Assembly (NCBI RefSeq): GCF_032854445.1
Contig: NC_088298.1
Coordinates: 7,799,504 to 7,863,503, forward strand
Direction of reading: 5' to 3'
Origin: Liolophura sinensis
Taxonomy: Eukaryota; Mollusca; Polyplacophora; Chitonida; Chitonidae
DNA length: 64,000 nucleotides
The notes below the pieces were generated by a model, which did no database searches, was not told the origin of the DNA, and was given only the letters and a program-made list of their open reading frames with translations. The translations under genes were made by a program, and so were the position numbers. Shown in pieces: positions 1 through 64,000 of this stretch. How positions within the stretch are numbered: position 1 is the first letter of the stretch; each line of letters opens with the position of its first letter.

Positions 1-188
1 GTTCTATTTTCGTACTTTATATACTTTCTGAATTCTTTGGTAGTTTGTCCTAAAGGTCGTTTTGGGAATTTGCCTTCGATCATTGACCCGTAACGTCCAT
101 CTTGGTTGACGAATGTCTGTTTCGAGGCATATTTTCAGTGCAAAAGAAATAAATAAGCAAAAAAGGAGAACATATTTACATAGTCAAA

Positions 189-221
189 ATGAATTTCTGC
201 GGAATTACTTTGCTTATTATG
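189..221 (+). CDS. possible first exon of a small secreted peptide gene
   Basis: An ATG in an A-rich context (aaaATGa) opens an 11-codon segment, MNFCGITLLIM, that resembles the beginning of a signal peptide. It runs into a good splice donor (ATG|GTAAGC). The exon would end in phase 0, which matches the phase-0 start of the much better candidate exon at 1254-1400. If there is no splicing the frame continues only 13 more codons to a stop near 303. The exon is so short that chance is a serious alternative; I list it because donor, phase and hydrophobicity agree. I do not recognise the product. Confidence 0.25.
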
Positions 222-350
222 GTAAGCTGTTCAGTTCATCAGCATTCATTGCAAGTTGCATGATGTCACCTCTGCAGACGTTTTGCGGAGAGTACGCGTT
301 GTGATTGCTCTATCACTCTTACAGAGATGGTAATATAAACAAGCATGGGT

Positions 351-563
351 TTATTTATTTGTTTGGTGTTTTACGTCGTACTCAAGAATATTTCATTTAT
401 ATGATGGCGGCCAGGTTAATGGTGGGAGGAAACCGGGCAGGACACAGCTGACTATCCACAGGTTGCTGCCAGACCTTCCCACGTTGGGGTGGAGAGGAAG
501 CCAGCATGAGTTGGACTTGAACTCACATTGACCGCATTAATGTAAGGCTCCTGGGTCATTGCG
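351..563 (-). mobile_element. tRNA-derived SINE (family A, MetaSINE-like)
   Basis: This is a nearly full-length minus-strand copy of the commonest repeat in the window. Read on the minus strand it has the remains of the tRNA-like head (the part with the words CCAGGAGCC and GCGGTCA), the conserved centre (CCGGCCGTACGTGGGAAGG in good copies, here degraded), and a tail ending in GAGTACGACGTAAAACACC followed by TAAATAAA. The central part resembles what I remember of the MetaSINE domain of molluscs; a library comparison is needed to name it. About 16 copies or fragments occur in the window, in both orientations. Confidence 0.8.
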
Positions 564-579
564 AACAAATATGGACGTG

Positions 580-946
580 AGTGAGTGAGTGCTTAGAGTT
601 TCGCGTCGTACTCAACAATTTTTCAGTTATATGACGAGGAAGGAGTCCTTAGAGTACATGGATGTGTACATGTATGTGCCTCCTTGTTGTAGGACGGATT
701 TCCACCACTCTTTTATCTAGTGCTGCTTCAATGAGACGACTTACCGAAGGCAAGTCAGTCGCCCCGACCGCGCCATTATAATGATACGGGTCAACCAGTC
801 GTTGCACCATCCCGTTAATGCTGAAGGACAGGCCAGGAAGCTACTCTTTGAAGGTCTTATGTTTGACCCGACCAATGATTGACGCTGGATCTACCGCTCC
901 ATGAAGCAAACGCTTTAATAACTGAGCCATCGGGGCCGGTAGCATG
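580..946 (-). mobile_element. tRNA-derived SINE (family B, CACT-tailed)
   Basis: A second SINE family, complete on the minus strand. The head at 921-946 reads GATGGCTCAGTTATTAAAGCG, which fits a Pol III A box, and GGTCGGGTCAAA further on approximates a B box. The body contains CAACGACTGGTTGACC and GTGGAAATCCGTCC. The 3' end reads ACTGAAAAATTGTTGAGTACGACG and finishes in a (CACT)n tail, seen as gagtgagtgagtgc on the + strand. The copy at 56000-56345 is the same element in the opposite orientation and defines the ends. A reading frame of 82 codons on the minus strand here is part of the SINE head and flank, not a gene. Confidence 0.75.
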
Positions 947-1253
947 GACGTGGATGCTCTAACTGTGTGCTTTGTCTCTGTGCTTGAGTCGACTGCCGTC
1001 GCTGCTTTGGTTGCGCTCTCCATACTGTAGTTTGCTATATTCTGGTATACAGAATTTTTTATGTCGCTGAATTTAATCTTGTTGTTCACGGCACAAGATG
1101 TAGCGTTTCTCGGTTGTCAGGTGTTTTCTTGGAGGATTGAAAACATCATTATTTTTGTAATAGTTGAATATTTTGAAACCTGCATAGCTGGTTGGTAACA
1201 TCGCTTTCTTTTGATTTAATTATCAAGAAATTGTTCTTTACCTCTATCTTCAG

Positions 1254-1400
1254 GGATACTTCCACGAAAATTCACCCTCTGGGAGACAGAGAGTTAACTC
1301 GGAGATTTACGTACCTAGTGCACATGAGCCTCAGCATTACGAGGGCGTGGACGAGAAAACTCTGGCGCATAATTTACTATCGATACAACCAGTGGGAAGG
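1254..1400 (+). CDS. candidate internal coding exon of an unknown gene
   Basis: A 147-bp segment of exactly 49 codons lies between a convincing acceptor (CCTCTATCTTCAG|G) and a donor (GGAAGG|GTATGT). It is open in one frame with phase 0 at both ends. The translation starts GYFHENSPSGRQRV, includes EIYVPSAHEPQHYEGVD and ends LLSIQPVGR. Its mixed, polar composition without low complexity is what one expects of real protein rather than of translated AT-rich intergenic DNA. I do not recognise the family. It could be an internal exon of a three-exon gene with 189-221 and 1591-1623, or an exon of a larger gene extending left of the window. Confidence 0.4.
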
Positions 1401-1590
1401 GTATGTTGAGATCGCCAATCCTTTGTAATTTCAAGGGTCGCTTGAATAAGTAATAAAGAATACGAAGAGAGTTTCTTTATTGACTGCAATATTTTTCGGG
1501 TATAGAAAGAAGACCCCAGGGCGCGAGTTCATTTCAGAGCGGGGTCAAATGACAAACTCAAATTGTGTACCAGTTAAATTATGTTTTCAG

Positions 1591-1623
1591 TTCACCATAG
1601 AGAGACCTAAGCTGAGACTTTAA
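1591..1623 (+). CDS. possible terminal exon of the small gene
   Basis: After an acceptor-like tract (ATTATGTTTTCAG|T) a phase-0 frame reads FTIERPKLRL and stops at TAA. Joined to 189-221 and 1254-1400 it would give a 70-residue product. No AATAAA signal was seen close downstream, and the exon has only ten codons, so this is a weak call made on phase agreement alone. Confidence 0.2.
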   Translation, partial: FTIERPKLRL

Positions 1624-1792
1624 AAGACGACTGACCAATCGCCGTAAGTTGGACATTGTGCAAGGAGTAAGTAACCTACCTAAGTGAAAGATTCACGAAT
1701 ACATAGAATTCACAAACCTTACGTTGCTTAGCACCCTATTCTATTGAAAATAGCGCGAGGTAACTTATTGATGAACAAGTCTCATTAAGTGC

Positions 1793-2035
1793 TGGGCCTC
1801 CTTGGCTCAGTAGGTTAGCGTGCTAGCGCAGCGTAATGATGTAAGTCAAGTCAATGAGTTTAGGTCCAGCTCATGCTGAATTCCTTTCCGGCTGTAAGTG
1901 GGAAGGTCTTCTGCAACCTTTGGATGGGCGTGTTTCGTCCTGGCTCTGCTCTGTTTTCTCCCACCATAATGCAACTGCCGTCGTACAAAAGAAATATTCT
2001 GGAGTTGCTACCAATCAAAGAAATCAAACACAAGA
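1793..2035 (+). mobile_element. tRNA-derived SINE (family A)
   Basis: A plus-strand copy with a recognisable tRNA-like head: CTTGGCTCAGTAGGTTAGCG is an A-box-type sequence. The usual B-box region is degraded. The centre (AAGTGGGAAGGTCT, TGGATGGGCGTG) and the CCACCATAATG segment are present, then the tail with CCAATCAAAG. It is about 15-20 percent diverged from the best copies by eye, so it is old. Confidence 0.75.
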
Positions 2036-4334
2036 AATATTTCCGGTCATTCCCAATTGTTGCTGATGTTACACAGACAGGAACCGATCACGCCACAGAG
2101 AGGGGATATATGGTCACAAATGAGGCTGTGCTAAAACCTTTGACAGCAAACTTAGCTCAGCCATTCTTGTGGCTGGGCCAGTCTCGTTCAACGTAGCATC
2201 ATAAATACATCAATAGGACAAGACCGAAGAATTTTGGTTTAAACGTCCAGTTTACCGAATTAGATGAAATGAAATTGTCCCTGATTACTTAGAATGTAGC
2301 TCAAATTTTTGCCTTTTTTAAAATACGAGTCTACTTGTAGAGTCTATCTGTGTAGAGTTAAAATCATTCTGTGATTTTGAAAAAGTTATAGAGCGAAGCG
2401 CATTATTATTTTTAGGAACTTTATTATCGTGTTTGAACGGTAAGACGTGCACAGATGCACGTGGCGTCACAATGATATTTTGTGAAAGGTTATTGTGTCT
2501 ACTATCCTAAAATCATGGTCAGATTCGTTGATCACTTTTTTTGCCATCAATCTCCGGTATAGCCTCTTCGCTCTTTCAGCGAAGGACATTTATACGTAAG
2601 CTAACGAAGAGGCTGTTTTTGATGTCAGATCAGTGATACCTATTAAAAACCGTTATACATCATTAATCGTGCCAGTTCTTTTCTGTAAGATTGTCTTGAT
2701 ACATCTGGAAGAGTGGGAACTGGGCACTCAAAAAATTAATCTGTTGATTTTAACAGAAAGTTTGTTATCTGAGTGTTGCTAGCGTGTATTCTGTCATTCT
2801 GTTATTATAACGCAACATTGTGCCTTTAACATAATGTCCTGTTAGTTCAATAGAATCTTTATGTTGAATTAATAGAATACGCATGTTATATTTGACAGAA
2901 TAATCTGTTGGAATAGCAGAATACATTCTAGCATCAATCAAAAAACAAAATTTCTGTTAAACTTAAGAGATTCAGTTTTTGATGTCGCGGCTGGCTGATT
3001 TATCTGGCCGTTTATCTTTCAGTCGCTAGACTACTCTGGCTTGAATCATTATGCTGTAGTGCTTTGCTTTGTATTTGGGCATATGCCAGGATTCTGCTAG
3101 ACTCAGTGGACTAGAACAGATCTTTGTACATTTTTATGTTTATTAAATGTAATTTCTAGTCAACATTTTGAGTAATGTTTAAATTGTTTTTCTTTCTTTT
3201 GTTTCAGAGTTTGACAGTTTGGCAGTGTCAGATATTCTAGTAACCTTTCCCACTAGTACATTGTCAAGCGCGTACCTTACCAACTGCAACAGCTGACATA
3301 TGTATATTTTATATACTGAACTATTTTATATGATCAAGCTGCAAGCCATAAATATGCGAAACATATTTTCTGTGATCCTTGAAACAGAACACAAATTGCT
3401 ATTAGAACCGAATGTTCACAGACTCATGTCCAATCATAAATCCAGAAAGATTATATGTATACGTATTCCTCATGTAGGTAATTATTGATTTTATTTTATA
3501 AGGAACTAGTATAAGATTAACCTTATAAGACACAGAATTAAGTAAGTTTATGAAGGTGCTGAATTTTTTTTTTATGAATGTATATATTTTTTGGCATTTT
3601 GATATAACCATTATTGGCTTTATCAGTGTCGCTTTAATTTTGTATTCGCGCCTTTTATTACGTTTTTCTTGCCCTGTGTGAATTATGACTTCCGCTCTAT
3701 GTTTGTCTGCTTTATTTAATATGTGGTCATAAAACAAGAAATACTGACAGAGATGAATTGAACAATAACAAAACCTTTATCAGAGGACAACTTTATTGTC
3801 ACCGTAGTCCATGTTCGGTAAAAAAAGCAGTTATATATTTCGGATGGCTCGTTGAATGTCTGGTCCAATATATTCATTAACTGTCAGTATTATGTGTTCA
3901 TGGTTAGGCATTGATCCATTCCTATCAGAAAAATATATTAGGCTACGACAGTGTATATGGATGTTTTGTTCATTTACGAGGGAAATAGATGGAAATTTTA
4001 TGTAAATGGACAATGGGTGGGCCACGTAGCCAAGTGTGAACGAATACCATTATAAGAAAGGCCTTAATAATGTTTGTTTCAATTTTCAGCTGTCATTTAT
4101 AGAAGTATATTTTTATGAGAATTCCTCATAAAAGTATTAATATTTGTTGAACACGTATACGTCGTTGACTGTAAATTATATGTAATAAAATACATCGACA
4201 ATTTGTACAAAAGTGTGTATAAGTTGAATGAGTTGTAAAGTTTAAGAAAATGAAGCGTGAATTTCATGCTATGCGACATGAAAAAACTATGTTTTGATAT
4301 TTTGTTCTGACCGTAAGACCTTTGCTTCACGCTG
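2036..4334. other. intergenic stretch without a recognisable gene
   Basis: AT-rich DNA with no long reading frame, no convincing exon and no named repeat apart from the hairpin element at 2530-2637. Short frames of 60-110 codons on both strands are composed of I, Y, K, N and F, as expected from AT-rich noncoding DNA. Confidence 0.6.
2530..2637. repeat. hairpin element, possibly a small MITE
   Basis: A roughly 108-bp segment with ATCACT at one end and AGTGAT at the other. Inside, AGCCTCTTCG (2561-2570) is the exact inverse of CGAAGAGGCT (2605-2614). A shorter competing hairpin, CTTCGCT/AGCGAAG, lies within the left arm. The palindromic layout and matching ends suggest a miniature inverted-repeat element. 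I saw no second copy in this window. Confidence 0.4.
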
Positions 4335-4766
4335 TGTTTGCAATGGCCGAGTGGTTGCGTGCTAGAACAGCAGAATGACTCAGTAGCCTCTCCATCGCTT
4401 GGGTGATCTCATGGTTAGAGGGTCCACCTCAAAGTCGGGATACCTGGGATCCAAAACGGTTCGAGACTTCAGTACTTGTTGCTGCCTCCCTTGTCGCTCA
4501 GCACAGGGGGTTAGGGCATGGAACCATGAGAATGGCTGGTTGCCCCGGGGTCAGTATAATGTGACTGGGTGGGGTGTCATGTTTGGTGTCTTAGGTGGCA
4601 ACACACCTAAGGACTCTTCTTGGTCATATGAAAAATTGTCAAAGATGTAAAAACCCAAGCTGGTTTCCCCGAGCCCCGCTTTGTTTCTTCTCACCATAAT
4701 ATTGGCCGCCGTTGAATAAGTAAAATATTTTTAAATGCAGCGTGAAACACTAATCAAATAAATAAA
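4335..4766 (+). mobile_element. chimeric SINE with two tRNA-like segments
   Basis: A third SINE type. The 5' end has TGGCCGAGTGGTTGCG, a good A box of the Leu/Ser tRNA style. About 55 bp later a second tRNA-like stretch starts (CTCATGGTTAGAGGGTCC, with GGTTCGAGACTTC as B box). The middle contains CAGTATAATGTGACTGGGTGGGGTGTCATG, a module I remember as frequent in mollusc SINEs. The 3' 80 bp (CACCATAATATTGGCCGCCG, then CACTAATCAAATAAATAAAC) are the family A tail. So the element shares its 3' end with family A but has a different head and body, which fits sharing of one LINE partner. Confidence 0.65.
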
Positions 4767-5384
4767 CAAATTGTATTCCAACCACCGTGAAAATTCAACT
4801 CTTTTCAACTTTATTGGCTGAAACATTTAATACGCCGTATATGTGAAGAAATTCAACAGTACACCACTTCTAACTTTGGAACTATCATACATGAACCGGC
4901 ATTCAGTTGATACTCGGCTATTTACCAGTTAAAAGGTGTCTTGTAGAATAGAGATTAGTGATATAAATTTGACTCTGATCAGGTACGCCGGTCATTGTCA
5001 TACAGGGATGCTTACACACTTAGGAAAACGACAATATGCACAAAATGTGCTTCGGTGGAGTCCTAAATCCAATCCAATTTTATGGTAGAGTTTAAGTGAC
5101 TTAAAATGCTCAATTCTCGGCATATATTTTCTTTACCGGTACATCCGAAAGTCCCTTTTTATATTACACAAGAAGATTTTTTAACTCCTTAGATGCATAC
5201 ACGAAATTGGCATTTTTATGGGTAAAGAATAGTTCCATCTTTGGAATGAGGTAATCGGTTTTAAGTTCGTTTGCGTAGCTTTATGTTCATTTCATGCAAA
5301 CGAAGAGAATGTTTATTATGGACCTCCTGCAGATGTTGTTCCACTAAATGCCCTCTGCATGCAATGCATGGTGACATACATACG

Positions 5385-5540
5385 TTTTACGCCGTACTCC
5401 AGAATATTTCACTAATATACTTCGGCCGCCAGCGTTATGGTGGGAGGAAATCTAGCAGAGCCCGTGGGAAACCAACGATTATCCGCAGGTTGCTGGAAGA
5501 CATTTCCACATACAACAGGAGAGAAAGCCTGCATGAGCTT
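5385..5540 (-). mobile_element. partial SINE (family A), first of three in a row
   Basis: A minus-strand fragment covering the tail and centre (GCCGTACTCCAGAATATTTCAC, then TTATGGTGGGAGGAAA and ATCCGCAGGTTGCTGG). The tRNA head is missing; it stops at GCATGAGCTT. Confidence 0.7.
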
Positions 5541-5564
5541 TGAATCCTGTAAAAATTGTTAAAT

Positions 5565-5745
5565 TTTGTATTTATTTGCTTAGTATTTTACGCCGTAATC
5601 AAGAATATTTAACTAATACGACGGCTGCCAGCATTATGGTGGGAGGAGACCTAGCGTGGCCCGGAAGAAACCCACAGCCATCTGCATTTTGCTGGAAGTA
5701 CATTCCCACGTACAACCCGAGAGGAAGCAATCATGAGCTGTGGAT
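5565..5745 (-). mobile_element. partial SINE (family A), second of three
   Basis: The same part of the element in the same orientation as the preceding copy, beginning with TATTTGCTTAGTATTTTACGCCG and ending at CATGAGCTGTGGA. The two copies end at the same internal position of the SINE, so they may be a tandem duplication or two insertions truncated alike. Confidence 0.7.
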
Positions 5746-5769
5746 CATTTTAAAAAAATCGCTGAATTT

Positions 5770-5866
5770 TTTATTTATTTATTTTATAGGTGTTTTACGC
5801 CGTACTCAATATTTCACTTAATATTTCACTTAACAACTGGACAGAGCCCGTGAAAAACACCAACAA
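5770..5866 (-). mobile_element. SINE tail fragment (family A), third of three
   Basis: Only the extreme tail is left: TTATTTTATAGGTGTTTTACGCCGTACTC, a short internal duplication of ATATTTCACTTA, and CAGAGCCCGTG. It lies directly after the two longer copies and in the same orientation. Confidence 0.6.
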
Positions 5867-8020
5867 AACTGGATGAATCGGTTAAATCCAGAAACTGAAA
5901 CAGAAAACGATACGGTGTATGCATTTAAAGATTTTAAGGTACATGATAAATACTCGCTTGTCACGAGCCACTTGATATGTTTCTTACAGTATTTGGACAA
6001 CGACAGCAAGCACGGGAAACCGCTGTGCCCTGTGGTAAACCACAGACCTTTGGCACTGTTCTGGCAATCATCACCACGTGTTATATTTAGATATGCGTGC
6101 CATTTTGATGGTAGACAAGTACCCGGTATGGTAGTTTTCTGGAATTACTGCGTAAGTTCATATTCGTAGCCTAATACATACTTTAACTGGTATGTCCCAG
6201 AATTATGGGACGAGGAAAGATTTCCAGATTTTTGACACTGTATTCCCGGCTTCCTGGAACTGGTTCCCACCAAGTGTCAACTGTCTCCGAGTTCTTAAAC
6301 TGGATCACAATTCACTATTCCAGACACTGGGACTGTTTCGCAATTCACCGTACAAGAATTTTCCCACTCTTAATAAAATATCTACTTACTGAGGATGCTT
6401 ACCGGCAATTTGGTGTCTACTCGTGACTCCAAGGCCATTTGCAGACGCTGAAAAATCAATTTATAGTTTTCCACATGGAATAGGCGGAGCAGTGAACCAA
6501 ATTAGAAAACTCTGATTGGTCAGAAGGGCAATTTTTGACAGTTTGTAAACACAGATGACACGATGATGTCACCACGATTACAACCAAGAACTCCAAAATA
6601 AAGCCAAAATCTAAATGCCAATGTCTGAAAAGTCCATATTTTTATCCATATTACTCAAAACGTAAAACCAATTTCCACACAAAGGTAATAAATGATAAAT
6701 TCCTTATCAAAACGTGGTGGAAAAATCCTGGTCCGATTTCTAAAAGTGCGTGTCTATACACACCATAATTACCATAAATGTACAAAAATGGCGGCAACAA
6801 ATACTTCTGATTTCGAGGTTAAACTGAGGACAATTAACGTCATTTTACTGTGTGAAACAGGGACGGAAATAGAAGGTAAAGGTTTTTCAGATAAGACAAT
6901 AACATAGGATTTCGTAATTTCTACATTATTATCACTACATTGCTGAAAAATACTTATAATTATCCCAACTATGTAGGAACGCTGATACAACAACATCACT
7001 CGTCTATGAAACAGATAAACGTAAGTTTAAAACTTCCTACGAGAATAAATAAACGCTATACTGGCAAATATTGACATCATAAATTTAACTAGTATGGCCT
7101 CAGATAACGATCTTAACAAAATTTCCGTGAAAATTCATTAAAACATGAATATATGAAACTTCCCTCAATTTATTTCTTAAATCCTGCTTTCTTAAATCCC
7201 GCTACAGATGTATAGGTCATAAAATTGTAGCCGGCTCCAGTCACACTGAAAGATCTTTTCTTTTGTATTGAACACTGTAGAATTGTGACAATCACTTCAC
7301 CACAAATGTAACTTTCTGAAAAATTCTAGAGCACTCAGCTATGCACCAATCAATTAAATGAATATATAACAAATCCAACTTTCAGCCTTATACCTCCTCT
7401 ACACATAACATGTTAATGTTAATGATGGCCTGAGGACCACTCGTGCGCTCAACCAGAATTCACGTATGATATCGCTATAGTTGCTAAATATTAAGTAATA
7501 CCATAGCTTAACCATTCTAATTCATGATAACACTAATTTAGTGCAAGATGGTCTTTATCTTTACTCACACAAAATTATGCTTCCAAAGAAGAAAAAAGCC
7601 ACAAAGATTAGAACTCTTTCTCGATGTACAAACTGTTCTCAACACCAACTTTGTTAGTCCAATGTACTATTGAGGTTGCCAGACCAATTATCGCAGAAAT
7701 ACGGAATTTAGGCTTAGTAAATATGACAAAACTGATCCCAATATTATAAAGTGTATGTTTTCCATATGAAGACGAGCGTTAACCAATACAAAACTGTGAC
7801 AGCAAGTAGAAATTACAGAGCCGTGAAAGGGACATGGCGTTTTTCTTTTTTGTACCTGTGCGTTTTTCATTTTATCCACTGTTGCAGTCGGAGGTTTTTT
7901 TTCTTTTTAAGCAGCTCCCCCCTCCTCCTCCCCCCCCTAAAGAAAACTTCTTAAATGAAAACGCAGCCCATTTCTCATAGCTATATAACTTTTATGATGG
8001 ATTCGACAGAGATTTGTTCT
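5867..8020. other. intergenic stretch without a recognisable gene
   Basis: No exon pair, repeat family or RNA gene could be supported. A 98-codon frame begins at 5873 and others lie near 6200 and 6700, but none has flanking splice signals with sensible phases or a recognisable composition. A C-rich patch (cccccctcctcctcccccccct) occurs near 7918. Confidence 0.5.
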
Positions 8021-8258
8021 TCTGGATATTTACAGAATTGTATTGGGATTTTTAAATTTGCACCTTCTTATCGTACCTCTCCGGGAGCGATTCTCCGCCT
8101 TACCGTATCAGGTCCTTTTATTCATGTATCGTACATTTTATTTGACTGGTGTTTTGCGCCATACTCAAGATTAATACTTCTGCGTGTTTACAGAACTGTG
8201 CTGGGTCTTTGAGATTTGCACTTTCTTATCGTACCTCTCTGTGGCCGATTCTCCGACA
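8021..8258 (+). repeat. duplicated ~80-bp segment flanking a SINE tail
   Basis: The stretch at about 8021-8100 (TTTACAGAATTGTATTGGG, TTTGCACCTTCTTATCGTACCTCTC) recurs at about 8179-8258 (TTTACAGAACTGTGCTGGG, TTTGCACTTTCTTATCGTACCTCTC). The two are direct repeats. Between and inside them is the tail of a family A SINE, so the second copy sits within that SINE. Confidence 0.6.
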
Positions 8259-8440
8259 CACTTATACCACGGTGGCCAGCATTGTGGTGGAAGGAAACCG
8301 GGCAAAGCAAGGGGAAAGCCATGACCATCCGCAGGTTGTGGTAGACCTTCCCATGTACGGCCGGAGAAAAAGCATGCATGAGCTGGACTTGAAGTCACGG
8401 AGACCGTATTGCTGAGAGGCTCCTGGGTCATTGCGGGCGT
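8140..8440 (-). mobile_element. SINE (family A) interrupted by the duplicated segment
   Basis: The tail is at 8140-8178 (GGTGTTTTGCGCCATACTCAAGA) and the body resumes at about 8259 (TTATACCACGGTGGCCAGC) and runs through the centre and tRNA-like head to TCATTGCGGG. The roughly 80 bp in between are the second copy of the direct repeat at 8021-8258. Without it the SINE would be continuous and nearly full length. Confidence 0.7.
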
Positions 8441-8771
8441 GCAAACCTCCTCTGGTAAGGAGAGTCCTCGAAAATATTTGGTCAGCTATGTAAATATCCA
8501 CTATGCCTAGCGGTTTTAAAGACATAATACTTGATAAATCAAAGGACGAATGTATCGTCGAAATGAAATGTGTGTACTTATACCACACATTTCTCTGTCT
8601 CCGATCGGTAAGGTCAAAGCTTTTTTTTTTCGTGTCGGTTCGTTCTTTCTCTCAGCAGATAACCTTTCGTATATCTGCAAACATTCAGTTAATTAAAGTT
8701 TTCTATTCTCGAATTTTGACAAGGTTATCTTGAGGGCGTTGCACACACATATATATCTGCAAAATCCTGGT

Positions 8772-8990
8772 GAGTGGGGCATGGCTGTGTGGTAGAAGTG
8801 CACTCCCGAACTCTAAGGCACCGGGTGTGGATTTAATCCTGTCCTTGGACAAGGACCCACCAACTTTCATCGTCTGCTGGCGTCTCAGTGATAATAGGTT
8901 AACAGCCATCTGCACACAGTCTTACATTCGTTGAAGCCCACTTGCCATTGGAGCCAGCAAGCGTACACCATGCATGGGAAGGTTTACATG
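8772..8990 (+). mobile_element. possible tRNA-derived SINE of another family
   Basis: GGCATGGCTGTGTGGTAGAAGTG fits an A box and GTGTGGATTTAATCC a diverged B box about 45 bp later, the spacing of a tRNA. The body (TCGTCTGCTGGCGTCTCAG) matches nothing else in the window, and no clear tail was seen, so family and right-hand end are uncertain. Confidence 0.35.
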
Positions 8991-9084
8991 TACGCAGGCT
9001 TAAATATTAACTTCAGGTTGAAGTCAAAGTATATTACAAGTCTGCTAATTTTCTAGTTTCAAAGAATGTGTCATTCAGACTGAA

Positions 9085-10305
9085 AAAATATCACAAATCT
9101 GCTACGTTTGGGGTGTACAGATCTATTACATCAACCAATGATTACACAGGACTCGATTATGGTGTTGCATCCAGTGCGGGAAAAATATTACAAGTCGTCT
9201 ATACAAGATGTATACGTATCTATTACATCAACCAATGACTACACAGGAGTCAAGTCTGCTGTTACAACTAGCGTCTGCATAGGACTTGAGTCTGGTGTTA
9301 CAACTAGTGTGGGGAAGATATCCCAAGTCGTCTATGCATTATGTGTACGGATCTATTACATCAACCAGTGACTACACAGGACTCAAGTCTGGTGTTGCAA
9401 CTCGTGTGGGGAAGATATCACAAGTCGTTCATACATGATGTGTACGGATCTATTACATCAACCAGTTACTACACAGGACTTGAGTCTGGTGTTGCAACTA
9501 GTGCGGGAAAAATATCACAAGTCGTCTATGCATGATGTGTACGGATGTATTACATCAACCAGTGACCACACAGGAGTTAAGTCTCGTGTTGCAACTAGTG
9601 CTGGGAAGATATCTCATACATGATGTGTACGGATCTATTACATCAACCCGTGACCACACAGGACTTAAGACTGGTGTTGCAACTAGTGCGGGGAAGATAT
9701 CACAAGTCGCCCTTTCATGATGTGTACGGATCTATTATATCAACCATTGACTACATAGGACTTAAGTCTGGTGTTGCAACTAGCGTGAGGAAAATATCAC
9801 CAGTCGTCTATGCATTATGCGTACGTATCTATTACATCAACCAGTGACTACACAGGAGTTAAGTCTGGTGTTGCAACTAGTGCGGGGAAGATATCACAAG
9901 TCGCCTTTTCGTGATGTGTACGGATCTATTATATCAACCAATGACTACATAGGACTTAAGTCTGGTGTTGCAACTAGCGCGAGGAATATATCACGAGTCG
10001 TCTATGCATTATGTGTACGTATCTATTACATCAACCAGTGACTACACAGGACTCAAGTCTGGTGTTGCAACTAGCTCGGGGAGAATGTCACCAGTCGTCT
10101 ATGCATTATGTGTACGTATCTATTACATCAACCAGTGACTACACAGGACTCAAGTCTGGTGTTGCAACTAGCGCGGGGAGAATGTCACACATAGTATATG
10201 CGTGGGGTGTACGATTCTATTACTTCAACCAGTGACTACACAGGATTCAAGGTTGAAGTTGCAAGCAGTGGGAAAATATCGGATGGAGTGCACGGATCTG
10301 TTACA
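9085..10305. repeat. 97-bp minisatellite, about 12 copies
   Basis: Tandem copies of a 97-bp unit containing GTGTACGGATCTATTACATC, CAACCAGTGACTACACAGGA, TCTGGTGTTGCAACTAGTGC and GGGGAAGATATCACAAGTCG. Copies differ by scattered substitutions and a few are shortened. Because 97 is not a multiple of three, each copy shifts the frame. Overlapping frames of 60-90 codons, all with the words YGSITSTS or CTDLLHQP, are therefore artefacts of the repeat. Confidence 0.95.
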
Positions 10306-10440
10306 CAGATATTCTTCACTACAAAAAGCTAAGGGGCACTGCCCAAAGAGTGATTGAGAATGCAGAACGCCCATTGACTTAATAATAGCAATACTCTCCG
10401 CAAAATAGAAAATTGTCTCACGTAAAACCAGTTAGCGGAC

Positions 10441-10774
10441 AGGTCAGATTTTACAATGTTCCCACAGTTATACACAGTGTCATCTAGGGGTGTAACTAAT
10501 GCTGAAAAATGTGATGCTATGGTAGATATCTTTGGTGATGTCTCAAGTTCTGAGAACTACAGCTCTGACTGTATCACATATAAACAGGCTATGGAAGGAC
10601 AGCATAGTTTCAGTAACATCCAGTTTGATGACAAGTCAGCGAATGAAGATTTTACTCTGAATGGACTGAAGCAGGCTGTAGGTAACACGAAAGACTCCTC
10701 CCCAGTTGTTATGGGGGATTGGGATAGGGGTGGGGTGGTGGGGTTAGTGTCCGCTATTCAATGATTAAAAACCT
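10441..10774 (+). pseudogene. non-LTR retrotransposon ORF2 remnant, region before the RT core
   Basis: A 102-codon frame (10456-10764) includes FTLNGLKQAVGNTKDSSP. This matches the pattern found just before the reverse-transcriptase core of non-LTR retrotransposons, where F-T-x-x-E-L-x-x-A-(I/L) precedes K-x-x-S-x-P-G. The Gly-Asp that should follow is altered. The frame ends shortly afterwards and is followed by a dispersed repeat (10775-11100), after which RT sequence continues. This is a dead copy. Confidence 0.6.
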
Positions 10775-11100
10775 GCCTGAGCAGGGTCCCTGTACATTGT
10801 TCTAATGTGATTGTATGTTAAATGTGATGACAACGCAGCATTTTGAGTAATTCTAGTTCAGTCGGATAAATTGCAATTAACATCACTGCATTTTTCTAAC
10901 CTAATTCTGCTTAAGCCATTGGTGTAGGGAGCGTGTAATTTGCTGCTATGTATGCATTTACATGAACAGTTAAAATAACATCCTAATTGAGGTAAGTTGA
11001 CAAGAGGCCGTATGTCAGCGGTTACCTGTGACCATTTGTCAGCTATCACACTGTCGTCGCTGTTCTGGTTTATCTCCCTCTATGCTGTACGTCTGAATTA
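10775..11100 (+). repeat. dispersed repeat family C, copy 1
   Basis: About 325 bp shared with 21440-21685 and 62848-63240. Shared words include AATGTGATTGTATGTTAAATGTGATGACAA, ATTTACATGAACAGTTA, GACAAGAGGCCGTAT and CTATCACACTGTCGTCGCTG. All three copies are on the same strand. This copy separates two parts of a retrotransposon reverse transcriptase, so it either inserted there or belongs to a composite element. Confidence 0.7.
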
Positions 11101-11462
11101 TATTAATGTATTACTGCTGTTCTGTAAGAAAATGGAGATACCCTTGTCACTGACGAAAGCTATTGTTATTTCTGTGGCCAAGCCTGGTAAAGGCCCATCG
11201 CTCCCTTCATCATATCGGCATACTGCTTTAACATCAAATCTGTGAAAGGTTATAGAAAAATTGATCAGTGCTCGCCTTTTAAGGTTGTGGGATAAAAAAT
11301 AAAATATTTCCAGGGCAGAGTGGATTTGTTACAAAAGAAAGTTTGATAGATCATGCTCCCACCATCAGGAATACACTAGTAAATAAGGGATATGTCGTAG
11401 GTATGTTTATACACACCGAAAAAGCGTATGATATGGTGTGGAGAGGTGCTCTTGAGTGAAAA
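11101..11462 (+). pseudogene. non-LTR retrotransposon reverse transcriptase fragment
   Basis: The frame from about 11100 reads CKKMEIPLSLTKAIVISVAK, then PGKGPSLPSSYRHTALTSNL, the classic non-LTR RT signature (K-P-G-K, then S-S-Y-R-P-I-(A/S)-L). After a stop and a frameshift it continues with KVIEKLISARLL and then QSGFVTKESLIDHAPTI, followed by an FIHTEKAYDMVW segment. The last is RT motif A with the first catalytic Asp of F-(L/I)-D-x-x-K-A-Y-D replaced by His-Thr. The YADD box is absent. It is a decayed piece of a Jockey/CR1/L2-like ORF2. Confidence 0.8.
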
Positions 11463-11775
11463 TACACATGACAGGGGTTGGGGGAAGGACGCTAGGACGG
11501 CCAAGGAATTTTTTATCTGCTTGTAAAAATATGATTCAGCTTGTAAAAGGCTGAAGTCAAAGTTAGATAATATTCAATGTACAAGCCTTAGACTTTTCAC
11601 AGGGGCCCTGAGAACAACGTCATTTAATGTAGTGCAGGTTATGTGTAGTGAGTGGTCTGTTTATATTAGGACACCGCTCAGAACATGCTCAGATAATGCA
11701 TAAATTTTTTTACCACCCCCCAAAGTATTACCACCTAGCTTTAATAATTACGTTATATAAAACATTGATGTACGT

Positions 11776-12225
11776 CACTATGGCACAACACGTTGGCTAT
11801 TAGATCTGTATCGAACCCCCTTTAAAAGCAATCTATCCTATCGTTCACTTAAAGTAGATGGCCCTCGGGAATGGAACAAACTCCATTCATACTTACGCAA
11901 TATTCAGTCAATTTCTTTATTCAAATCTAAACTGAAATCGTATATGTTGCAGCTCTTATTCTCCGTTTAGTCTAACACACAATAATATACTTGACAGCTG
12001 TTACTATAAGCACCTATATATATTATTTACTTATTTACTTTGTTCAAAGAAACAGATAATCAAGATGTTTATGATCACCACAGTTCACATGCCTGTATTA
12101 TATACAAATTGTATGTTAATGGGATAGAGCAAGGTCCATGGAGCTTTATTCCCGCCAGTATGTTTCTGTATGTTTATATGAATCTTATGCTTTGTATATT
12201 ATATTGATGAATAAACAAAACAACA
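11776..12225 (+). pseudogene. non-LTR retrotransposon 3' end (ORF2 C terminus and UTR)
   Basis: A frame ending at 11970 reads YRTPFKSNLSYRSLKVDGP and then REWNKLHSYLRNIQSISLFK, finishing in SKLKSYML. This is the typical C terminus of CR1/L2-like elements (W-N-x-L-P, then S-x-x-x-F-K-x-x-L-K). It is followed by an AT-rich 3' tail to a GATGAATAAACAAAACAACA end at about 12225. No upstream palm domain in the same frame lies next to it, so it is a separate or internally deleted insertion relative to 11101-11462. Confidence 0.7.
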
Positions 12226-12449
12226 CTTAAAACACTCACCTAGGCCGAAGGTGTCCATTTGTAACCTCACAGCCAATATTCCTTAGCCATGTAATCGTCA
12301 AAACATTCTTGAAAATGGTGCCACAGACCCAAAGTCATTCAATGTCAGGGCTAAATACGTTACTGATAACTCTCAAGCAGGAGAGCTGCCCATACAGAAG
12401 GACTGCATCCCTTCAATCACATCCTAGCAACTAATCCCAGCTAGTCCGT

Positions 12450-12640
12450 CATTTTTTTTTTTTTTTTTTGATTGTTGTTTTACGCCGTACTCAAGAATAT
12501 TTCACTTATGCGACGGCGGCCAGCATTATGGTGGGTGGAAACCGGGCAGAGCCCGGGGGAAACCCACGACCATCCGCAGGTTGCTGACAGACCTTCCCAC
12601 GTACGGCCGGAGAGGAAGCCAGCATAAGCTGGTCTTGAAT
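12450..12640 (-). mobile_element. SINE (family A), 5'-truncated
   Basis: One of the best preserved copies, on the minus strand. It begins with an oligo(T) run (12452-12470, the A-rich tail), then GTTTTACGCCGTACTCAAG and CAGCATTATGGTGGGTGG, and continues through CGTACGGCCGGAGAGGAAGC. It stops at GGTCTTGAA, so the tRNA head is missing. Low divergence suggests a recent insertion. Confidence 0.85.
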
Positions 12641-12856
12641 AGTCCGTCGTTTAGACTCGGAATGAAAATGACGAAAAGCGACACCCCTCAGATTTCTAAG
12701 GTGTGTGCTTGTAACTAAACAAATACTACCTGTGGTAATTACCTGCAAGCGTTTAATGATGCATCAAAGCGCCCTGAGGCTTCTCACTATCGCGTACTTA
12801 TAAGGCATCTATGTTGGCTTTGAACGGGTATATGTTCATGTGGGAATGTATGGTAA

Positions 12857-13243
12857 GTGGCACATAAGCTGGCCAACGGAGCGTTGGCCTCTAACAACAT
12901 ATCTTGTGGACTAGTTTTGTTTGTCGCAGAAGCTGTAAATACAATTAAAATATATTTTGTTAAGTTGTTTCACAGGGACTGGGACTCATCTGATAAGGGC
13001 AGATTTTATTTTCGTTTCAACACTAGAGCTATCTCTCCGGAAGTAAAACTATCCTCACGCCGTGCAAAAGTCTTGGAAGTCTTGGTCCGACAATTACAAT
13101 CAAGTCATATTACGCTTAATTCCTACCTGCACAGGTTTAACCTACATTGTGCCGGAATCTCTGACCCAAGCCTGGATTCTGTCTTAAAACCGGCCATGGT
13201 TTCTGACAAAGCTTTTCAAGCTTTAGCCAATTTTATTTTTTAA
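12857..13243 (+). pseudogene. non-LTR retrotransposon RNase H / C-terminal fragment
   Basis: A 128-codon frame contains DWDSSDKGRFYFRFNTRAIS, then SRRAKVLEVLVRQLQSSHIT and LNSYLHRFNLHCAG. This matches the stretch after the RNase H domain of Jockey/R1-like retrotransposons, where R-R-x-x-x-V-L-x-R-L-R-x-G-H-x-x-L-N-x-(H/Y)-L precedes a zinc-knuckle-like Cys cluster. Only one of the expected cysteines is present. It is a fragment, and from a different element type than 11776-12225. Confidence 0.6.
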
Positions 13244-13385
13244 TGTCGTAGATTTTAACATGTCATTCCTTGTTTTTTCTAAGGCTTGATGACTTTATCT
13301 ACATGCTGTTGTTGTCTACATGATGCTCTAGCCCGCATTATGTTTTTGGCTAAATGGTTTTCTTACCTGCATGTTGGTCGTGGCT

Positions 13386-13815
13386 GCATGTTGGTCTTGG
13401 CTGCATGATGTTTCTATCTACTTGATGTTTTTATCTGTTTGATGTTTCTATCTGCTTGATGTTTTTATCTGTTTATTCTTTCTATCTACTTGATGTTTCT
13501 ATCTTTTTGATGTTTTTATTTACTTGATGTTTTTATCTATTTGTTTTTATCTACTTGATGTTTTTATCTATTTGATGTTTCTATCTACTTGATGTTTTTA
13601 TCTACTTGATGCTTTTATCTGTTTGATATTTCTATCTACTTGATGTTTTTATCTGTTTGATGTTTCTATCTACTTGATGTTTTTATCTATTTGATGTTTT
13701 TATCTGTTTGATATTTCTATCTACTTGATGTTTTTATCTGTTTGATGTTTATATCTGCTTGATGCTTTTATCTGTTTGATGTTTCTATCTACTTCATGTT
13801 TTTATTTGTTTGCTG
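13386..13815. repeat. 17-bp minisatellite in a 34-bp dimer pattern
   Basis: Tandem copies alternate between TTTCTATCTACTTGATG and TTTTTATCTGTTTGATG. The alternation gives a 34-bp higher period. A short TGCATGTTGGTC tandem at about 13370-13400 precedes it. Confidence 0.9.
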
Positions 13816-14162
13816 TTTTAGCTTTGTGGTTGGTATTCCTGTCTATGTAATTGTGTGACAGTATATATAATTTTTTGGAGCATATATATCAGAAATGTGT
13901 CAACTTATATTTTTTCTAAATTTAATGCACGTTAAGTTTATGCGTACGCCATTGACAAAAATGGAGGCGTTTAAAAAAATCATCAGAGACATTGATAGCA
14001 GTTACAAGTGATGAAACGTATTCTAGTCATGTAAATATCTGGCTGTGGTTTATCCACTGATAACGCATTTACGTTCCACGGGGTGTTTATCTGTGTTTGA
14101 GTACGTCTCAAAACGTTTCAGCATAGTTTACATAGTTTCTCGGTCATTAATCTGCAATTAAT

Positions 14163-14642
14163 GCTATCCCATGTTAGACGTACTGCATAAATGCAATCTC
14201 GTATCAGATGTACCAGATAGATGCAATCCCATATTAGACGTATCGGACAAATGTCATCCGATATTAGACGTACCGGAGCAATGCAATCCCATATTGGATG
14301 TACCGGATAAATGCCATCCCATATAAGACGTACTTGATAAATGCAATCCCATATTATATGTACGGTATAAATGGCATCCCATATTTGACCTACCCGGATA
14401 AACGCCAGCCCATATTAGACGTACCGGATAAATGCAATCTCATATTTGACGTACCCGATAAATGCCATCCCATATTAGACGTATCGGAGAAATGGCATCC
14501 CATATTAGACGTATCGGATAAATGCCATCCCATATTAGACGTACCGGATAAATGCCATCCAATATTAGCCGTAGCGGACAAATGCCTTCCCATATTAGAC
14601 GTACCGGACAAATGTAATCCCATATTAGACGTACCGGAAGAT
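14163..14642. repeat. 30-bp minisatellite, about 16 copies
   Basis: Tandem unit CATCCCATATTAGACGTACC plus GGATAAATGC, 30 bp. Because 30 is divisible by three, frames stay open on both strands: a + frame of 150 codons (14298-14750) reads repeats such as DKCHPILDVP, and a minus frame reads LSGTSNMGWH. Neither has signal or splice context, so I treat them as repeat artefacts. Confidence 0.9.
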
Positions 14643-15324
14643 ATTAAAACAACATATCTCTTTAAACGTACTGAACTCAAGTGTGGGCTTAATCATACCG
14701 TGGGATTCGACGTATCCATTCGCAGAATTCTGCTAGGTGCGCGAAAATAAGTCAAACGCTATATTTCATTCAATTTGTAAAATTCAACAAATCGACCCTG
14801 TTTGGGCCTATATGAAATAGCGTTGGATTCAAAATTCGTTTTCTGTTAAAAAGTGAGGCTTTGGGTCCATCTCCTGAATACATTACAACTTCCGTTTTTC
14901 GGTAGGGTTTCGGAACTACGATTGTAGTTCTGTGTATTTTAGGGTGTAAAGTCTTTTTTTTTTGCTGCCAGCCTGCCGTTTTTGGTGTACAGGTGCATGC
15001 TTGGTATCAAAATGATTGAAATTGTCTAGGCTTTGGGCAGGTATGAGTTTTAATGACGAAAGTTTGAAATTCTGGGCGAGAGGACACAAGGAGACAGGTG
15101 GTGATGAGGCTGAGAGTGACGTCCCCTTGGCGTTGCTAGGCACCCCTCCCAGCTGTCGGCATAGAAAGGTCCAGATTTTGATGGTCAACCTATGTCAAGA
15201 CTTTTATGGCTTCTTTCTCACAGGCTGGGCCAGGTGTGCACCAAAGCTTATTGGCCACGGAATGTTTGGGACTGAGCTACAACGCTAAATGTTAACATTC
15301 TCGTTTATGGAAAACTAATGGGGG

Positions 15325-15532
15325 TCGGTGGACAGCGCAGAGTACTGACTCATGAGCCTCTCCTCAGTGCGGTCGATGTCATGTTGGCTTCCTCTCCGGA
15401 GGTAAGCGCGAAGATGAGCTTTCCCGGGTTCGGCATAGATTTCCTCCAACCATAACGCTGGCAACCGTAGTATAAGTGAAATATTTCTGAGTGCAACGTA
15501 AACACAAATCAAATAAGTGAATAAATAAAACA
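15325..15532 (+). mobile_element. SINE (family A)
   Basis: A plus-strand copy with part of the head (GACTCATGAGCCTCTCCTCAG), the B-box region lost, and the tail AAACACAAATCAAATAAGTG ending in AATAAATAAAA. The centre is rearranged: GGAGGTAAGCGCGAAGATGA replaces the usual GGCCGTACGTGGGAAGG. Confidence 0.7.
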
Positions 15533-15894
15533 CCCTTCATCGGGTTGATTGACAACCTGTCCCAGACAGCGGAGCGGAGTGGAAAGACCTGGGGTCAGTC
15601 TACTTCATCTAATCTTTCTTAGAAGTAATTGTCTGCACTAAAAATTAAATGTGTTTGTGCTTAAGTCAATTAGCTACAAAAACAGCACGAATGTTTCAGT
15701 TTCCAGGCTCTGGTATACAGCGAGCAAATCACACAGCTCTGGCATGCTGAGCTGAGTTCCATGGGAGAACAGACGCTTGTCTTTCATCTTTAACCCTGCC
15801 AACGCCCAGTCTATAATCAAATCATTACTTTCGTTTCCTTGTCATACGGATTATGGCATAGTTTGCTGTAGTTTTCCCAGGTTACAGGTATACC

Positions 15895-16310
15895 TGTCAA
15901 ATGTATATGTTTTTTTTTCTCAGGTTGATGTATCCCCCTTCCTCTTTACCTCCTCCCCCCTCTCGAGTATTGGTACACGTATCATATGTACATTTTCTCA
16001 TTTTGCTGTATCCCCACCTTCCCGCTCTGACTATCGTTACACGCACCATATGCACGTTTTTCTCATTTTGCTGTATCCTTCCCCTCCCCTGTGTATTGTT
16101 ACACGTGTCATATGCACGGTTTTCTTAATGCGCTGTTTCGTCCCTCCCCACGTAGTGTTACACGTGTCATATGCACAGTTTTCTCAATTTGCCCTGTGCC
16201 GCTCCGCGAGTTACACCTGTCGAGTTTTTCTCAATTTGCTGTATAAACCCTCCGCCACCACCACGCCCCACCCCCGAGTATTGTTAGACGTATCCTATGC
16301 ACGTTGTACA
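15895..16310. repeat. degenerate ~60-70-bp tandem repeat, pyrimidine-rich
   Basis: About six diverged copies of a unit containing GTTACACGTGTCATATGCAC, TTTTCTCATTTTGCTGTATC and a variable C-rich spacer (cctccccc). A 234-codon frame (15777-16481) crosses it because the copies lack stops in that frame; its composition (Ser, Phe, Pro, Cys, His, Val) follows from the repeat, so I do not call a gene. Confidence 0.8.
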
Positions 16311-16745
16311 TGTGGTAATCAGATTTATGTAGAGAACGTAGAGGCAGAGGCGAGTGGAAGACTTCAGTCGGCCTGGTTTTGCAAATATTGTTGTTTTACG
16401 TGGATGAATCACAGCCAGGGGAAATATTATAAAGCCACACCGATGATTTATAGCTACAAGATAAATAGTAATAACATATGATGGTTAGATAACCGAGCCT
16501 ACCAAGTATAGCTTGTGAAGAAGAAAAAAATTGATAGGAGGTTTTTTTCTTTTCTATAGCAGGCCGTGAAAGCCCAATGAATAAAAGAAGAAAGTCCAAA
16601 TGTGATACCGATAGCTAAGGCTAGTATGTACCAATACAAACTTGTTGACCATCTGTTCCGAAACCAACTGTTTAACTTCTATTTACATTTTAGCATCTAG
16701 AATACGGAGTCACAGCTCCCATGATTTATTATGTGTATATATACA

Positions 16746-16974
16746 GGGCCCAGGTGTTCAAGACTGTTTGAAGGCTTAACCCCAGACTAAACTTGAAGCC
16801 TTTAACGTTGTACTTAACCCACAAATAATTGGAAACCCACAAACTAAATCTGTTGCTGTTATATTTGGACTTTTGACAACTGTATTGGCTGCTGAATTTG
16901 GCTTAAATCCTAAATACAAAATATGACTTAATACCAGTATTTGTTAATACACTTTTGAACAACTATGCCCAGGT
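16746..16974 (+). mobile_element. MITE family F, copy 1
   Basis: About 230 bp shared with 18370-18611. Shared words include AAACTAAATCTG, TGGCTGCTGAATTTGGCT and TTAATACCAGTAT. The ends are weak inverted repeats (CCCAGGTGTTCAA against TTGAACAACTATGCCC). A pair of short similar ends without coding capacity suggests a nonautonomous DNA element. Confidence 0.5.
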
Positions 16975-17034
16975 GTTTACAAGCTTTTGCTTGTGATTTA
17001 TAATCATTATGGGGTCTTCCTAGGCGATCACAAT

Positions 17035-17402
17035 GATTCTGGGGTCTCCCATCAATGCGATCCCTGGGAGTTCACGTCCAGCTCATGCTGACCTCCTCTC
17101 TGGCCGTACGTGGTAAGGCCTGACAACAAGTACGGATGGTCACGAGTTTCCCTCCGGCTCTGTCCTGGTTCCTCCCATCAAATCCTAAACCTTTAGGCAT
17201 ATAAAAGAGGAACTATTAATGCGACAAAACTACATTGGTTGGCCAGTTTCAGGGCTTCAAAAAAGTAACAAGTGTACGCATAATAATGCTCACAGAATAT
17301 GCTTAGATAAACATTTTTAGACATACTGAAATGCTAAAGATTACAGTGTAAGGAAAATATTCTTAAGGACGGCGTGAAACACAAATCAGATAAATAAATG
17401 TA
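17035..17402 (+). mobile_element. SINE (family A) split by a ~145-bp insertion
   Basis: The head-to-centre part is at 17035-17200 (CGATCCCTGGGAGTTCACGTCC to TTCCTCCCATCA) and the tail resumes at about 17345 (AATATTCTTAAGGACGGCGTGAAACACAAATC). The 145 bp between them (about 17201-17345) are unlike any other SINE copy and have no visible family. Confidence 0.65.
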
Positions 17403-17865
17403 ATCATTCTGGTGTTGTAACCATTCCTCACAGTTGTCTCAGTACGACGTGACGTCCTCAAAGTGGGCGGAGTCGTCGATAAACTTTGCTCCACTCCAAA
17501 GGGGCCGACTGCAAACTACATCTGAGCCTAAGAGAAGAAGGATTGGACGGGAAGAGCTAAGGGCAACTCTGATCTAATACTCGTCATTCTCTTTAACCTC
17601 CTAGTAACTGAGGTGTGATAAGATCGGTACGAAAAAAGTTGAGCTAGTCTTGGTAAGTAGACAAAATCTGATTAGATTACCGAATCTGCATTTTTTTTTT
17701 AACAAAAGTCATGGCATTTCATTTTTGTCTCGTCAGGGAATATTTTTATTGAATTCCTTGTTATATATATATATACAAGCTTTCACCTGTTTTGTCAGTA
17801 TGTTGTTTATTTTAGATAAAATATGTTATCAGACTGCTCCTTCTGGCATAATCTCTTTTTTGTAG

Positions 17866-18013
17866 ATGGCATTCAAAACATCCTCGGCAGGCAGTAGTTT
17901 TGAACCTCGGCATATTTTGTTTATTGTAGGGGCCCCAGGATATTACTCCTATGGGGATAATCCGAACTCTCTCCTATTTTCCGGTTCTTGTGTCTTGAAG
18001 CTTCTTGAGAAAG
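17866..18013 (+). CDS. possible orphan coding exon
   Basis: A 148-bp segment lies between a pyrimidine-rich acceptor (CTCTTTTTTGTAG|A) and a donor (GAGAAAG|GTAAAC) and is open in one frame with phases 0 and 1. It reads MAFKTSSAGSSFEPRHILFI, then VGAPGYYSYGDNPNSLLFSG. VGAPG is a word of integrin-type FG-GAP repeats, but one such word is far too little to assign it. No neighbouring exon with matching phase was found, so it may be chance or the remains of a gene. Confidence 0.25.
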
Positions 18014-18369
18014 GTAAACTTAAATGTTTTTTGAAGACGTTTTGTAATTCTTTGTCACACTTGCTAAGCTAGGTAAAATGTTACCACAGCCACAAGTTCC
18101 GTATTTCATTGTGGAATTAAAATCTCACTCCGAGAAAAAATTATTCTGACATATGCTGTTCATGCTTGAGACACATTCCTACACATTTTAAGGACCTGGT
18201 CACGGCGATAAGAAAAGCTTTGTTTGACCAAAGAAATAAGGAGTGCAAAAAACATGGTCGAATGCCATATAACAACTGGCCAAAAGCATTCCCGTAAAAA
18301 TCCTTGGTCAAAGAAAAACAGGCAGGCCAGTGGAAAAGAATATGGTCAGCGGTTAATATTTAGTCCCCA

Positions 18370-18611
18370 GGGTCCCATAGTTCACAACTGTTTTAAGACC
18401 AAATACCAGATTTAACTTTCAGGCCAAGCCTACAACTTTGTGTTGAGCCCAAATATAATTATGTAACAGCATATTAAATATAAACTAAATCTGCTATTGC
18501 TATACTTTGGCTTTGGACAACTGCATTGGCTGCTAAGTTTGGCTAAAATCTTAAATATAAAATAAGACTTATTACTAGTATTAGCTAATACACCATCGAA
18601 CAAGTGAGCCC
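18370..18611 (+). mobile_element. MITE family F, copy 2
   Basis: A second copy, same orientation as 16746-16974, with clearer ends (AGGGTCCCATAGTTCACAAC at the left, AACAAGTGAGCCCT at the right, roughly inverted). The interior shares AAACTAAATCTGCTATTGC and GGACAACTGCATTGGCTGCT with copy 1. Confidence 0.5.
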
Positions 18612-19174
18612 TGCACATTGGGCGCGGATTTTATTTACGCTGAAAACCTTGGTCAGCACTCACACAATAATATGGTCTAAATTAGAAATAGAATTTCAAT
18701 TTTGTAGTCACATAGGCAAAGTTGTCCACGTACTTCGTATAGAAGATGGAACTACAGTATATAGACAACGAGAGCCACATATTGTTTTGGTTGAACAGGT
18801 CCACATAAAAAAAGCATCATTCACTTATTGATGGCTTGACATGTAGGACTAAACATAATCAGGGCATGATCATGATGAAGACATTACAAGTACCCAGTGA
18901 AATTCTAAAAAATATGTAACGGTATTGAAAGATCAACGTGTATGGATGCTAGTCATTCAGCATATATACCTATATTATCATCTGTTGTCACGTTTTGGTG
19001 ATTTCAATTTGACACCACTTAACTGCCATGTAAATATACACATGTAGGATTACTCTTGGTGTCGCATTTGCAGGGGTTAATAATGTGAGAGCAAATCAGC
19101 ATTGTCAAAAAGGTAAACGCGAGTCAGTTGCTCTCTCTGAGCCAGTCAAATGACTGGTTGAATCCCGCCTGTCA

Positions 19175-19365
19175 CTATATTTATTAATTTATTTGATTGG
19201 TGTTTTACACCGTACTCAAGAATATTTCACTTATACGACGGCCGCCAGCATTATGGTGGGAGGAAACCGGGCAGTACCCGGGGGAAACCCACGACCATCC
19301 GCAAGTTGCTGGAAAAACCTTCCCACGTACGGCCGGAGAGGAAGCCAGAATGGGCTGGACTTCCT
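19175..19365 (-). mobile_element. SINE (family A), well preserved
   Basis: Minus-strand copy with the A-rich tail seen as TTTATTAATTTATTTGATTG, then GGTGTTTTACACCGTACTC, CGGGGGAAACCCACGACC and CGTACGGCCGGAGAGGAAGC. It is truncated after GGGCTGGACTT, before the tRNA head. Confidence 0.85.
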
Positions 19366-19465
19366 GTCACTATAAGCTCTCTTTGTTTATTTGGTTAACT
19401 ATGGCAGGGTGTTATAGTAAACTATTACGGCGTTGCAGTCTTTTCATTTACCCGTCATGCTAAGA

Positions 19466-20707
19466 TATACTGATCAAAAAACAAAACAAAACAAAATAAA
19501 AACTTTACATTATTTGGAGGTATGTTTTATTCAGTATATGGATTACACTGAAGATCGGTAGCACATCGTATTTAATATTTATTTATTTATTTGATCGGTG
19601 TTCTACGCCGTACTCAAGTGCATTTCACTTATACGACGGCGGCTAGCATTATGGTGGATGGAAACAGGGCAGAGCCCGGGGCGAACTCACGACCATCCGC
19701 AGGTTGATGACAGACCTTCTCACGTAAGGCCGGAGAGGAAACCAGCAGGTATTTAATATGGGCGAATACCATAGAAGCCAGGTCTAAGTAGACGCATCCA
19801 ACCATTGTAACTGTGGTGAAGCGCGCAGGATAAATGCTGCACGTTCTTTTGTGAAATGCAACCTTGCACGTCTATGAGGTCACTTGACCACAATTTCACG
19901 TGACGGAGCACTGAGACGCGTGCAGAATTTGACGCTGATTAGATGAAAGAGGCTAACAATCCTGTGGTTGGCCAGTCTACTGTGGTTGTTGCACGTGCCG
20001 TGAGATGCAGTAGACAGACAATTTACGACCTGAGGAGACGTGTCCATCAAACGGGTACGACATCTGATCGACAGGCCAGGACGGCCACATGTGATGACAA
20101 TCAAATTCGGCCAAGTCATTTACGTAATCGCTTTGCGGCCGTAACGTCAGCCAGAAACGCACTGTTTAGGGGTCCGTAACTGCCTAGACCATGCGAAACC
20201 GCCTGCGCGCTGCCCATCTTTGTGCCCGACGTCGTTATCTTGGGCCGATTGTGACACGTAACCGTAATGAACTTATGCGTTGGGCACAATTTCACATGCG
20301 CTGGAACCAGAGGCAATGGGATAGGATTGTGGTTAGAGTGGACATCGAGATCACCTGACCTCAATCTAATCGCACACGTATAGAATGCTCCTGGAAGAAG
20401 TCTTCGTTCCTTGAGACGCCAACCTCAGACTGTCCAAGAGCATGGCGCCTTGCTGCTGTGAATTTTGGTCGGGTAGAAATATTCTATAAAGAGAATCAAT
20501 CTTTTTTCCTGGATAGTGTTTAATGGTCTTTCATCTGATAAATACATTATATTATTGTTTTCTTTGCCTTAATGTCTAATCCTGTGTTAGTGTACGCACA
20601 TTACTTCAACAAACCAGATTTATCCAACAGCAACACACTTTGCTCTATATGGGTATTTTTGGAACATAAAGTAACACGTTGGAAGTTTTTTTTATTTGCT
20701 CAGTATA
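19466..20707 (+). mobile_element. degenerate Tc1/mariner transposon with a nested SINE
   Basis: Ends: TATACTGATCAAAAAAC on the left and, inverted on the right, TATACTGAGCAAATAAAA, each next to TA, the target preferred by Tc1/mariner elements. The length without the nested SINE (19573-19748) is about 1.07 kb. The transposase is broken. The N-terminal helix-turn-helix part (19943-20179) reads RAVRCSRQTIYDLRRRVHQT, then SHLRNRFAA. A second frame reads RNRLRAAHLCARRRYLGPIV, then MRWAQFHMRWNQRQWDRIV. A third has SPDLNLIAHV, matching SPDLNPIEHVW with the catalytic acid replaced by Ala. The first catalytic Asp region (FSDES) is deleted. It cannot move by itself. Confidence 0.8.
19573..19748 (-). mobile_element. 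SINE (family A) nested in the Tc1 element
   Basis: Minus-strand copy (TTTATTTATTTATTTGATCG, GTTCTACGCCGTACTCAAG, GCTAGCATTATGGTGGATGG, to AGAGGAAACCAGCA). It lies between the left inverted repeat and the transposase remnant, so it came after the Tc1 insertion. Confidence 0.8.
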
Positions 20708-21439
20708 CGTGTTTCTTCGATCGTTGCTGAGTCATTTAAGATAATGCCTGCCTGCACTCATAGACGTCCAAGCTGTCAATTTAAGGTACATTTCCCCATG
20801 CATGATCACTGGTAACTCCAGCATAAATCAGACCATAAATCTGTCCGAAATTGGAAATCTCCACCAACAAAATGAGGAACTGAATATGTCAGAAAGCATG
20901 GAAAAAGAGAAGGTGAGAATGTGAGAAATCAGGCTATTGAAGGTGCAGTTCTCAGACTGGAAAAGTTTTACAGGATTTGGTATCACCTTAAAGCAGATTC
21001 ATCAAGTTATGACATATCCTAATCGGCTACGTGTCTCTTGTCCCGGGGTAGCCAAATTTTTCTGTAGACAGTAAACATTCAGGGTTATCATGACAGCCAT
21101 GAGGCCGCCTGAAGGCTAAAAGCCTTTCGTAACGGAGAATCTACCACAACAGGTCATAAGAGAGGGAAAAGCGACTTTAGCTGGTTATGAGAGATGTCTG
21201 AGAGAGAGTTGTCTGAAAGAGAGGGATCCTACAACAGAGGATTGTATGTGGATAGCAAATTTACAAGCGGAATTCTTAACTTTTTAGACCAAAGACTTTG
21301 CGCAGTTTTGATATAGAGCTTCCTTGGTGACATTTCCGTTTTCAGTGTGAATGTCTTACCGATGGAATGACAGATGGCCTTGAGCAGTGACTTTGCGATT
21401 CTGTTGGTGGAATAAGCATCCGTGAGGTCTAGTCACTTT
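20708..21439. other. intergenic stretch, nothing recognised
   Basis: No reading frame, exon or repeat family could be supported between the Tc1 element and the family C repeat. Confidence 0.5.
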
Positions 21440-21685
21440 GCACTTTTTTCATGTTATTATTCACTAAATGTGATAACAGCACAGCATTTTGAGTAATTGT
21501 ATACCAGAGACGTCTAATAGATTGCAGGTAAGATCATTTTTTTTTAGTCGTAACAGTTAGAATAGAGCCATAACTGAAGTAAACTGATAAAAGGCCGTAT
21601 TTCACCAATTTCGTGTGACCATTTGCCAGTTATCACACTGTGGTCACTCTTTGGTTTTACTCTCTCTGCGGCAAGACATTATTTT
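21440..21685 (+). repeat. dispersed repeat family C, copy 2
   Basis: A shorter copy with ACTAAATGTGATAACAGCAC, AGCATTTTGAGTAATTGTA, GATAAAAGGCCGTATTTCAC and GTTATCACACTGTGGTCACT. It lacks about 60 bp around the TTTATGCATTTACATGAACAG region that the other two copies have. Confidence 0.65.
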
Positions 21686-22133
21686 AAAGTTATAATGTTC
21701 ATATATTGAGAATTACGCGCGTTCGTCTTCGAATGTCACTCTTCTCTTCCCTTGATTGTGTTAGGATAACTTGAGATTAGCCACTCCTGGGCTAAATTCT
21801 AACAGAAACATCACCACTGGGTTGTTAGGTAAATCACGCCTCGATTTTTAATTTTGACACATTAGTCAAAAATAACAACATGGCTGTCATGTGGTTTGTA
21901 ACTTTTGTGGCTGGCAGCCATATTAGGAAAACTGATCACATAAGAAATAAGAAGCATATCCTGATTTTAACTGTGGTTTACTAATTTGCTATGTTGTTGT
22001 TATAAACACTTTAGCATTTCCGTCGTCATCGCATTTGAAATCTACCTTTCAGCCTGCTGTGTACCCAAAAATCTCACCGTCATTCTCCTTTGTTGGCACA
22101 ATCTTGCATAACATTTCATACTTTTTGAGTTTT

Positions 22134-22698
22134 TTTAAGGAGAAGAAAAAATAAAAATGATGTCAGAATCAGATAACAGAGCGTCAAGGCTTATCGCAAA
22201 TATGGTCTTCAATATTTTTCCCCATTTTTTTAAGGAGAAAAGGGTATTTGAAAATATTTTTATATGGTGAGTAATTGGGACCACCGTTTGGTGCTTATCG
22301 TCAGTGCATAATAATGTTCTAAATAAGGATGTGATGCATGTCTAATAAATACGTTTGAAAGTAAATTTGTTGCTTATAGCCATACACTTGCATTCAATCT
22401 GAACTATTGTAATATTTATGAACGTATTAACACATTTGTTAGCTGAAGAAACTAAATTCGTGTGTAGATGTACTTATTAAGCATGTGTTTCATACTTATT
22501 TACAGTTGTATTAGTATAGTATTACGCAAAGACTATATATGCCAAAATGTGGTTCCAAATACCCACCATACAAAAAATTATTTTCGAATGTCTTTTTCCC
22601 TTCGAAGAAAAATCGAAAAAAAATTGAAGATTTACAAATAACTTTTCGCACTATTTCATGAGAACTTTATGTAATTTTTATGTACTCTCCACCTTTAA
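22134..22698. mobile_element. long-TIR MITE (family D), copy 1
   Basis: About 565 bp with terminal inverted repeats of roughly 180 bp. The left end reads TTAAGGAGAAGAAAAAATAAAA and the right end, inverted, TTAAAGGTGGAGAGTACATAAAA. Further in, both arms share words such as TTTTTATATGGTG against TTTTTTGTATGGTG, and TTGGGACCACC against TTTGGAACCAC. No transposase is present. A second copy is at 58795-59409. Flanking target duplications could not be settled by eye. Confidence 0.75.
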
Positions 22699-23023
22699 GC
22701 TCTCCAACTTATTCATCTCTTAGATTTTTTTCAAAGTTAGTGTTATTTTGTACATAAAACACCTCAAAATAACATAGGTAACCTCGTGAAATGTTTGAGG
22801 GATCTGAGATAGAAATGTTACACGATATGAATTATTCTTACGTGTGAAAAGTCACACCAGCGATATAATCTTCATTCTAGAGGCATGCAGATTTGAGAAA
22901 AATATTTGGACAATTGAATAGGGAAACGGCACTGAATTAACCATGAAGACAACGCGTGCACGAGAGTTTATTTAGGAGACATGATAAAATACGCAAGTCA
23001 AAAGAGATGAGTTTGAGAGGTGT

Positions 23024-23220
23024 TTGTGCCTGGAGGTAGAATTTAAAGGTCATTATTTAACTATGGTTAATCTTCATTTGCCTTTCGATTCTGGAGACGG
23101 TGAAAAATATTTTCATGCTCTATCCAGTTTATTACTTAATGAATTTAACTGTACTAACTTAGTACTGGGTGGTGACTTTAATACTGTCATTAACCTAACA
23201 TTAAACAGGAATATTTTGTT
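23024..23220 (+). pseudogene. non-LTR retrotransposon endonuclease fragment
   Basis: The frame reads TMVNLHLPFDSGDGEKYFHA, then LVLGGDFNTVINLTLNRN. G-G-D-F-N is the core of the APE-type endonuclease of LINEs, with N-x-x-x-P before it as expected. The frame ends soon after, and no reverse transcriptase follows, so this is a 200-bp scrap. Confidence 0.7.
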
Positions 23221-25247
23221 TTTGGTTTTTTTTTGTTTCAATCAGGAGACTAGCATTAATATCGAACCACACTTTCGCTCTCACCTCTACTAACATTTTA
23301 TATACTTGTTTGTTCCTTAAATACATTATAGCTGCTACTGCATATATTTTTCATTAACCTTCCTTCACCGCGTTTTGGCCATATATTCCTCCATTTTAAA
23401 GTTTTCAACTATTTTTTAAAGTAGAGTTTCCAGACGTAATAGTCTTTTTGTGTTTTTTTGTCTCAAAAGTCTACCTATTTGCTGATACAAACAGACTATT
23501 TATTATTGTTTTTTGTTTAACTCTAGCATTGTCATTTTTGCTCATAAAGTTGCACTCCCGCCTTAACCATCCTTCAAATAGGAATAGTTTATTGTGTAGT
23601 ACAACTGTCGCTGGCTCGACTATACATGGTTCTGATGGACACCTTCAATTTAAGTCATGTGTGGCAAAAACAAATGGTCACACATCGGCTTTCACCAGGT
23701 CCAGAAATAATGATACAGAGCGTACACTTGGCTTCTAGTTACAATCTTGAGGTTCTCTTTGGCATCTGAGCTGAATATTCCAAGTTGTCATTCGAACGTT
23801 TGGAAATTCAACAAAAGATAAGCTTTTCTGCTCGCAAGTAAATTATTTATTCAGTTCCAAAGTAGCTGAGTGAAAGAACGAAACTCCAAAACATGTATGG
23901 GAAATTTCAGAAAATGTAAATAATCGATAAACTCTCCCAGGATATTAATACTTTGAATATTATATATATATATATATTCTGAAAGATGTCTGCTTATAGA
24001 AATCTGACCATTCTTGATAGAAAACTGCTTGATACAATCTGATGATAGACAAGAATAGATTTTGTAAGAATACAAGATTGAAGAATTCAAGATCTAAAGT
24101 TTAATTGTCATAAAAGATGCAAAAGTCAACAAAATGTTTTTTACATTTGGAATCAAGACTCGGTCAAACAATAATCATTACAACAAAACTTATTTATGCT
24201 AGCCAAAAAGCATCAAATACTGTAGTAAGTAAAAATGAGTGAAAACAAGAACAAACTTCAGTTTTAATCAAACGTTTCATTTTTTTATCAGCGATAAGGT
24301 GATCCTGAATAAACTTTATTGATCTCTCATATTACATGCAGGTAAAAATTTAAATTATGTAAAAAATGTAAGGCATACTTTTTTAGTTTTGTGTGGCAAT
24401 TTGTGGATATAATCTTATCAACATTTTGGAGTAAAGTTAAACCATTCATTTTCAAATCATTCGGACATTCACTCAGTACTGGAAACTAAGACTTCAGGAA
24501 AGACGGGTGTAATAACTTCAACTGAAAAACAAGAGAAAGATCAAAATCTCCTAGAAAACTGCCGCCCAATCAAACTGTTAAATTTGGATTCTAATTTTGG
24601 TTTTCAAAATTACTAACTAACCTGAAAAATGGTACTTATCAGTATAACTAAAGGATCACAAGTTGGACGTGTACGCTGTCGACACACTGTGGGGGGCATA
24701 CGTTTTTTTTTTTTTGATTTAATGGTTGACTATATGGGTGATGGATTTTTGCTTCTATCTAATATGCGTATTGGCACAAAACGTTTCGATGTTGTCAAGT
24801 TGGAAGCAACATTTCAATCTAGCTGAAATGATTTCATACCGATACTTTCAGCGGCGCCTTAAATGGTTGTAGATTTTCCGGAATTCCTATGCCGTAAAAC
24901 AGGAGTCATCGAAATTAAAAGATGGCAGATCTGAAATATCCAGAAAGTGTAAACCCTGAAAACAGTAATAGTGTTAACCGGAGTGTTCAGTTAATTTTCA
25001 AAATGAGAACACCAGAAAGGGTATTCCCTAATAAGGGTAATAATGTTATTATTAACACATACACATTGACGCTTGTACAGCTCCTAGCCATAAATCTTAC
25101 CATTTTTATAAGATGACATGGTATATTTAGCACAGTTACATAACCTACTTAATCACTGTCCAATTTTGCTTCATTTAACACACGACTGACGCAGTGTCAC
25201 CAATGAAATGTCTTTGTAAAATACCGTTTTTTTTCCATATAAATCAG
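23221..25247. other. intergenic stretch without a recognised gene
   Basis: AT-rich DNA with frames of 60-96 codons that lack splice or domain context. A short (TA)n run lies near 23962-23974. Upstream exons of the mucin gene, if any, could lie here or farther left; I could not identify one. Confidence 0.4.
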
Positions 25248-25396
25248 TTCCAGCCGGTGCGGATGTGAATGGCAGCGTATATGACGGTTATGAAAATGGG
25301 CTGCGCCAATCTAAATTTCTAGGCATAACAATGGTTCTGCACACTGAAACACGTGTTGTCAGTCGGTTCCATACCCAATGGCATTCCTTCTCGTAA
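25248..25396 (+). CDS. possible terminal coding exon of an unknown gene
   Basis: After a pyrimidine-rich acceptor (TTTTTTTTCCATATAAATCAG|TT) a phase-1 frame runs 49 codons to a TAA. It reads PAGADVNGSVYDGYENGLRQ, continues with SKFLGITMVLHTETRVV and ends HTQWHSFS. The stop overlaps AATAAA (25395-25400), a polyadenylation signal. Mixed composition supports coding, but no upstream exon was found and I do not recognise the product. An alternative is chance openness. Confidence 0.3.
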
Positions 25397-25816
25397 TAAA
25401 GTTGAACGGCTCGTAGAAGTCTTTCGCGGGTTTTTGCCTGCTCTGCAGGGCAAATACATATTCGTCAATAGCAAGTGAAGGTAAACAGCATGCTGTGTGA
25501 CAAAGACATCATGGCATGCCACGTGACGATCACACAAAAAAGACTACAATCAAAGGTTATATTCTGTGATAATCATGTAACTCTCTCATCTCGTCTTTTT
25601 GTAAAGTACATGTATCCCGCTTTGATCACAAATACCACATCAAGACAAGTGATTCACGACAGTTGTTCATACAAACCAATATTTTGTGGAAAGTTTTCAA
25701 AAAAAAGCCCGTGGCACCATAGATAGCTTTGTGACATAGATAGCTTTTTGACATTTTTCAACGCTACCAGCCGACGTAGGCCAAACAACTAGTATAGCAA
25801 AATGTTTTTTTCTTAG

Positions 25817-25879
25817 GTTCTGTACTCACAGGAAAATGTCACTCAACATTTCCTGTCTCTTTTCTGCAAGGTAAAGACA
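25817..25879 (+). promoter_or_regulatory. 5' part of the mucin exon: acceptor and upstream short ORF
   Basis: A strong acceptor (ATGTTTTTTTCTTAG|G, ending at 25816) suggests that the giant exon starts at 25817 and that there is an upstream exon. The segment 25817-25879 is open in the mucin frame but has an in-frame TAG exactly at the acceptor. In another frame ATG at 25835 opens a 12-codon upstream ORF closed by the TAA at 25871-25873. CTGCAAG|GTAAAG at 25864-25876 also looks like a splice donor, so an alternative first exon ending there is possible. Confidence 0.35.
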
Positions 25880-28800
25880 ATGATGAGGCCACCTATCCTA
25901 GGCATCTTGATACTGGTCGGGTGCAGTTCTTTAATATCTCTTTCAACCGAATCTTTAACAAAAACAATAAAAGGCCGATCTACCAGCACGGCAAGCGCAT
26001 TTACAAGCACGTCAAGCCCATCTACCAGCATGGCAAGCTTGTCCACCAGCAAGAAAATCCCTTCTAGGAGTACGACAATCACATTTACCAGCACTCCACC
26101 AACTACCAGCACCGCAAGCCAATCTACCAACACGGCAAGCTTATCTAACGGCACCTCACCATCTACCAGCACGCTAAGAGCAACTATTAGCACGGCAAGC
26201 ATGGCTACCAACAAACTTGGCCCGACTACGAGGACAACAGGCCCATCAGCCAACACGGTAAGCCAATTCACAAGAACGATAAGTGCATCTACCAGCATTT
26301 CACCATCTATCAGCAAGGCAAGCCTATCTACCATCACGGCAAGCCAATCCACTAGGAAGACAAACCAATCTACCAACAAGCCTCCATACACCAGCACCGC
26401 AAGCCAATCAACCAGCACTGCAAGCGTAACTACCAGCACAGCAAACCCATCCATCAGCACAGCAAGCTCACCTACCAGCGCGAGAAGCTCATCGACCAGC
26501 ACGGGAAGTCCATCTACCACCACAGCAAGACCATCTATCAGCAGGGCAAGCCCACTTACAAAGAGGACAAGCCCATCCACCAGCACGAAAACAACATCCA
26601 CCAGCAGGACAAACCTATCTACCAGTAACGCAAGCCGATCTATTAGCACAGGAAACCCATCGACGAACACGCGAAGCCCATCTGCCAGCACGGGAACAAC
26701 ACCCACCAGGACCACAAGCCCATCTACCAGCACATCGAGATCATCTACCAACAGCGCAAACACATCTCCCAACAGGGCAAGCCCATCTTTCAGCACGTCG
26801 AATCCATCTACCAGCACGGCAAATCCATTTACCAGTACGACAAACCCATCTTTTAGCACTGCAAACCCATCCAATGGCACTGAAAGCCCTTCTACCAGTA
26901 CGACAATCACATTTACCAGCACTCCACCAACTACCAGCACCGCAAGCCCATCTACCAACACGGCAAGCTTATCTAACGGCACCCCAGCATCTACCAGCAC
27001 GCTAAGAGCATCTATTAGCACGGGAAGCATGGCTACCAACAAACTTGGCCCGACTACGAGGACAACAGGCCCATCAGCCAACACGGTAAGCCAATTCACA
27101 AGAACGGTAAGTGCATCTACCAGCATTTCACCATCTATCAGCAAGGCAAGCCTATCTACCATCACGACAAGCCAATCCACCAGGAAGACAAACCAATCTA
27201 CCAACAAGCCACTATACACCAGCACCGCAAGCCAATCAACCAGCACTGCAAAGGTAACTACCAGCACAGCGTACCCATCAACCAGCACAGCAATCTCACC
27301 TACCAGCGCAACAAGCTCATCAACCAGCACGGGAAATCCATCTACCACCACAGCAAGCCCATCTGTCAGCAGGGCAAACCCAACTACAAGGAGGAAAAGC
27401 CCATCTGCCAGCACAAAAACAACATCCACCAGCAGGACAACCCAATCTACCAGTACCGCAAACCGATCTATCAGAACGGCAAACCCATCCACAAACTCAA
27501 GAAGCCCATCTGCTAGCACGGGAACAACACCCACCAGGACCGCAAGCCCATGGAGATCATCTACCAACAGGGCAAGCGCATCTCCCAACAGGGCAAGCCC
27601 ATCTTTCAGTACGTCAAATCCAACTACCAGCACAGCTAATCCATCTACCAGCACGGCAAATCCATTTACCAGTACGACAAACCCATCTTTTAGCACGGCA
27701 AGCTTGTCCACCAGCAAGAAAATGCCTTCTACCAGTACGGCAAGCACATTTACCAGCACTCCACCAACTACCAGCACCGCAAGCCCATCTACCAACACGG
27801 CAAGCTTATCTAACGGCACATCACCATCTACCAGCACAGTAAACGCAACCATCAGCACGGCAAGCATAGCTACCAACAAACTTGGTCCGACTGCAAGGAC
27901 AACAGGCTCATCATCCAACACGGCAAGCCAATTTACAAGAACGGCAAGTGCATCTACCAGCACGTCACCATCTATCAGCAAGACAAGCCTATCTACCATC
28001 ACGGCAAGCCAATCCACCAGGAAGACAAACCAATCTACCAACACGCCACCATACACCATCACCGCAATCCCATCCACCAGCACAGCAAGCTCACCTACCA
28101 GCGCGACAAGCCAATCCACCAGAACGGCAAGCTCATTTACAAGCACGGCAAAACAATCTACCATAATGGCAAGCCCATCCATCAACACGTCGAATCCATC
28201 TACCAGCTCGGCAAACCCAACTACCAGCACGATAAGATCATCTACCAGCTCGGCAAGCGCATCAATCAGCACAGCAAGCCCATCTACCAATAGGGCAAGA
28301 TTATCTACAAGCACCTCACCATCTACCAGCACGGTAAAACCAACCATCAGTACGGCAAGCATGGCTACCAACAAACTTGGCCTGACTGCAAGGACAACAG
28401 GCCCATCAGCCAGCACAGCTAGGCAATTTGCAAGAACGGCCAGTGCATCTACCAGCACGTCACCATCTATCAGCAAGGCAAGCCTATCTACCATCACGGC
28501 AAGCCAATCCACCAGGAAGACAAACCAATCTACCAACAAGCCACTAAACACCAGCACCGCAAGCCAATCAACCAGCACTGCCAGCGTAACTACCAGCACG
28601 GCAAACCCATCCATCAGCACAGCAAGCTCACCTACCAGCGCAGGAAGCTCATTGACCAGCACGGGAAATCAATCTACCACCACAGGAAGCCCATCTATCA
28701 GCAGGGCAAGCCCACTTACAAAGAGGACAAGCCCATCCACCAGCACGAAAACAACATCCACCAGCAGGACAAACCTATCTACCAGTAACGCAAGCCGATC

Positions 28801-31800
28801 TATTAGCACAGGAAACCCATCGACGAACACGGGAAGCCCATCTGCCAGCACGGGAACAACACCCACCAGGACCACAAGCCCATCTACTAGCACCTCGAGA
28901 CCATCTATCAACATTGCAAACACATCTCCCAACAGGGCAAGCCCATCTTTCAGCACGTCGAGTCCATCTACCAGCACGGCAAATCCATATACCAGCACGA
29001 CAAACCCATCTTTTAGCACTGCAAACCCATCCAATAGCACTGAAAACCCTTCTACCAGTACGACAATCACATTTACCAGCACTCCACCAACTACCAGCAC
29101 AGCAAGCCCATATACCAACACGGCAAGCTTTTCTAACGGCACCTCGCCATCTAGCAGAACGCTAAGAGCAACTATCAGGACGGGAAGCATGGCTACCAAC
29201 AAACTTGGCCCGACTACGAGGACAACAGGCCCATCAACCAACACGGTAAGCCAATTCACAAGAACGGCAAGTGCATCTACCACAATGTCACCATCTATCA
29301 GCAAGGCAAGCCTATCTACCATCACGGCAAGCCAATCCACCAGGAAGACAAACCAATCTACCAACAAGCCACCATACACCAGCACCGCAAGCCAATCAAC
29401 CAGCACTGCAAGCGTAACTACCAGCACAGCTAATTCATTAACCAGCACAGCAATCTCACCTACCAGCGCAACAAGCTCAACAACTAGAACGGGAAGTCCA
29501 TCTACCACCACAGCAAGCAAATCTATCGGCAGGGCAAACCCAACTACAAGGAGGACAAGCCCATCCGCCAGCACGAAAACAACATCCACCAGCAGGACAA
29601 ACCAATCTACCAGTACCGCAAACCGATCTATCAGAACGGCAAACCCATCCACAAACACGGGAAGCCCATCTGCCAGCACGGGAACAACACACACCAGGAC
29701 CGCAAGCCCATCTACCAGCACGTCAAGATCATCTACCAACATTGCAAGCGCATCTCCCAACAGGGCAAGTCCATTTTTCAGCACGTCGAATCCATCTACC
29801 AGCACGGGAAATCCAACTACAAGTACGACAAACCCGTCTATTAGCACGACAAACACATCCAATAGCACGCAAAGCCCTTCTACCAGTACCCCAAGCACAT
29901 TTACCAGCACTCCACCAACTACCAGCACCGGAAGCCCATCTACCAACACGGCAAGCTTATCTACAAGCACATCACCATCTACCAGCACGGTAAGCGCAAC
30001 TATCAGCACGGCAAGCATAGCTACTAAAAAACTTGGTCCGACTGCAAGGACAACAGGCCCATCAGCCAACACGCCAAGCCAATTTACAAGAACGCCAAGT
30101 GCATCTACCAGCACGTCACCATCTATCAGCAAGACAAGCCTATCTACCATCACGGCAAGCCAATCCACCAGGAAAACAAACCAATCTACGAACAAGCCAT
30201 TAAACACCAGCACCGCAAGCCAATTAACCAGCACTGCAAGCGTAACTACCAGCACATCAAACCCATCAACCAGCACAGCAATCTCACCTACCAGCGCAAC
30301 AAGCTCATCAACCAGCACGGGAAGTCCATCTACCACCACAGCAAGCCCATCTATCGACAGGGGAAACCCAAATACAAGGAGGACAAGTCCATCTGCCAGC
30401 ACGAAAACAACATCCACCAGCAGGACAAACCAATCTACCAGTAACGCAAACCGATCTATCAGAACGGCAAACCCATCCACAAACTCGGGAAGCCCATCTG
30501 CCAGCACGGGAAAAACATCCACCAGGACCGCAAGCCCATCGAGATCATCTACCAACAGGGCAAGCGCTTCTCCCAACAGGGCAAGCCCATCTTTCAGCAC
30601 GTCGATTCCATCTACCAGCACGGTAGATCCATTTGCCAGTACAACAAACCCATCTTTTAGCACAACAAGCTTGTCCACCAGCAAGAAAATGCCTTCTACC
30701 AGTACGGCAAGCACATTTACCAGCACTCCACCAACTACCAGCACCGCAAGCCCATCTACCAACACGGCAAGCTTATCTACAAGCACCTCACCATCTACCA
30801 GCACCGTAAGCGCAACTATCGGCACGACAAGCATGGCTACTAAAAAACATGGTCCGACTGCAAGGACAACAGGCTCATCATCCAACACGGCAAGCCAATT
30901 TACAAGAACGGCAAGTGCATCTACCAGCACGTCACCATCTATCAGCAAGACAAGCCTATCTACCATCACGGCAAGCCAATCCACCAGGAAGACAAACCAA
31001 TCTACCAACACGCCAACATACACCATCACCGCAATCCCATCCACCAGCACAGCAAGCTCACCTACCAGCGCGACAAGCCAATCCACCAGAACGGCAAGCT
31101 CATTTACAAGCACGGCAAGACCATCAACCAGCATGGCAAGCCCATCCATCAACACGTCGAATCCATCTACCAGCTCGGCAAACCCAATTTCCAGCACGAT
31201 AAGATCATCTACCAGCTCGACAATCGCATCAATCAGAACAGGAAGCCCATCTACCAACACGGCAAGCTTATCTACAAGCACCTCAACATCTACCAGCACG
31301 GTAAAAGCAACAATCAGTAGGGCAAGCATGGCTAACAACAAACTTGGCCTGACTGCAAGGACAACAGGCCCATCAGGCAGCACAGCAAGGCAATTTGCAG
31401 GAACGGCAAGTGCATCTACCAGCATTTCACCATCTATCAGCAAGGCAAGCCTATCTACCATCACGGCAAGCCAATCCACCAGGAAGACAAACCAATCTAC
31501 CAACAAGCCATTAAACACCAGCACCGCAAGCCAATCAACCAGCACTGCAAGCGTAACTACCAGCACAGCGAACCCATCAACCAGCACAGCAATCTCACCT
31601 ACCAGCGCAACAAGCTCATCAACCAGCACGGGAAGTCCATCTACCACCACAGCAAGACCATCTATCAGCAGGGCAAACCCAACTACAACGAGGACAAGCC
31701 CATCCACCAGCACGAAAACAACATCCACCAGCAGGACAAACCTATCTACCAGTAACGCAAGCCGATCTATTAGCACAGGAAACCCATCGACGAACACGGG

Positions 31801-34800
31801 AAGCCCATCTGCCAGCACGGGAACAACACCCACCAGGACCACAAGCCCATCTACCAGCACATCGAGACCATCTACCAACATTGCAAACACATCTCCCAAC
31901 AGGGCAAGCCCATCTTTCAGCACGTCGAATCCATCTACCAGCACGGCAAATCCATATACCAGTACGACAAACCCATCTTTTAGCACGGCAAACCCATCCA
32001 ATAGCACTGAAAGCCCTTCTACCAGTACGACAATCACATTTACCAGCACTCCACCAACTACCAGCACCGCAAGCCCATCTACCAACACGGCAAGCTTATC
32101 TACAAACATATCACCATCTACCAGCACGGTAAACGCAACCATCAGCACGGTAAGCATAGCTAGCAACAAACTTGGCCTGACTGCAAGGACAACAGGCCCA
32201 TCAGCTAGTACGGCTAGGCAATTTTCAATAACGGCAAGTGCATCTACCAGCACGTCACCATCTATCAGCAAGACAAGCCTATCTACCATCACGACAAGCC
32301 AATCCACCAGGAAGACAAACCAATCTACGAACAAGCCATTAAACACCAGCACCGTAAGTCAATTAACCAGCACTGCAAGCGTAACTACCAGCACATCGAA
32401 CCCATCAACCAGCACAGCAATCTCACCTACCAGCGCAACAAGCTCATCAACCAGCACGGGAAGTCCATCTACCACCACAGCAAGCCCATCTATCGGCAGG
32501 GGAAACCCAAATACAAGGAGGACAAGTCCATCTGCCAGCACGAAAACAACATCCACCAGCAGGACAAACCAATCTACGAGTAACGCAAACCGATCTATCA
32601 GAACGGCAAACCCATCCACAAACTCGGGAAGCCCATCTGCCAGCACGGGAAAAACATCCACCAGGACCGCAAGCCCATCGAGATCATCTACCAACAGGGC
32701 AAGCGCTTCTCCCAACAGGGCAAGCCCATCTTTCAGCACGTCGATTCCATCTACCAGCACGGTAAATCCATTTGCCAGTACAACAAACCCATCTTTTAGC
32801 ACAACAAGCTTGTCCACCAGCAAGAAAATGCCTTCTACCAGTACGGTAAGCACATTTACCAGCACTCCACCAACTACCAGCACCGCAAGCCCATCTACCA
32901 ACACGGCAAGCTTATCTACAAGCACCTCACCATCTACCAGCACGGTAAGCGCAACTATCGGCACGACAAGCATGGCTACTAAAAAACATGGTCCGACTGC
33001 AAGGACAACAGGCTCATCATCCAACACGGCAAGCCAATTTACAAGAACGGCAAGTGCATCTACCAGCACGTCACCATCTATCAGCAAGACAAGCCTATCT
33101 ACCATCACGGCAAGCCAATCCACCAGGAAGACAAACCAATCTACCAACACGCCAACATACACCATCACCGCAATCCCATTCACCACCACAGCAAGCTCAC
33201 CTACCAGCGCGACAAGCCAATCCACCAGAACGGCAAGCTCATTTACAAGCACGGCAAGACCATCTACCAGCATGGCAAGCCCATCCATCAACACGTCGAA
33301 TCCATCTACCAGCTCGGCAAACCCAACTTCCAGCACGATAAAATCATCTACCAGCTCGACAATCGCATCAATCAGAACAGGAAGCCCATCTACCAACACG
33401 GCAAGCTTATCTACAAGCACCTCACCATCTACCACCACGGTAAAAGCAACAATCAGTAGGTCAAGCATGGCTAACAACAAACTTGGCCTGACTGCAAGGA
33501 CAACAGGCCCATCAGGCAGCACAGCAAGGCAATTTGCAGGAACGGCAAGTGCATCTACCAGCATTTCACCATCTATCAGCAAGACAAGCCTATCTACCAT
33601 CACGGCAAGCCAATCCACCAGGAAGACAAACCAATCTACCAACAAGCCATTAAACACCAGCACCGCAAGCCAATCAACCAGCACTGCAAGCGTAACTACC
33701 AGCACAGCGAACCCATCAACCAGCACAGCAATCTCACCTACCAGCGCAACAAGCTCATCAACCAGCACGGGAAGTCCATCTACCACCACAGCAAGACCAT
33801 CTATCAGCAGGGCAAACCCAACTACAACGAGGACAAGCCCATCCACTAGCACGAAAACAACATCCACCAGCAGGACAAACCTATCTACCAGTAACGCAAG
33901 CCGATCTATTAGCACAGGAAACCCATCGACGAACACGGGAAGCCCATCTGCCAGCACGGGAACAACACCCACTAGGACCACAAGCCCATCTACCAGCACA
34001 TCGAGACCATCTACCAACATTGCAAACACATCTCCCAACAGGGCAAGCCCATCTTTCAGCACGTCGAATCCATCTACCAGCAAGGCAAATCCATATACCA
34101 GTACGACAAACCCATCTTTTAGCACGGCAAACCCATCCAATAGCACTGAAAGCCCTTCTACCAGTACGACAATCACATTTACCAGCACTCCACCAACTAC
34201 CAGCACCGCAAGCCCATCTACCAACACGGCAAGCTTATCTAACGGCACCCCAGCATCTACCAGCACGCTAAAAGCATCTATTAGCACGACCAGCATGGCT
34301 AGCAACAAACTAGGCCCGACTACGAGGACAACAGGCCCATCAGCCAACACGGTAAGCCAATTCACAACAACGGCAAGTGCATCTACCAGCATTTCGCCAT
34401 TTATCAGCAAGGCAAGCCTATCTACCATCACGACAAGCCAATCCACCAGGAAGACAAACCAATCTACCAACAAGCTATTAAACACCAGCACCGCAAGGAT
34501 ATTAACCAGCACTACAAGCGTAACTACCAGCACGGCGAACCCATCAACCAGCACAGCAATCTCACCTACCAGCGCAACAAGCTCATCAACCAGCACGGGA
34601 AGTCCATCTACCAGCACAGCAAGCCCATCTATCAGCAGGGCAAACCCAAATACAAGGAGGACAAGTCCATCTGCCAGCACGAAAACAACATCCACCAGCA
34701 GGACAAACCAATTTACCAGTATCGCAAACCGATCTATTAGAACGGCAAACCCATTCACAAACTCGGGAAGCCCATCTGCCAGCACGGGAACAACACCCAC

Positions 34801-37800
34801 CAGGACCGCAAGCCCATGGAGATCATCTACCAACAGGGCAAGCGCATCTCCCAACAGGGCAAGCCCATCTTTCAGCACGTCATTTCCATCTACCAGCAGG
34901 GCAAATCCATTTACCAGTACAACAAACCCATCTTTTAGCACAACAAGCTTGTCCACCAGCAAGAAAATCCCTTCTACCAGTGCGGCAAGCCCATTTACCA
35001 GCACTCCACCAACTACCAGCACCGCAAGCCCATCTACCAACACGGCAAGCTTATCTACCAGCACCTCACCATCTACCAGCACAGTAAACGCAAATATCAG
35101 CACGACAAGCATGGCTTCTAAAAAACTTGGTCCGACTGCAAGGACAACAGGCTCATCATCCAACACGGCAAGCCAATTTACAAGAACGGCAAGTGCATCT
35201 ACCAGCACGTCACCATCTATCAGCAAGACAAGCCTATCTACCATCACGGCAAGCCAATCCACCAGGAAGACAAACCAATCTACCGACACGCCAACATACA
35301 CCATCACCGCAATCCCATCCACCACCACAGCAAGCTCACCTACCAGCGAGACAAGCCAATCCACCAGAACGGCAAGCTCATTTACAAGCACGGCAAGACC
35401 ATCTACCAGCATGGCAAGCCCATCCATCAACACGTCGAATCCATCTACCAGCTCGGCAAACCCAACTTCCAGCACGATAAAATCATCTACCAGCTCGACA
35501 ATCGCATCAATCAGAACAGGAAGCCCATCTACAAACACGGCAAGCTTATCTACAAGCACCTCACCATCTACCAGCACGGTAAAAGCAACAATCAGTACGG
35601 CAAGCATGGCTAGCAACAAACTTGGCCCGACTGCAAGGACAACAGGCCCATCAGGCAGCACAGCAAGGCAATTTGCAAGAACGGCCAGTGCATCTACCAG
35701 CATTTCACCATCTATCAGCAAGGCAAGCCTATCTACCATCACGGCAAGCCAATCCACCAGGAAGACAAACCAATCTACCAACAAGCCATTAAACACCAGC
35801 ACCGCAAGCCAATCAACCAGCACTGCAAGCGTAACTACCAGCACAGCGAACCCATCAACCAGCACAGCAATCTCACCTACCAGCGCAACAAGCTCATCAA
35901 CCAGCACGGGAAGTCCATCTACCACCACAGCAAGACCATCTATCAGCAGGGCAAACCCAACTACAACGAGGACAAGCCCATCCACCAGCACGAAAACAAC
36001 ATCCACCAGCAGGACAAACCTATCTACCAGTAACGCAAGCCGATCTATTAGCACAGGAAACCCATCGACGAACAAGGGAAGCCCATCTGCCAGCACGGGA
36101 ACAACACCCACCAGGACCACAAGCCCATCTACCAGCACATCGAGACCATCTATCAACATTGCAAACACATCTCCCAACAGGGCAAGCCCATCTTTCAGCA
36201 CGTCGAATCCATCTACCAGCAAGGCAAATCCATATACCAGTACGACAAACCCATCTTTTAGCACGGCAAACCCATCCAATAGCACTGAAAGCCCTTCTAC
36301 CAGTACGACAATCACATTTACCAGCACTTCACCAACTACCAGCACCGCAAACCCATCTACCAACACGGCAAGCTTATCTAACGGCACCCCAGCATCTACC
36401 AGCACGCTAAAAGTATCTATTAGCACCACCAGCATGGCTAGCAACAAACTTGGCCCGACTACGAGGACAACAGGCCCATCAGCCAACACGGTAAGCCAAT
36501 TCACAACAACGGCAAGTGCATCTACCAGCATTTCGCCATTTATCAGCAAGGCAAGCCTATCTACCATCACGACAAGCCAATCCACCAGGAAGACAAACCA
36601 ATCTACCAACAAGCTATTAAACACCAGCACCGCAAGGATATTAACCAGCACTACAAGCGTAACTACCAGCACGGCGAACCCATCAACCAGCACAGCAATC
36701 TCACCTACCAGCGCAACAAGCTCATCAACCAGCACGGGAAGTCCATCTACCACCACAGCAAGCCCATCTATGAGCAGGGCAAACCCAAATACAAGGAGGA
36801 CAAGTCCATCTGCCAGCACGAAAACAACATCCACCAGCAGGACAAACCAATTTACCAGTACCGCAAACCGATCTATTAGAACGGCAAACCCATTCACAAA
36901 CTCGGGAAGCCCATCTGCCAGCACGGGAACAACACCCACCAGGACCGCAAGCCCATGGAGATCATCTACCAACAGGGCAAGCGCATCTCCCAACAGGGCA
37001 AGCCCATCTTTCAGTACGTCAATTCCATCTACCAGCAGGGCAAATCCATTTACCAGTACAACAAACCCATCTTTTAGCACGACAAGCTTGTCCACCAGCA
37101 AGAAAATCCCTTCTACCAGTGCGGCAAGCCCATTTACCAGCACTCCACCAACTACCAGCACCGCAAGCCCATCTACCAACACGGCAAGCTTATCTACAAG
37201 CACCTCACCATCTACCAGCACAGTAAACGCAAATATCAGCACGACAAGCATGGCTACTAAAAAACTTGGTCCGACTGCAAGGACAACAGGCTCATCATCC
37301 AACACGGCAAGCCAATTTACAAGAACGGCAAGTGCATCTACCAGCACGTCACCATCTATCAGCAAGACAAGCCTATCTACCATCACGGCAAGCCAATCCA
37401 CCAGGAAGACAAACCAATCTACCAACACGCCAACATACACCATCACCGCAATCCCATCCACCACCACAGCAAGCTCACCTACCAGCGCGACAAGCCAATC
37501 CACCAGAACGGCAAGCTCATTTACAAGCACGGCAAGACCATCTACCAGCATGGCAAGCCCATCCATCAACACGTCGAATCCATCTACCAGCTCGGCAAAC
37601 CCAACTTCCAGCACGATAAGATCATCTACCAGCTCGACAATCGCATCAATCAGAACAGGAAGCCCATCTACCAACACGGCAAGCTTATCTACAAGCACCT
37701 CACCATCTACCAGCACGGTAAAACCAACCATCAGTACGGCAAGCATGGCTAGCAACAAACTTGGCCTGACTGCAAGGACAACAGGCCCATCAGGCAGCAC

Positions 37801-40800
37801 AGCAAGGCAATTTGCAAGAACGGCCAGTGCATCTACCAGCATTTCACCATCTATCAGCAAGGCAAGCCTATCTACCATCACGGCAAGCCAATCCACCAGG
37901 AAGACAAACCAATCTACCAACAAGCCATTAAACACCAGCACCGCAAGCCAATCAACCAGCACTGCAAGCGTAACTACCAGCACAGCGAACCCATCAATCA
38001 GCACAGCAAGCCCACCTACAAGCGCGAGAAGCTCATCGACCAGCCCGGGAAGTCCATCTACCACCACAGGAAGCCGATCTATCAGCAGGGCAAGCCCACT
38101 TACAAAGAGGAGAAGCCCTTCCACCAGCACGAAAACAACATCCACCAGCAGGACAAACCTATCTACCAGTAACGCAAGCCGATCTATTAGCACAGGAAAC
38201 CCATCGACGAACACGGGAAGAACATCTGCCAGCACGGGAACAACACCCACCAGGACCACAAGCCCATCTACCAGCACATCGAGACCATCTACCAACATTG
38301 CAAACACATCTCCCAACAGGGCAAGCCCATCTTTCAGCACGTCGAATCCAACTACCAGCAAGGCAAATCCATATACCAGTACGACAAACCCATCTTTTAG
38401 CACGGCAAACCCATCCAATAGCACTGAAAGCCCTTCTACCAGTACGACAATCACATTTACCAGCACTCCACCAACTACCAGCACCGCAAGCCCATCTACC
38501 AACACGGCAAGCTTATCTAACGGCACCCCAGCATCTACCAGCACGCTAAGTGCATCTATTAGCACGACCAGCATGGCTAGCAACAAACTTGGCCCGACTA
38601 CGAGGACAACACGCCCATCAGCCAACACGGTAAGCCAATTCACAAGAACGACAAGTGCATCTACCAGCATTTCACCATCTATCAGCAAGGCAAGCCTATC
38701 TACCATCACGACAAGCCAATCCACCAGGAAGACAAACCAATCTACCAACAAGCCATTAAACACCAGCACCGCAAGGCAATCAACCAGCACTGCAAGCGTA
38801 ATTACCAGCACGGCGAACCCATCAACCAGCACAGCAATCTCACCTACCAGCGCAACAAGCTCATCAACCAGCACGGGAAGTCCATCTACCACCACAGCAA
38901 GCCCATCTATCAGCAGGGCAAACCCAAATACAAGGAGGACAAGTCCATCTGCCAGCACGAAAACAACATCCACCAGCAGGACAAACCAATCTACCAGTAC
39001 CGCAAACCGATCTATCAGAACAGCAAAGCCATCCACAAACTCGGGAAGCCCATCTGCCAGCACGGGAACAACACCCACCAGGACCGCAAGCCCATGGAGA
39101 TCATCTACCAACAGGGCAAGCGCATCTCCCAACAGGGCAAGCCCATCTTTCAGCACGTCAATTCCATCTACCAGCAGGGCAAATCCATTTACCAGTACAA
39201 CAAACCCATCTTTTAGCACGACAAGCTTGTCCACCAGCAAGAAAATCCCTTCTATCAGCACGGCAAGCCCATTTACCAGCACTCCACCAACTACCAGCAC
39301 CGCAAGCCCATCTACTAACACGGCAAGCTTATCTACAAGCACCTCACCATCTACCAGCACGGTAAACGCAACTATCAGCACGTCAAGCATAGCTACTAAA
39401 AAACTTGGTCCAACTACAAGGACAACAGGCTCATCATCCAACACGGCAAGCCAATTTACAAGAACGGCAAGTGCATCTACCAGCACGTCACCATCTATCA
39501 GCAAGACAAGCCTATCTACCATCACGACAAGCCAATCCACCAGGAAGACAAACAAATCTACCAACACGCCAACATACACCATCACCGCAATCCCATCCAC
39601 CAGTACAGCAAGCTCACTTGATAGCCAATCCACCAGGAAGACAAACAACTCTACCAACACGCCAACATACACCATCACCGCAATCCCATCCACCAGTACA
39701 GCAAGCTCACCTACAAGCGCGACAAGCCAATCCACAAGAACAGCAAGCTCATTTACAAGCACGGCAAGACCATCTACCAGCATGGCAAGCCCATCCATCA
39801 ACACGTCGAATCCATCTACCAGCTCGGCAAACCCAACTACCAGCACGATAAGATCAACTACCAGCTCGGCAAGCGCATCAATCAGCACAGCAAGCCCATC
39901 TACAAACACGGCAAACTTATCTACAAGTACCTCACCATCTACCAGCACGGTAAAAGCAACCTTCAGTACGGCAAGCATGGCTACCAACAAACTTGGCCTG
40001 ACTGCGAGGACAACAGGCCCATCAGGCAGCACAGCAAGGCAATTTGCAAGAACGGCAAGTGCATCTACCAGCATTTCACCATCTATCAGCAAGGCAAGCC
40101 TATCTACCATCACGGCAAGCCAATCCACCAGGAAGACAAACCAATCTACCAACAAGCCATTAAACACCAGCACCGCAAGCCAATCAACCAGCACTGCAAG
40201 CGTAACTACCAGCACAGCGAACCCATCAACCAGCACAGCAATCTCACCTACCAGCGCAACAACCTCATCAACCAGCACGGGAAGTCCATCTACCACCACA
40301 GCAACACCATCTGTCAGCAGGGCAAACCCAACTACAAGGAGGACAAGCCCATTTGCCAGCACGAAAACAACATCCACCAGCAGGGCAAACCAATCTACCA
40401 GTACCGCAAACCGATCTATCAGAACGGCAAACCCATCCACAAACTCGGGAAGGCCATCTGCCAGCACGGGAACAACACCCACGAGGACCGCAAGCCCATG
40501 GAGATCACCTACCAACAGGGCAAGCGCATCTCCCAACAGGGTAAGTCCATCTTTCAGTACGTCGAATCCATCTACCAGCATAGCGAATCCATCTACCAGC
40601 ACGGCAAATCCATTTACCAGTACGACAAACCCATCTTTTAGGACGGCAATCTTGTCCACCAGCAAGAAAATGCCTTCTACCAGTACGGCAAGCACATTTA
40701 CCAGCACTCCACCAACTACCAGCACCGCAAGCCCATCTACCAACACGGCAAGCTTATCTAACGGCACCTCACCATCTACCAGCACGGTAAGCGCAACTAT

Positions 40801-43800
40801 CAGCACGTCAAGCATGGCTACTAAAAAACTTGGTCCGACTGCAAGGACAACAGGCTCATCATCCAACACGGCAAGCCAATTCACAAGAACGGTAAGTGCA
40901 TCTACCAGCACGTCACCATCTATCAGCAAGACAAGTCTATCTACCATCACGACAAGCCAATCCACTAGGAAGACAAACAAATCTACCAACACGCCAACAT
41001 ACACCATCACCGCAACCCCATCCACCAGTACAGCAAGGTCACCTACAAGCGCGACAAGTCAATCCACCAGAACAGCAAGCTCATTTACAAGCACGGCAAG
41101 ACCATCTACCAGCATGGCAAGCCCATCCATCAACACGTCGAATCCATCTACCAGCTCGGCAAACCCAACTACCAGCACAATAAGATCATCTACCAGCTCG
41201 GCAAGCGCATCAATCAGCACAGCAAGCCCATCTACCAACACGGCAAGCTTATCTACAAGCACCTCACCATCTACCAGGACGGTAAAAGCAACAATCAGTA
41301 CGGCAAGGTTGTCCACCAGCAAGAAAATGCCTTCTACCAGTACGGCAGGCACATTTACCAGCACTCCACCAACTACCAGCACCGGAAGCCCATCTACCAA
41401 CACGGCAAGCTTATCTAACGGCACCTCACCATCTACCAGCACGGTAAGCGCAACTATCAGCACGTCAAGCATGGCTACTAAAAAACTTGGTCCGACTGCA
41501 AGGACAACAGGCTCATCATCCAACACGGCAAGCCAATTTACAAGAACGGCAAGTGCATCTACCAGCACGTCACCATCTATCAGCAAGACAAGTCTATCTA
41601 CCATCACGACAAGCCAATCCACTAGGAAGACAAACAAATCTACCAACACGCCAACATACACCATCACCGCAATCCCATCCACCAGTACAGCAAGGTCACC
41701 TACAAGCGCGACAAGCCAATCCACCAGAACAGCAAGCTCATTTACAAGCACGGCAAGACCATCTACCAGCATGGCAAGCCCATCCATCAACACGTCGAAT
41801 CCATCTACCAGCTCGGCAAACCCAACTACCAGCACAATAAGATCATCTACCAGCTCGGCAAGCGCATCAATCAGCACAGCAAGCCCATCTACCAACACGG
41901 CAAGCTTATCTACAAGCACCTCACCATCTACCAGGACGGTAAAAGCAACAATCAGTACGGCAAGCTTGGCTACCAACAAACTTGGCCTGACTGCAAGGAC
42001 AACAGGCCCATCAGGCAGCACAGCAAGGCAATTTGCAAGAACGGCAAGCGCATCTACCAGCATTTCACCATCTATCAGCAAGGCAAGCCTATCTACCATC
42101 ACGGCAAGCCAATCCACCAGGAAGACAAACCAATCTACCAACAAGCCATTAAACACCAGCACCGCAAGCCAATCAACCAGCACTGCAAGCGTAACTACCA
42201 GCACAGCGAACCCATCAACCAGCACAGCAATCTCACCTACCAGCGCAACAAGCTCATCAACCAGCACGGGAAGTCCATCTTTCACCACAGCAAGACCATC
42301 TATCAGCAAGGCAAACCCAACTACAAAGAGGACAAGCCCATCTGCCAGCACGAAAACAACATCCACCAGCAGGACAAACCAATCTACCAGTAACGCAAAC
42401 CGATCTATCAGAACGGCAAACCCATCCACAAACTCGGGAAGCCCATCTGCCAGCACGGGAACAACACCCACCAGGACCGCAAGCCCATGGAGATCACCTA
42501 CCAACAGGGCAAGCGCATCTCCCAACAGGGCAAGTCCATCTTTCAGTACGTCGAATCCATCTACCAGCACAGCGAATCCACCTACCAGCACGGCAAATCC
42601 ATTTACCAGTACGACAAACCCATCTTTTAGGACAGCAAGCTTGTCCACCAGCAAGAAAATGCCTTCTACCAGTACGGCAAGCACATTTACCAGCACTCCA
42701 CCAACTACCAGCACCGGAAGCCCATCTACCAACACGGCAAGCTTATCTACAAGCACATCACCATCTACCAGCACGGTAAACGCAACCATCAGCACGGCAA
42801 GCATAGCTAGCAACAAACTTGGCCCGACTGCTAGAACAACAGGCCCATCAGCTAGTACGGCTAGGCAATTTTCAAGAACGTCAAGTGCATCTACCAGCAC
42901 GTCACCATCTATCAGCAAGGCAAGCCTATCTACCATCACGGCAAGCCAATCCACCAGGAAGACAAACCAATCTACCAACAAGCCACTAAACACCAGCACT
43001 GCAAGCCAATCAACCAGCACTGCCAGCGTAACTACCAGCACGGCAAACCCAACCATCAGCACAGCAAGCGTAACTACCAGCACAGCGAACCCATCAACCA
43101 GCAGAGTAATCTCACCTACCAGCCCAACAAGCTCATCAACCAGCACGGGAAGTCCATCTACCACCACAGGAAGCCGATCTATCAGCAGGGCAAGCCCACT
43201 TACAAAGAGGACAAGCCCATCCACCAGCACGAAAACAACATCCACCAGCAGGACAAACCTATCTACCAGTAACGCAAGCCGATCTATTAGCACAGGAATC
43301 CCATCGACGAACACGGGAAGCTCATCTGCCAGCACGGGAACAACACCCACCAGGACCACAAGCCCATCTACCAGCACATCGAGACCATCTACCAACATTG
43401 CAAACACATCTCCCAACAGGGCAAGCCCATCTTTCAGCACGTCGAATCCATCTACTAGCACGGCAAATCCATATACCAGTACGACAAACCCATCTTTTAG
43501 CACGGCAAACCCATCCAATAGCACTGAAAGCCCTTCTACCAGTACGACAATCACATTTACCAGCACTCCACCAACTACCAGCACCGCAAGCCCATCTACC
43601 AACACGGCAAGCTTATCTAACGGCACCCCAGCATCTACCAGCACGCTAAGAGCATCTATTAGCACGGCCAGCATGGCTACCAACAAACTTGGCCCGACTA
43701 CGAGGACAACAGGCCCATCAGCCAACACGGTAAGCCAATTCACAAGAACGACAAGTGGATCTACCAGCATTTCACCATCTATCAGCAAGGCAAGCCTATC

Positions 43801-46800
43801 TACCATCACGGCAAGCCAATCCACCAGGAAGACAAACCAATCTACCAACAAGCCTTTAAACACCAGCACCGCAAGCCAATCAACCAGCACTACAAGCGTA
43901 ACTACCAGCACGGCGAACCCATCAACCAGCACAGCAATCTCACCTACCAGCGCAACAAGCTCATCAACCAGCACGGGAAGTCCAACTACCACCACAGCAA
44001 GACCATCTATCAGCAGGGCAAACCCAAATACAAGGAGGACAAGTCCATCTGCCAGCACGAAAACAACATCCACCAGCAGGACAAACCAATCTACCAGTAC
44101 CGCAAACCGATCTATGAGAACAGCAAACCCATCCACAAACTCGGGAAGCCCATCTGCCAGCACGGGAACAACACCCACCAGGACCGCAAGCCCATGGAGA
44201 TCATCTACCAACAGGGCAAGCGCATCTCCCAACAGGGCAAGCCCATCATTCAGCACGTCAATTCCATCTACCAGCAGGTCAAATCCATTTACCAGTACAA
44301 CAAACCCATCTTTAAGCACGACAAGCTTGTCCACCAGCAAGAAAATGCCTTCTACCAGTACGGCAAGCCCATTTACCAGCACTCCATCAACTACCAGCAC
44401 CGCAAGCCCATCTACCAACACGGCAAGCTTATCTACAAGCACCTCACCATCTACCAGCACGGTAAGCGCAACAATCAGTACGTCAAGCATGGCTACTAAA
44501 AAACTTGGTCCGATTGCAAAGACAACAGGCTCATCATCCAACACGGCAAGCCAATTTACAAGAACGGCAAGTGCATCTAGCAGCACGTCACCATCTATCA
44601 GCAAGGCAAGCCTATCTACCATCACGGCAAGCCAATCCACCAGGAAGACAAACCAATCTACCAACACGCCAACATACACCATCACCGCAATCCCATCCAC
44701 CAGCACAGCAAGCTCACCTACAAGCGCGACAAGCCAATCCACCAGAACAGCAAGCTCATTTACAAGCACGGCAAGACCATCTACCGGCATGGCAAGCCCA
44801 TCCATCAACACGTCGAATCCATCTACCAGCTCGGCAAACCCAACTACCAGCACGATAAGATCATCTACCAGCTCGGCAAGCGCATCAATCAGCACAGCAA
44901 GCCCATCTACCAACACGGCAAGCTTATCTACAAGCACCTCACCATCTACCAGCACGGTAAAAGCAACCTTCAGTACAGCAAGCATGGCTACCAACAAACT
45001 TGGCCTGACTGCAAGGACAACAGGCCCATCAGGCAGCACACCAAGGCAATTTGCAAGAACGGCAAGTGCATCTACCAGCATTTCACTATCTATTAGCAAG
45101 GCAAGCCTATCTACCGTCACGACAAGCCAATCCACCAGGAAGACAAACCAATCTATCAACAAGCCATTTAACACCAGCACCGCAAGCCAATCAACCAGCA
45201 CTGCAAGCGTAACTACCAGCACAGCGAACCCATCAACCAGCACAGCAATCTCACCTACCAGCGCAACAAGCTCATCAACCAGCACGGGAAGTCCATCTAC
45301 CACCACAGCAAGACCATCTATCAGCAGGGCAAGCCCAACTATAAGGAGGACAAGCCCATCTGCCAGCACGAAAAAAACATCCACCAGCAGGACAAACCAA
45401 TCTACCAGTACCGCAAACCGATCTATCAGAACGGCAAACCCATCCACAAACTCGGGAAGCCCATCTGCCAGCACGGGAACAACACCCACCAGGACCGCAA
45501 GCCCATGGAGATCATCTACCAACAGGGCAAGCGCATCTCCCAACAGGGCAAGTCCATCTTTCGGTACGTCGATTCCATCTACCAGCACAGCGAATCCATC
45601 TACCAGCACGGCAAATCCATTTACCAGTACGACAAACCCATCATTTAGCACGGCAAGCTTGTCCACCAGCAAGAAAATGCCTTCTACCAGTACGGCAAGC
45701 ACATTTACCAGCACTCCACCAACAACTAGCACCGGAAGCCCATCTACCAACACGGCAAGCTTATCTACAAGCACCTCACCATCTACCAGCACGGTAAACG
45801 CAACCATCAGCACGGCAAGCATAGCTATCAACAAACTTGGCCCGACTGCAAGGACAACAGGGCCATCAGCTAGTACGGCTATTCAATTTTCAAGAACCGC
45901 AACTGCATCTACCAGCACGTCACCATCTATCAGCAAGGCAAGCCTATCTACCATCAAGGCAAGACAATCCACCAGGAAGACAAACCAATCTACCAACAAG
46001 CCTCCATACACCAGCACTGCAAGCCAATCAACCAGCACAGCCAGCGTAACTACCAGCACGGCAAAGCCAACCATCAGCACAGCAAGCTCACCTACAAGCG
46101 CGAGAAGCTCATCGACCAGGACGGGAAGTCCATCTACCACCACAGGAAGCCCATCTATCAGCAGGGCAAGCCCACTTACAAAGAGGACAAGCCCATCCAC
46201 CAGCACGAAAGCAACATCCACCAGCAGGACAAACCTATCTACCAGTAACGCAAGCCGATCTATTAGCACAGGAAACCCATCGACCACCACGCGAAACCCA
46301 TCTGCCAGCACGGCAACAACACCCACCAGGACCACAATCCCATCTACCAGCACATCGAGACCAGCTACCACCATTGCAAACACATCTCCCAACAGGGCAA
46401 GCCCATCTTTCAGCACGTCAATTCCATCTACCATCAGGTCAAATCCATTTACCAGTACAACAAACCCATCTTTTAGCACGACAAGCTTGTCCACCAGGAA
46501 GAAAATCCCTTCTACCAGTACGGCAAGCCCATTTACCAGCACTCCACCAACTACCAGCACCGCAAGCCCATCTACCAACACGGCAAGCTTATCTACCAGC
46601 ACCTCACCATCTACCAGCACGGTAAGCGCAACTATCAGCACGACAAGCATGGCTACTAAAAAACTTGGTCCGACTGCAAGGAGAACAGGCTCATCATCCA
46701 AAACGGCAAGCCAATTTACAAGAACGGCAAGTGCATCTAGCGGCACGTCACCATCTATCAGCAAGACAAGCCTATCTACCATCACGACAAGCCAATCCAC

Positions 46801-49800
46801 CAGGAAGACAAACCAATCTACCAACACGCCAACATACACCATCACCGCAATCCCATCCACCAGCACAGCAAGCTCACCTACCAGCGCGACAAGCCAATCC
46901 ACCCGAACAGCAAGCTCATTTACAAGCACGGCAAGACCATCTACCAGCATGGCAAGCCCATCCATCAACACGTCGAATCCATCTACCAGCTCGGCAAACC
47001 CAACTACCAGCACGATAAGATCATCTACCAGCTCGGCAAGCGCATCAATCAGCACAGCAAGCCCATCTACCAACACGGCAAGCTTATCTACAAGCACCTC
47101 ACCATCTACCAGCACGGTAAAAGCAACCTTCAGTACAGCAAGCATGGCTACCAACAAACTTGGCCTGACTGCAAGGACAACAGGCCCATCAGGCAGCACA
47201 GCAAGGCAATTTGCAAGATCGGCAAGTGCATCTACCAGCACGTCACCATCTATCAGCAAGGCAAGCCTATCTACCATCACGGCAAGCCAATCCACCAGGA
47301 AGACAAACCAATCTACCAACAAGCCATTAAACACCAGCACCGCAAGCCAATCAACCAGCACTACAAGCGTAACTACCAGCACAGCGAACCCATCAACCAG
47401 CACAGCAATCTCACCTACCAGCGCAACAAGCTCATCAACCAGCACGGGAAGTCCATCTACCACCACAGCAAGACCATCTATCAGCAGGGCAAAACCAACT
47501 AAATGGAGGACAAGCCCATCTGCCAGCACGAAAACAACATCCACCAGCAGGACAAACCAATCTACCAGTACCGCAAACCGATCTATCAGAACGGCAAACC
47601 CATCCACAAACTCGGGAAGCCCATCTGCCAGCACGGGAACAACACCCACCAGGACCGCAAGCCCATGGAGATCATCTACCAACAGGGCAAGCGCATCTCC
47701 CAACTGGGCAAGCACATCTTTCAGTACGTCGAATCCATCTACCAGCACAGCCAATCCATCTACCAGCACGGCAAATCCATTTACCAGTACGACAAACCCA
47801 TCTTTTAGCACGGCAAGCTTGTCCACCAGCAAGAAAATGCCCTCTACCAGTACGGGAAGCACATTTACCAGCACTCCACCAACTACCAGCACCGGAAGCC
47901 CATCTACGAACACGGCAAGCTTATCTACAAGCACCTCACCATCTACCACCACGGTAAACGCAAACATCAACACGGCAAGCACAGCTACCAACAAACTTGG
48001 CCCGACTGCAAGGACAACAGGCCCATCAGCTAGTACGGCGAGGCAATTTTCAAGAACGGCAAGTGCATCTACCAGCACGTCACCATCTATAAGCAAGGCA
48101 AGGCTATCTACCATCACGGCAAGCCAGTCCACCAGGAAGACAAACCAATCTACCAACAAGCCTTTAAACACTAGCACCGCAAGCCAATCAACCAGCACTG
48201 CAAGCGTAACTACCAGCACGGCAAACCCATCCATCAGCACAGCAAGCTCACCTAAAAGCGCGAGAAGCTCATCGACCAGGACGGGAAGTCCATCTACCAC
48301 CACAGGAAGCCCATCTATCAGCAGGGCAAGCCCACTTACAAAGAGGACAAGCCCATCCACCAGCACGAAAACAACATCCACCAGCAGGACAAACCTATCT
48401 ACCAGTAACGCAAGCCGATCTATCAGCACAGGAAACCCATCGACGAACACGGGAAGCCCATCTGCCAGCACGGGAACAACACCCACCAGGACCACAAGCC
48501 CATCTACCACCACATCGAGATCTTCTACCAACAGGGCAAACACATCTCCCAACAGGGCAAGCCCATCTTTCAGCACGTCGAATCCATCTACCAGCACGGC
48601 AAATCCATATACCAGTACGACAAACCCATCTTTTAGCACCGCAAACCAATCCAATAGCACTGAAAGCCCTTCTACCAGTACGACAAATACATTTACCAGC
48701 ACTCCACCAACTACCAGCACCGCAAGCCCATCTACCAACACGGCAAGCTTATCTAACGGCACCCCTGCATCTACCAGCACGCTAAGAGAATCTATTAGCA
48801 CGGCCAGCATGGCTACCAACAAACTTGACCCGACTACGAGGACAACAGGCCCATCAGCCAACACGGTAAGCCAATTCACAAGAACGGCAAGTGCATCTAC
48901 CAGCATTTCGCCATTTATCAGCAAGGCAAGCCTATCTACCATCACGACAAGCCAGTCCACCAGGAAGACAAACAAATCTACTAACAAGCCACCATACACC
49001 AGCACTGCAAGCCAATCAACCATCACTGCAAGCGTAACTACCAGCACAGCGAACCCATCAACCAGCACAGCACTCTCACCTACCAGCGGAACAAGCTCAT
49101 CAACCAGCACGGGAAGTCCATCTACCACCACAGCAAGCCCATCTATCAGCAGGGCAAACCCAAATACAAGGAGGACAAGTCCATCTGCCAGCACGAAAAC
49201 AACATCCACCAGCAGGACAAACCAATCTACCAGTACCGCAAACCCATCTATCAGAACGGTAAACCCATCCACAAACACGGGAAGCCCATCTGCCAGCACG
49301 GGAACATCACCCACCAGGACCGCAAACCCATCTGCCAGCACTTCGAGATCATCTACCAACAGGGCAAGCGCATCTCCCAACAGGGCAAGCCCATCTTTTA
49401 GCACAGCGAATCCATCTACCAGCAAGGCAAATCCATTTACCAGTACGACAAACCCATCTTTTAGCACGGCAAGCTTGTCCACCAGCAAGAAAATGCCTTC
49501 TTCCAGTACGGCAAGCACATTTACCAGCACTCCACCAACTACCAGCACCGCAAGCCCATCTACCAACACGGCAAGCTTATCTACAAGCACATCACCATCT
49601 ACCAGCACGGTAAACGCAACCATCAGCACGACAAGCATGGCTACCAACAAACTTGGCCCGACTGCAAGGACAACAGGCCCATCAGCCAGCACGGCTAGGC
49701 AAGTTGCAAGAACGGTAAGTGCATCTACCAGCATTTCACCATCTATCAGCAAGGCAAGCCTATCTACCATCAGGTCAAGCCAATCCACCAGGAAGACAAA

Positions 49801-52800
49801 GCAATCTACCAACAAGCCACTAAACACCAGCACCACAAGCCAATTAACCAGCACTGCAAGCGTAACTACCAGCACGGCAAACCCATCCATCAGCATAGCA
49901 AGCTCACCTACCAGCGCGAGAAGCTCATCGACCAGCACGGGAAGTCCATTTACCACCACAGGAAGCCCATCTATCAGCGGGGCAAGCCCACTTACAAAGA
50001 GGACAAGCCCATCCACCAGCACAAAAACAACATCCACCAGCAGGAAAAACCTATCTACCAGTAACGCAAGCCGATCTATTAGCACAGGAAACCCATCGAC
50101 GAACACGGGAAGTTCCTCTGCCAGCACGGGAACAACACCCACCAGGACCACAAGCCCATCCACCAGCACGAAAACAACATCCACCAGCAGGACAAACCTA
50201 TCTACCAGTAACGCAAGCCGATCTATTAGCACAGGAAACCCATCGACGAACACGCGAAGCCCATCTGCCAGCACGGGAACAACACCCACCAGGACCACAA
50301 CCCCATCTACCAGCACATCGAGATCATCTACCAACAGGGCAAACGCATCTCCCAACAGGGCAAGCCCATCTTTCAGCACGTCGAATCCATCTACCAGTAC
50401 GGCAAATCCATATACCAGTACGACAAACCCATCTTTTAGCTCGGCAAACCCATCCAATAGCACTGAAAGCCCTTCTACCAGTACGACAATCACATTTACC
50501 AGCACTCCACCAACCACCAGCACCGCAAGCCCATCTACCAACACGGCAAGCTTATCTAACGGCACCCCAGCATCTACCAGCACGCTAAAAGCATCTATTA
50601 GCACGGCCAGCATGGCTAGCAACAAACTTGGCCCGACTACGAGGACAACACGCCCATCAGCCAACACGGTAAGCCAATTCACAAGAACGGCAAGTGCATC
50701 TACCAGCATTTCACCATCTATCAGCAAGGCAAGCCTATCTACCATCACGGCAAGCCAATCCACCAGGAAGACAAACCAATCTACCAACAAGCCACTAAAC
50801 ACCAGCACCGCGAACCAATCAACCAGCACTGCAAGCGTAACTACCAGCACAGCGAACCCATCAACCAGCACAGCAATCTCACCTACCAGCGCAACAAGCT
50901 CATCAACCAGCACGGGAAGTCCATCTGCCATCACAGCAAGACCATCTATTAGCAGGGCAAACCCATCTACAAGGAGGACAAGCCCATCTGCCAGCACGAA
51001 AACAACATCCACCAGCAGGACAAATCAATCTACCAGTACCGCAAACCGATCTATCAGAACGGCAAACCCATCCACAAACACGGTAAGCCCTTCTGCCAGC
51101 ACGGGAACAACACCCACCAGGACCGCAAGCCCATGGAGATCATCTACCAACAGGGCAAGCGCATCTCCCAACAGGGCAAGTCCATCTTTCAGCACGTCGA
51201 TTCCATCTACCAGCAGGGCAAATCCATTTACCAGTACGACAAATCTATCTTTTAGCACAACAAGCTTGTCCACCAGCAAGAAAATCCCTTCTACCAGTAC
51301 GGCAAGCCCATTTACCAGCACTCCACCAAATACCAGCACCGCAAGCCGATCTACCAACACGGCAAGCCTATCTACCAGAACCTCACCATCTACAAACACG
51401 GTAAGAGCAACTATCAGCACGACAAGCATGGCTACTAAAAAACTTGGTCCGACTGCAAGGAGAACAGGCTCATCATCCAACACGGCAAGCCAATTTACAA
51501 GAACTTCAAGTGCATCTATCAGCACGTCACCATCTATCAACAAGGCAAGCCTATCTACCATCACGGCAAGCCAATCCACCAGGAAGACAAACCAATCTAC
51601 CAACACGCCACCATACACCATCACCGTAATCCCATCCACCAGCACAGCAAGCTCACCTACCAGCGCGACAAGCCAATCCACCAGAACGGCAAGCTCATTT
51701 ACAAGCACGGCAAGACCATCTACCAGCATGGCAAGCCCATCCATCAACACGTCGAATCCATCTACCAGCTCGGCAAACCCAACTACCAGCACGATAAGAT
51801 CATCTACCAGCTCGGCAAGCGCATCAATCAGCACAGCAAGCCCATCTACCAACACGGCAAGCTTATCTACAAACACATCACCATCTACCAGCACGGTAAA
51901 CGCAACCATCAGTACGGCAAGCATGGCTACCAACAAACTTGGCCCGACTACGAGGACAACACGCCTATCAGCCAACACGGCAAGCCAATTTACAAGAACG
52001 GTAAGTGCATCTACCAGCATTTCACCATCTATCAGCAAGGCAAGCCTAACTACCATCACGACAAGCCAATCCACCAGGAAGACAAACCAATCTACCAACA
52101 AGCCTCCATACACCAGCACCGCAAGCCAATCAACCAGCACTGCAAGCGTAACTACCAGCACAGCGAACCCATTAACCAGCACAGCAAGCTCACCTACCAG
52201 CGCGAAAAGCTCATCGACCAGCACGGGAAGTCCATCTCTTATCACAGGAAGCCCATCTATGAGCAGGGCAAACCCAATTACAAGGAGGACAAGCCAATCC
52301 ACCAGCACGAAAACAACATCCACCAGCAAGACAAAAATATCTACCAGTACCGCAAGCCGATCTTTTAGCACTTCAAACTCATCCACAAACACGGGAAGCC
52401 CTTCTGCCAGCACGGGAAAAACACCCACCAGGACTGCAAGCCCATGGAGATCATCTACCAACAGGGCAAGCGCATCTCCCAACAGGGCAAGCCCATCATT
52501 CAGCACGTCGAAGCTATCTACCAGCAGGGTAAAACGATTTACCAGTACGACAAACCCATCTGTCAGCACGGCAAGCTTGTCCACCAGCAAGAAATTCCTT
52601 TCTACCAACACGGCAAGCACATTTACCAGCACTCCACCAAATACCAGCACCGCAAGCCCATCTACCAACACGGCAAGCCTATCTACCAGAACCTCACCAT
52701 CTACAAACACGGTAAGAGCAACTATCAGCACAGCAAGCATGGCTACCAAAAAACTTACCCCGACTGCGAGGACAACAGGCCCATCAGGCAGCACGGGAAA

Positions 52801-53555
52801 CCTATTTACCTTCACTTCAGTATCTGGCAGCAGGGCCAGCGCATCTCTCAGCACGGCAAATCCATCCACAAGCACGGCAAACCCCTCTACCAGCACAACA
52901 CACCCATCTACCACCACTGGAAGCTCATCTAAAAGCTCGGCAAGCACATCTACCAACAGAGCAAACTCATCTACGCGGTCAACAGGCCCATCAGCCAGAA
53001 TGAGAAGCCCATCTACCACCACGTCAGTATCTACTAGCACGGCAAGCGCATCTCTCAGTACGGCAAACCCATTTACCAGATCGGCAAACCCATCTACCAG
53101 GAAAACAAACCCATCTACCACCATTGGAAGCTCGTCTAAAAGCTCGGCAAGCACAGCTACCAACAGAGCTGGCTCATCTACCCAGCCGACAGGCCAATCA
53201 GCCAGCTTGGCAAGCCTATCTACCAGCACGTCACTATCTACCAGCACAACAAACGTATCTATTAGCACGGTAAAAACATCTACCAGCACGGCAAACACAT
53301 CCACCAGCATGACAATCCTATCCACAAGCACGGTAAGCTCATCAACCGGCACGGGAACTTTTTTTACGAGCACAGTGCGCCCAACCACAAGCACCGTAAG
53401 TTCAACCTTTGAGCACAGCACGGCAAACACAACAAGAAGGACAACGAGCTTAACCAGCAGAAGGACAGGCAGAACCTCCAGCATTGTAGTCCAACCCACT
53501 AGCACGGCTGGACGAAGGACTAAATATGCACTGGGCATTTACACTCCGGCTAAAG
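25880..53555 (+). CDS. giant mucin exon: signal peptide plus 9.2-kresidue PTS domain
   Basis: A single frame of 9,225 complete codons. Residues 1-20 (MMRPPILGILILVGCSSLIS) form a clear signal peptide, hence this ATG. The rest is Ser/Thr-rich with Ala, Pro and Asn in 7-residue units near STSTASP (TCT ACC AGC ACG GCA AGC CCA), the kind of region that is densely O-glycosylated in secreted and tethered mucins. It has no Cys after the signal peptide, many Lys/Arg and very few Asp/Glu. The units form a 713-residue higher-order repeat. The exon ends at GCTAAAG|GTAAGG (phase 1); a further 14 codons to the stop at 53599 are intron read-through. Phase and strand fit the SEA/EGF exons at 59821-62829, so I infer a tethered mucin protecting an epithelial or shell-forming surface. 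A satellite that merely looks coding is the alternative; the unbroken frame and signal peptide argue against it. Confidence 0.85.
39600..39700 (+). repeat. 93-bp internal duplication within the mucin array
   Basis: The 31-residue stretch that begins QSTRKTN and contains TPTYTITAIPSTSTASS is present twice in a row here but once in the other repeats. The join carries the rare sequence SLDS, one of the few Asp residues in the protein. 93 bp is a multiple of three but not of 21, so the heptad phase shifts while the frame is kept. Confidence 0.7.
50008..50300 (+). repeat. 147-bp internal duplication within the mucin array
   Basis: The block starting at CCATCCACCAGCAC (50008) and containing TSTSRTNLSTSNASRSIST is repeated about 147 bp later. 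This lengthens the interval between NKLG boxes from about 836 to about 976 bp. 147 equals seven 21-bp units, consistent with unequal exchange between heptads. Confidence 0.7.
52795..53555 (+). repeat. non-canonical C-terminal part of the PTS domain
   Basis: After the last NKLG-like box the text changes. Units such as SSKSSASTSTNRA and NPSTRKTNPST recur, with Phe and Val near the start (LFTFTSVSGSRAS). The final 60 residues (RRTTSLTSRRTGRTSS, then GRRTKYALGIY) are Arg-rich and not heptad-like. This looks like the diverged border of the array leading into unique sequence. Confidence 0.7.
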
Positions 53556-53711
53556 GTAAGGGCAATTTGAAAAAAGTATTGTACTGTCATTGTTGGTGAC
53601 ATTAATTATGATCTACAGGCTTCTGTTTGAACGTGTAGCTAATTTTCACGTTCCACATTCAACTGAGGCTAAACTCAGCGGACGGCACTGAATACATATG
53701 ACTTACATGAC

Positions 53712-53828
53712 CAGGACACCCCAGCACAGCGCAGTATCACAGGAGACTCCCACCAATGTAGTCGCCCGGGTTCCTCCCGCCATAATGCTGGCCGCTGTCG
53801 TGTTAGTGAAATTCATGGCCGGGCTTAT
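53712..53828 (+). mobile_element. SINE fragment (family A)
   Basis: A head piece (CACAGCGCAGTATCACAGGAGACTCCCACCAATG) is joined to the tail-proximal part (CGGGTTCCTCCCGCCATAATGCTGGCCGC); the centre is deleted. It lies in the intron after the giant exon. Confidence 0.65.
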
Positions 53829-55999
53829 TAGCATACTGACCTTTGTATACATATAATAATTAATAATTATTTTTTGTGTACTGAGCCATTTATGTCTTGA
53901 TCAAATCTAGTGACTGATAAAACGAAATTAATCTTAAAGCCTAGATCATGTGTAGCTACCCAAAGACAATAAGCTATAATCACATACAACGTAAAAATAG
54001 TTAACAAAGAAAAAAAATTAAAAACACACACACACACACCAACCCCAACACCACTCCTCCCCCCCCCAAAAAAACACACAAAAACGACAAAATGAAGGTA
54101 ACAACACACCAAATAAAATTAATTGATTAACACGTCATTCCGTTTAAATTCTCCAAATCATTAACAGTGATGTTATTCTAATAACACGCATATATTGTTA
54201 TGATAACTTTAGCGTTAAATGCAAAACGGATGAATTAAAAAAATAGACCCTTAACACATTTATACGTTAATACATAGGTCTATAGTTCTTATGGTTGTTA
54301 TCTCTATGTATGGAAACTTTCTGTTAACAATGAAATGGTGTTTAAAGGATAACACTGAAACTTACAAAAGCATACTGGAATATATCTTATGAAGTGTGGC
54401 CGAATGCTGCTTATATAATAGATAGCGCCTAGAAGGTCGATCTTTGAGCCGAAAACCACCAAAAATAAGCCCACAATATATAAAACACACAATATTAAAA
54501 AAGAATGTAAAAAAAATTCAAAATTAAAAACACGAGATTTTATTAAATCGATAATTTAATAAAATATTTGCCATAAACATGATCAACTCTAGCGTTAAAC
54601 CTGACCATTAATCAGTAGTGTTTGTTCTGTCCGCCGTCATTGGAGCGCGTGATCACACATTTGAACGGTTATGATTTTAAATGAGTTGCGGCCGGCGTTT
54701 CAAGCTTGTGGAGTAAAAACCAAAGTTCTTGTGATACCGCATTTCCGAAGAAGTCAACAGTTTCCAGCCATCAAAACACTCTGTCCAAATACTTGGTAAG
54801 TACGCATTGTTCAATTTGAGCTAGTTCAACATTCTCGAGGAGTGATAAAGACTAAGGTCATATTTACGTGTTGATTTCCACGTACCTTTAGACGTGATTT
54901 TTCCCCACGGTCACGTGCTTTTACTAATTTTTCATTGGTTAAAATTGAATGGGGAGATGTTCAATTTGCATACAAAGAAAAACAGCGTAAATAAGGCTAT
55001 TCTAGTTTGTCAATGTCAAATATTGTATTTTTGCGCTGTAGTATAAGAGCTTCATGCATCCAAAAGCATTCACTCTGTTTGTTGTGAAATACTCTGGATT
55101 CGAACTTCCATCAGGCAGCATGTCTGGTCCATGGAGGGCTCCTTATACCACTACACCACTGAGTTGATGTGCCACAACAGTGTTTTAGACGTCTTTAAGA
55201 CAGGTAAGCATGGTAAGCTTTGAAAGCGTGTGTGTGTGTGTATGACATGCATTTATCACGTGGGCTACATCTGAAAATGGTTTCGTTCATATTTGGCAGG
55301 CCTCATTCAGGGAAGCATGAAAGAATTGACGTAAGTAGTGTCGTAGAAAGTTACACGTAAATATGACCCTATTCTTTAGAACTGTCCAGTCTCGTAGATA
55401 TGTTTCACAAATTGTGAATAAGAAATTCGGCCTCAATTCGGCCGTCGAAAAGGAATAAAGATATTGTTGTTGTTGTCATGTTGTTATTCCGTTTTTCTTG
55501 TCACATTTCTGGGTCTTTATACACTGTATGTCTATTAACAATTGATCATTAAATATTTAATACCAAATTATTGCAATACAGCATAAGCATGCGCCTATCT
55601 TACTAATGTTTTATCTGCTTTGTGCACTCCTAGTCTCATCATGTGACCAATGATACTGCCTATGATTGGCTCACAACAGCTGTGACATCAATTCAAAATA
55701 ATGAATATGAATTATTAGTTCCATTATGCTGACTGAAATACTTGGATATGTCATCATGATTGCTGCTTCATCTCCTGCCAGATATCATCCTAATGAATTC
55801 AGGGGAAAAGTCACATAAATAGTATACCACCCACTTCTGGGTTACCCAGTGGTCGCCGCACTCTTCTGGGTTGTATAATAATCTGCTTTAGTGGATTCTA
55901 TACTCGAATTCCTGCCGTAATTTGTGAGGAGAAAATAAATTTCATACCTTCGTTGCAATTTAAAAGAGACGCGATAAGAACTAGCTTCTCATTTTGTTG
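53829..55999. other. intron of the mucin gene, no exon recognised
   Basis: AT-rich, with a CA/C-rich low-complexity patch at 54030-54085 and a short (TG)n run near 55232-55242. A tRNA-like stretch on the minus strand is described separately. No phase-1 exon with plausible borders was found. Confidence 0.45.
55088..55178 (-). other. tRNA-like sequence (tRNA pseudogene or SINE head)
   Basis: On the minus strand CAGTGGTGTAGTGGTATAAGG fits a D-arm/A box and GAAGTTCGAATCC fits a T-arm/B box, with tRNA-like spacing of about 50 bases. The T stem and acceptor stem do not pair properly, so I do not call a functional tRNA. Confidence 0.35.
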
Positions 56000-56345
56000 G
56001 TTCTGGTTGGGGAGAGCTAGACCCAGGGTCAATCCTAGCTCGAGTCACACATAAGACTTTCCAAGAGGACGTTGTAACTTCTTTGCTTCGCGTTCAGCAT
56101 AAAGGAGATCGTGCAACGACTGGTTGACCAGTATCAGTATAAAGGCTCGGGCTGGGCGCCCTTCTTGCCTTCTGTAAGGTGTCTCAGTGAAGCAGGACAA
56201 AATAAAATAGCAGTGGAAATCCGTCCTGCAACAAGGAGGCACATTGCACGCTCTTTAAGGATTCCTTCGTCGCCATATGACTGAAAAGTTGTTAAGTACG
56301 ACGTTAAACCTCAAGTACTCATTCTCTCACTAACTCTCAACCTGC
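56000..56345 (+). mobile_element. SINE (family B), nearly complete
   Basis: Plus-strand counterpart of 580-946. It has AGACCCAGGGTCAATCC as B box, CAACGACTGGTTGACCAGTA, GTGGAAATCCGTCC and ATATGACTGAAAAGTTGTTAAGTACGACG, ending in CTCATTCTCTCACTAACTC, a decayed (CACT)n tail. It lies in the mucin intron. Confidence 0.75.
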
Positions 56346-56667
56346 TTTACTTGAACAGTGTTTAAATTACTTGCTAAAACTGGAAACTTTTATTAATATA
56401 TGCTGCTTTAAATGTTTAATGGACAAAAATACTGATGACATGGTGAAAGAACATTTAAAATTATATAAACACTCAGATCATGCTCGCCCTAAGGGAAAGA
56501 GCTTAGCGTGAGGAACTTTTGGACAGTATTGAAGTTGAGTGCTTGATGCAATCATTCGATACAGAATATCACGAGCAGTGTTTATATAAAATATAATATA
56601 ATTAAAGACGTACAGCATAGAGAGTAAAACCAGAACAGCGACGACAGTGTGATAGCATTGTAATCAG

Positions 56668-57180
56668 GTGCCACCAGTTGCTGTTGAGTTTGGCACAACT
56701 CTAAAACAGCAGTGGTCATTAGGAATTGTCATTAAAGTGGATAAACAAGACAAACTGATTGAAGGAGGACTGATTATGGCCCCAGCTGACACCCCTAATG
56801 CGCTTGATGGTTTTAAAGAAGGGGTGTCATTTGCTGATAAAAATGTCGCACCTGTCACGTTTCAGGAGGTAGCTTTAATGTTACCTTTACTGACGAAAAA
56901 CCGTGTTAAAGGAATTATGATGAGTATCTGCCGTGTTGTGATAAATTTGAGAATGGAAATCTGTCCAAACAAGATAAGCAATATTGGAGCACCTTTTGAG
57001 GTGTCTTTTGTGTTCTCTAATTTTGATCTAATCCAGTGCTTAGTTCATGTTCCGATGCATGTGTTACTGGAAATTATTCTGCCATTTATGCTGTATCATT
57101 CTCAGACAGGGAGTTGTCAAGATTCCCCTGTTTCCATTATTCCATATGCCTTCCGTCAAAATGACTTCGTCGTCATATGA
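56668..57180 (+). other. unassigned 170-codon reading frame
   Basis: The first ~75 codons (PPVAVEFGTTLKQQWSLGIV, then GLIMAPADTPNALDGFKEGV) have protein-like composition, with an acceptor-like AATCAG just before. The last part runs into a family B SINE tail. The end of the protein-like part (TTAAAG|GAATTATG) lacks a GT donor. It could be an old transposon or gene fragment. I do not recognise it and do not include it in the mucin model. Confidence 0.2.
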
Positions 57181-57245
57181 CTGAAAAATTGTTGAGTACG
57201 ACGTTAAACCCCAAGCACTCACTCACTCACTCACTCACTCACTCA
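57150..57245 (+). mobile_element. SINE tail (family B) with (CACT)n
   Basis: Only the 3' end is present: CATATGACTGAAAAATTGTTGAGTACGACG, then CCCCAAG and seven CACT units. The 5' side is the unassigned reading frame above. Confidence 0.75.
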
Positions 57246-57634
57246 AAATGACATTGTCTCACTTAGAAAAGTTTGCCAGAATACGTTGCCAAAGGTCGGT
57301 GGTTTACTTCATTCATACTGTAGCTCCCATCGTGTGACGACTTCTTGAGGGTGGTTTAAAACAACAATCAAATACTAAATCAATATAACGAAGTTATGCC
57401 TTGATTTTCGGTCCTCTATTGGTTGTCTCCTTGTATGAACTTGCTCAGCTTGGGATTTATTTTAGGACTTAAACAACTGAAAATGGACCTTCATGGTGTC
57501 ATGCAAGAGCAGATTTAACATTAATGTCAGCTTGTACTAAAACATAGGGGTGGAGGATCAGTGACTTTTCCCAATAAAGTGACCATAAACGTGAAGCATT
57601 TATATAGAATTGTTTTATTCTGCAGATTCAGCAG

Positions 57635-57881
57635 TTGTATGCAGTTTCGAAGAACCTTTACAGTGGACTCTTGACACCTCCATCTCTGCGAATTTTCCTG
57701 CCGTGATGACGCCTTTAAATGTGTCTATGTTCTCGGTGATGGAGAATTCATTTTTGCAAACACGTCCTGTGTCTCTGACAGCCTCCTTCTACTTATTGCT
57801 GTGTACTATGCTCTTTATATGTCATATCCGGCGATATATGCTCCCTTTTTGGGAACACCCAGAGGGAAATTCGCCAGCTGG
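57635..57881 (+). other. unassigned exon-like segment
   Basis: It follows a good acceptor (TTTTATTCTGCAG|A) and is open in phase 1 to a possible donor (GCTGG|GTAAAA). It reads DSAVVCSFEEPLQWTLDTSI and later a hydrophobic run FYLLLCTMLFICHI. The start phase would fit the giant exon, but the end phase (2) does not fit the exon at 59821, so including it needs an additional exon. No family recognised. Confidence 0.25.
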
Positions 57882-58478
57882 GTAAAATTTTCTGCAAGTT
57901 GTAATAGTTGATTTGAGTATTATGAGACACGCGTGTAAAAGGCATTTTAAATGCTAACAAAGTAAAGAAATTAATTCTGTGACTCCATTTTTATTGCACA
58001 GTGGATACTATCACATGACAAGCTAAACAAAATCATATGAGTGTTTCAACATGAAAAAGAAAGCGCACGTTAACGTTACGTACACGTATTTTCCGTGGCA
58101 ACCAATATTGTAGGTACTACGTCGCCATGGTGGTTAGCTAAACGTGCGCTTTGCGAAACGGGACGCAGGTTTTAGGGTAAACTTTGACGATATATTATCT
58201 GGTTAAGTTTCAAACATGCGGTTGATGCTACATTTCCAAATTAAACACAGAGATATGTTTGGCACTACATGTCAGTATTTATGTAGAAAGATAGAACTGT
58301 ATAGATGACTTTAATCAATAAAAGTATTGCTGCATCAGAAACCTGCCCTGTTGAGCATCATTAATCTGTGTACTGAATTCTGAATTTTTGTCCAGAATTA
58401 TATAGGAGAATGCATTTCCAAATTTATAGAAAATGTTATATTTTTTATTAAATATGAAAACATAATGTATCATGTTAT

Positions 58479-58578
<100 letters not shown>

Positions 58579-58794
58579 TACATATGTCCACGTTTTGGTG
58601 AAAAAAGTAGGTTTCTTCAATGTCAATGTCAATGTTAATGTTAATGAAGAACTTGTCGGTATATCTTTTACTGTGATTTAGTTGAAGCATGAATCATTTC
58701 TTGTAGATGTACCAAACTTAATAAATACAAAAAATACCATATGGATGTGTACTTTCGAGTTTTTTGTAACTTGGAACAAACATACAACAAATCG

Positions 58795-59409
58795 TTAAAG
58801 GAGAAGAAAACATAAAAATGATGCCAAAATCAGCTGAAAGAGCGTCAAAACTTATTTACAAATATGATCTTTAATATTTTGGGGGATTTTTTTTTTTTGG
58901 AAAGAAAAGGGTATTTTATAATATTTTTTTATGTTGGGTATTTGAGACCATGTTTTGGTATTGATCATTGTTGCATAATAATGTTCTAAATAAGGATGTG
59001 ATGATTGTCAAAAAAATTGTTTGAATGTATATTTGTTGTTTATATCGAAACATGCACTTATCCTAAATTATGAAAACATTTATGAACATATTAAAATATA
59101 AATATGATCCAAATTAAGGTTTAATACATTTACATAAATAATACATAACATAACATTTACATTAATACATAACAAATTCTAGTGCAAAACTATTTATTTA
59201 ACCGGTGTTACATCCTCATTTAAGACATAAAACAAAGTCTATAAATACCAAAAGGTGGTCCCAAATACCACCATACAAAAATTATTTTCAAGTGTCTTTT
59301 TCTCCTTAAGAAAAAATCGAAAAAAATATTGGAGACCATATATAGGAATAACTTTTCGCACTCTTTCATCTGAACTTTATGTCATTTTTTATCTTTTATC
59401 CCCCTTTAA
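58795..59409. mobile_element. long-TIR MITE (family D), copy 2
   Basis: About 615 bp. The left end TTAAAGGAGAAGAAAACATAAA and the right end, inverted, TTAAAGGGGGATAAAAGATAAA show the terminal repeat well. The two copies share CATAATAATGTTCTAAATAAGGATGTGATG in the middle. It lies in the mucin intron about 400 bp before the first SEA exon. Confidence 0.8.
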
Positions 59410-59820
59410 TATGTGTCTCTGCTATTTGTAAAGTTCTTCAACAATGAAATGGTTTTGAGGTAATGTTCACACTTGGTATCCTCGTTAAAGGCAGTGGTTA
59501 AATGCGATTAGTTTTTGATTAAGTGTTACAGAAGCGTTAATAATGGTGTTATTTTGATAACACTTTTATTTTTTGTGAATCTGGACAGCAGGTAATCCTT
59601 CGCCGTAAAAATCAGCAATTATACTTGCCTCAGTATGTGTTTTTCCTGGATTATATAGAAAAAAAATCACCAACATTTTAAAAATCACAAAAATTTTAAA
59701 TGATGTGAGTTCACCGCGATTGGCACTCAACTGGCAAACGATATGTCACAGGCTACAAGAACAGTTCATTCTACCGTGAGCCTTCCATCAGTTTACTTTT
59801 TAAACTTTTAAATGTTTCAG

Positions 59821-59909
59821 TCGAATATGGTTTGAAGTTGGACATTTGCATCAACGCAGAATTCAACTCGAACAAGATAGATGAGTATAGAATGGATTGT
59901 GAGCGCAAG
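59821..59909 (+). CDS. mucin gene exon: first part of a SEA-like domain
   Basis: An 89-bp exon between TTTAAATGTTTCAG and GCGCAAG|GTAATG, starting in phase 1 and ending in phase 0. The G left by the giant exon plus TC gives Val, then EYGLKLDICINAEFNSNKID and EYRMDCERK. K-L-x-I-x-x-x-x-x-F at the start and the following helix are the usual beginning of SEA domains. The exact phase match with the donor at 53555 is the main evidence that this belongs to the mucin. Confidence 0.7.
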
Positions 59910-60261
59910 GTAATGTGCCGTTTTCCAATTGTTTGAAATATTTTATTCCCAATAATTGACAACTGCGGCCAGTTAACAGACCCAATGTTTAATTAATGTA
60001 CAGGTCATCAAATAACATGGCATTAGCGCCAAAACTGGCAGGGTACCTTTCGCTGAATGTTACATGCGTCAGCCTTCAAACGCTTGTTCAGAGCCTTGCG
60101 TACGTAGCATCATCTGCGGATGGCAAATAAATGCTTTTAGCATTTTAAGTTCGTGGTATGAAAATATGAGACATTGCATTAAGTATGTTGTTTGTCGTTA
60201 AACAGCCCGGCATGTATTTGTAATTTATCATTGGATAGGATTATCAATCAAACTTCGGGTA

Positions 60262-60367
60262 ACCAACCTTAATTTCCGTTCGTTTATACATGAATATCAA
60301 CCTTAATTTCGGTTCATTTATACATGAACATCAACCTTAATTTCGGTTCATTTATACATGAACATCG
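60262..60367. repeat. 34-bp tandem repeat, three copies
   Basis: Unit CAACCTTAATTTCGGTTCAT plus TTATACATGAACAT. The second and third copies are almost identical; the first has three changes. Confidence 0.9.
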
Positions 60368-60427
60368 TGTATCAATATCCCTTTTTTGTTGCTGTTGTTG
60401 ATTTTATTGTATTTTGACACTATTTTG

Positions 60428-60600
60428 ACGCTAAGTCCGGCTCATGCTGGCTTCCTCTCCGGCCGTACGTGGGAAGGTCTGACAGCAACATGCGGATGGT
60501 CGTGGGTTTCCTCCAACCATAATGTGGCCGCCGTCAAATAAGTGAAATATTCTTGAGTACGGCGTAAAACACCAATCAAATCAATAAATAAATAAATGAA
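60428..60600 (+). mobile_element. SINE (family A), 5'-truncated
   Basis: A plus-strand copy with good centre and tail (CTCCGGCCGTACGTGGGAAG, CATGCGGATGGTCGTGGG, GAGTACGGCGTAAAACACC, then AATAAATAAATAAATGA). It starts at GTCCGGCTCATGCTGG. It lies in an intron between two SEA exons. Confidence 0.85.
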
Positions 60601-60786
60601 TTTACGTTAATTATGGGAATAGAGAAATTATTATCCGCTTAAAACATGTTACCATCTCAGAATTTTTAAACGTCTAACTGCCATTTAAAGAAGTAATGTA
60701 AAAAAGGTATTCTGGTTTTACTCTTTAAGCTCTTGTCTTTTTTTAATTATAATTATTTTATAATTAGCTCAAGGATTCTTTTTCAG

Positions 60787-60845
60787 CTGACCATCGCTTA
60801 CCAGGACATCCCTGGGTTCATCAAAGTGACAATACTTGATGTAAG
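60787..60845 (+). CDS. mucin gene exon: middle of the SEA-like domain
   Basis: A 59-bp exon between ATTCTTTTTCAG and GTAAG|GTAAGA, phase 0 to 2. It reads LTIAYQDIPGFIKVTILDVR (the last codon completed by the next exon). Y-x-x-(I/L)-P-G-F-x-x-V-x-(V/I)-L is the characteristic central stretch of SEA domains. The donor five bases earlier (GAT|GTAAGG) would put the next exon out of frame, with a stop after 24 codons, so I chose 60845. Confidence 0.75.
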
Positions 60846-60861
60846 GTAAGATTTTATCTCA

Positions 60862-60930
60862 AATCGGCCGCTGTCGTATACGTGAAATATTATTGAGTAC
60901 GGCGTAAATGACCAACCAAATAGGTAATTA
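60862..60930 (+). mobile_element. SINE tail fragment (family A)
   Basis: A 70-bp piece beginning CGGCCGCTGTCGTATACGTG and containing TTATTGAGTACGGCGTAAATG. It starts just 17 bp after the exon at 60787-60845. Confidence 0.65.
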
Positions 60931-61224
60931 TCTGAAATCAATTAATCCAAAGATCTGGTAATCAATGAATTCATCAATCAAACAAATCCATGGTTCCATA
61001 AATCACCTGGCCGCTTAGATGACTCCATGCAGATTCTCTGCTCTAATTATTTGTGCAGCTTGGGTAACGACCTTTGACCGTCGAGTGATCTTTTAGCGGA
61101 ATCGGACGTTCACTGTTGACAACTTTTCTTCAACCAATACAGTGTGCATATCTGTGCGTCACAGGTGGGAAGGTCTTTTTTATGTATGTTATAAATAACA
61201 TAAATAACATACGTTGCAGTTGTT

Positions 61225-61510
61225 AGCCAGTGTTGTTAGAAAACAGTTGTATATGTATTTCAAAGGGCAGGATGAGTCTTTGGGATTTGTTGGGCGGAGT
61301 CGTTTGGAAACAATAATATATTTTTACTATTGTGGGACTGAGTTGTTTGGGAACCATTGCATATGCACGCTTATGAGCCTGTGTAATTCACGGAGTCAGT
61401 TTTGGTAGAAAGACATAAAAGTTTTCCTACTCTCGGTGTGAGTTGTTTGGAAACAATTGTACATTCTCTCTTGTCTAAGAGCTGAGAAGTTTTTAAAAAT
61501 TGATCCAGTG
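61225..61510. repeat. degenerate tandem repeat of about 90-100 bp
   Basis: Four diverged copies of a segment with GAGTTGTTTGGAAACAATTG followed by a pyrimidine-rich stretch. Copies differ strongly in the right half. Confidence 0.5.
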
Positions 61511-61962
61511 CAGAACAATTGATAGTCTTGTACTGGATGTCACTATCTCATTGTTTAAGAAGTAACAGGTTCAAATCCAGCTCTCGACCTTTTTTTCTTT
61601 AAGATTTAAACAGTCTATTGGAATGGTATTTTCAAAAAACCTAAGTTTCTGTTCTACATGTATAACATTAGGAATATTGAATGACAAATTTTGGCACTGG
61701 TGGAAGAGGAAAGGCATCCAAATGGTTACAAATTTAACATAGCCAAGTTGACACATTAAGATTTGCATTTTGAAAGGGTTCACTTAGATTTGACCATTTG
61801 CCATATGAGCTAGTAATCTGTAAAGCGTAAAACATCTGTCAGTGACTTGTAAATAAAATAAGTGAATAATTTTGCACAACACTTGTTTTAACGACTGTCA
61901 TCAATTATGTTTACACAGTGATATTTTTAATTATTTAAAACGTTTTCGATATGACTTTCCAG

Positions 61963-62153
61963 ACGAAAAAGTGTGATATGTCCTCACGAGGTCAAATTCG
62001 ACGCCATCGAAGTTCAGAGAGATGGGAACATGGCTGACGTCACCCGCATCATCGAGCATGAGGTGCTGAAGAAAGCATTACCGTATCTCAGAAACGTTAC
62101 TATTGCTAATTGCACTGTGAATGAAACCAATTTCAAGAATATATTACAGGAAG
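61963..62153 (+). CDS. mucin gene exon: end of the SEA-like domain and linker
   Basis: A 191-bp exon between GATATGACTTTCCAG and CAGGAAG|GTAAGT, phase 2 to 1. It reads RKSVICPHEVKFDAIEVQRD, then helical sequence around TRIIEHEVLKKALPYL, and NVTIANCTVNETNF. SEA domains have G-S-V-V-V-x-x-x-V-x-F here; this one has K-S-V-I-C, so the Gly before the autoproteolysis Ser is missing while the Ser stays. Two or three N-glycosylation sequons (NVT, NCT, NET) follow. Confidence 0.8.
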
Positions 62154-62271
62154 GTAAGTGGGTGAGATAGTTCAAAACAACAACATGTTATCTTGGCGTG
62201 TCCTTGTCGCTCAGATCCTGATGTAATTAGGCACTAACAGGGAAATATTTTATGTTAAAGAATCAGTGAAT

Positions 62272-62556
62272 CAGGTGGCCTCCGTGGCGGAGGAGGTAAG
62301 CGTGCCAGTCCGGCGTAATGACCCAGGAGCCTCTCACCAATGCGGTCGCTGTGAGTTCAAGTCCAGCTCATGCTGTTCTCATCTCCAGGCCTACATGTCA
62401 AGGTCTGTCAGCAGCCTGCGGATGGTCGTGGGTTTCCCCCGGGCTCTGCTCGGTTTCCTGACACCATCACGCTGGCCGCCGTTGTGTAAGTGAAATATTT
62501 TCGAGTATGGCCTAAAACACAAATAAATAAATAAATAAATAAATAAATCAAATCAG
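62272..62556 (+). mobile_element. SINE (family A), full length, intronic
   Basis: The most complete plus-strand copy. Head GGCCTCCGTGGCGGAGGAGG is a changed A box. GCTGTGAGTTCAAGTCC is the B box, then CTCATGCTG, the centre (CTGCGGATGGTCGTGGGTTTC) and the tail AAAACACAAATAAATAAATAA. It ends 86 bp before the EGF exon. Confidence 0.9.
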
Positions 62557-62642
62557 TTAATCAGTCAGTCGAAAAAATGTGGTTCATGGCTTAATTCGCA
62601 AATCAAAAAAATCAATTAAACAAATTTTTAAAATAATTTCAG

Positions 62643-62829
62643 CTAGCGAACGTGCTACTGACGACCCGTGTAGTGTAGTGGAACTTGACTGTCTTCCTGG
62701 TTTCAACTGCAACTCGTCAGACAATGCAAAACTTGTCTGTCTGTCAGACTGTGAGACGGAAACCGGCCGTAAGAAATGCGGAAGTCATGGCACATGCACT
62801 CTGAGCAGTAACGGGAATATGACATGCGT
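62643..62829 (+). CDS. mucin gene exon: EGF-like domains
   Basis: A 187-bp exon between AAATAATTTCAG and TGCGT|GTAAGT, phase 1 to 2. Translation: ASERATDDPCSVVELDCLPG, then FNCNSSDNAKLVCLSDC and CGSHGTCTLSSNGNMTC. The first half has C-x6-C-x4-C-x9-C-x3-C. The second half has the C-x3-H-G-T-C-x9-C pattern of an EGF-like module whose last cysteine would be on the next exon. SEA plus EGF after a PTS domain is the arrangement of membrane-tethered mucins such as vertebrate MUC3/12/13/17. The transmembrane exon must lie beyond 64000. Confidence 0.8.
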
Positions 62830-62847
62830 GTAAGTAGCTCGGGGTTC

Positions 62848-63240
62848 TCAATCACACTGTCGTTGCTGCTGATTTTATTCCCTATTCTGTACGTCTTTAA
62901 TTATATTGTATCCATGCTTAAACCAGGATTCTGCTGGTGGACTAAGCATCTCCGAAGCCAGGTCCCTTTGCATTGTTTTAATGTGATTGTATATCAAATG
63001 TGATGACAATACTCATTTCGAGTAATTCTAGACCAGTGACGTCTAATAAATTAACATCACTGCATTTGTTGTTTACCTAATTCTGCTAAAGCCATGGTGC
63101 AAGAGGTCATGTTAATTGCTACTATTTATGCATTTACATGAACAGTTAGAATAAACTCCTGACTGAGGTAAGCTGACAAGAGGCCGTGTTTCACAAGTTA
63201 CGTGTGACCATTTGACAACTATCACACTGTCGTCGCTACT
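62848..63240 (+). repeat. dispersed repeat family C, copy 3 (longest)
   Basis: About 390 bp that begin and end with almost the same 17 bp (ATCACACTGTCGTTGCTGC and ATCACACTGTCGTCGCTAC). After the first it continues TTCTGTACGTCTTTAATTAT, which in copy 1 follows the second. So the repeat either has short direct ends or derives from a tandem array. It starts 18 bp after the EGF exon. Confidence 0.7.
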
Positions 63241-64000
63241 TGCGATTTGCCGTACCAACTTGTAGTATACAATCGAGTCGAATCGTCAGAACATTTTAAT
63301 CGTTTTGGTTTTTATCGCATTCAACGAGCTGTGAGAGAGTCGAAAGAAACAGAGAAAGGTCTTTTTTCATGCTACAAATTGCGTGCACTGTCAGTCAGTC
63401 AAATCGCTTCAATTTTTTCCACTACGAGTTATCTCCCCTCGTCTGATCTATCAAAGGTTGTCTACAACCATGTCCGAACAAGCAGCTAAGACAGGGTTAT
63501 CTTAATCTGACTGCCAGAAAATGTAGGATCGCCAGTCTTCAAATTACTCTCTACAGGAGTACAACCCACTGTTCAAAAGCATTGTCATGACTAACGTGGC
63601 CTTAGCAACGCTGGGTCTTAGCAACGGAGCTGAGCGAAAAAAACGCGATGTCCGAGACAAGTGACCATGATGCATGCGGATTTTGTCGAACACTGCATGT
63701 CGAATACTGCAAGTTGGTACTACAAATGGCATCGTGCCTTATGCTGTATGTCTTTTATTATGTCGTAGCTGTCAAGATAATACGAAGTTTTCGCTAGTGT
63801 ACGTAGACGCATATATATATACCAATATGGTGCCTGCAACCGTTTGCCTTCACACAATAATAAACTGTTGTTTGACTGAGTCCATCGTGATTCCAAGTCA
63901 CACATGCACGGATTGACACTTTCTATTTTAAGTAAATTTAAATAAATGCTTTTTGGTGAGTTTTCAGTCAGATATTTCACTCCGTTTTACACACCAAAAC
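63241..64000. other. presumed intron of the mucin gene, nothing recognised
   Basis: Frames of 62-86 codons on both strands lack splice or domain support. No transmembrane exon of the mucin was found up to the edge. Confidence 0.45.

What the first reader, a model, noticed from the sequence alone, without database searches (positions are those of the whole stretch)
25880..53555. A 27.7-kb single coding exon encoding a 9.2-kresidue mucin domain
Seen: one frame, signal peptide at its start, no stop in 9,225 codons, donor in phase 1 at its end. From memory, the large exon of human MUC16 (about 21.7 kb) is usually cited as the largest human coding exon; this one would exceed it. If transcribed it would be among the largest mucins and exons known in invertebrates.
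Basis: partly seen in the sequence, partly recalled or inferred. Interest (0 to 1): 0.92.

Follow-up and report, generated by a model that had tools for sequence, protein, structure and literature searches.

The report
Giant membrane mucin gene in mollusc
The 27.7-kb open stretch is best read as the single giant coding exon of a membrane-anchored, mucus-type glycoprotein gene in a mollusc; it belongs to a local gene family whose members keep similar ends but carry different sugar-bearing repeat cores of very different length.

Summary
One + strand frame is open for 9,260 codons; from ATG 25880 to a phase-1 donor (53555|GTAAGG) lie 27,676 coding bases. The frame is protected: 0 of 646 single-difference codons between repeat copies differ by a stop, against 48 of 591 and 62 of 620 in the other forward frames. 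The gene goes on: five further exons (59821 to about 65105, the last outside the window) fit in phase and encode an SEA-like domain, an EGF-like domain, a transmembrane helix and a short tail. The likely product is a 9,465-residue tethered mucin, 948 kDa before sugars. At least six relatives exist, one of them without the membrane part; flanks are shared, but repeat units (7, 8, 11, 13 residues) and core lengths (0.7 to 9.2 thousand codons) differ. Hemocyanin genes point to a mollusc. The size claim needs correction: human MUC3B (39,267 bp) and MUC12 (32,428 bp) exons are longer (PMC9578598), and a caddisfly silk exon equals it (PMC12576367). No transcript data were available; SEA and EGF labels stay below Pfam cut-offs.

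The parts
25880..53555 (+). Giant coding exon: ATG to phase-1 donor AAAG|GTAAGG; signal-peptide-like start and 9.2 thousand residues of Ser/Thr-rich repeats
   Evidence: start and donor region shared with relatives
25832..25879 (+). Probable 5' untranslated part of the same exon, after an acceptor-like CTCACAG; holds a short out-of-frame upstream ATG
   Evidence: similarity among D, A, B, E spans the CACAG, and C loses it about there; inference, no transcript
25880..25948 (+). Signal-peptide-like segment (about 23 residues)
   Evidence: hydropathy; similar in A, C, E
25974..53353 (+). Repeat array: 7-residue base unit (PSTSTAS type) in higher-order units of 713 or 720 residues, made of modules of about 276, 272/279 and 165 residues (31 of 36 marker spacings)
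59821..59909 (+). Exon 2: first part of the SEA-like domain (phase 1 in, phase 0 out)
   Evidence: relatives in A, B, C, F
60787..60845 (+). Exon 3: second part of the SEA-like domain (phase 0 in, phase 2 out)
61963..62153 (+). Exon 4: last part of the SEA-like domain; the G-S-V motif of four relatives reads K-S-V here (phase 2 in, phase 1 out)
62643..62829 (+). Exon 5: EGF-like domain (phase 1 in, phase 2 out)
   Evidence: Pfam EGF match only below its cut-off
54839..55389 (.). Dispersed element inside the first large intron, also present in the same intron of A, B, C and E: marks one common duplicated ancestor

Best explanation
This is the central exon of a membrane-tethered mucin gene of a mollusc (called D here). 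A signal peptide sends the chain into the secretory pathway. Some 5,000 Ser/Thr residues are then presumably O-glycosylated, so the chain stands out as a brush. An SEA-like domain, an EGF-like domain and a transmembrane helix at the C-terminal end anchor it to the cell surface. The brush would be 2 to 3 micrometres long if fully extended (my estimate at about 0.25-0.35 nm per residue, a recalled figure). The repeat array grows and is evened out by unequal exchange or conversion in units of about 2.1 kb. The reading frame is held by selection against stops and frame shifts, while the amino-acid sequence of the repeats is only weakly held. Shown in sequence: the open frame, its protection, five downstream exons that fit in phase, and relatives with the same plan. 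Inferred: expression, splicing, glycosylation, surface location and function.
For: Open frame and frame protection. Five further exons whose ten borders are AG or GT and whose phases (1, 0, 2, 1, 2) all fit, giving one chain with a transmembrane helix (the sixth exon is L029:913-1105, window 64913-65105). Relatives A, B, C, F have counterparts of these exons, and A, B, E, F share with D the end (Q/L)G(I/T)Y(T/N/I)PAK before the donor; C has lost that end. G has SEA-like, EGF-like and transmembrane exons on the opposite strand. Purifying selection on the SEA-like part between A and F (dN/dS 0.31, Fisher p 0.0001) and C and F (0.34, p 0.0004). The profile of five SEA-like domains has as its best solved-structure match residues 175-215 of ADGRF1 (E 0.005 and 0.009), inside its SEA domain (about 148-256, PMC7060178 passages).
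Against: No RNA or protein data. Pfam SEA is found in none of the five assembled C-termini nor genome-wide (where the 14 control genomes did not ring either); EGF matches stay below their cut-offs. D alone has no solved-structure match better than E 0.46. Between D and its nearest relative B the C-terminal exons show no purifying selection: dN/dS 2.61, 64 against 7 changes, p 0.014. B's repeat exon is broken into three frame pieces, so members can decay. The exact length rests on one assembly of near-identical repeats.
Confidence: 0.82

Rival explanations
1. The gene is no longer expressed or is decaying: a duplicated copy whose frame is still open only because the array was recently re-amplified.
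For: In 14 consecutive of 43 sampled places neighbouring units 2,139 bases apart are 91-100% identical, so one open unit copied many times would be open by inheritance. The sister gene B has frame breaks. D-B exons show no purifying selection.
Against: Among the differences that did accumulate between copies, 0 of 646 change a stop in the coding frame while the null expects about 1.5% (about 10), and 48 of 591 and 62 of 620 do in the other forward frames. All ten splice borders and the five downstream exons are intact, with no stop or length change in the 236 codons compared with B.
Confidence: 0.12
2. The main product is secreted, not tethered: translation ends 14 codons past the donor (frame open to 53596), giving a free mucin.
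For: The frame runs on past the donor as GKGNLKKVLYCHCW before a stop, and E keeps nearly the same extension. E has no SEA/EGF/TM exons in the 14.6 kb fetched downstream, and the genome search listed none near it.
Against: A donor at this place is kept in D and in relatives A, B, C, E, F (GTAAG in A, B, D, E), and five in-phase exons follow it; similarity across this stretch extends on into sequence with stops.
Confidence: 0.08
3. A non-coding satellite, or a gene read from the opposite strand, where frames of up to 2,899 codons also occur.
For: Antisense open frames of 2,899, 1,713 and 1,607 codons; the repeat is highly regular.
Against: The best antisense frame has 6 stops inside the exon and 6 of 621 single-difference codons change a stop there, against 0 of 646 in the sense frame. 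The repeat was found elsewhere only at E. Relatives with other repeats keep the sense frame open (A 2,466, C about 810, E 1,816, F 708, G 1,233 codons without a stop; B is broken). Start and splice signals of the opposite strand were not searched.
Confidence: 0.02

Closest known systems
Vertebrate MUC3 cluster of SEA-type membrane mucins (MUC3A, MUC3B, MUC12, MUC17)
   Same: Tandem genes; one giant repeat exon per gene between short conserved ends; SEA domain, transmembrane helix and tail after it; repeat exon lengths differ several-fold while flanks stay alike (PMC9578598, passages; EGF-like domains in most transmembrane mucins: PMC9080433, passage).
   Different: Mollusc. Signal peptide and repeats share one exon, whereas in MUC3A and MUC3B the repeats are exon 2 of 12. 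The SEA-like domain is not recognised by Pfam. Repeat units of neighbouring genes are different in sequence and length, and backbone charge runs from about -11 to +8 per 100 residues.
MUC16
   Different: MUC16 lacks EGF (PMC9080433, passage) and, as recalled, has many SEA domains; here there is one SEA-like domain, one EGF-like domain and one uninterrupted array.
Caddisfly heavy-chain fibroin
   Same: Single repeat exon of the same size: 27,606 and 28,008 bp in Phryganopsyche brunnea (PMC12576367).
   Different: Secreted silk with SX-type repeats; no membrane part. No sign of relatedness.
Cnidarian mucin1-like and mucin4-like proteins (Actinia tenebrosa)
   Same: Invertebrate membrane mucins with Pro/Thr/Ser-rich regions and, in some, SEA (PMC9080433, passages).
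   Different: Described from transcriptomes; the passages I saw mention no giant exon or gene cluster.

Membership tests
Membrane-tethered (SEA-type) mucin | Long Ser/Thr/Pro-rich repeat domain | tested here: met
   9,225 codons, S+T 54%, P 8.3%
Membrane-tethered (SEA-type) mucin | Repeat domain encoded by one large exon | tested here: met
   one frame, no stop, donor at its end in phase with the next exon; splicing itself not observed
Membrane-tethered (SEA-type) mucin | Signal peptide | tested here: inconclusive
   hydrophobic start shared with relatives; no dedicated predictor available
Membrane-tethered (SEA-type) mucin | SEA domain | tested here: inconclusive
   Pfam SEA: no hit in 5 of 5 sequences. 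The five-sequence profile's best solved-structure match is within the ADGRF1 SEA domain, E 0.005-0.009. The G-S-V cleavage-type motif (recalled) is present in A, B, C, F and is K-S-V in D.
Membrane-tethered (SEA-type) mucin | EGF-like domain next to the membrane | tested here: inconclusive
   eight cysteines invariant in 5 of 5 up to D position 176; Pfam EGF_2 in F at E 6.1e-4, 20.5 bits against a cut-off of 22.1; D weaker
Membrane-tethered (SEA-type) mucin | Single transmembrane helix and short cytoplasmic tail at the C-terminus | tested here: met
   IIAIGVGAGGGVLLVLIIIIIILIRKLRKSKNRRRFK before a stop, read by eye; counterparts in A, B, C, F, G
Membrane-tethered (SEA-type) mucin | O-glycosylation and surface location | not testable with these tools
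   needs protein
Gel-forming (secreted) mucin | VWD and Cys-rich / cystine-knot domains | tested here: not met
   one Cys in the 9,225 residues of the repeat exon; no such domain among the Pfam hits for the C-terminus and the first 500 residues; the rest of the window was not scanned with Pfam

The most novel reading that the evidence does not exclude
A mollusc family of tethered mucins in which the same gene frame (signal peptide, end motif, introns, SEA-like/EGF-like/transmembrane exons) carries repeat cores that have been wholly replaced or regrown from different seeds: units of 7, 8, 11 and 13 residues, 0.7 to 9.2 thousand codons, backbone charge from strongly acidic (F, G, C) to strongly basic (D, B). 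Member D is a cationic brush (727 Lys+Arg against 18 Asp+Glu in the exon) microns long, and its membrane-side domains are changing under positive selection, with loss of the SEA cleavage glycine.
Probability: 0.4. Interest if true: 0.75.

Novelty: new variant of a known kind. Interest (0 to 1): 0.6.

Why it matters
Mollusc mucus and surface coats matter for movement, feeding, symbiosis and defence, yet repeat-rich mucin genes are hard to assemble. Here one contig shows a mucin gene cluster, with an exon about as large as the largest invertebrate coding exon my paper searches turned up, next to relatives that share flanks but not repeats. That is a natural experiment on how a repeat core is gained, lost and replaced while its gene stays in frame, and a test case for whether SEA/EGF mucin clusters arose separately outside vertebrates.

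Tried and rejected
Rejected: 'exceeds the largest human exon' (PMC9578598, PMC13345508). Rejected: antisense gene and satellite.

Led nowhere or spoke against the reading: Pfam and solved-structure searches with the single D C-terminus gave only weak, scattered hits; A, C and the five-sequence profile gave weak hits to unrelated toxin-translocation and other models that I take as chance. The genome-wide Pfam SEA search found nothing, in this genome or in 14 control genomes, so it says nothing. Gap lengths in low-identity self-alignments were uninformative (6,206 of 12,871 multiples of 3, from overlapping noisy alignments; 71 of 72 alignment offsets were multiples of 3), and over those noisy alignments the second codon position differed most (26.8%, third 24.7%, first 19.5%). 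I used best-matching windows instead (140 of 153 windows; 13 dropped for identity outside 0.80-0.995). Intron divergence uses 9 of 10 flank pairs; one, at 45.7%, was dropped. As a control for the D-B dN/dS of 2.61, shifting the frame by 1 and 2 gave 0.87 and 0.52. A weak hit on C5:16853258 (E 0.022) and the stretch of C4 between L031 and L032 and beyond L033 were not followed.

Literature: nine of ten paper searches used; none of their listings showed a mollusc tethered-mucin cluster or a mollusc mucin exon of this size. Listings were capped at 6 to 20 rows, and this is one open-access library only.
Full report
1. The observation. The longest open stretch in the window is + strand 25817-53596, 9,260 codons without a stop. 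An acceptor-like CACAG ending at 25831 suggests that the exon itself begins near 25832 (inference). In 2-kb windows GC is about 51% and the strand strongly skewed from 26 to 52 kb, against 29-43% GC outside 24-54 kb.

2. Is the frame real? The DNA is a hierarchy of repeats: a 21-base unit, and a unit of 2,139 or 2,160 bases (713 or 720 residues) made of modules of about 276, 272/279 and 165 residues; 31 of 36 marker spacings have one of these values. A repeat open once is open many times by copying, so length alone is weak evidence. I therefore looked at differences between copies. Of 153 windows of 180 bases, all 153 have their best other copy (median identity 97.8%) at a distance divisible by 3, although those distances spread over residues mod 21. 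In the 140 pairs used, 0 of 646 codons with a single difference differ by a stop in the coding frame, where base-specific rates predict 1.5% (about 10); in the two other forward frames 48 of 591 and 62 of 620 do. The best antisense frame has 6 stops, and 6 of 621 such differences change a stop. The ratio of amino-acid-changing to silent differences, relative to expectation, is 0.85 in frame: the frame is kept, the amino acids hardly. That is what a mucin repeat should look like.

3. What surrounds it. The genome in which the window lies is held (609 Mb; window = contig C4:7799504-7863503). It shows relatives with the same skeleton. On C4, + strand: A (exon about 7651305-7658702), B (about 7703495-7715044), C (about 7782748-7785178), D (this one), F (window 79924-82047). 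On C4, - strand: G (frame 7917380-7913649). On contig C5: E (16185019-16179572). These are at least six relatives; the genome searches score only the best candidates. A, B, C and E share with D the start and about 2 kb or more of the following intron, in blocks of 78-91% identity, and A, B and E the end of the repeat exon. That intron holds one inserted dispersed element (window 54839-55389) in all five, so the genes are copies of one ancestor. The cores between these ends differ: A 2,466 codons of a 13-residue unit; B about 3,860 of an 11-residue unit, in three frame pieces; C about 810 of an 11-residue unit with only 21% S+T; D 9,225 of a 7-residue unit; E 1,816 of a 7-residue unit; F 708 of an 8-residue unit; G 1,233 counted to its stop. 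Net charge per 100 residues is +7.7 in D, +6.3 in B, +3.8 in E, +0.6 in A, -9.3 in C and F, -11.1 in G. D has 727 Lys+Arg and 18 Asp+Glu in the exon.

4. The rest of the gene. Comparing D with A, B, C and F downstream exposed five more exons: 59821-59909, 60787-60845, 61963-62153, 62643-62829 and 64913 to about 65105 (the last in L029:913-1105, beyond the window). All ten borders are AG or GT and the phases (1, 0, 2, 1, 2) fit from one exon to the next, starting with the phase-1 donor of the giant exon. The joined chain has 9,465 residues, 948 kDa before sugars, 5,037 Ser+Thr and 174 N-glycosylation motifs. After the repeats come about 111 residues of SEA-like sequence, an EGF-like domain, a transmembrane helix and a basic tail. 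The sixth exon ends in frame with TGA, overlapping a possible donor, so a longer tail is possible. In A and C the counterpart of the last exon begins after the last part of the EGF-like domain.

5. How sure is the domain naming? Pfam does not recognise SEA in any of the five C-termini; EGF_2 comes just under its cut-off in F (E 6.1e-4) and weaker in B and D. A profile of the five sequences, searched against all solved structures, puts ADGRF1 residues 175-215 first (E 0.005 and 0.009). That stretch lies in its SEA domain (about 148-256; PMC7060178, passages), and the aligned part includes a G-S pair in both. These are marginal E-values, and most of the next hits are unrelated proteins. In D the glycine of the G-S-V motif is lysine; A, B, C and F keep it. 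If the SEA cleavage rule (recalled) holds, D would not be cleaved there.

6. Selection. SEA-like exons: A against F dN/dS 0.31 (p 0.0001), C against F 0.34 (p 0.0004): the family is under constraint. A against C over five exon segments: 0.59, not significant. D against B, five exons: dN 0.125, dS 0.048, ratio 2.61, p 0.014; SEA part 2.72 (p 0.067), EGF+TM 2.39 (p 0.23); frame-shifted controls 0.87 and 0.52 (all). Neighbouring introns of D and B differ by 0.20 (9 of 10 flanks used), more than either rate in the exons. This is a hint of positive selection or at least of lost constraint on amino acids in this pair; it rests on 7 silent changes and one pair of genes, and is one test among several.

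7. Mechanism. Most likely: a surface-anchored, heavily glycosylated brush. Shown: frame, exons that fit, family. Inferred: transcription, splicing, sugars, apical membrane, function in a glycocalyx. For scale, the MUC17-based coat extends 1 micrometre (PMC12172626, abstract in search listing); this repeat domain would be about 2 to 3 micrometres if extended (estimate with a recalled rise per residue). Array growth by unequal exchange or conversion is inferred: at lag 2,139 bases 14 consecutive of 43 sampled places are 91-100% identical, at lag 2,160 6 of 43 are 88-96% identical, and the rest are at or below 70%.

8. Against the known. It works like the MUC3-cluster membrane mucins: tandem genes, one giant repeat exon each, conserved ends, lengths differing several-fold (PMC9578598, passages). 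[quoted passage not shown] Cnidarian SEA-bearing mucin1-like proteins are described (PMC9080433, passages), so invertebrate membrane mucins as such are not new. The size is not a record: MUC3B 39,267 bp, MUC12 32,428 bp, longest MUC4 allele 27,843 bp and MUC12 predicted proteins up to 23,080 residues (PMC13345508, passages), caddisfly silk exon 27,606 and 28,008 bp (PMC12576367). The host is a mollusc by eight hemocyanin beta-sandwich domains in a row on C8 (that this family marks molluscs is recalled, and 0 of 14 control genomes had it); the species was not identified.

9. Verdict. Real and coding by the sequence tests I could run, a membrane mucin rather than only a mucin domain, a new variant of a known kind. 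The more interesting part is the family with different repeat cores, not the record.

Noticed in passing
G000:C4:7703495-7715044 (L015-L016): Relative B: mucin exon split over three frames (two shifts), though its downstream SEA/EGF/TM exons are open; either assembly error or a decaying gene.
   Followed up: partly
G000:C5:16185019-16179572 (L026-L027, minus strand): Relative E on another contig: open 1,816-codon mucin exon, nearest in repeat type to D, but no SEA/EGF/TM exons in the 14.6 kb fetched downstream or listed near it by the genome search.
   Followed up: partly
G000:C4:7782748-7785178 (L023): Relative C keeps the gene frame but its core is an acidic, Ser/Thr-poor 11-residue repeat (AALEIATTPAG), hardly a mucin.
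   Followed up: partly
L032-L033 (G000:C4:7917380-7903789, minus strand): Relative G: 1,233-residue acidic Ser/Thr repeat frame on the opposite strand with SEA-like start, EGF-like and transmembrane exons after it; the frame runs on to a stop and no donor was assigned.
   Followed up: partly
25880-53555: Extreme charge bias of the repeat domain: 727 Lys+Arg against 18 Asp+Glu, predicted pI of the whole chain about 12, while neighbours F and G are acidic.
   Followed up: partly
54839-55389: Dispersed element of about 550 bases with inverted ends, found mostly at 71-80% identity on many contigs and present in the same intron of A-E.
   Followed up: partly
9281-10245, 13406-13818, 14160-14638: Three upstream minisatellite-like arrays with units of 97, 17/34 and 30 bases.
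   Followed up: no
22988-23290: Open fragment resembling the endonuclease part of a LINE retrotransposon (by eye).
   Followed up: no
58482-58585: AT microsatellite of 52 units inside the first large intron.
   Followed up: no
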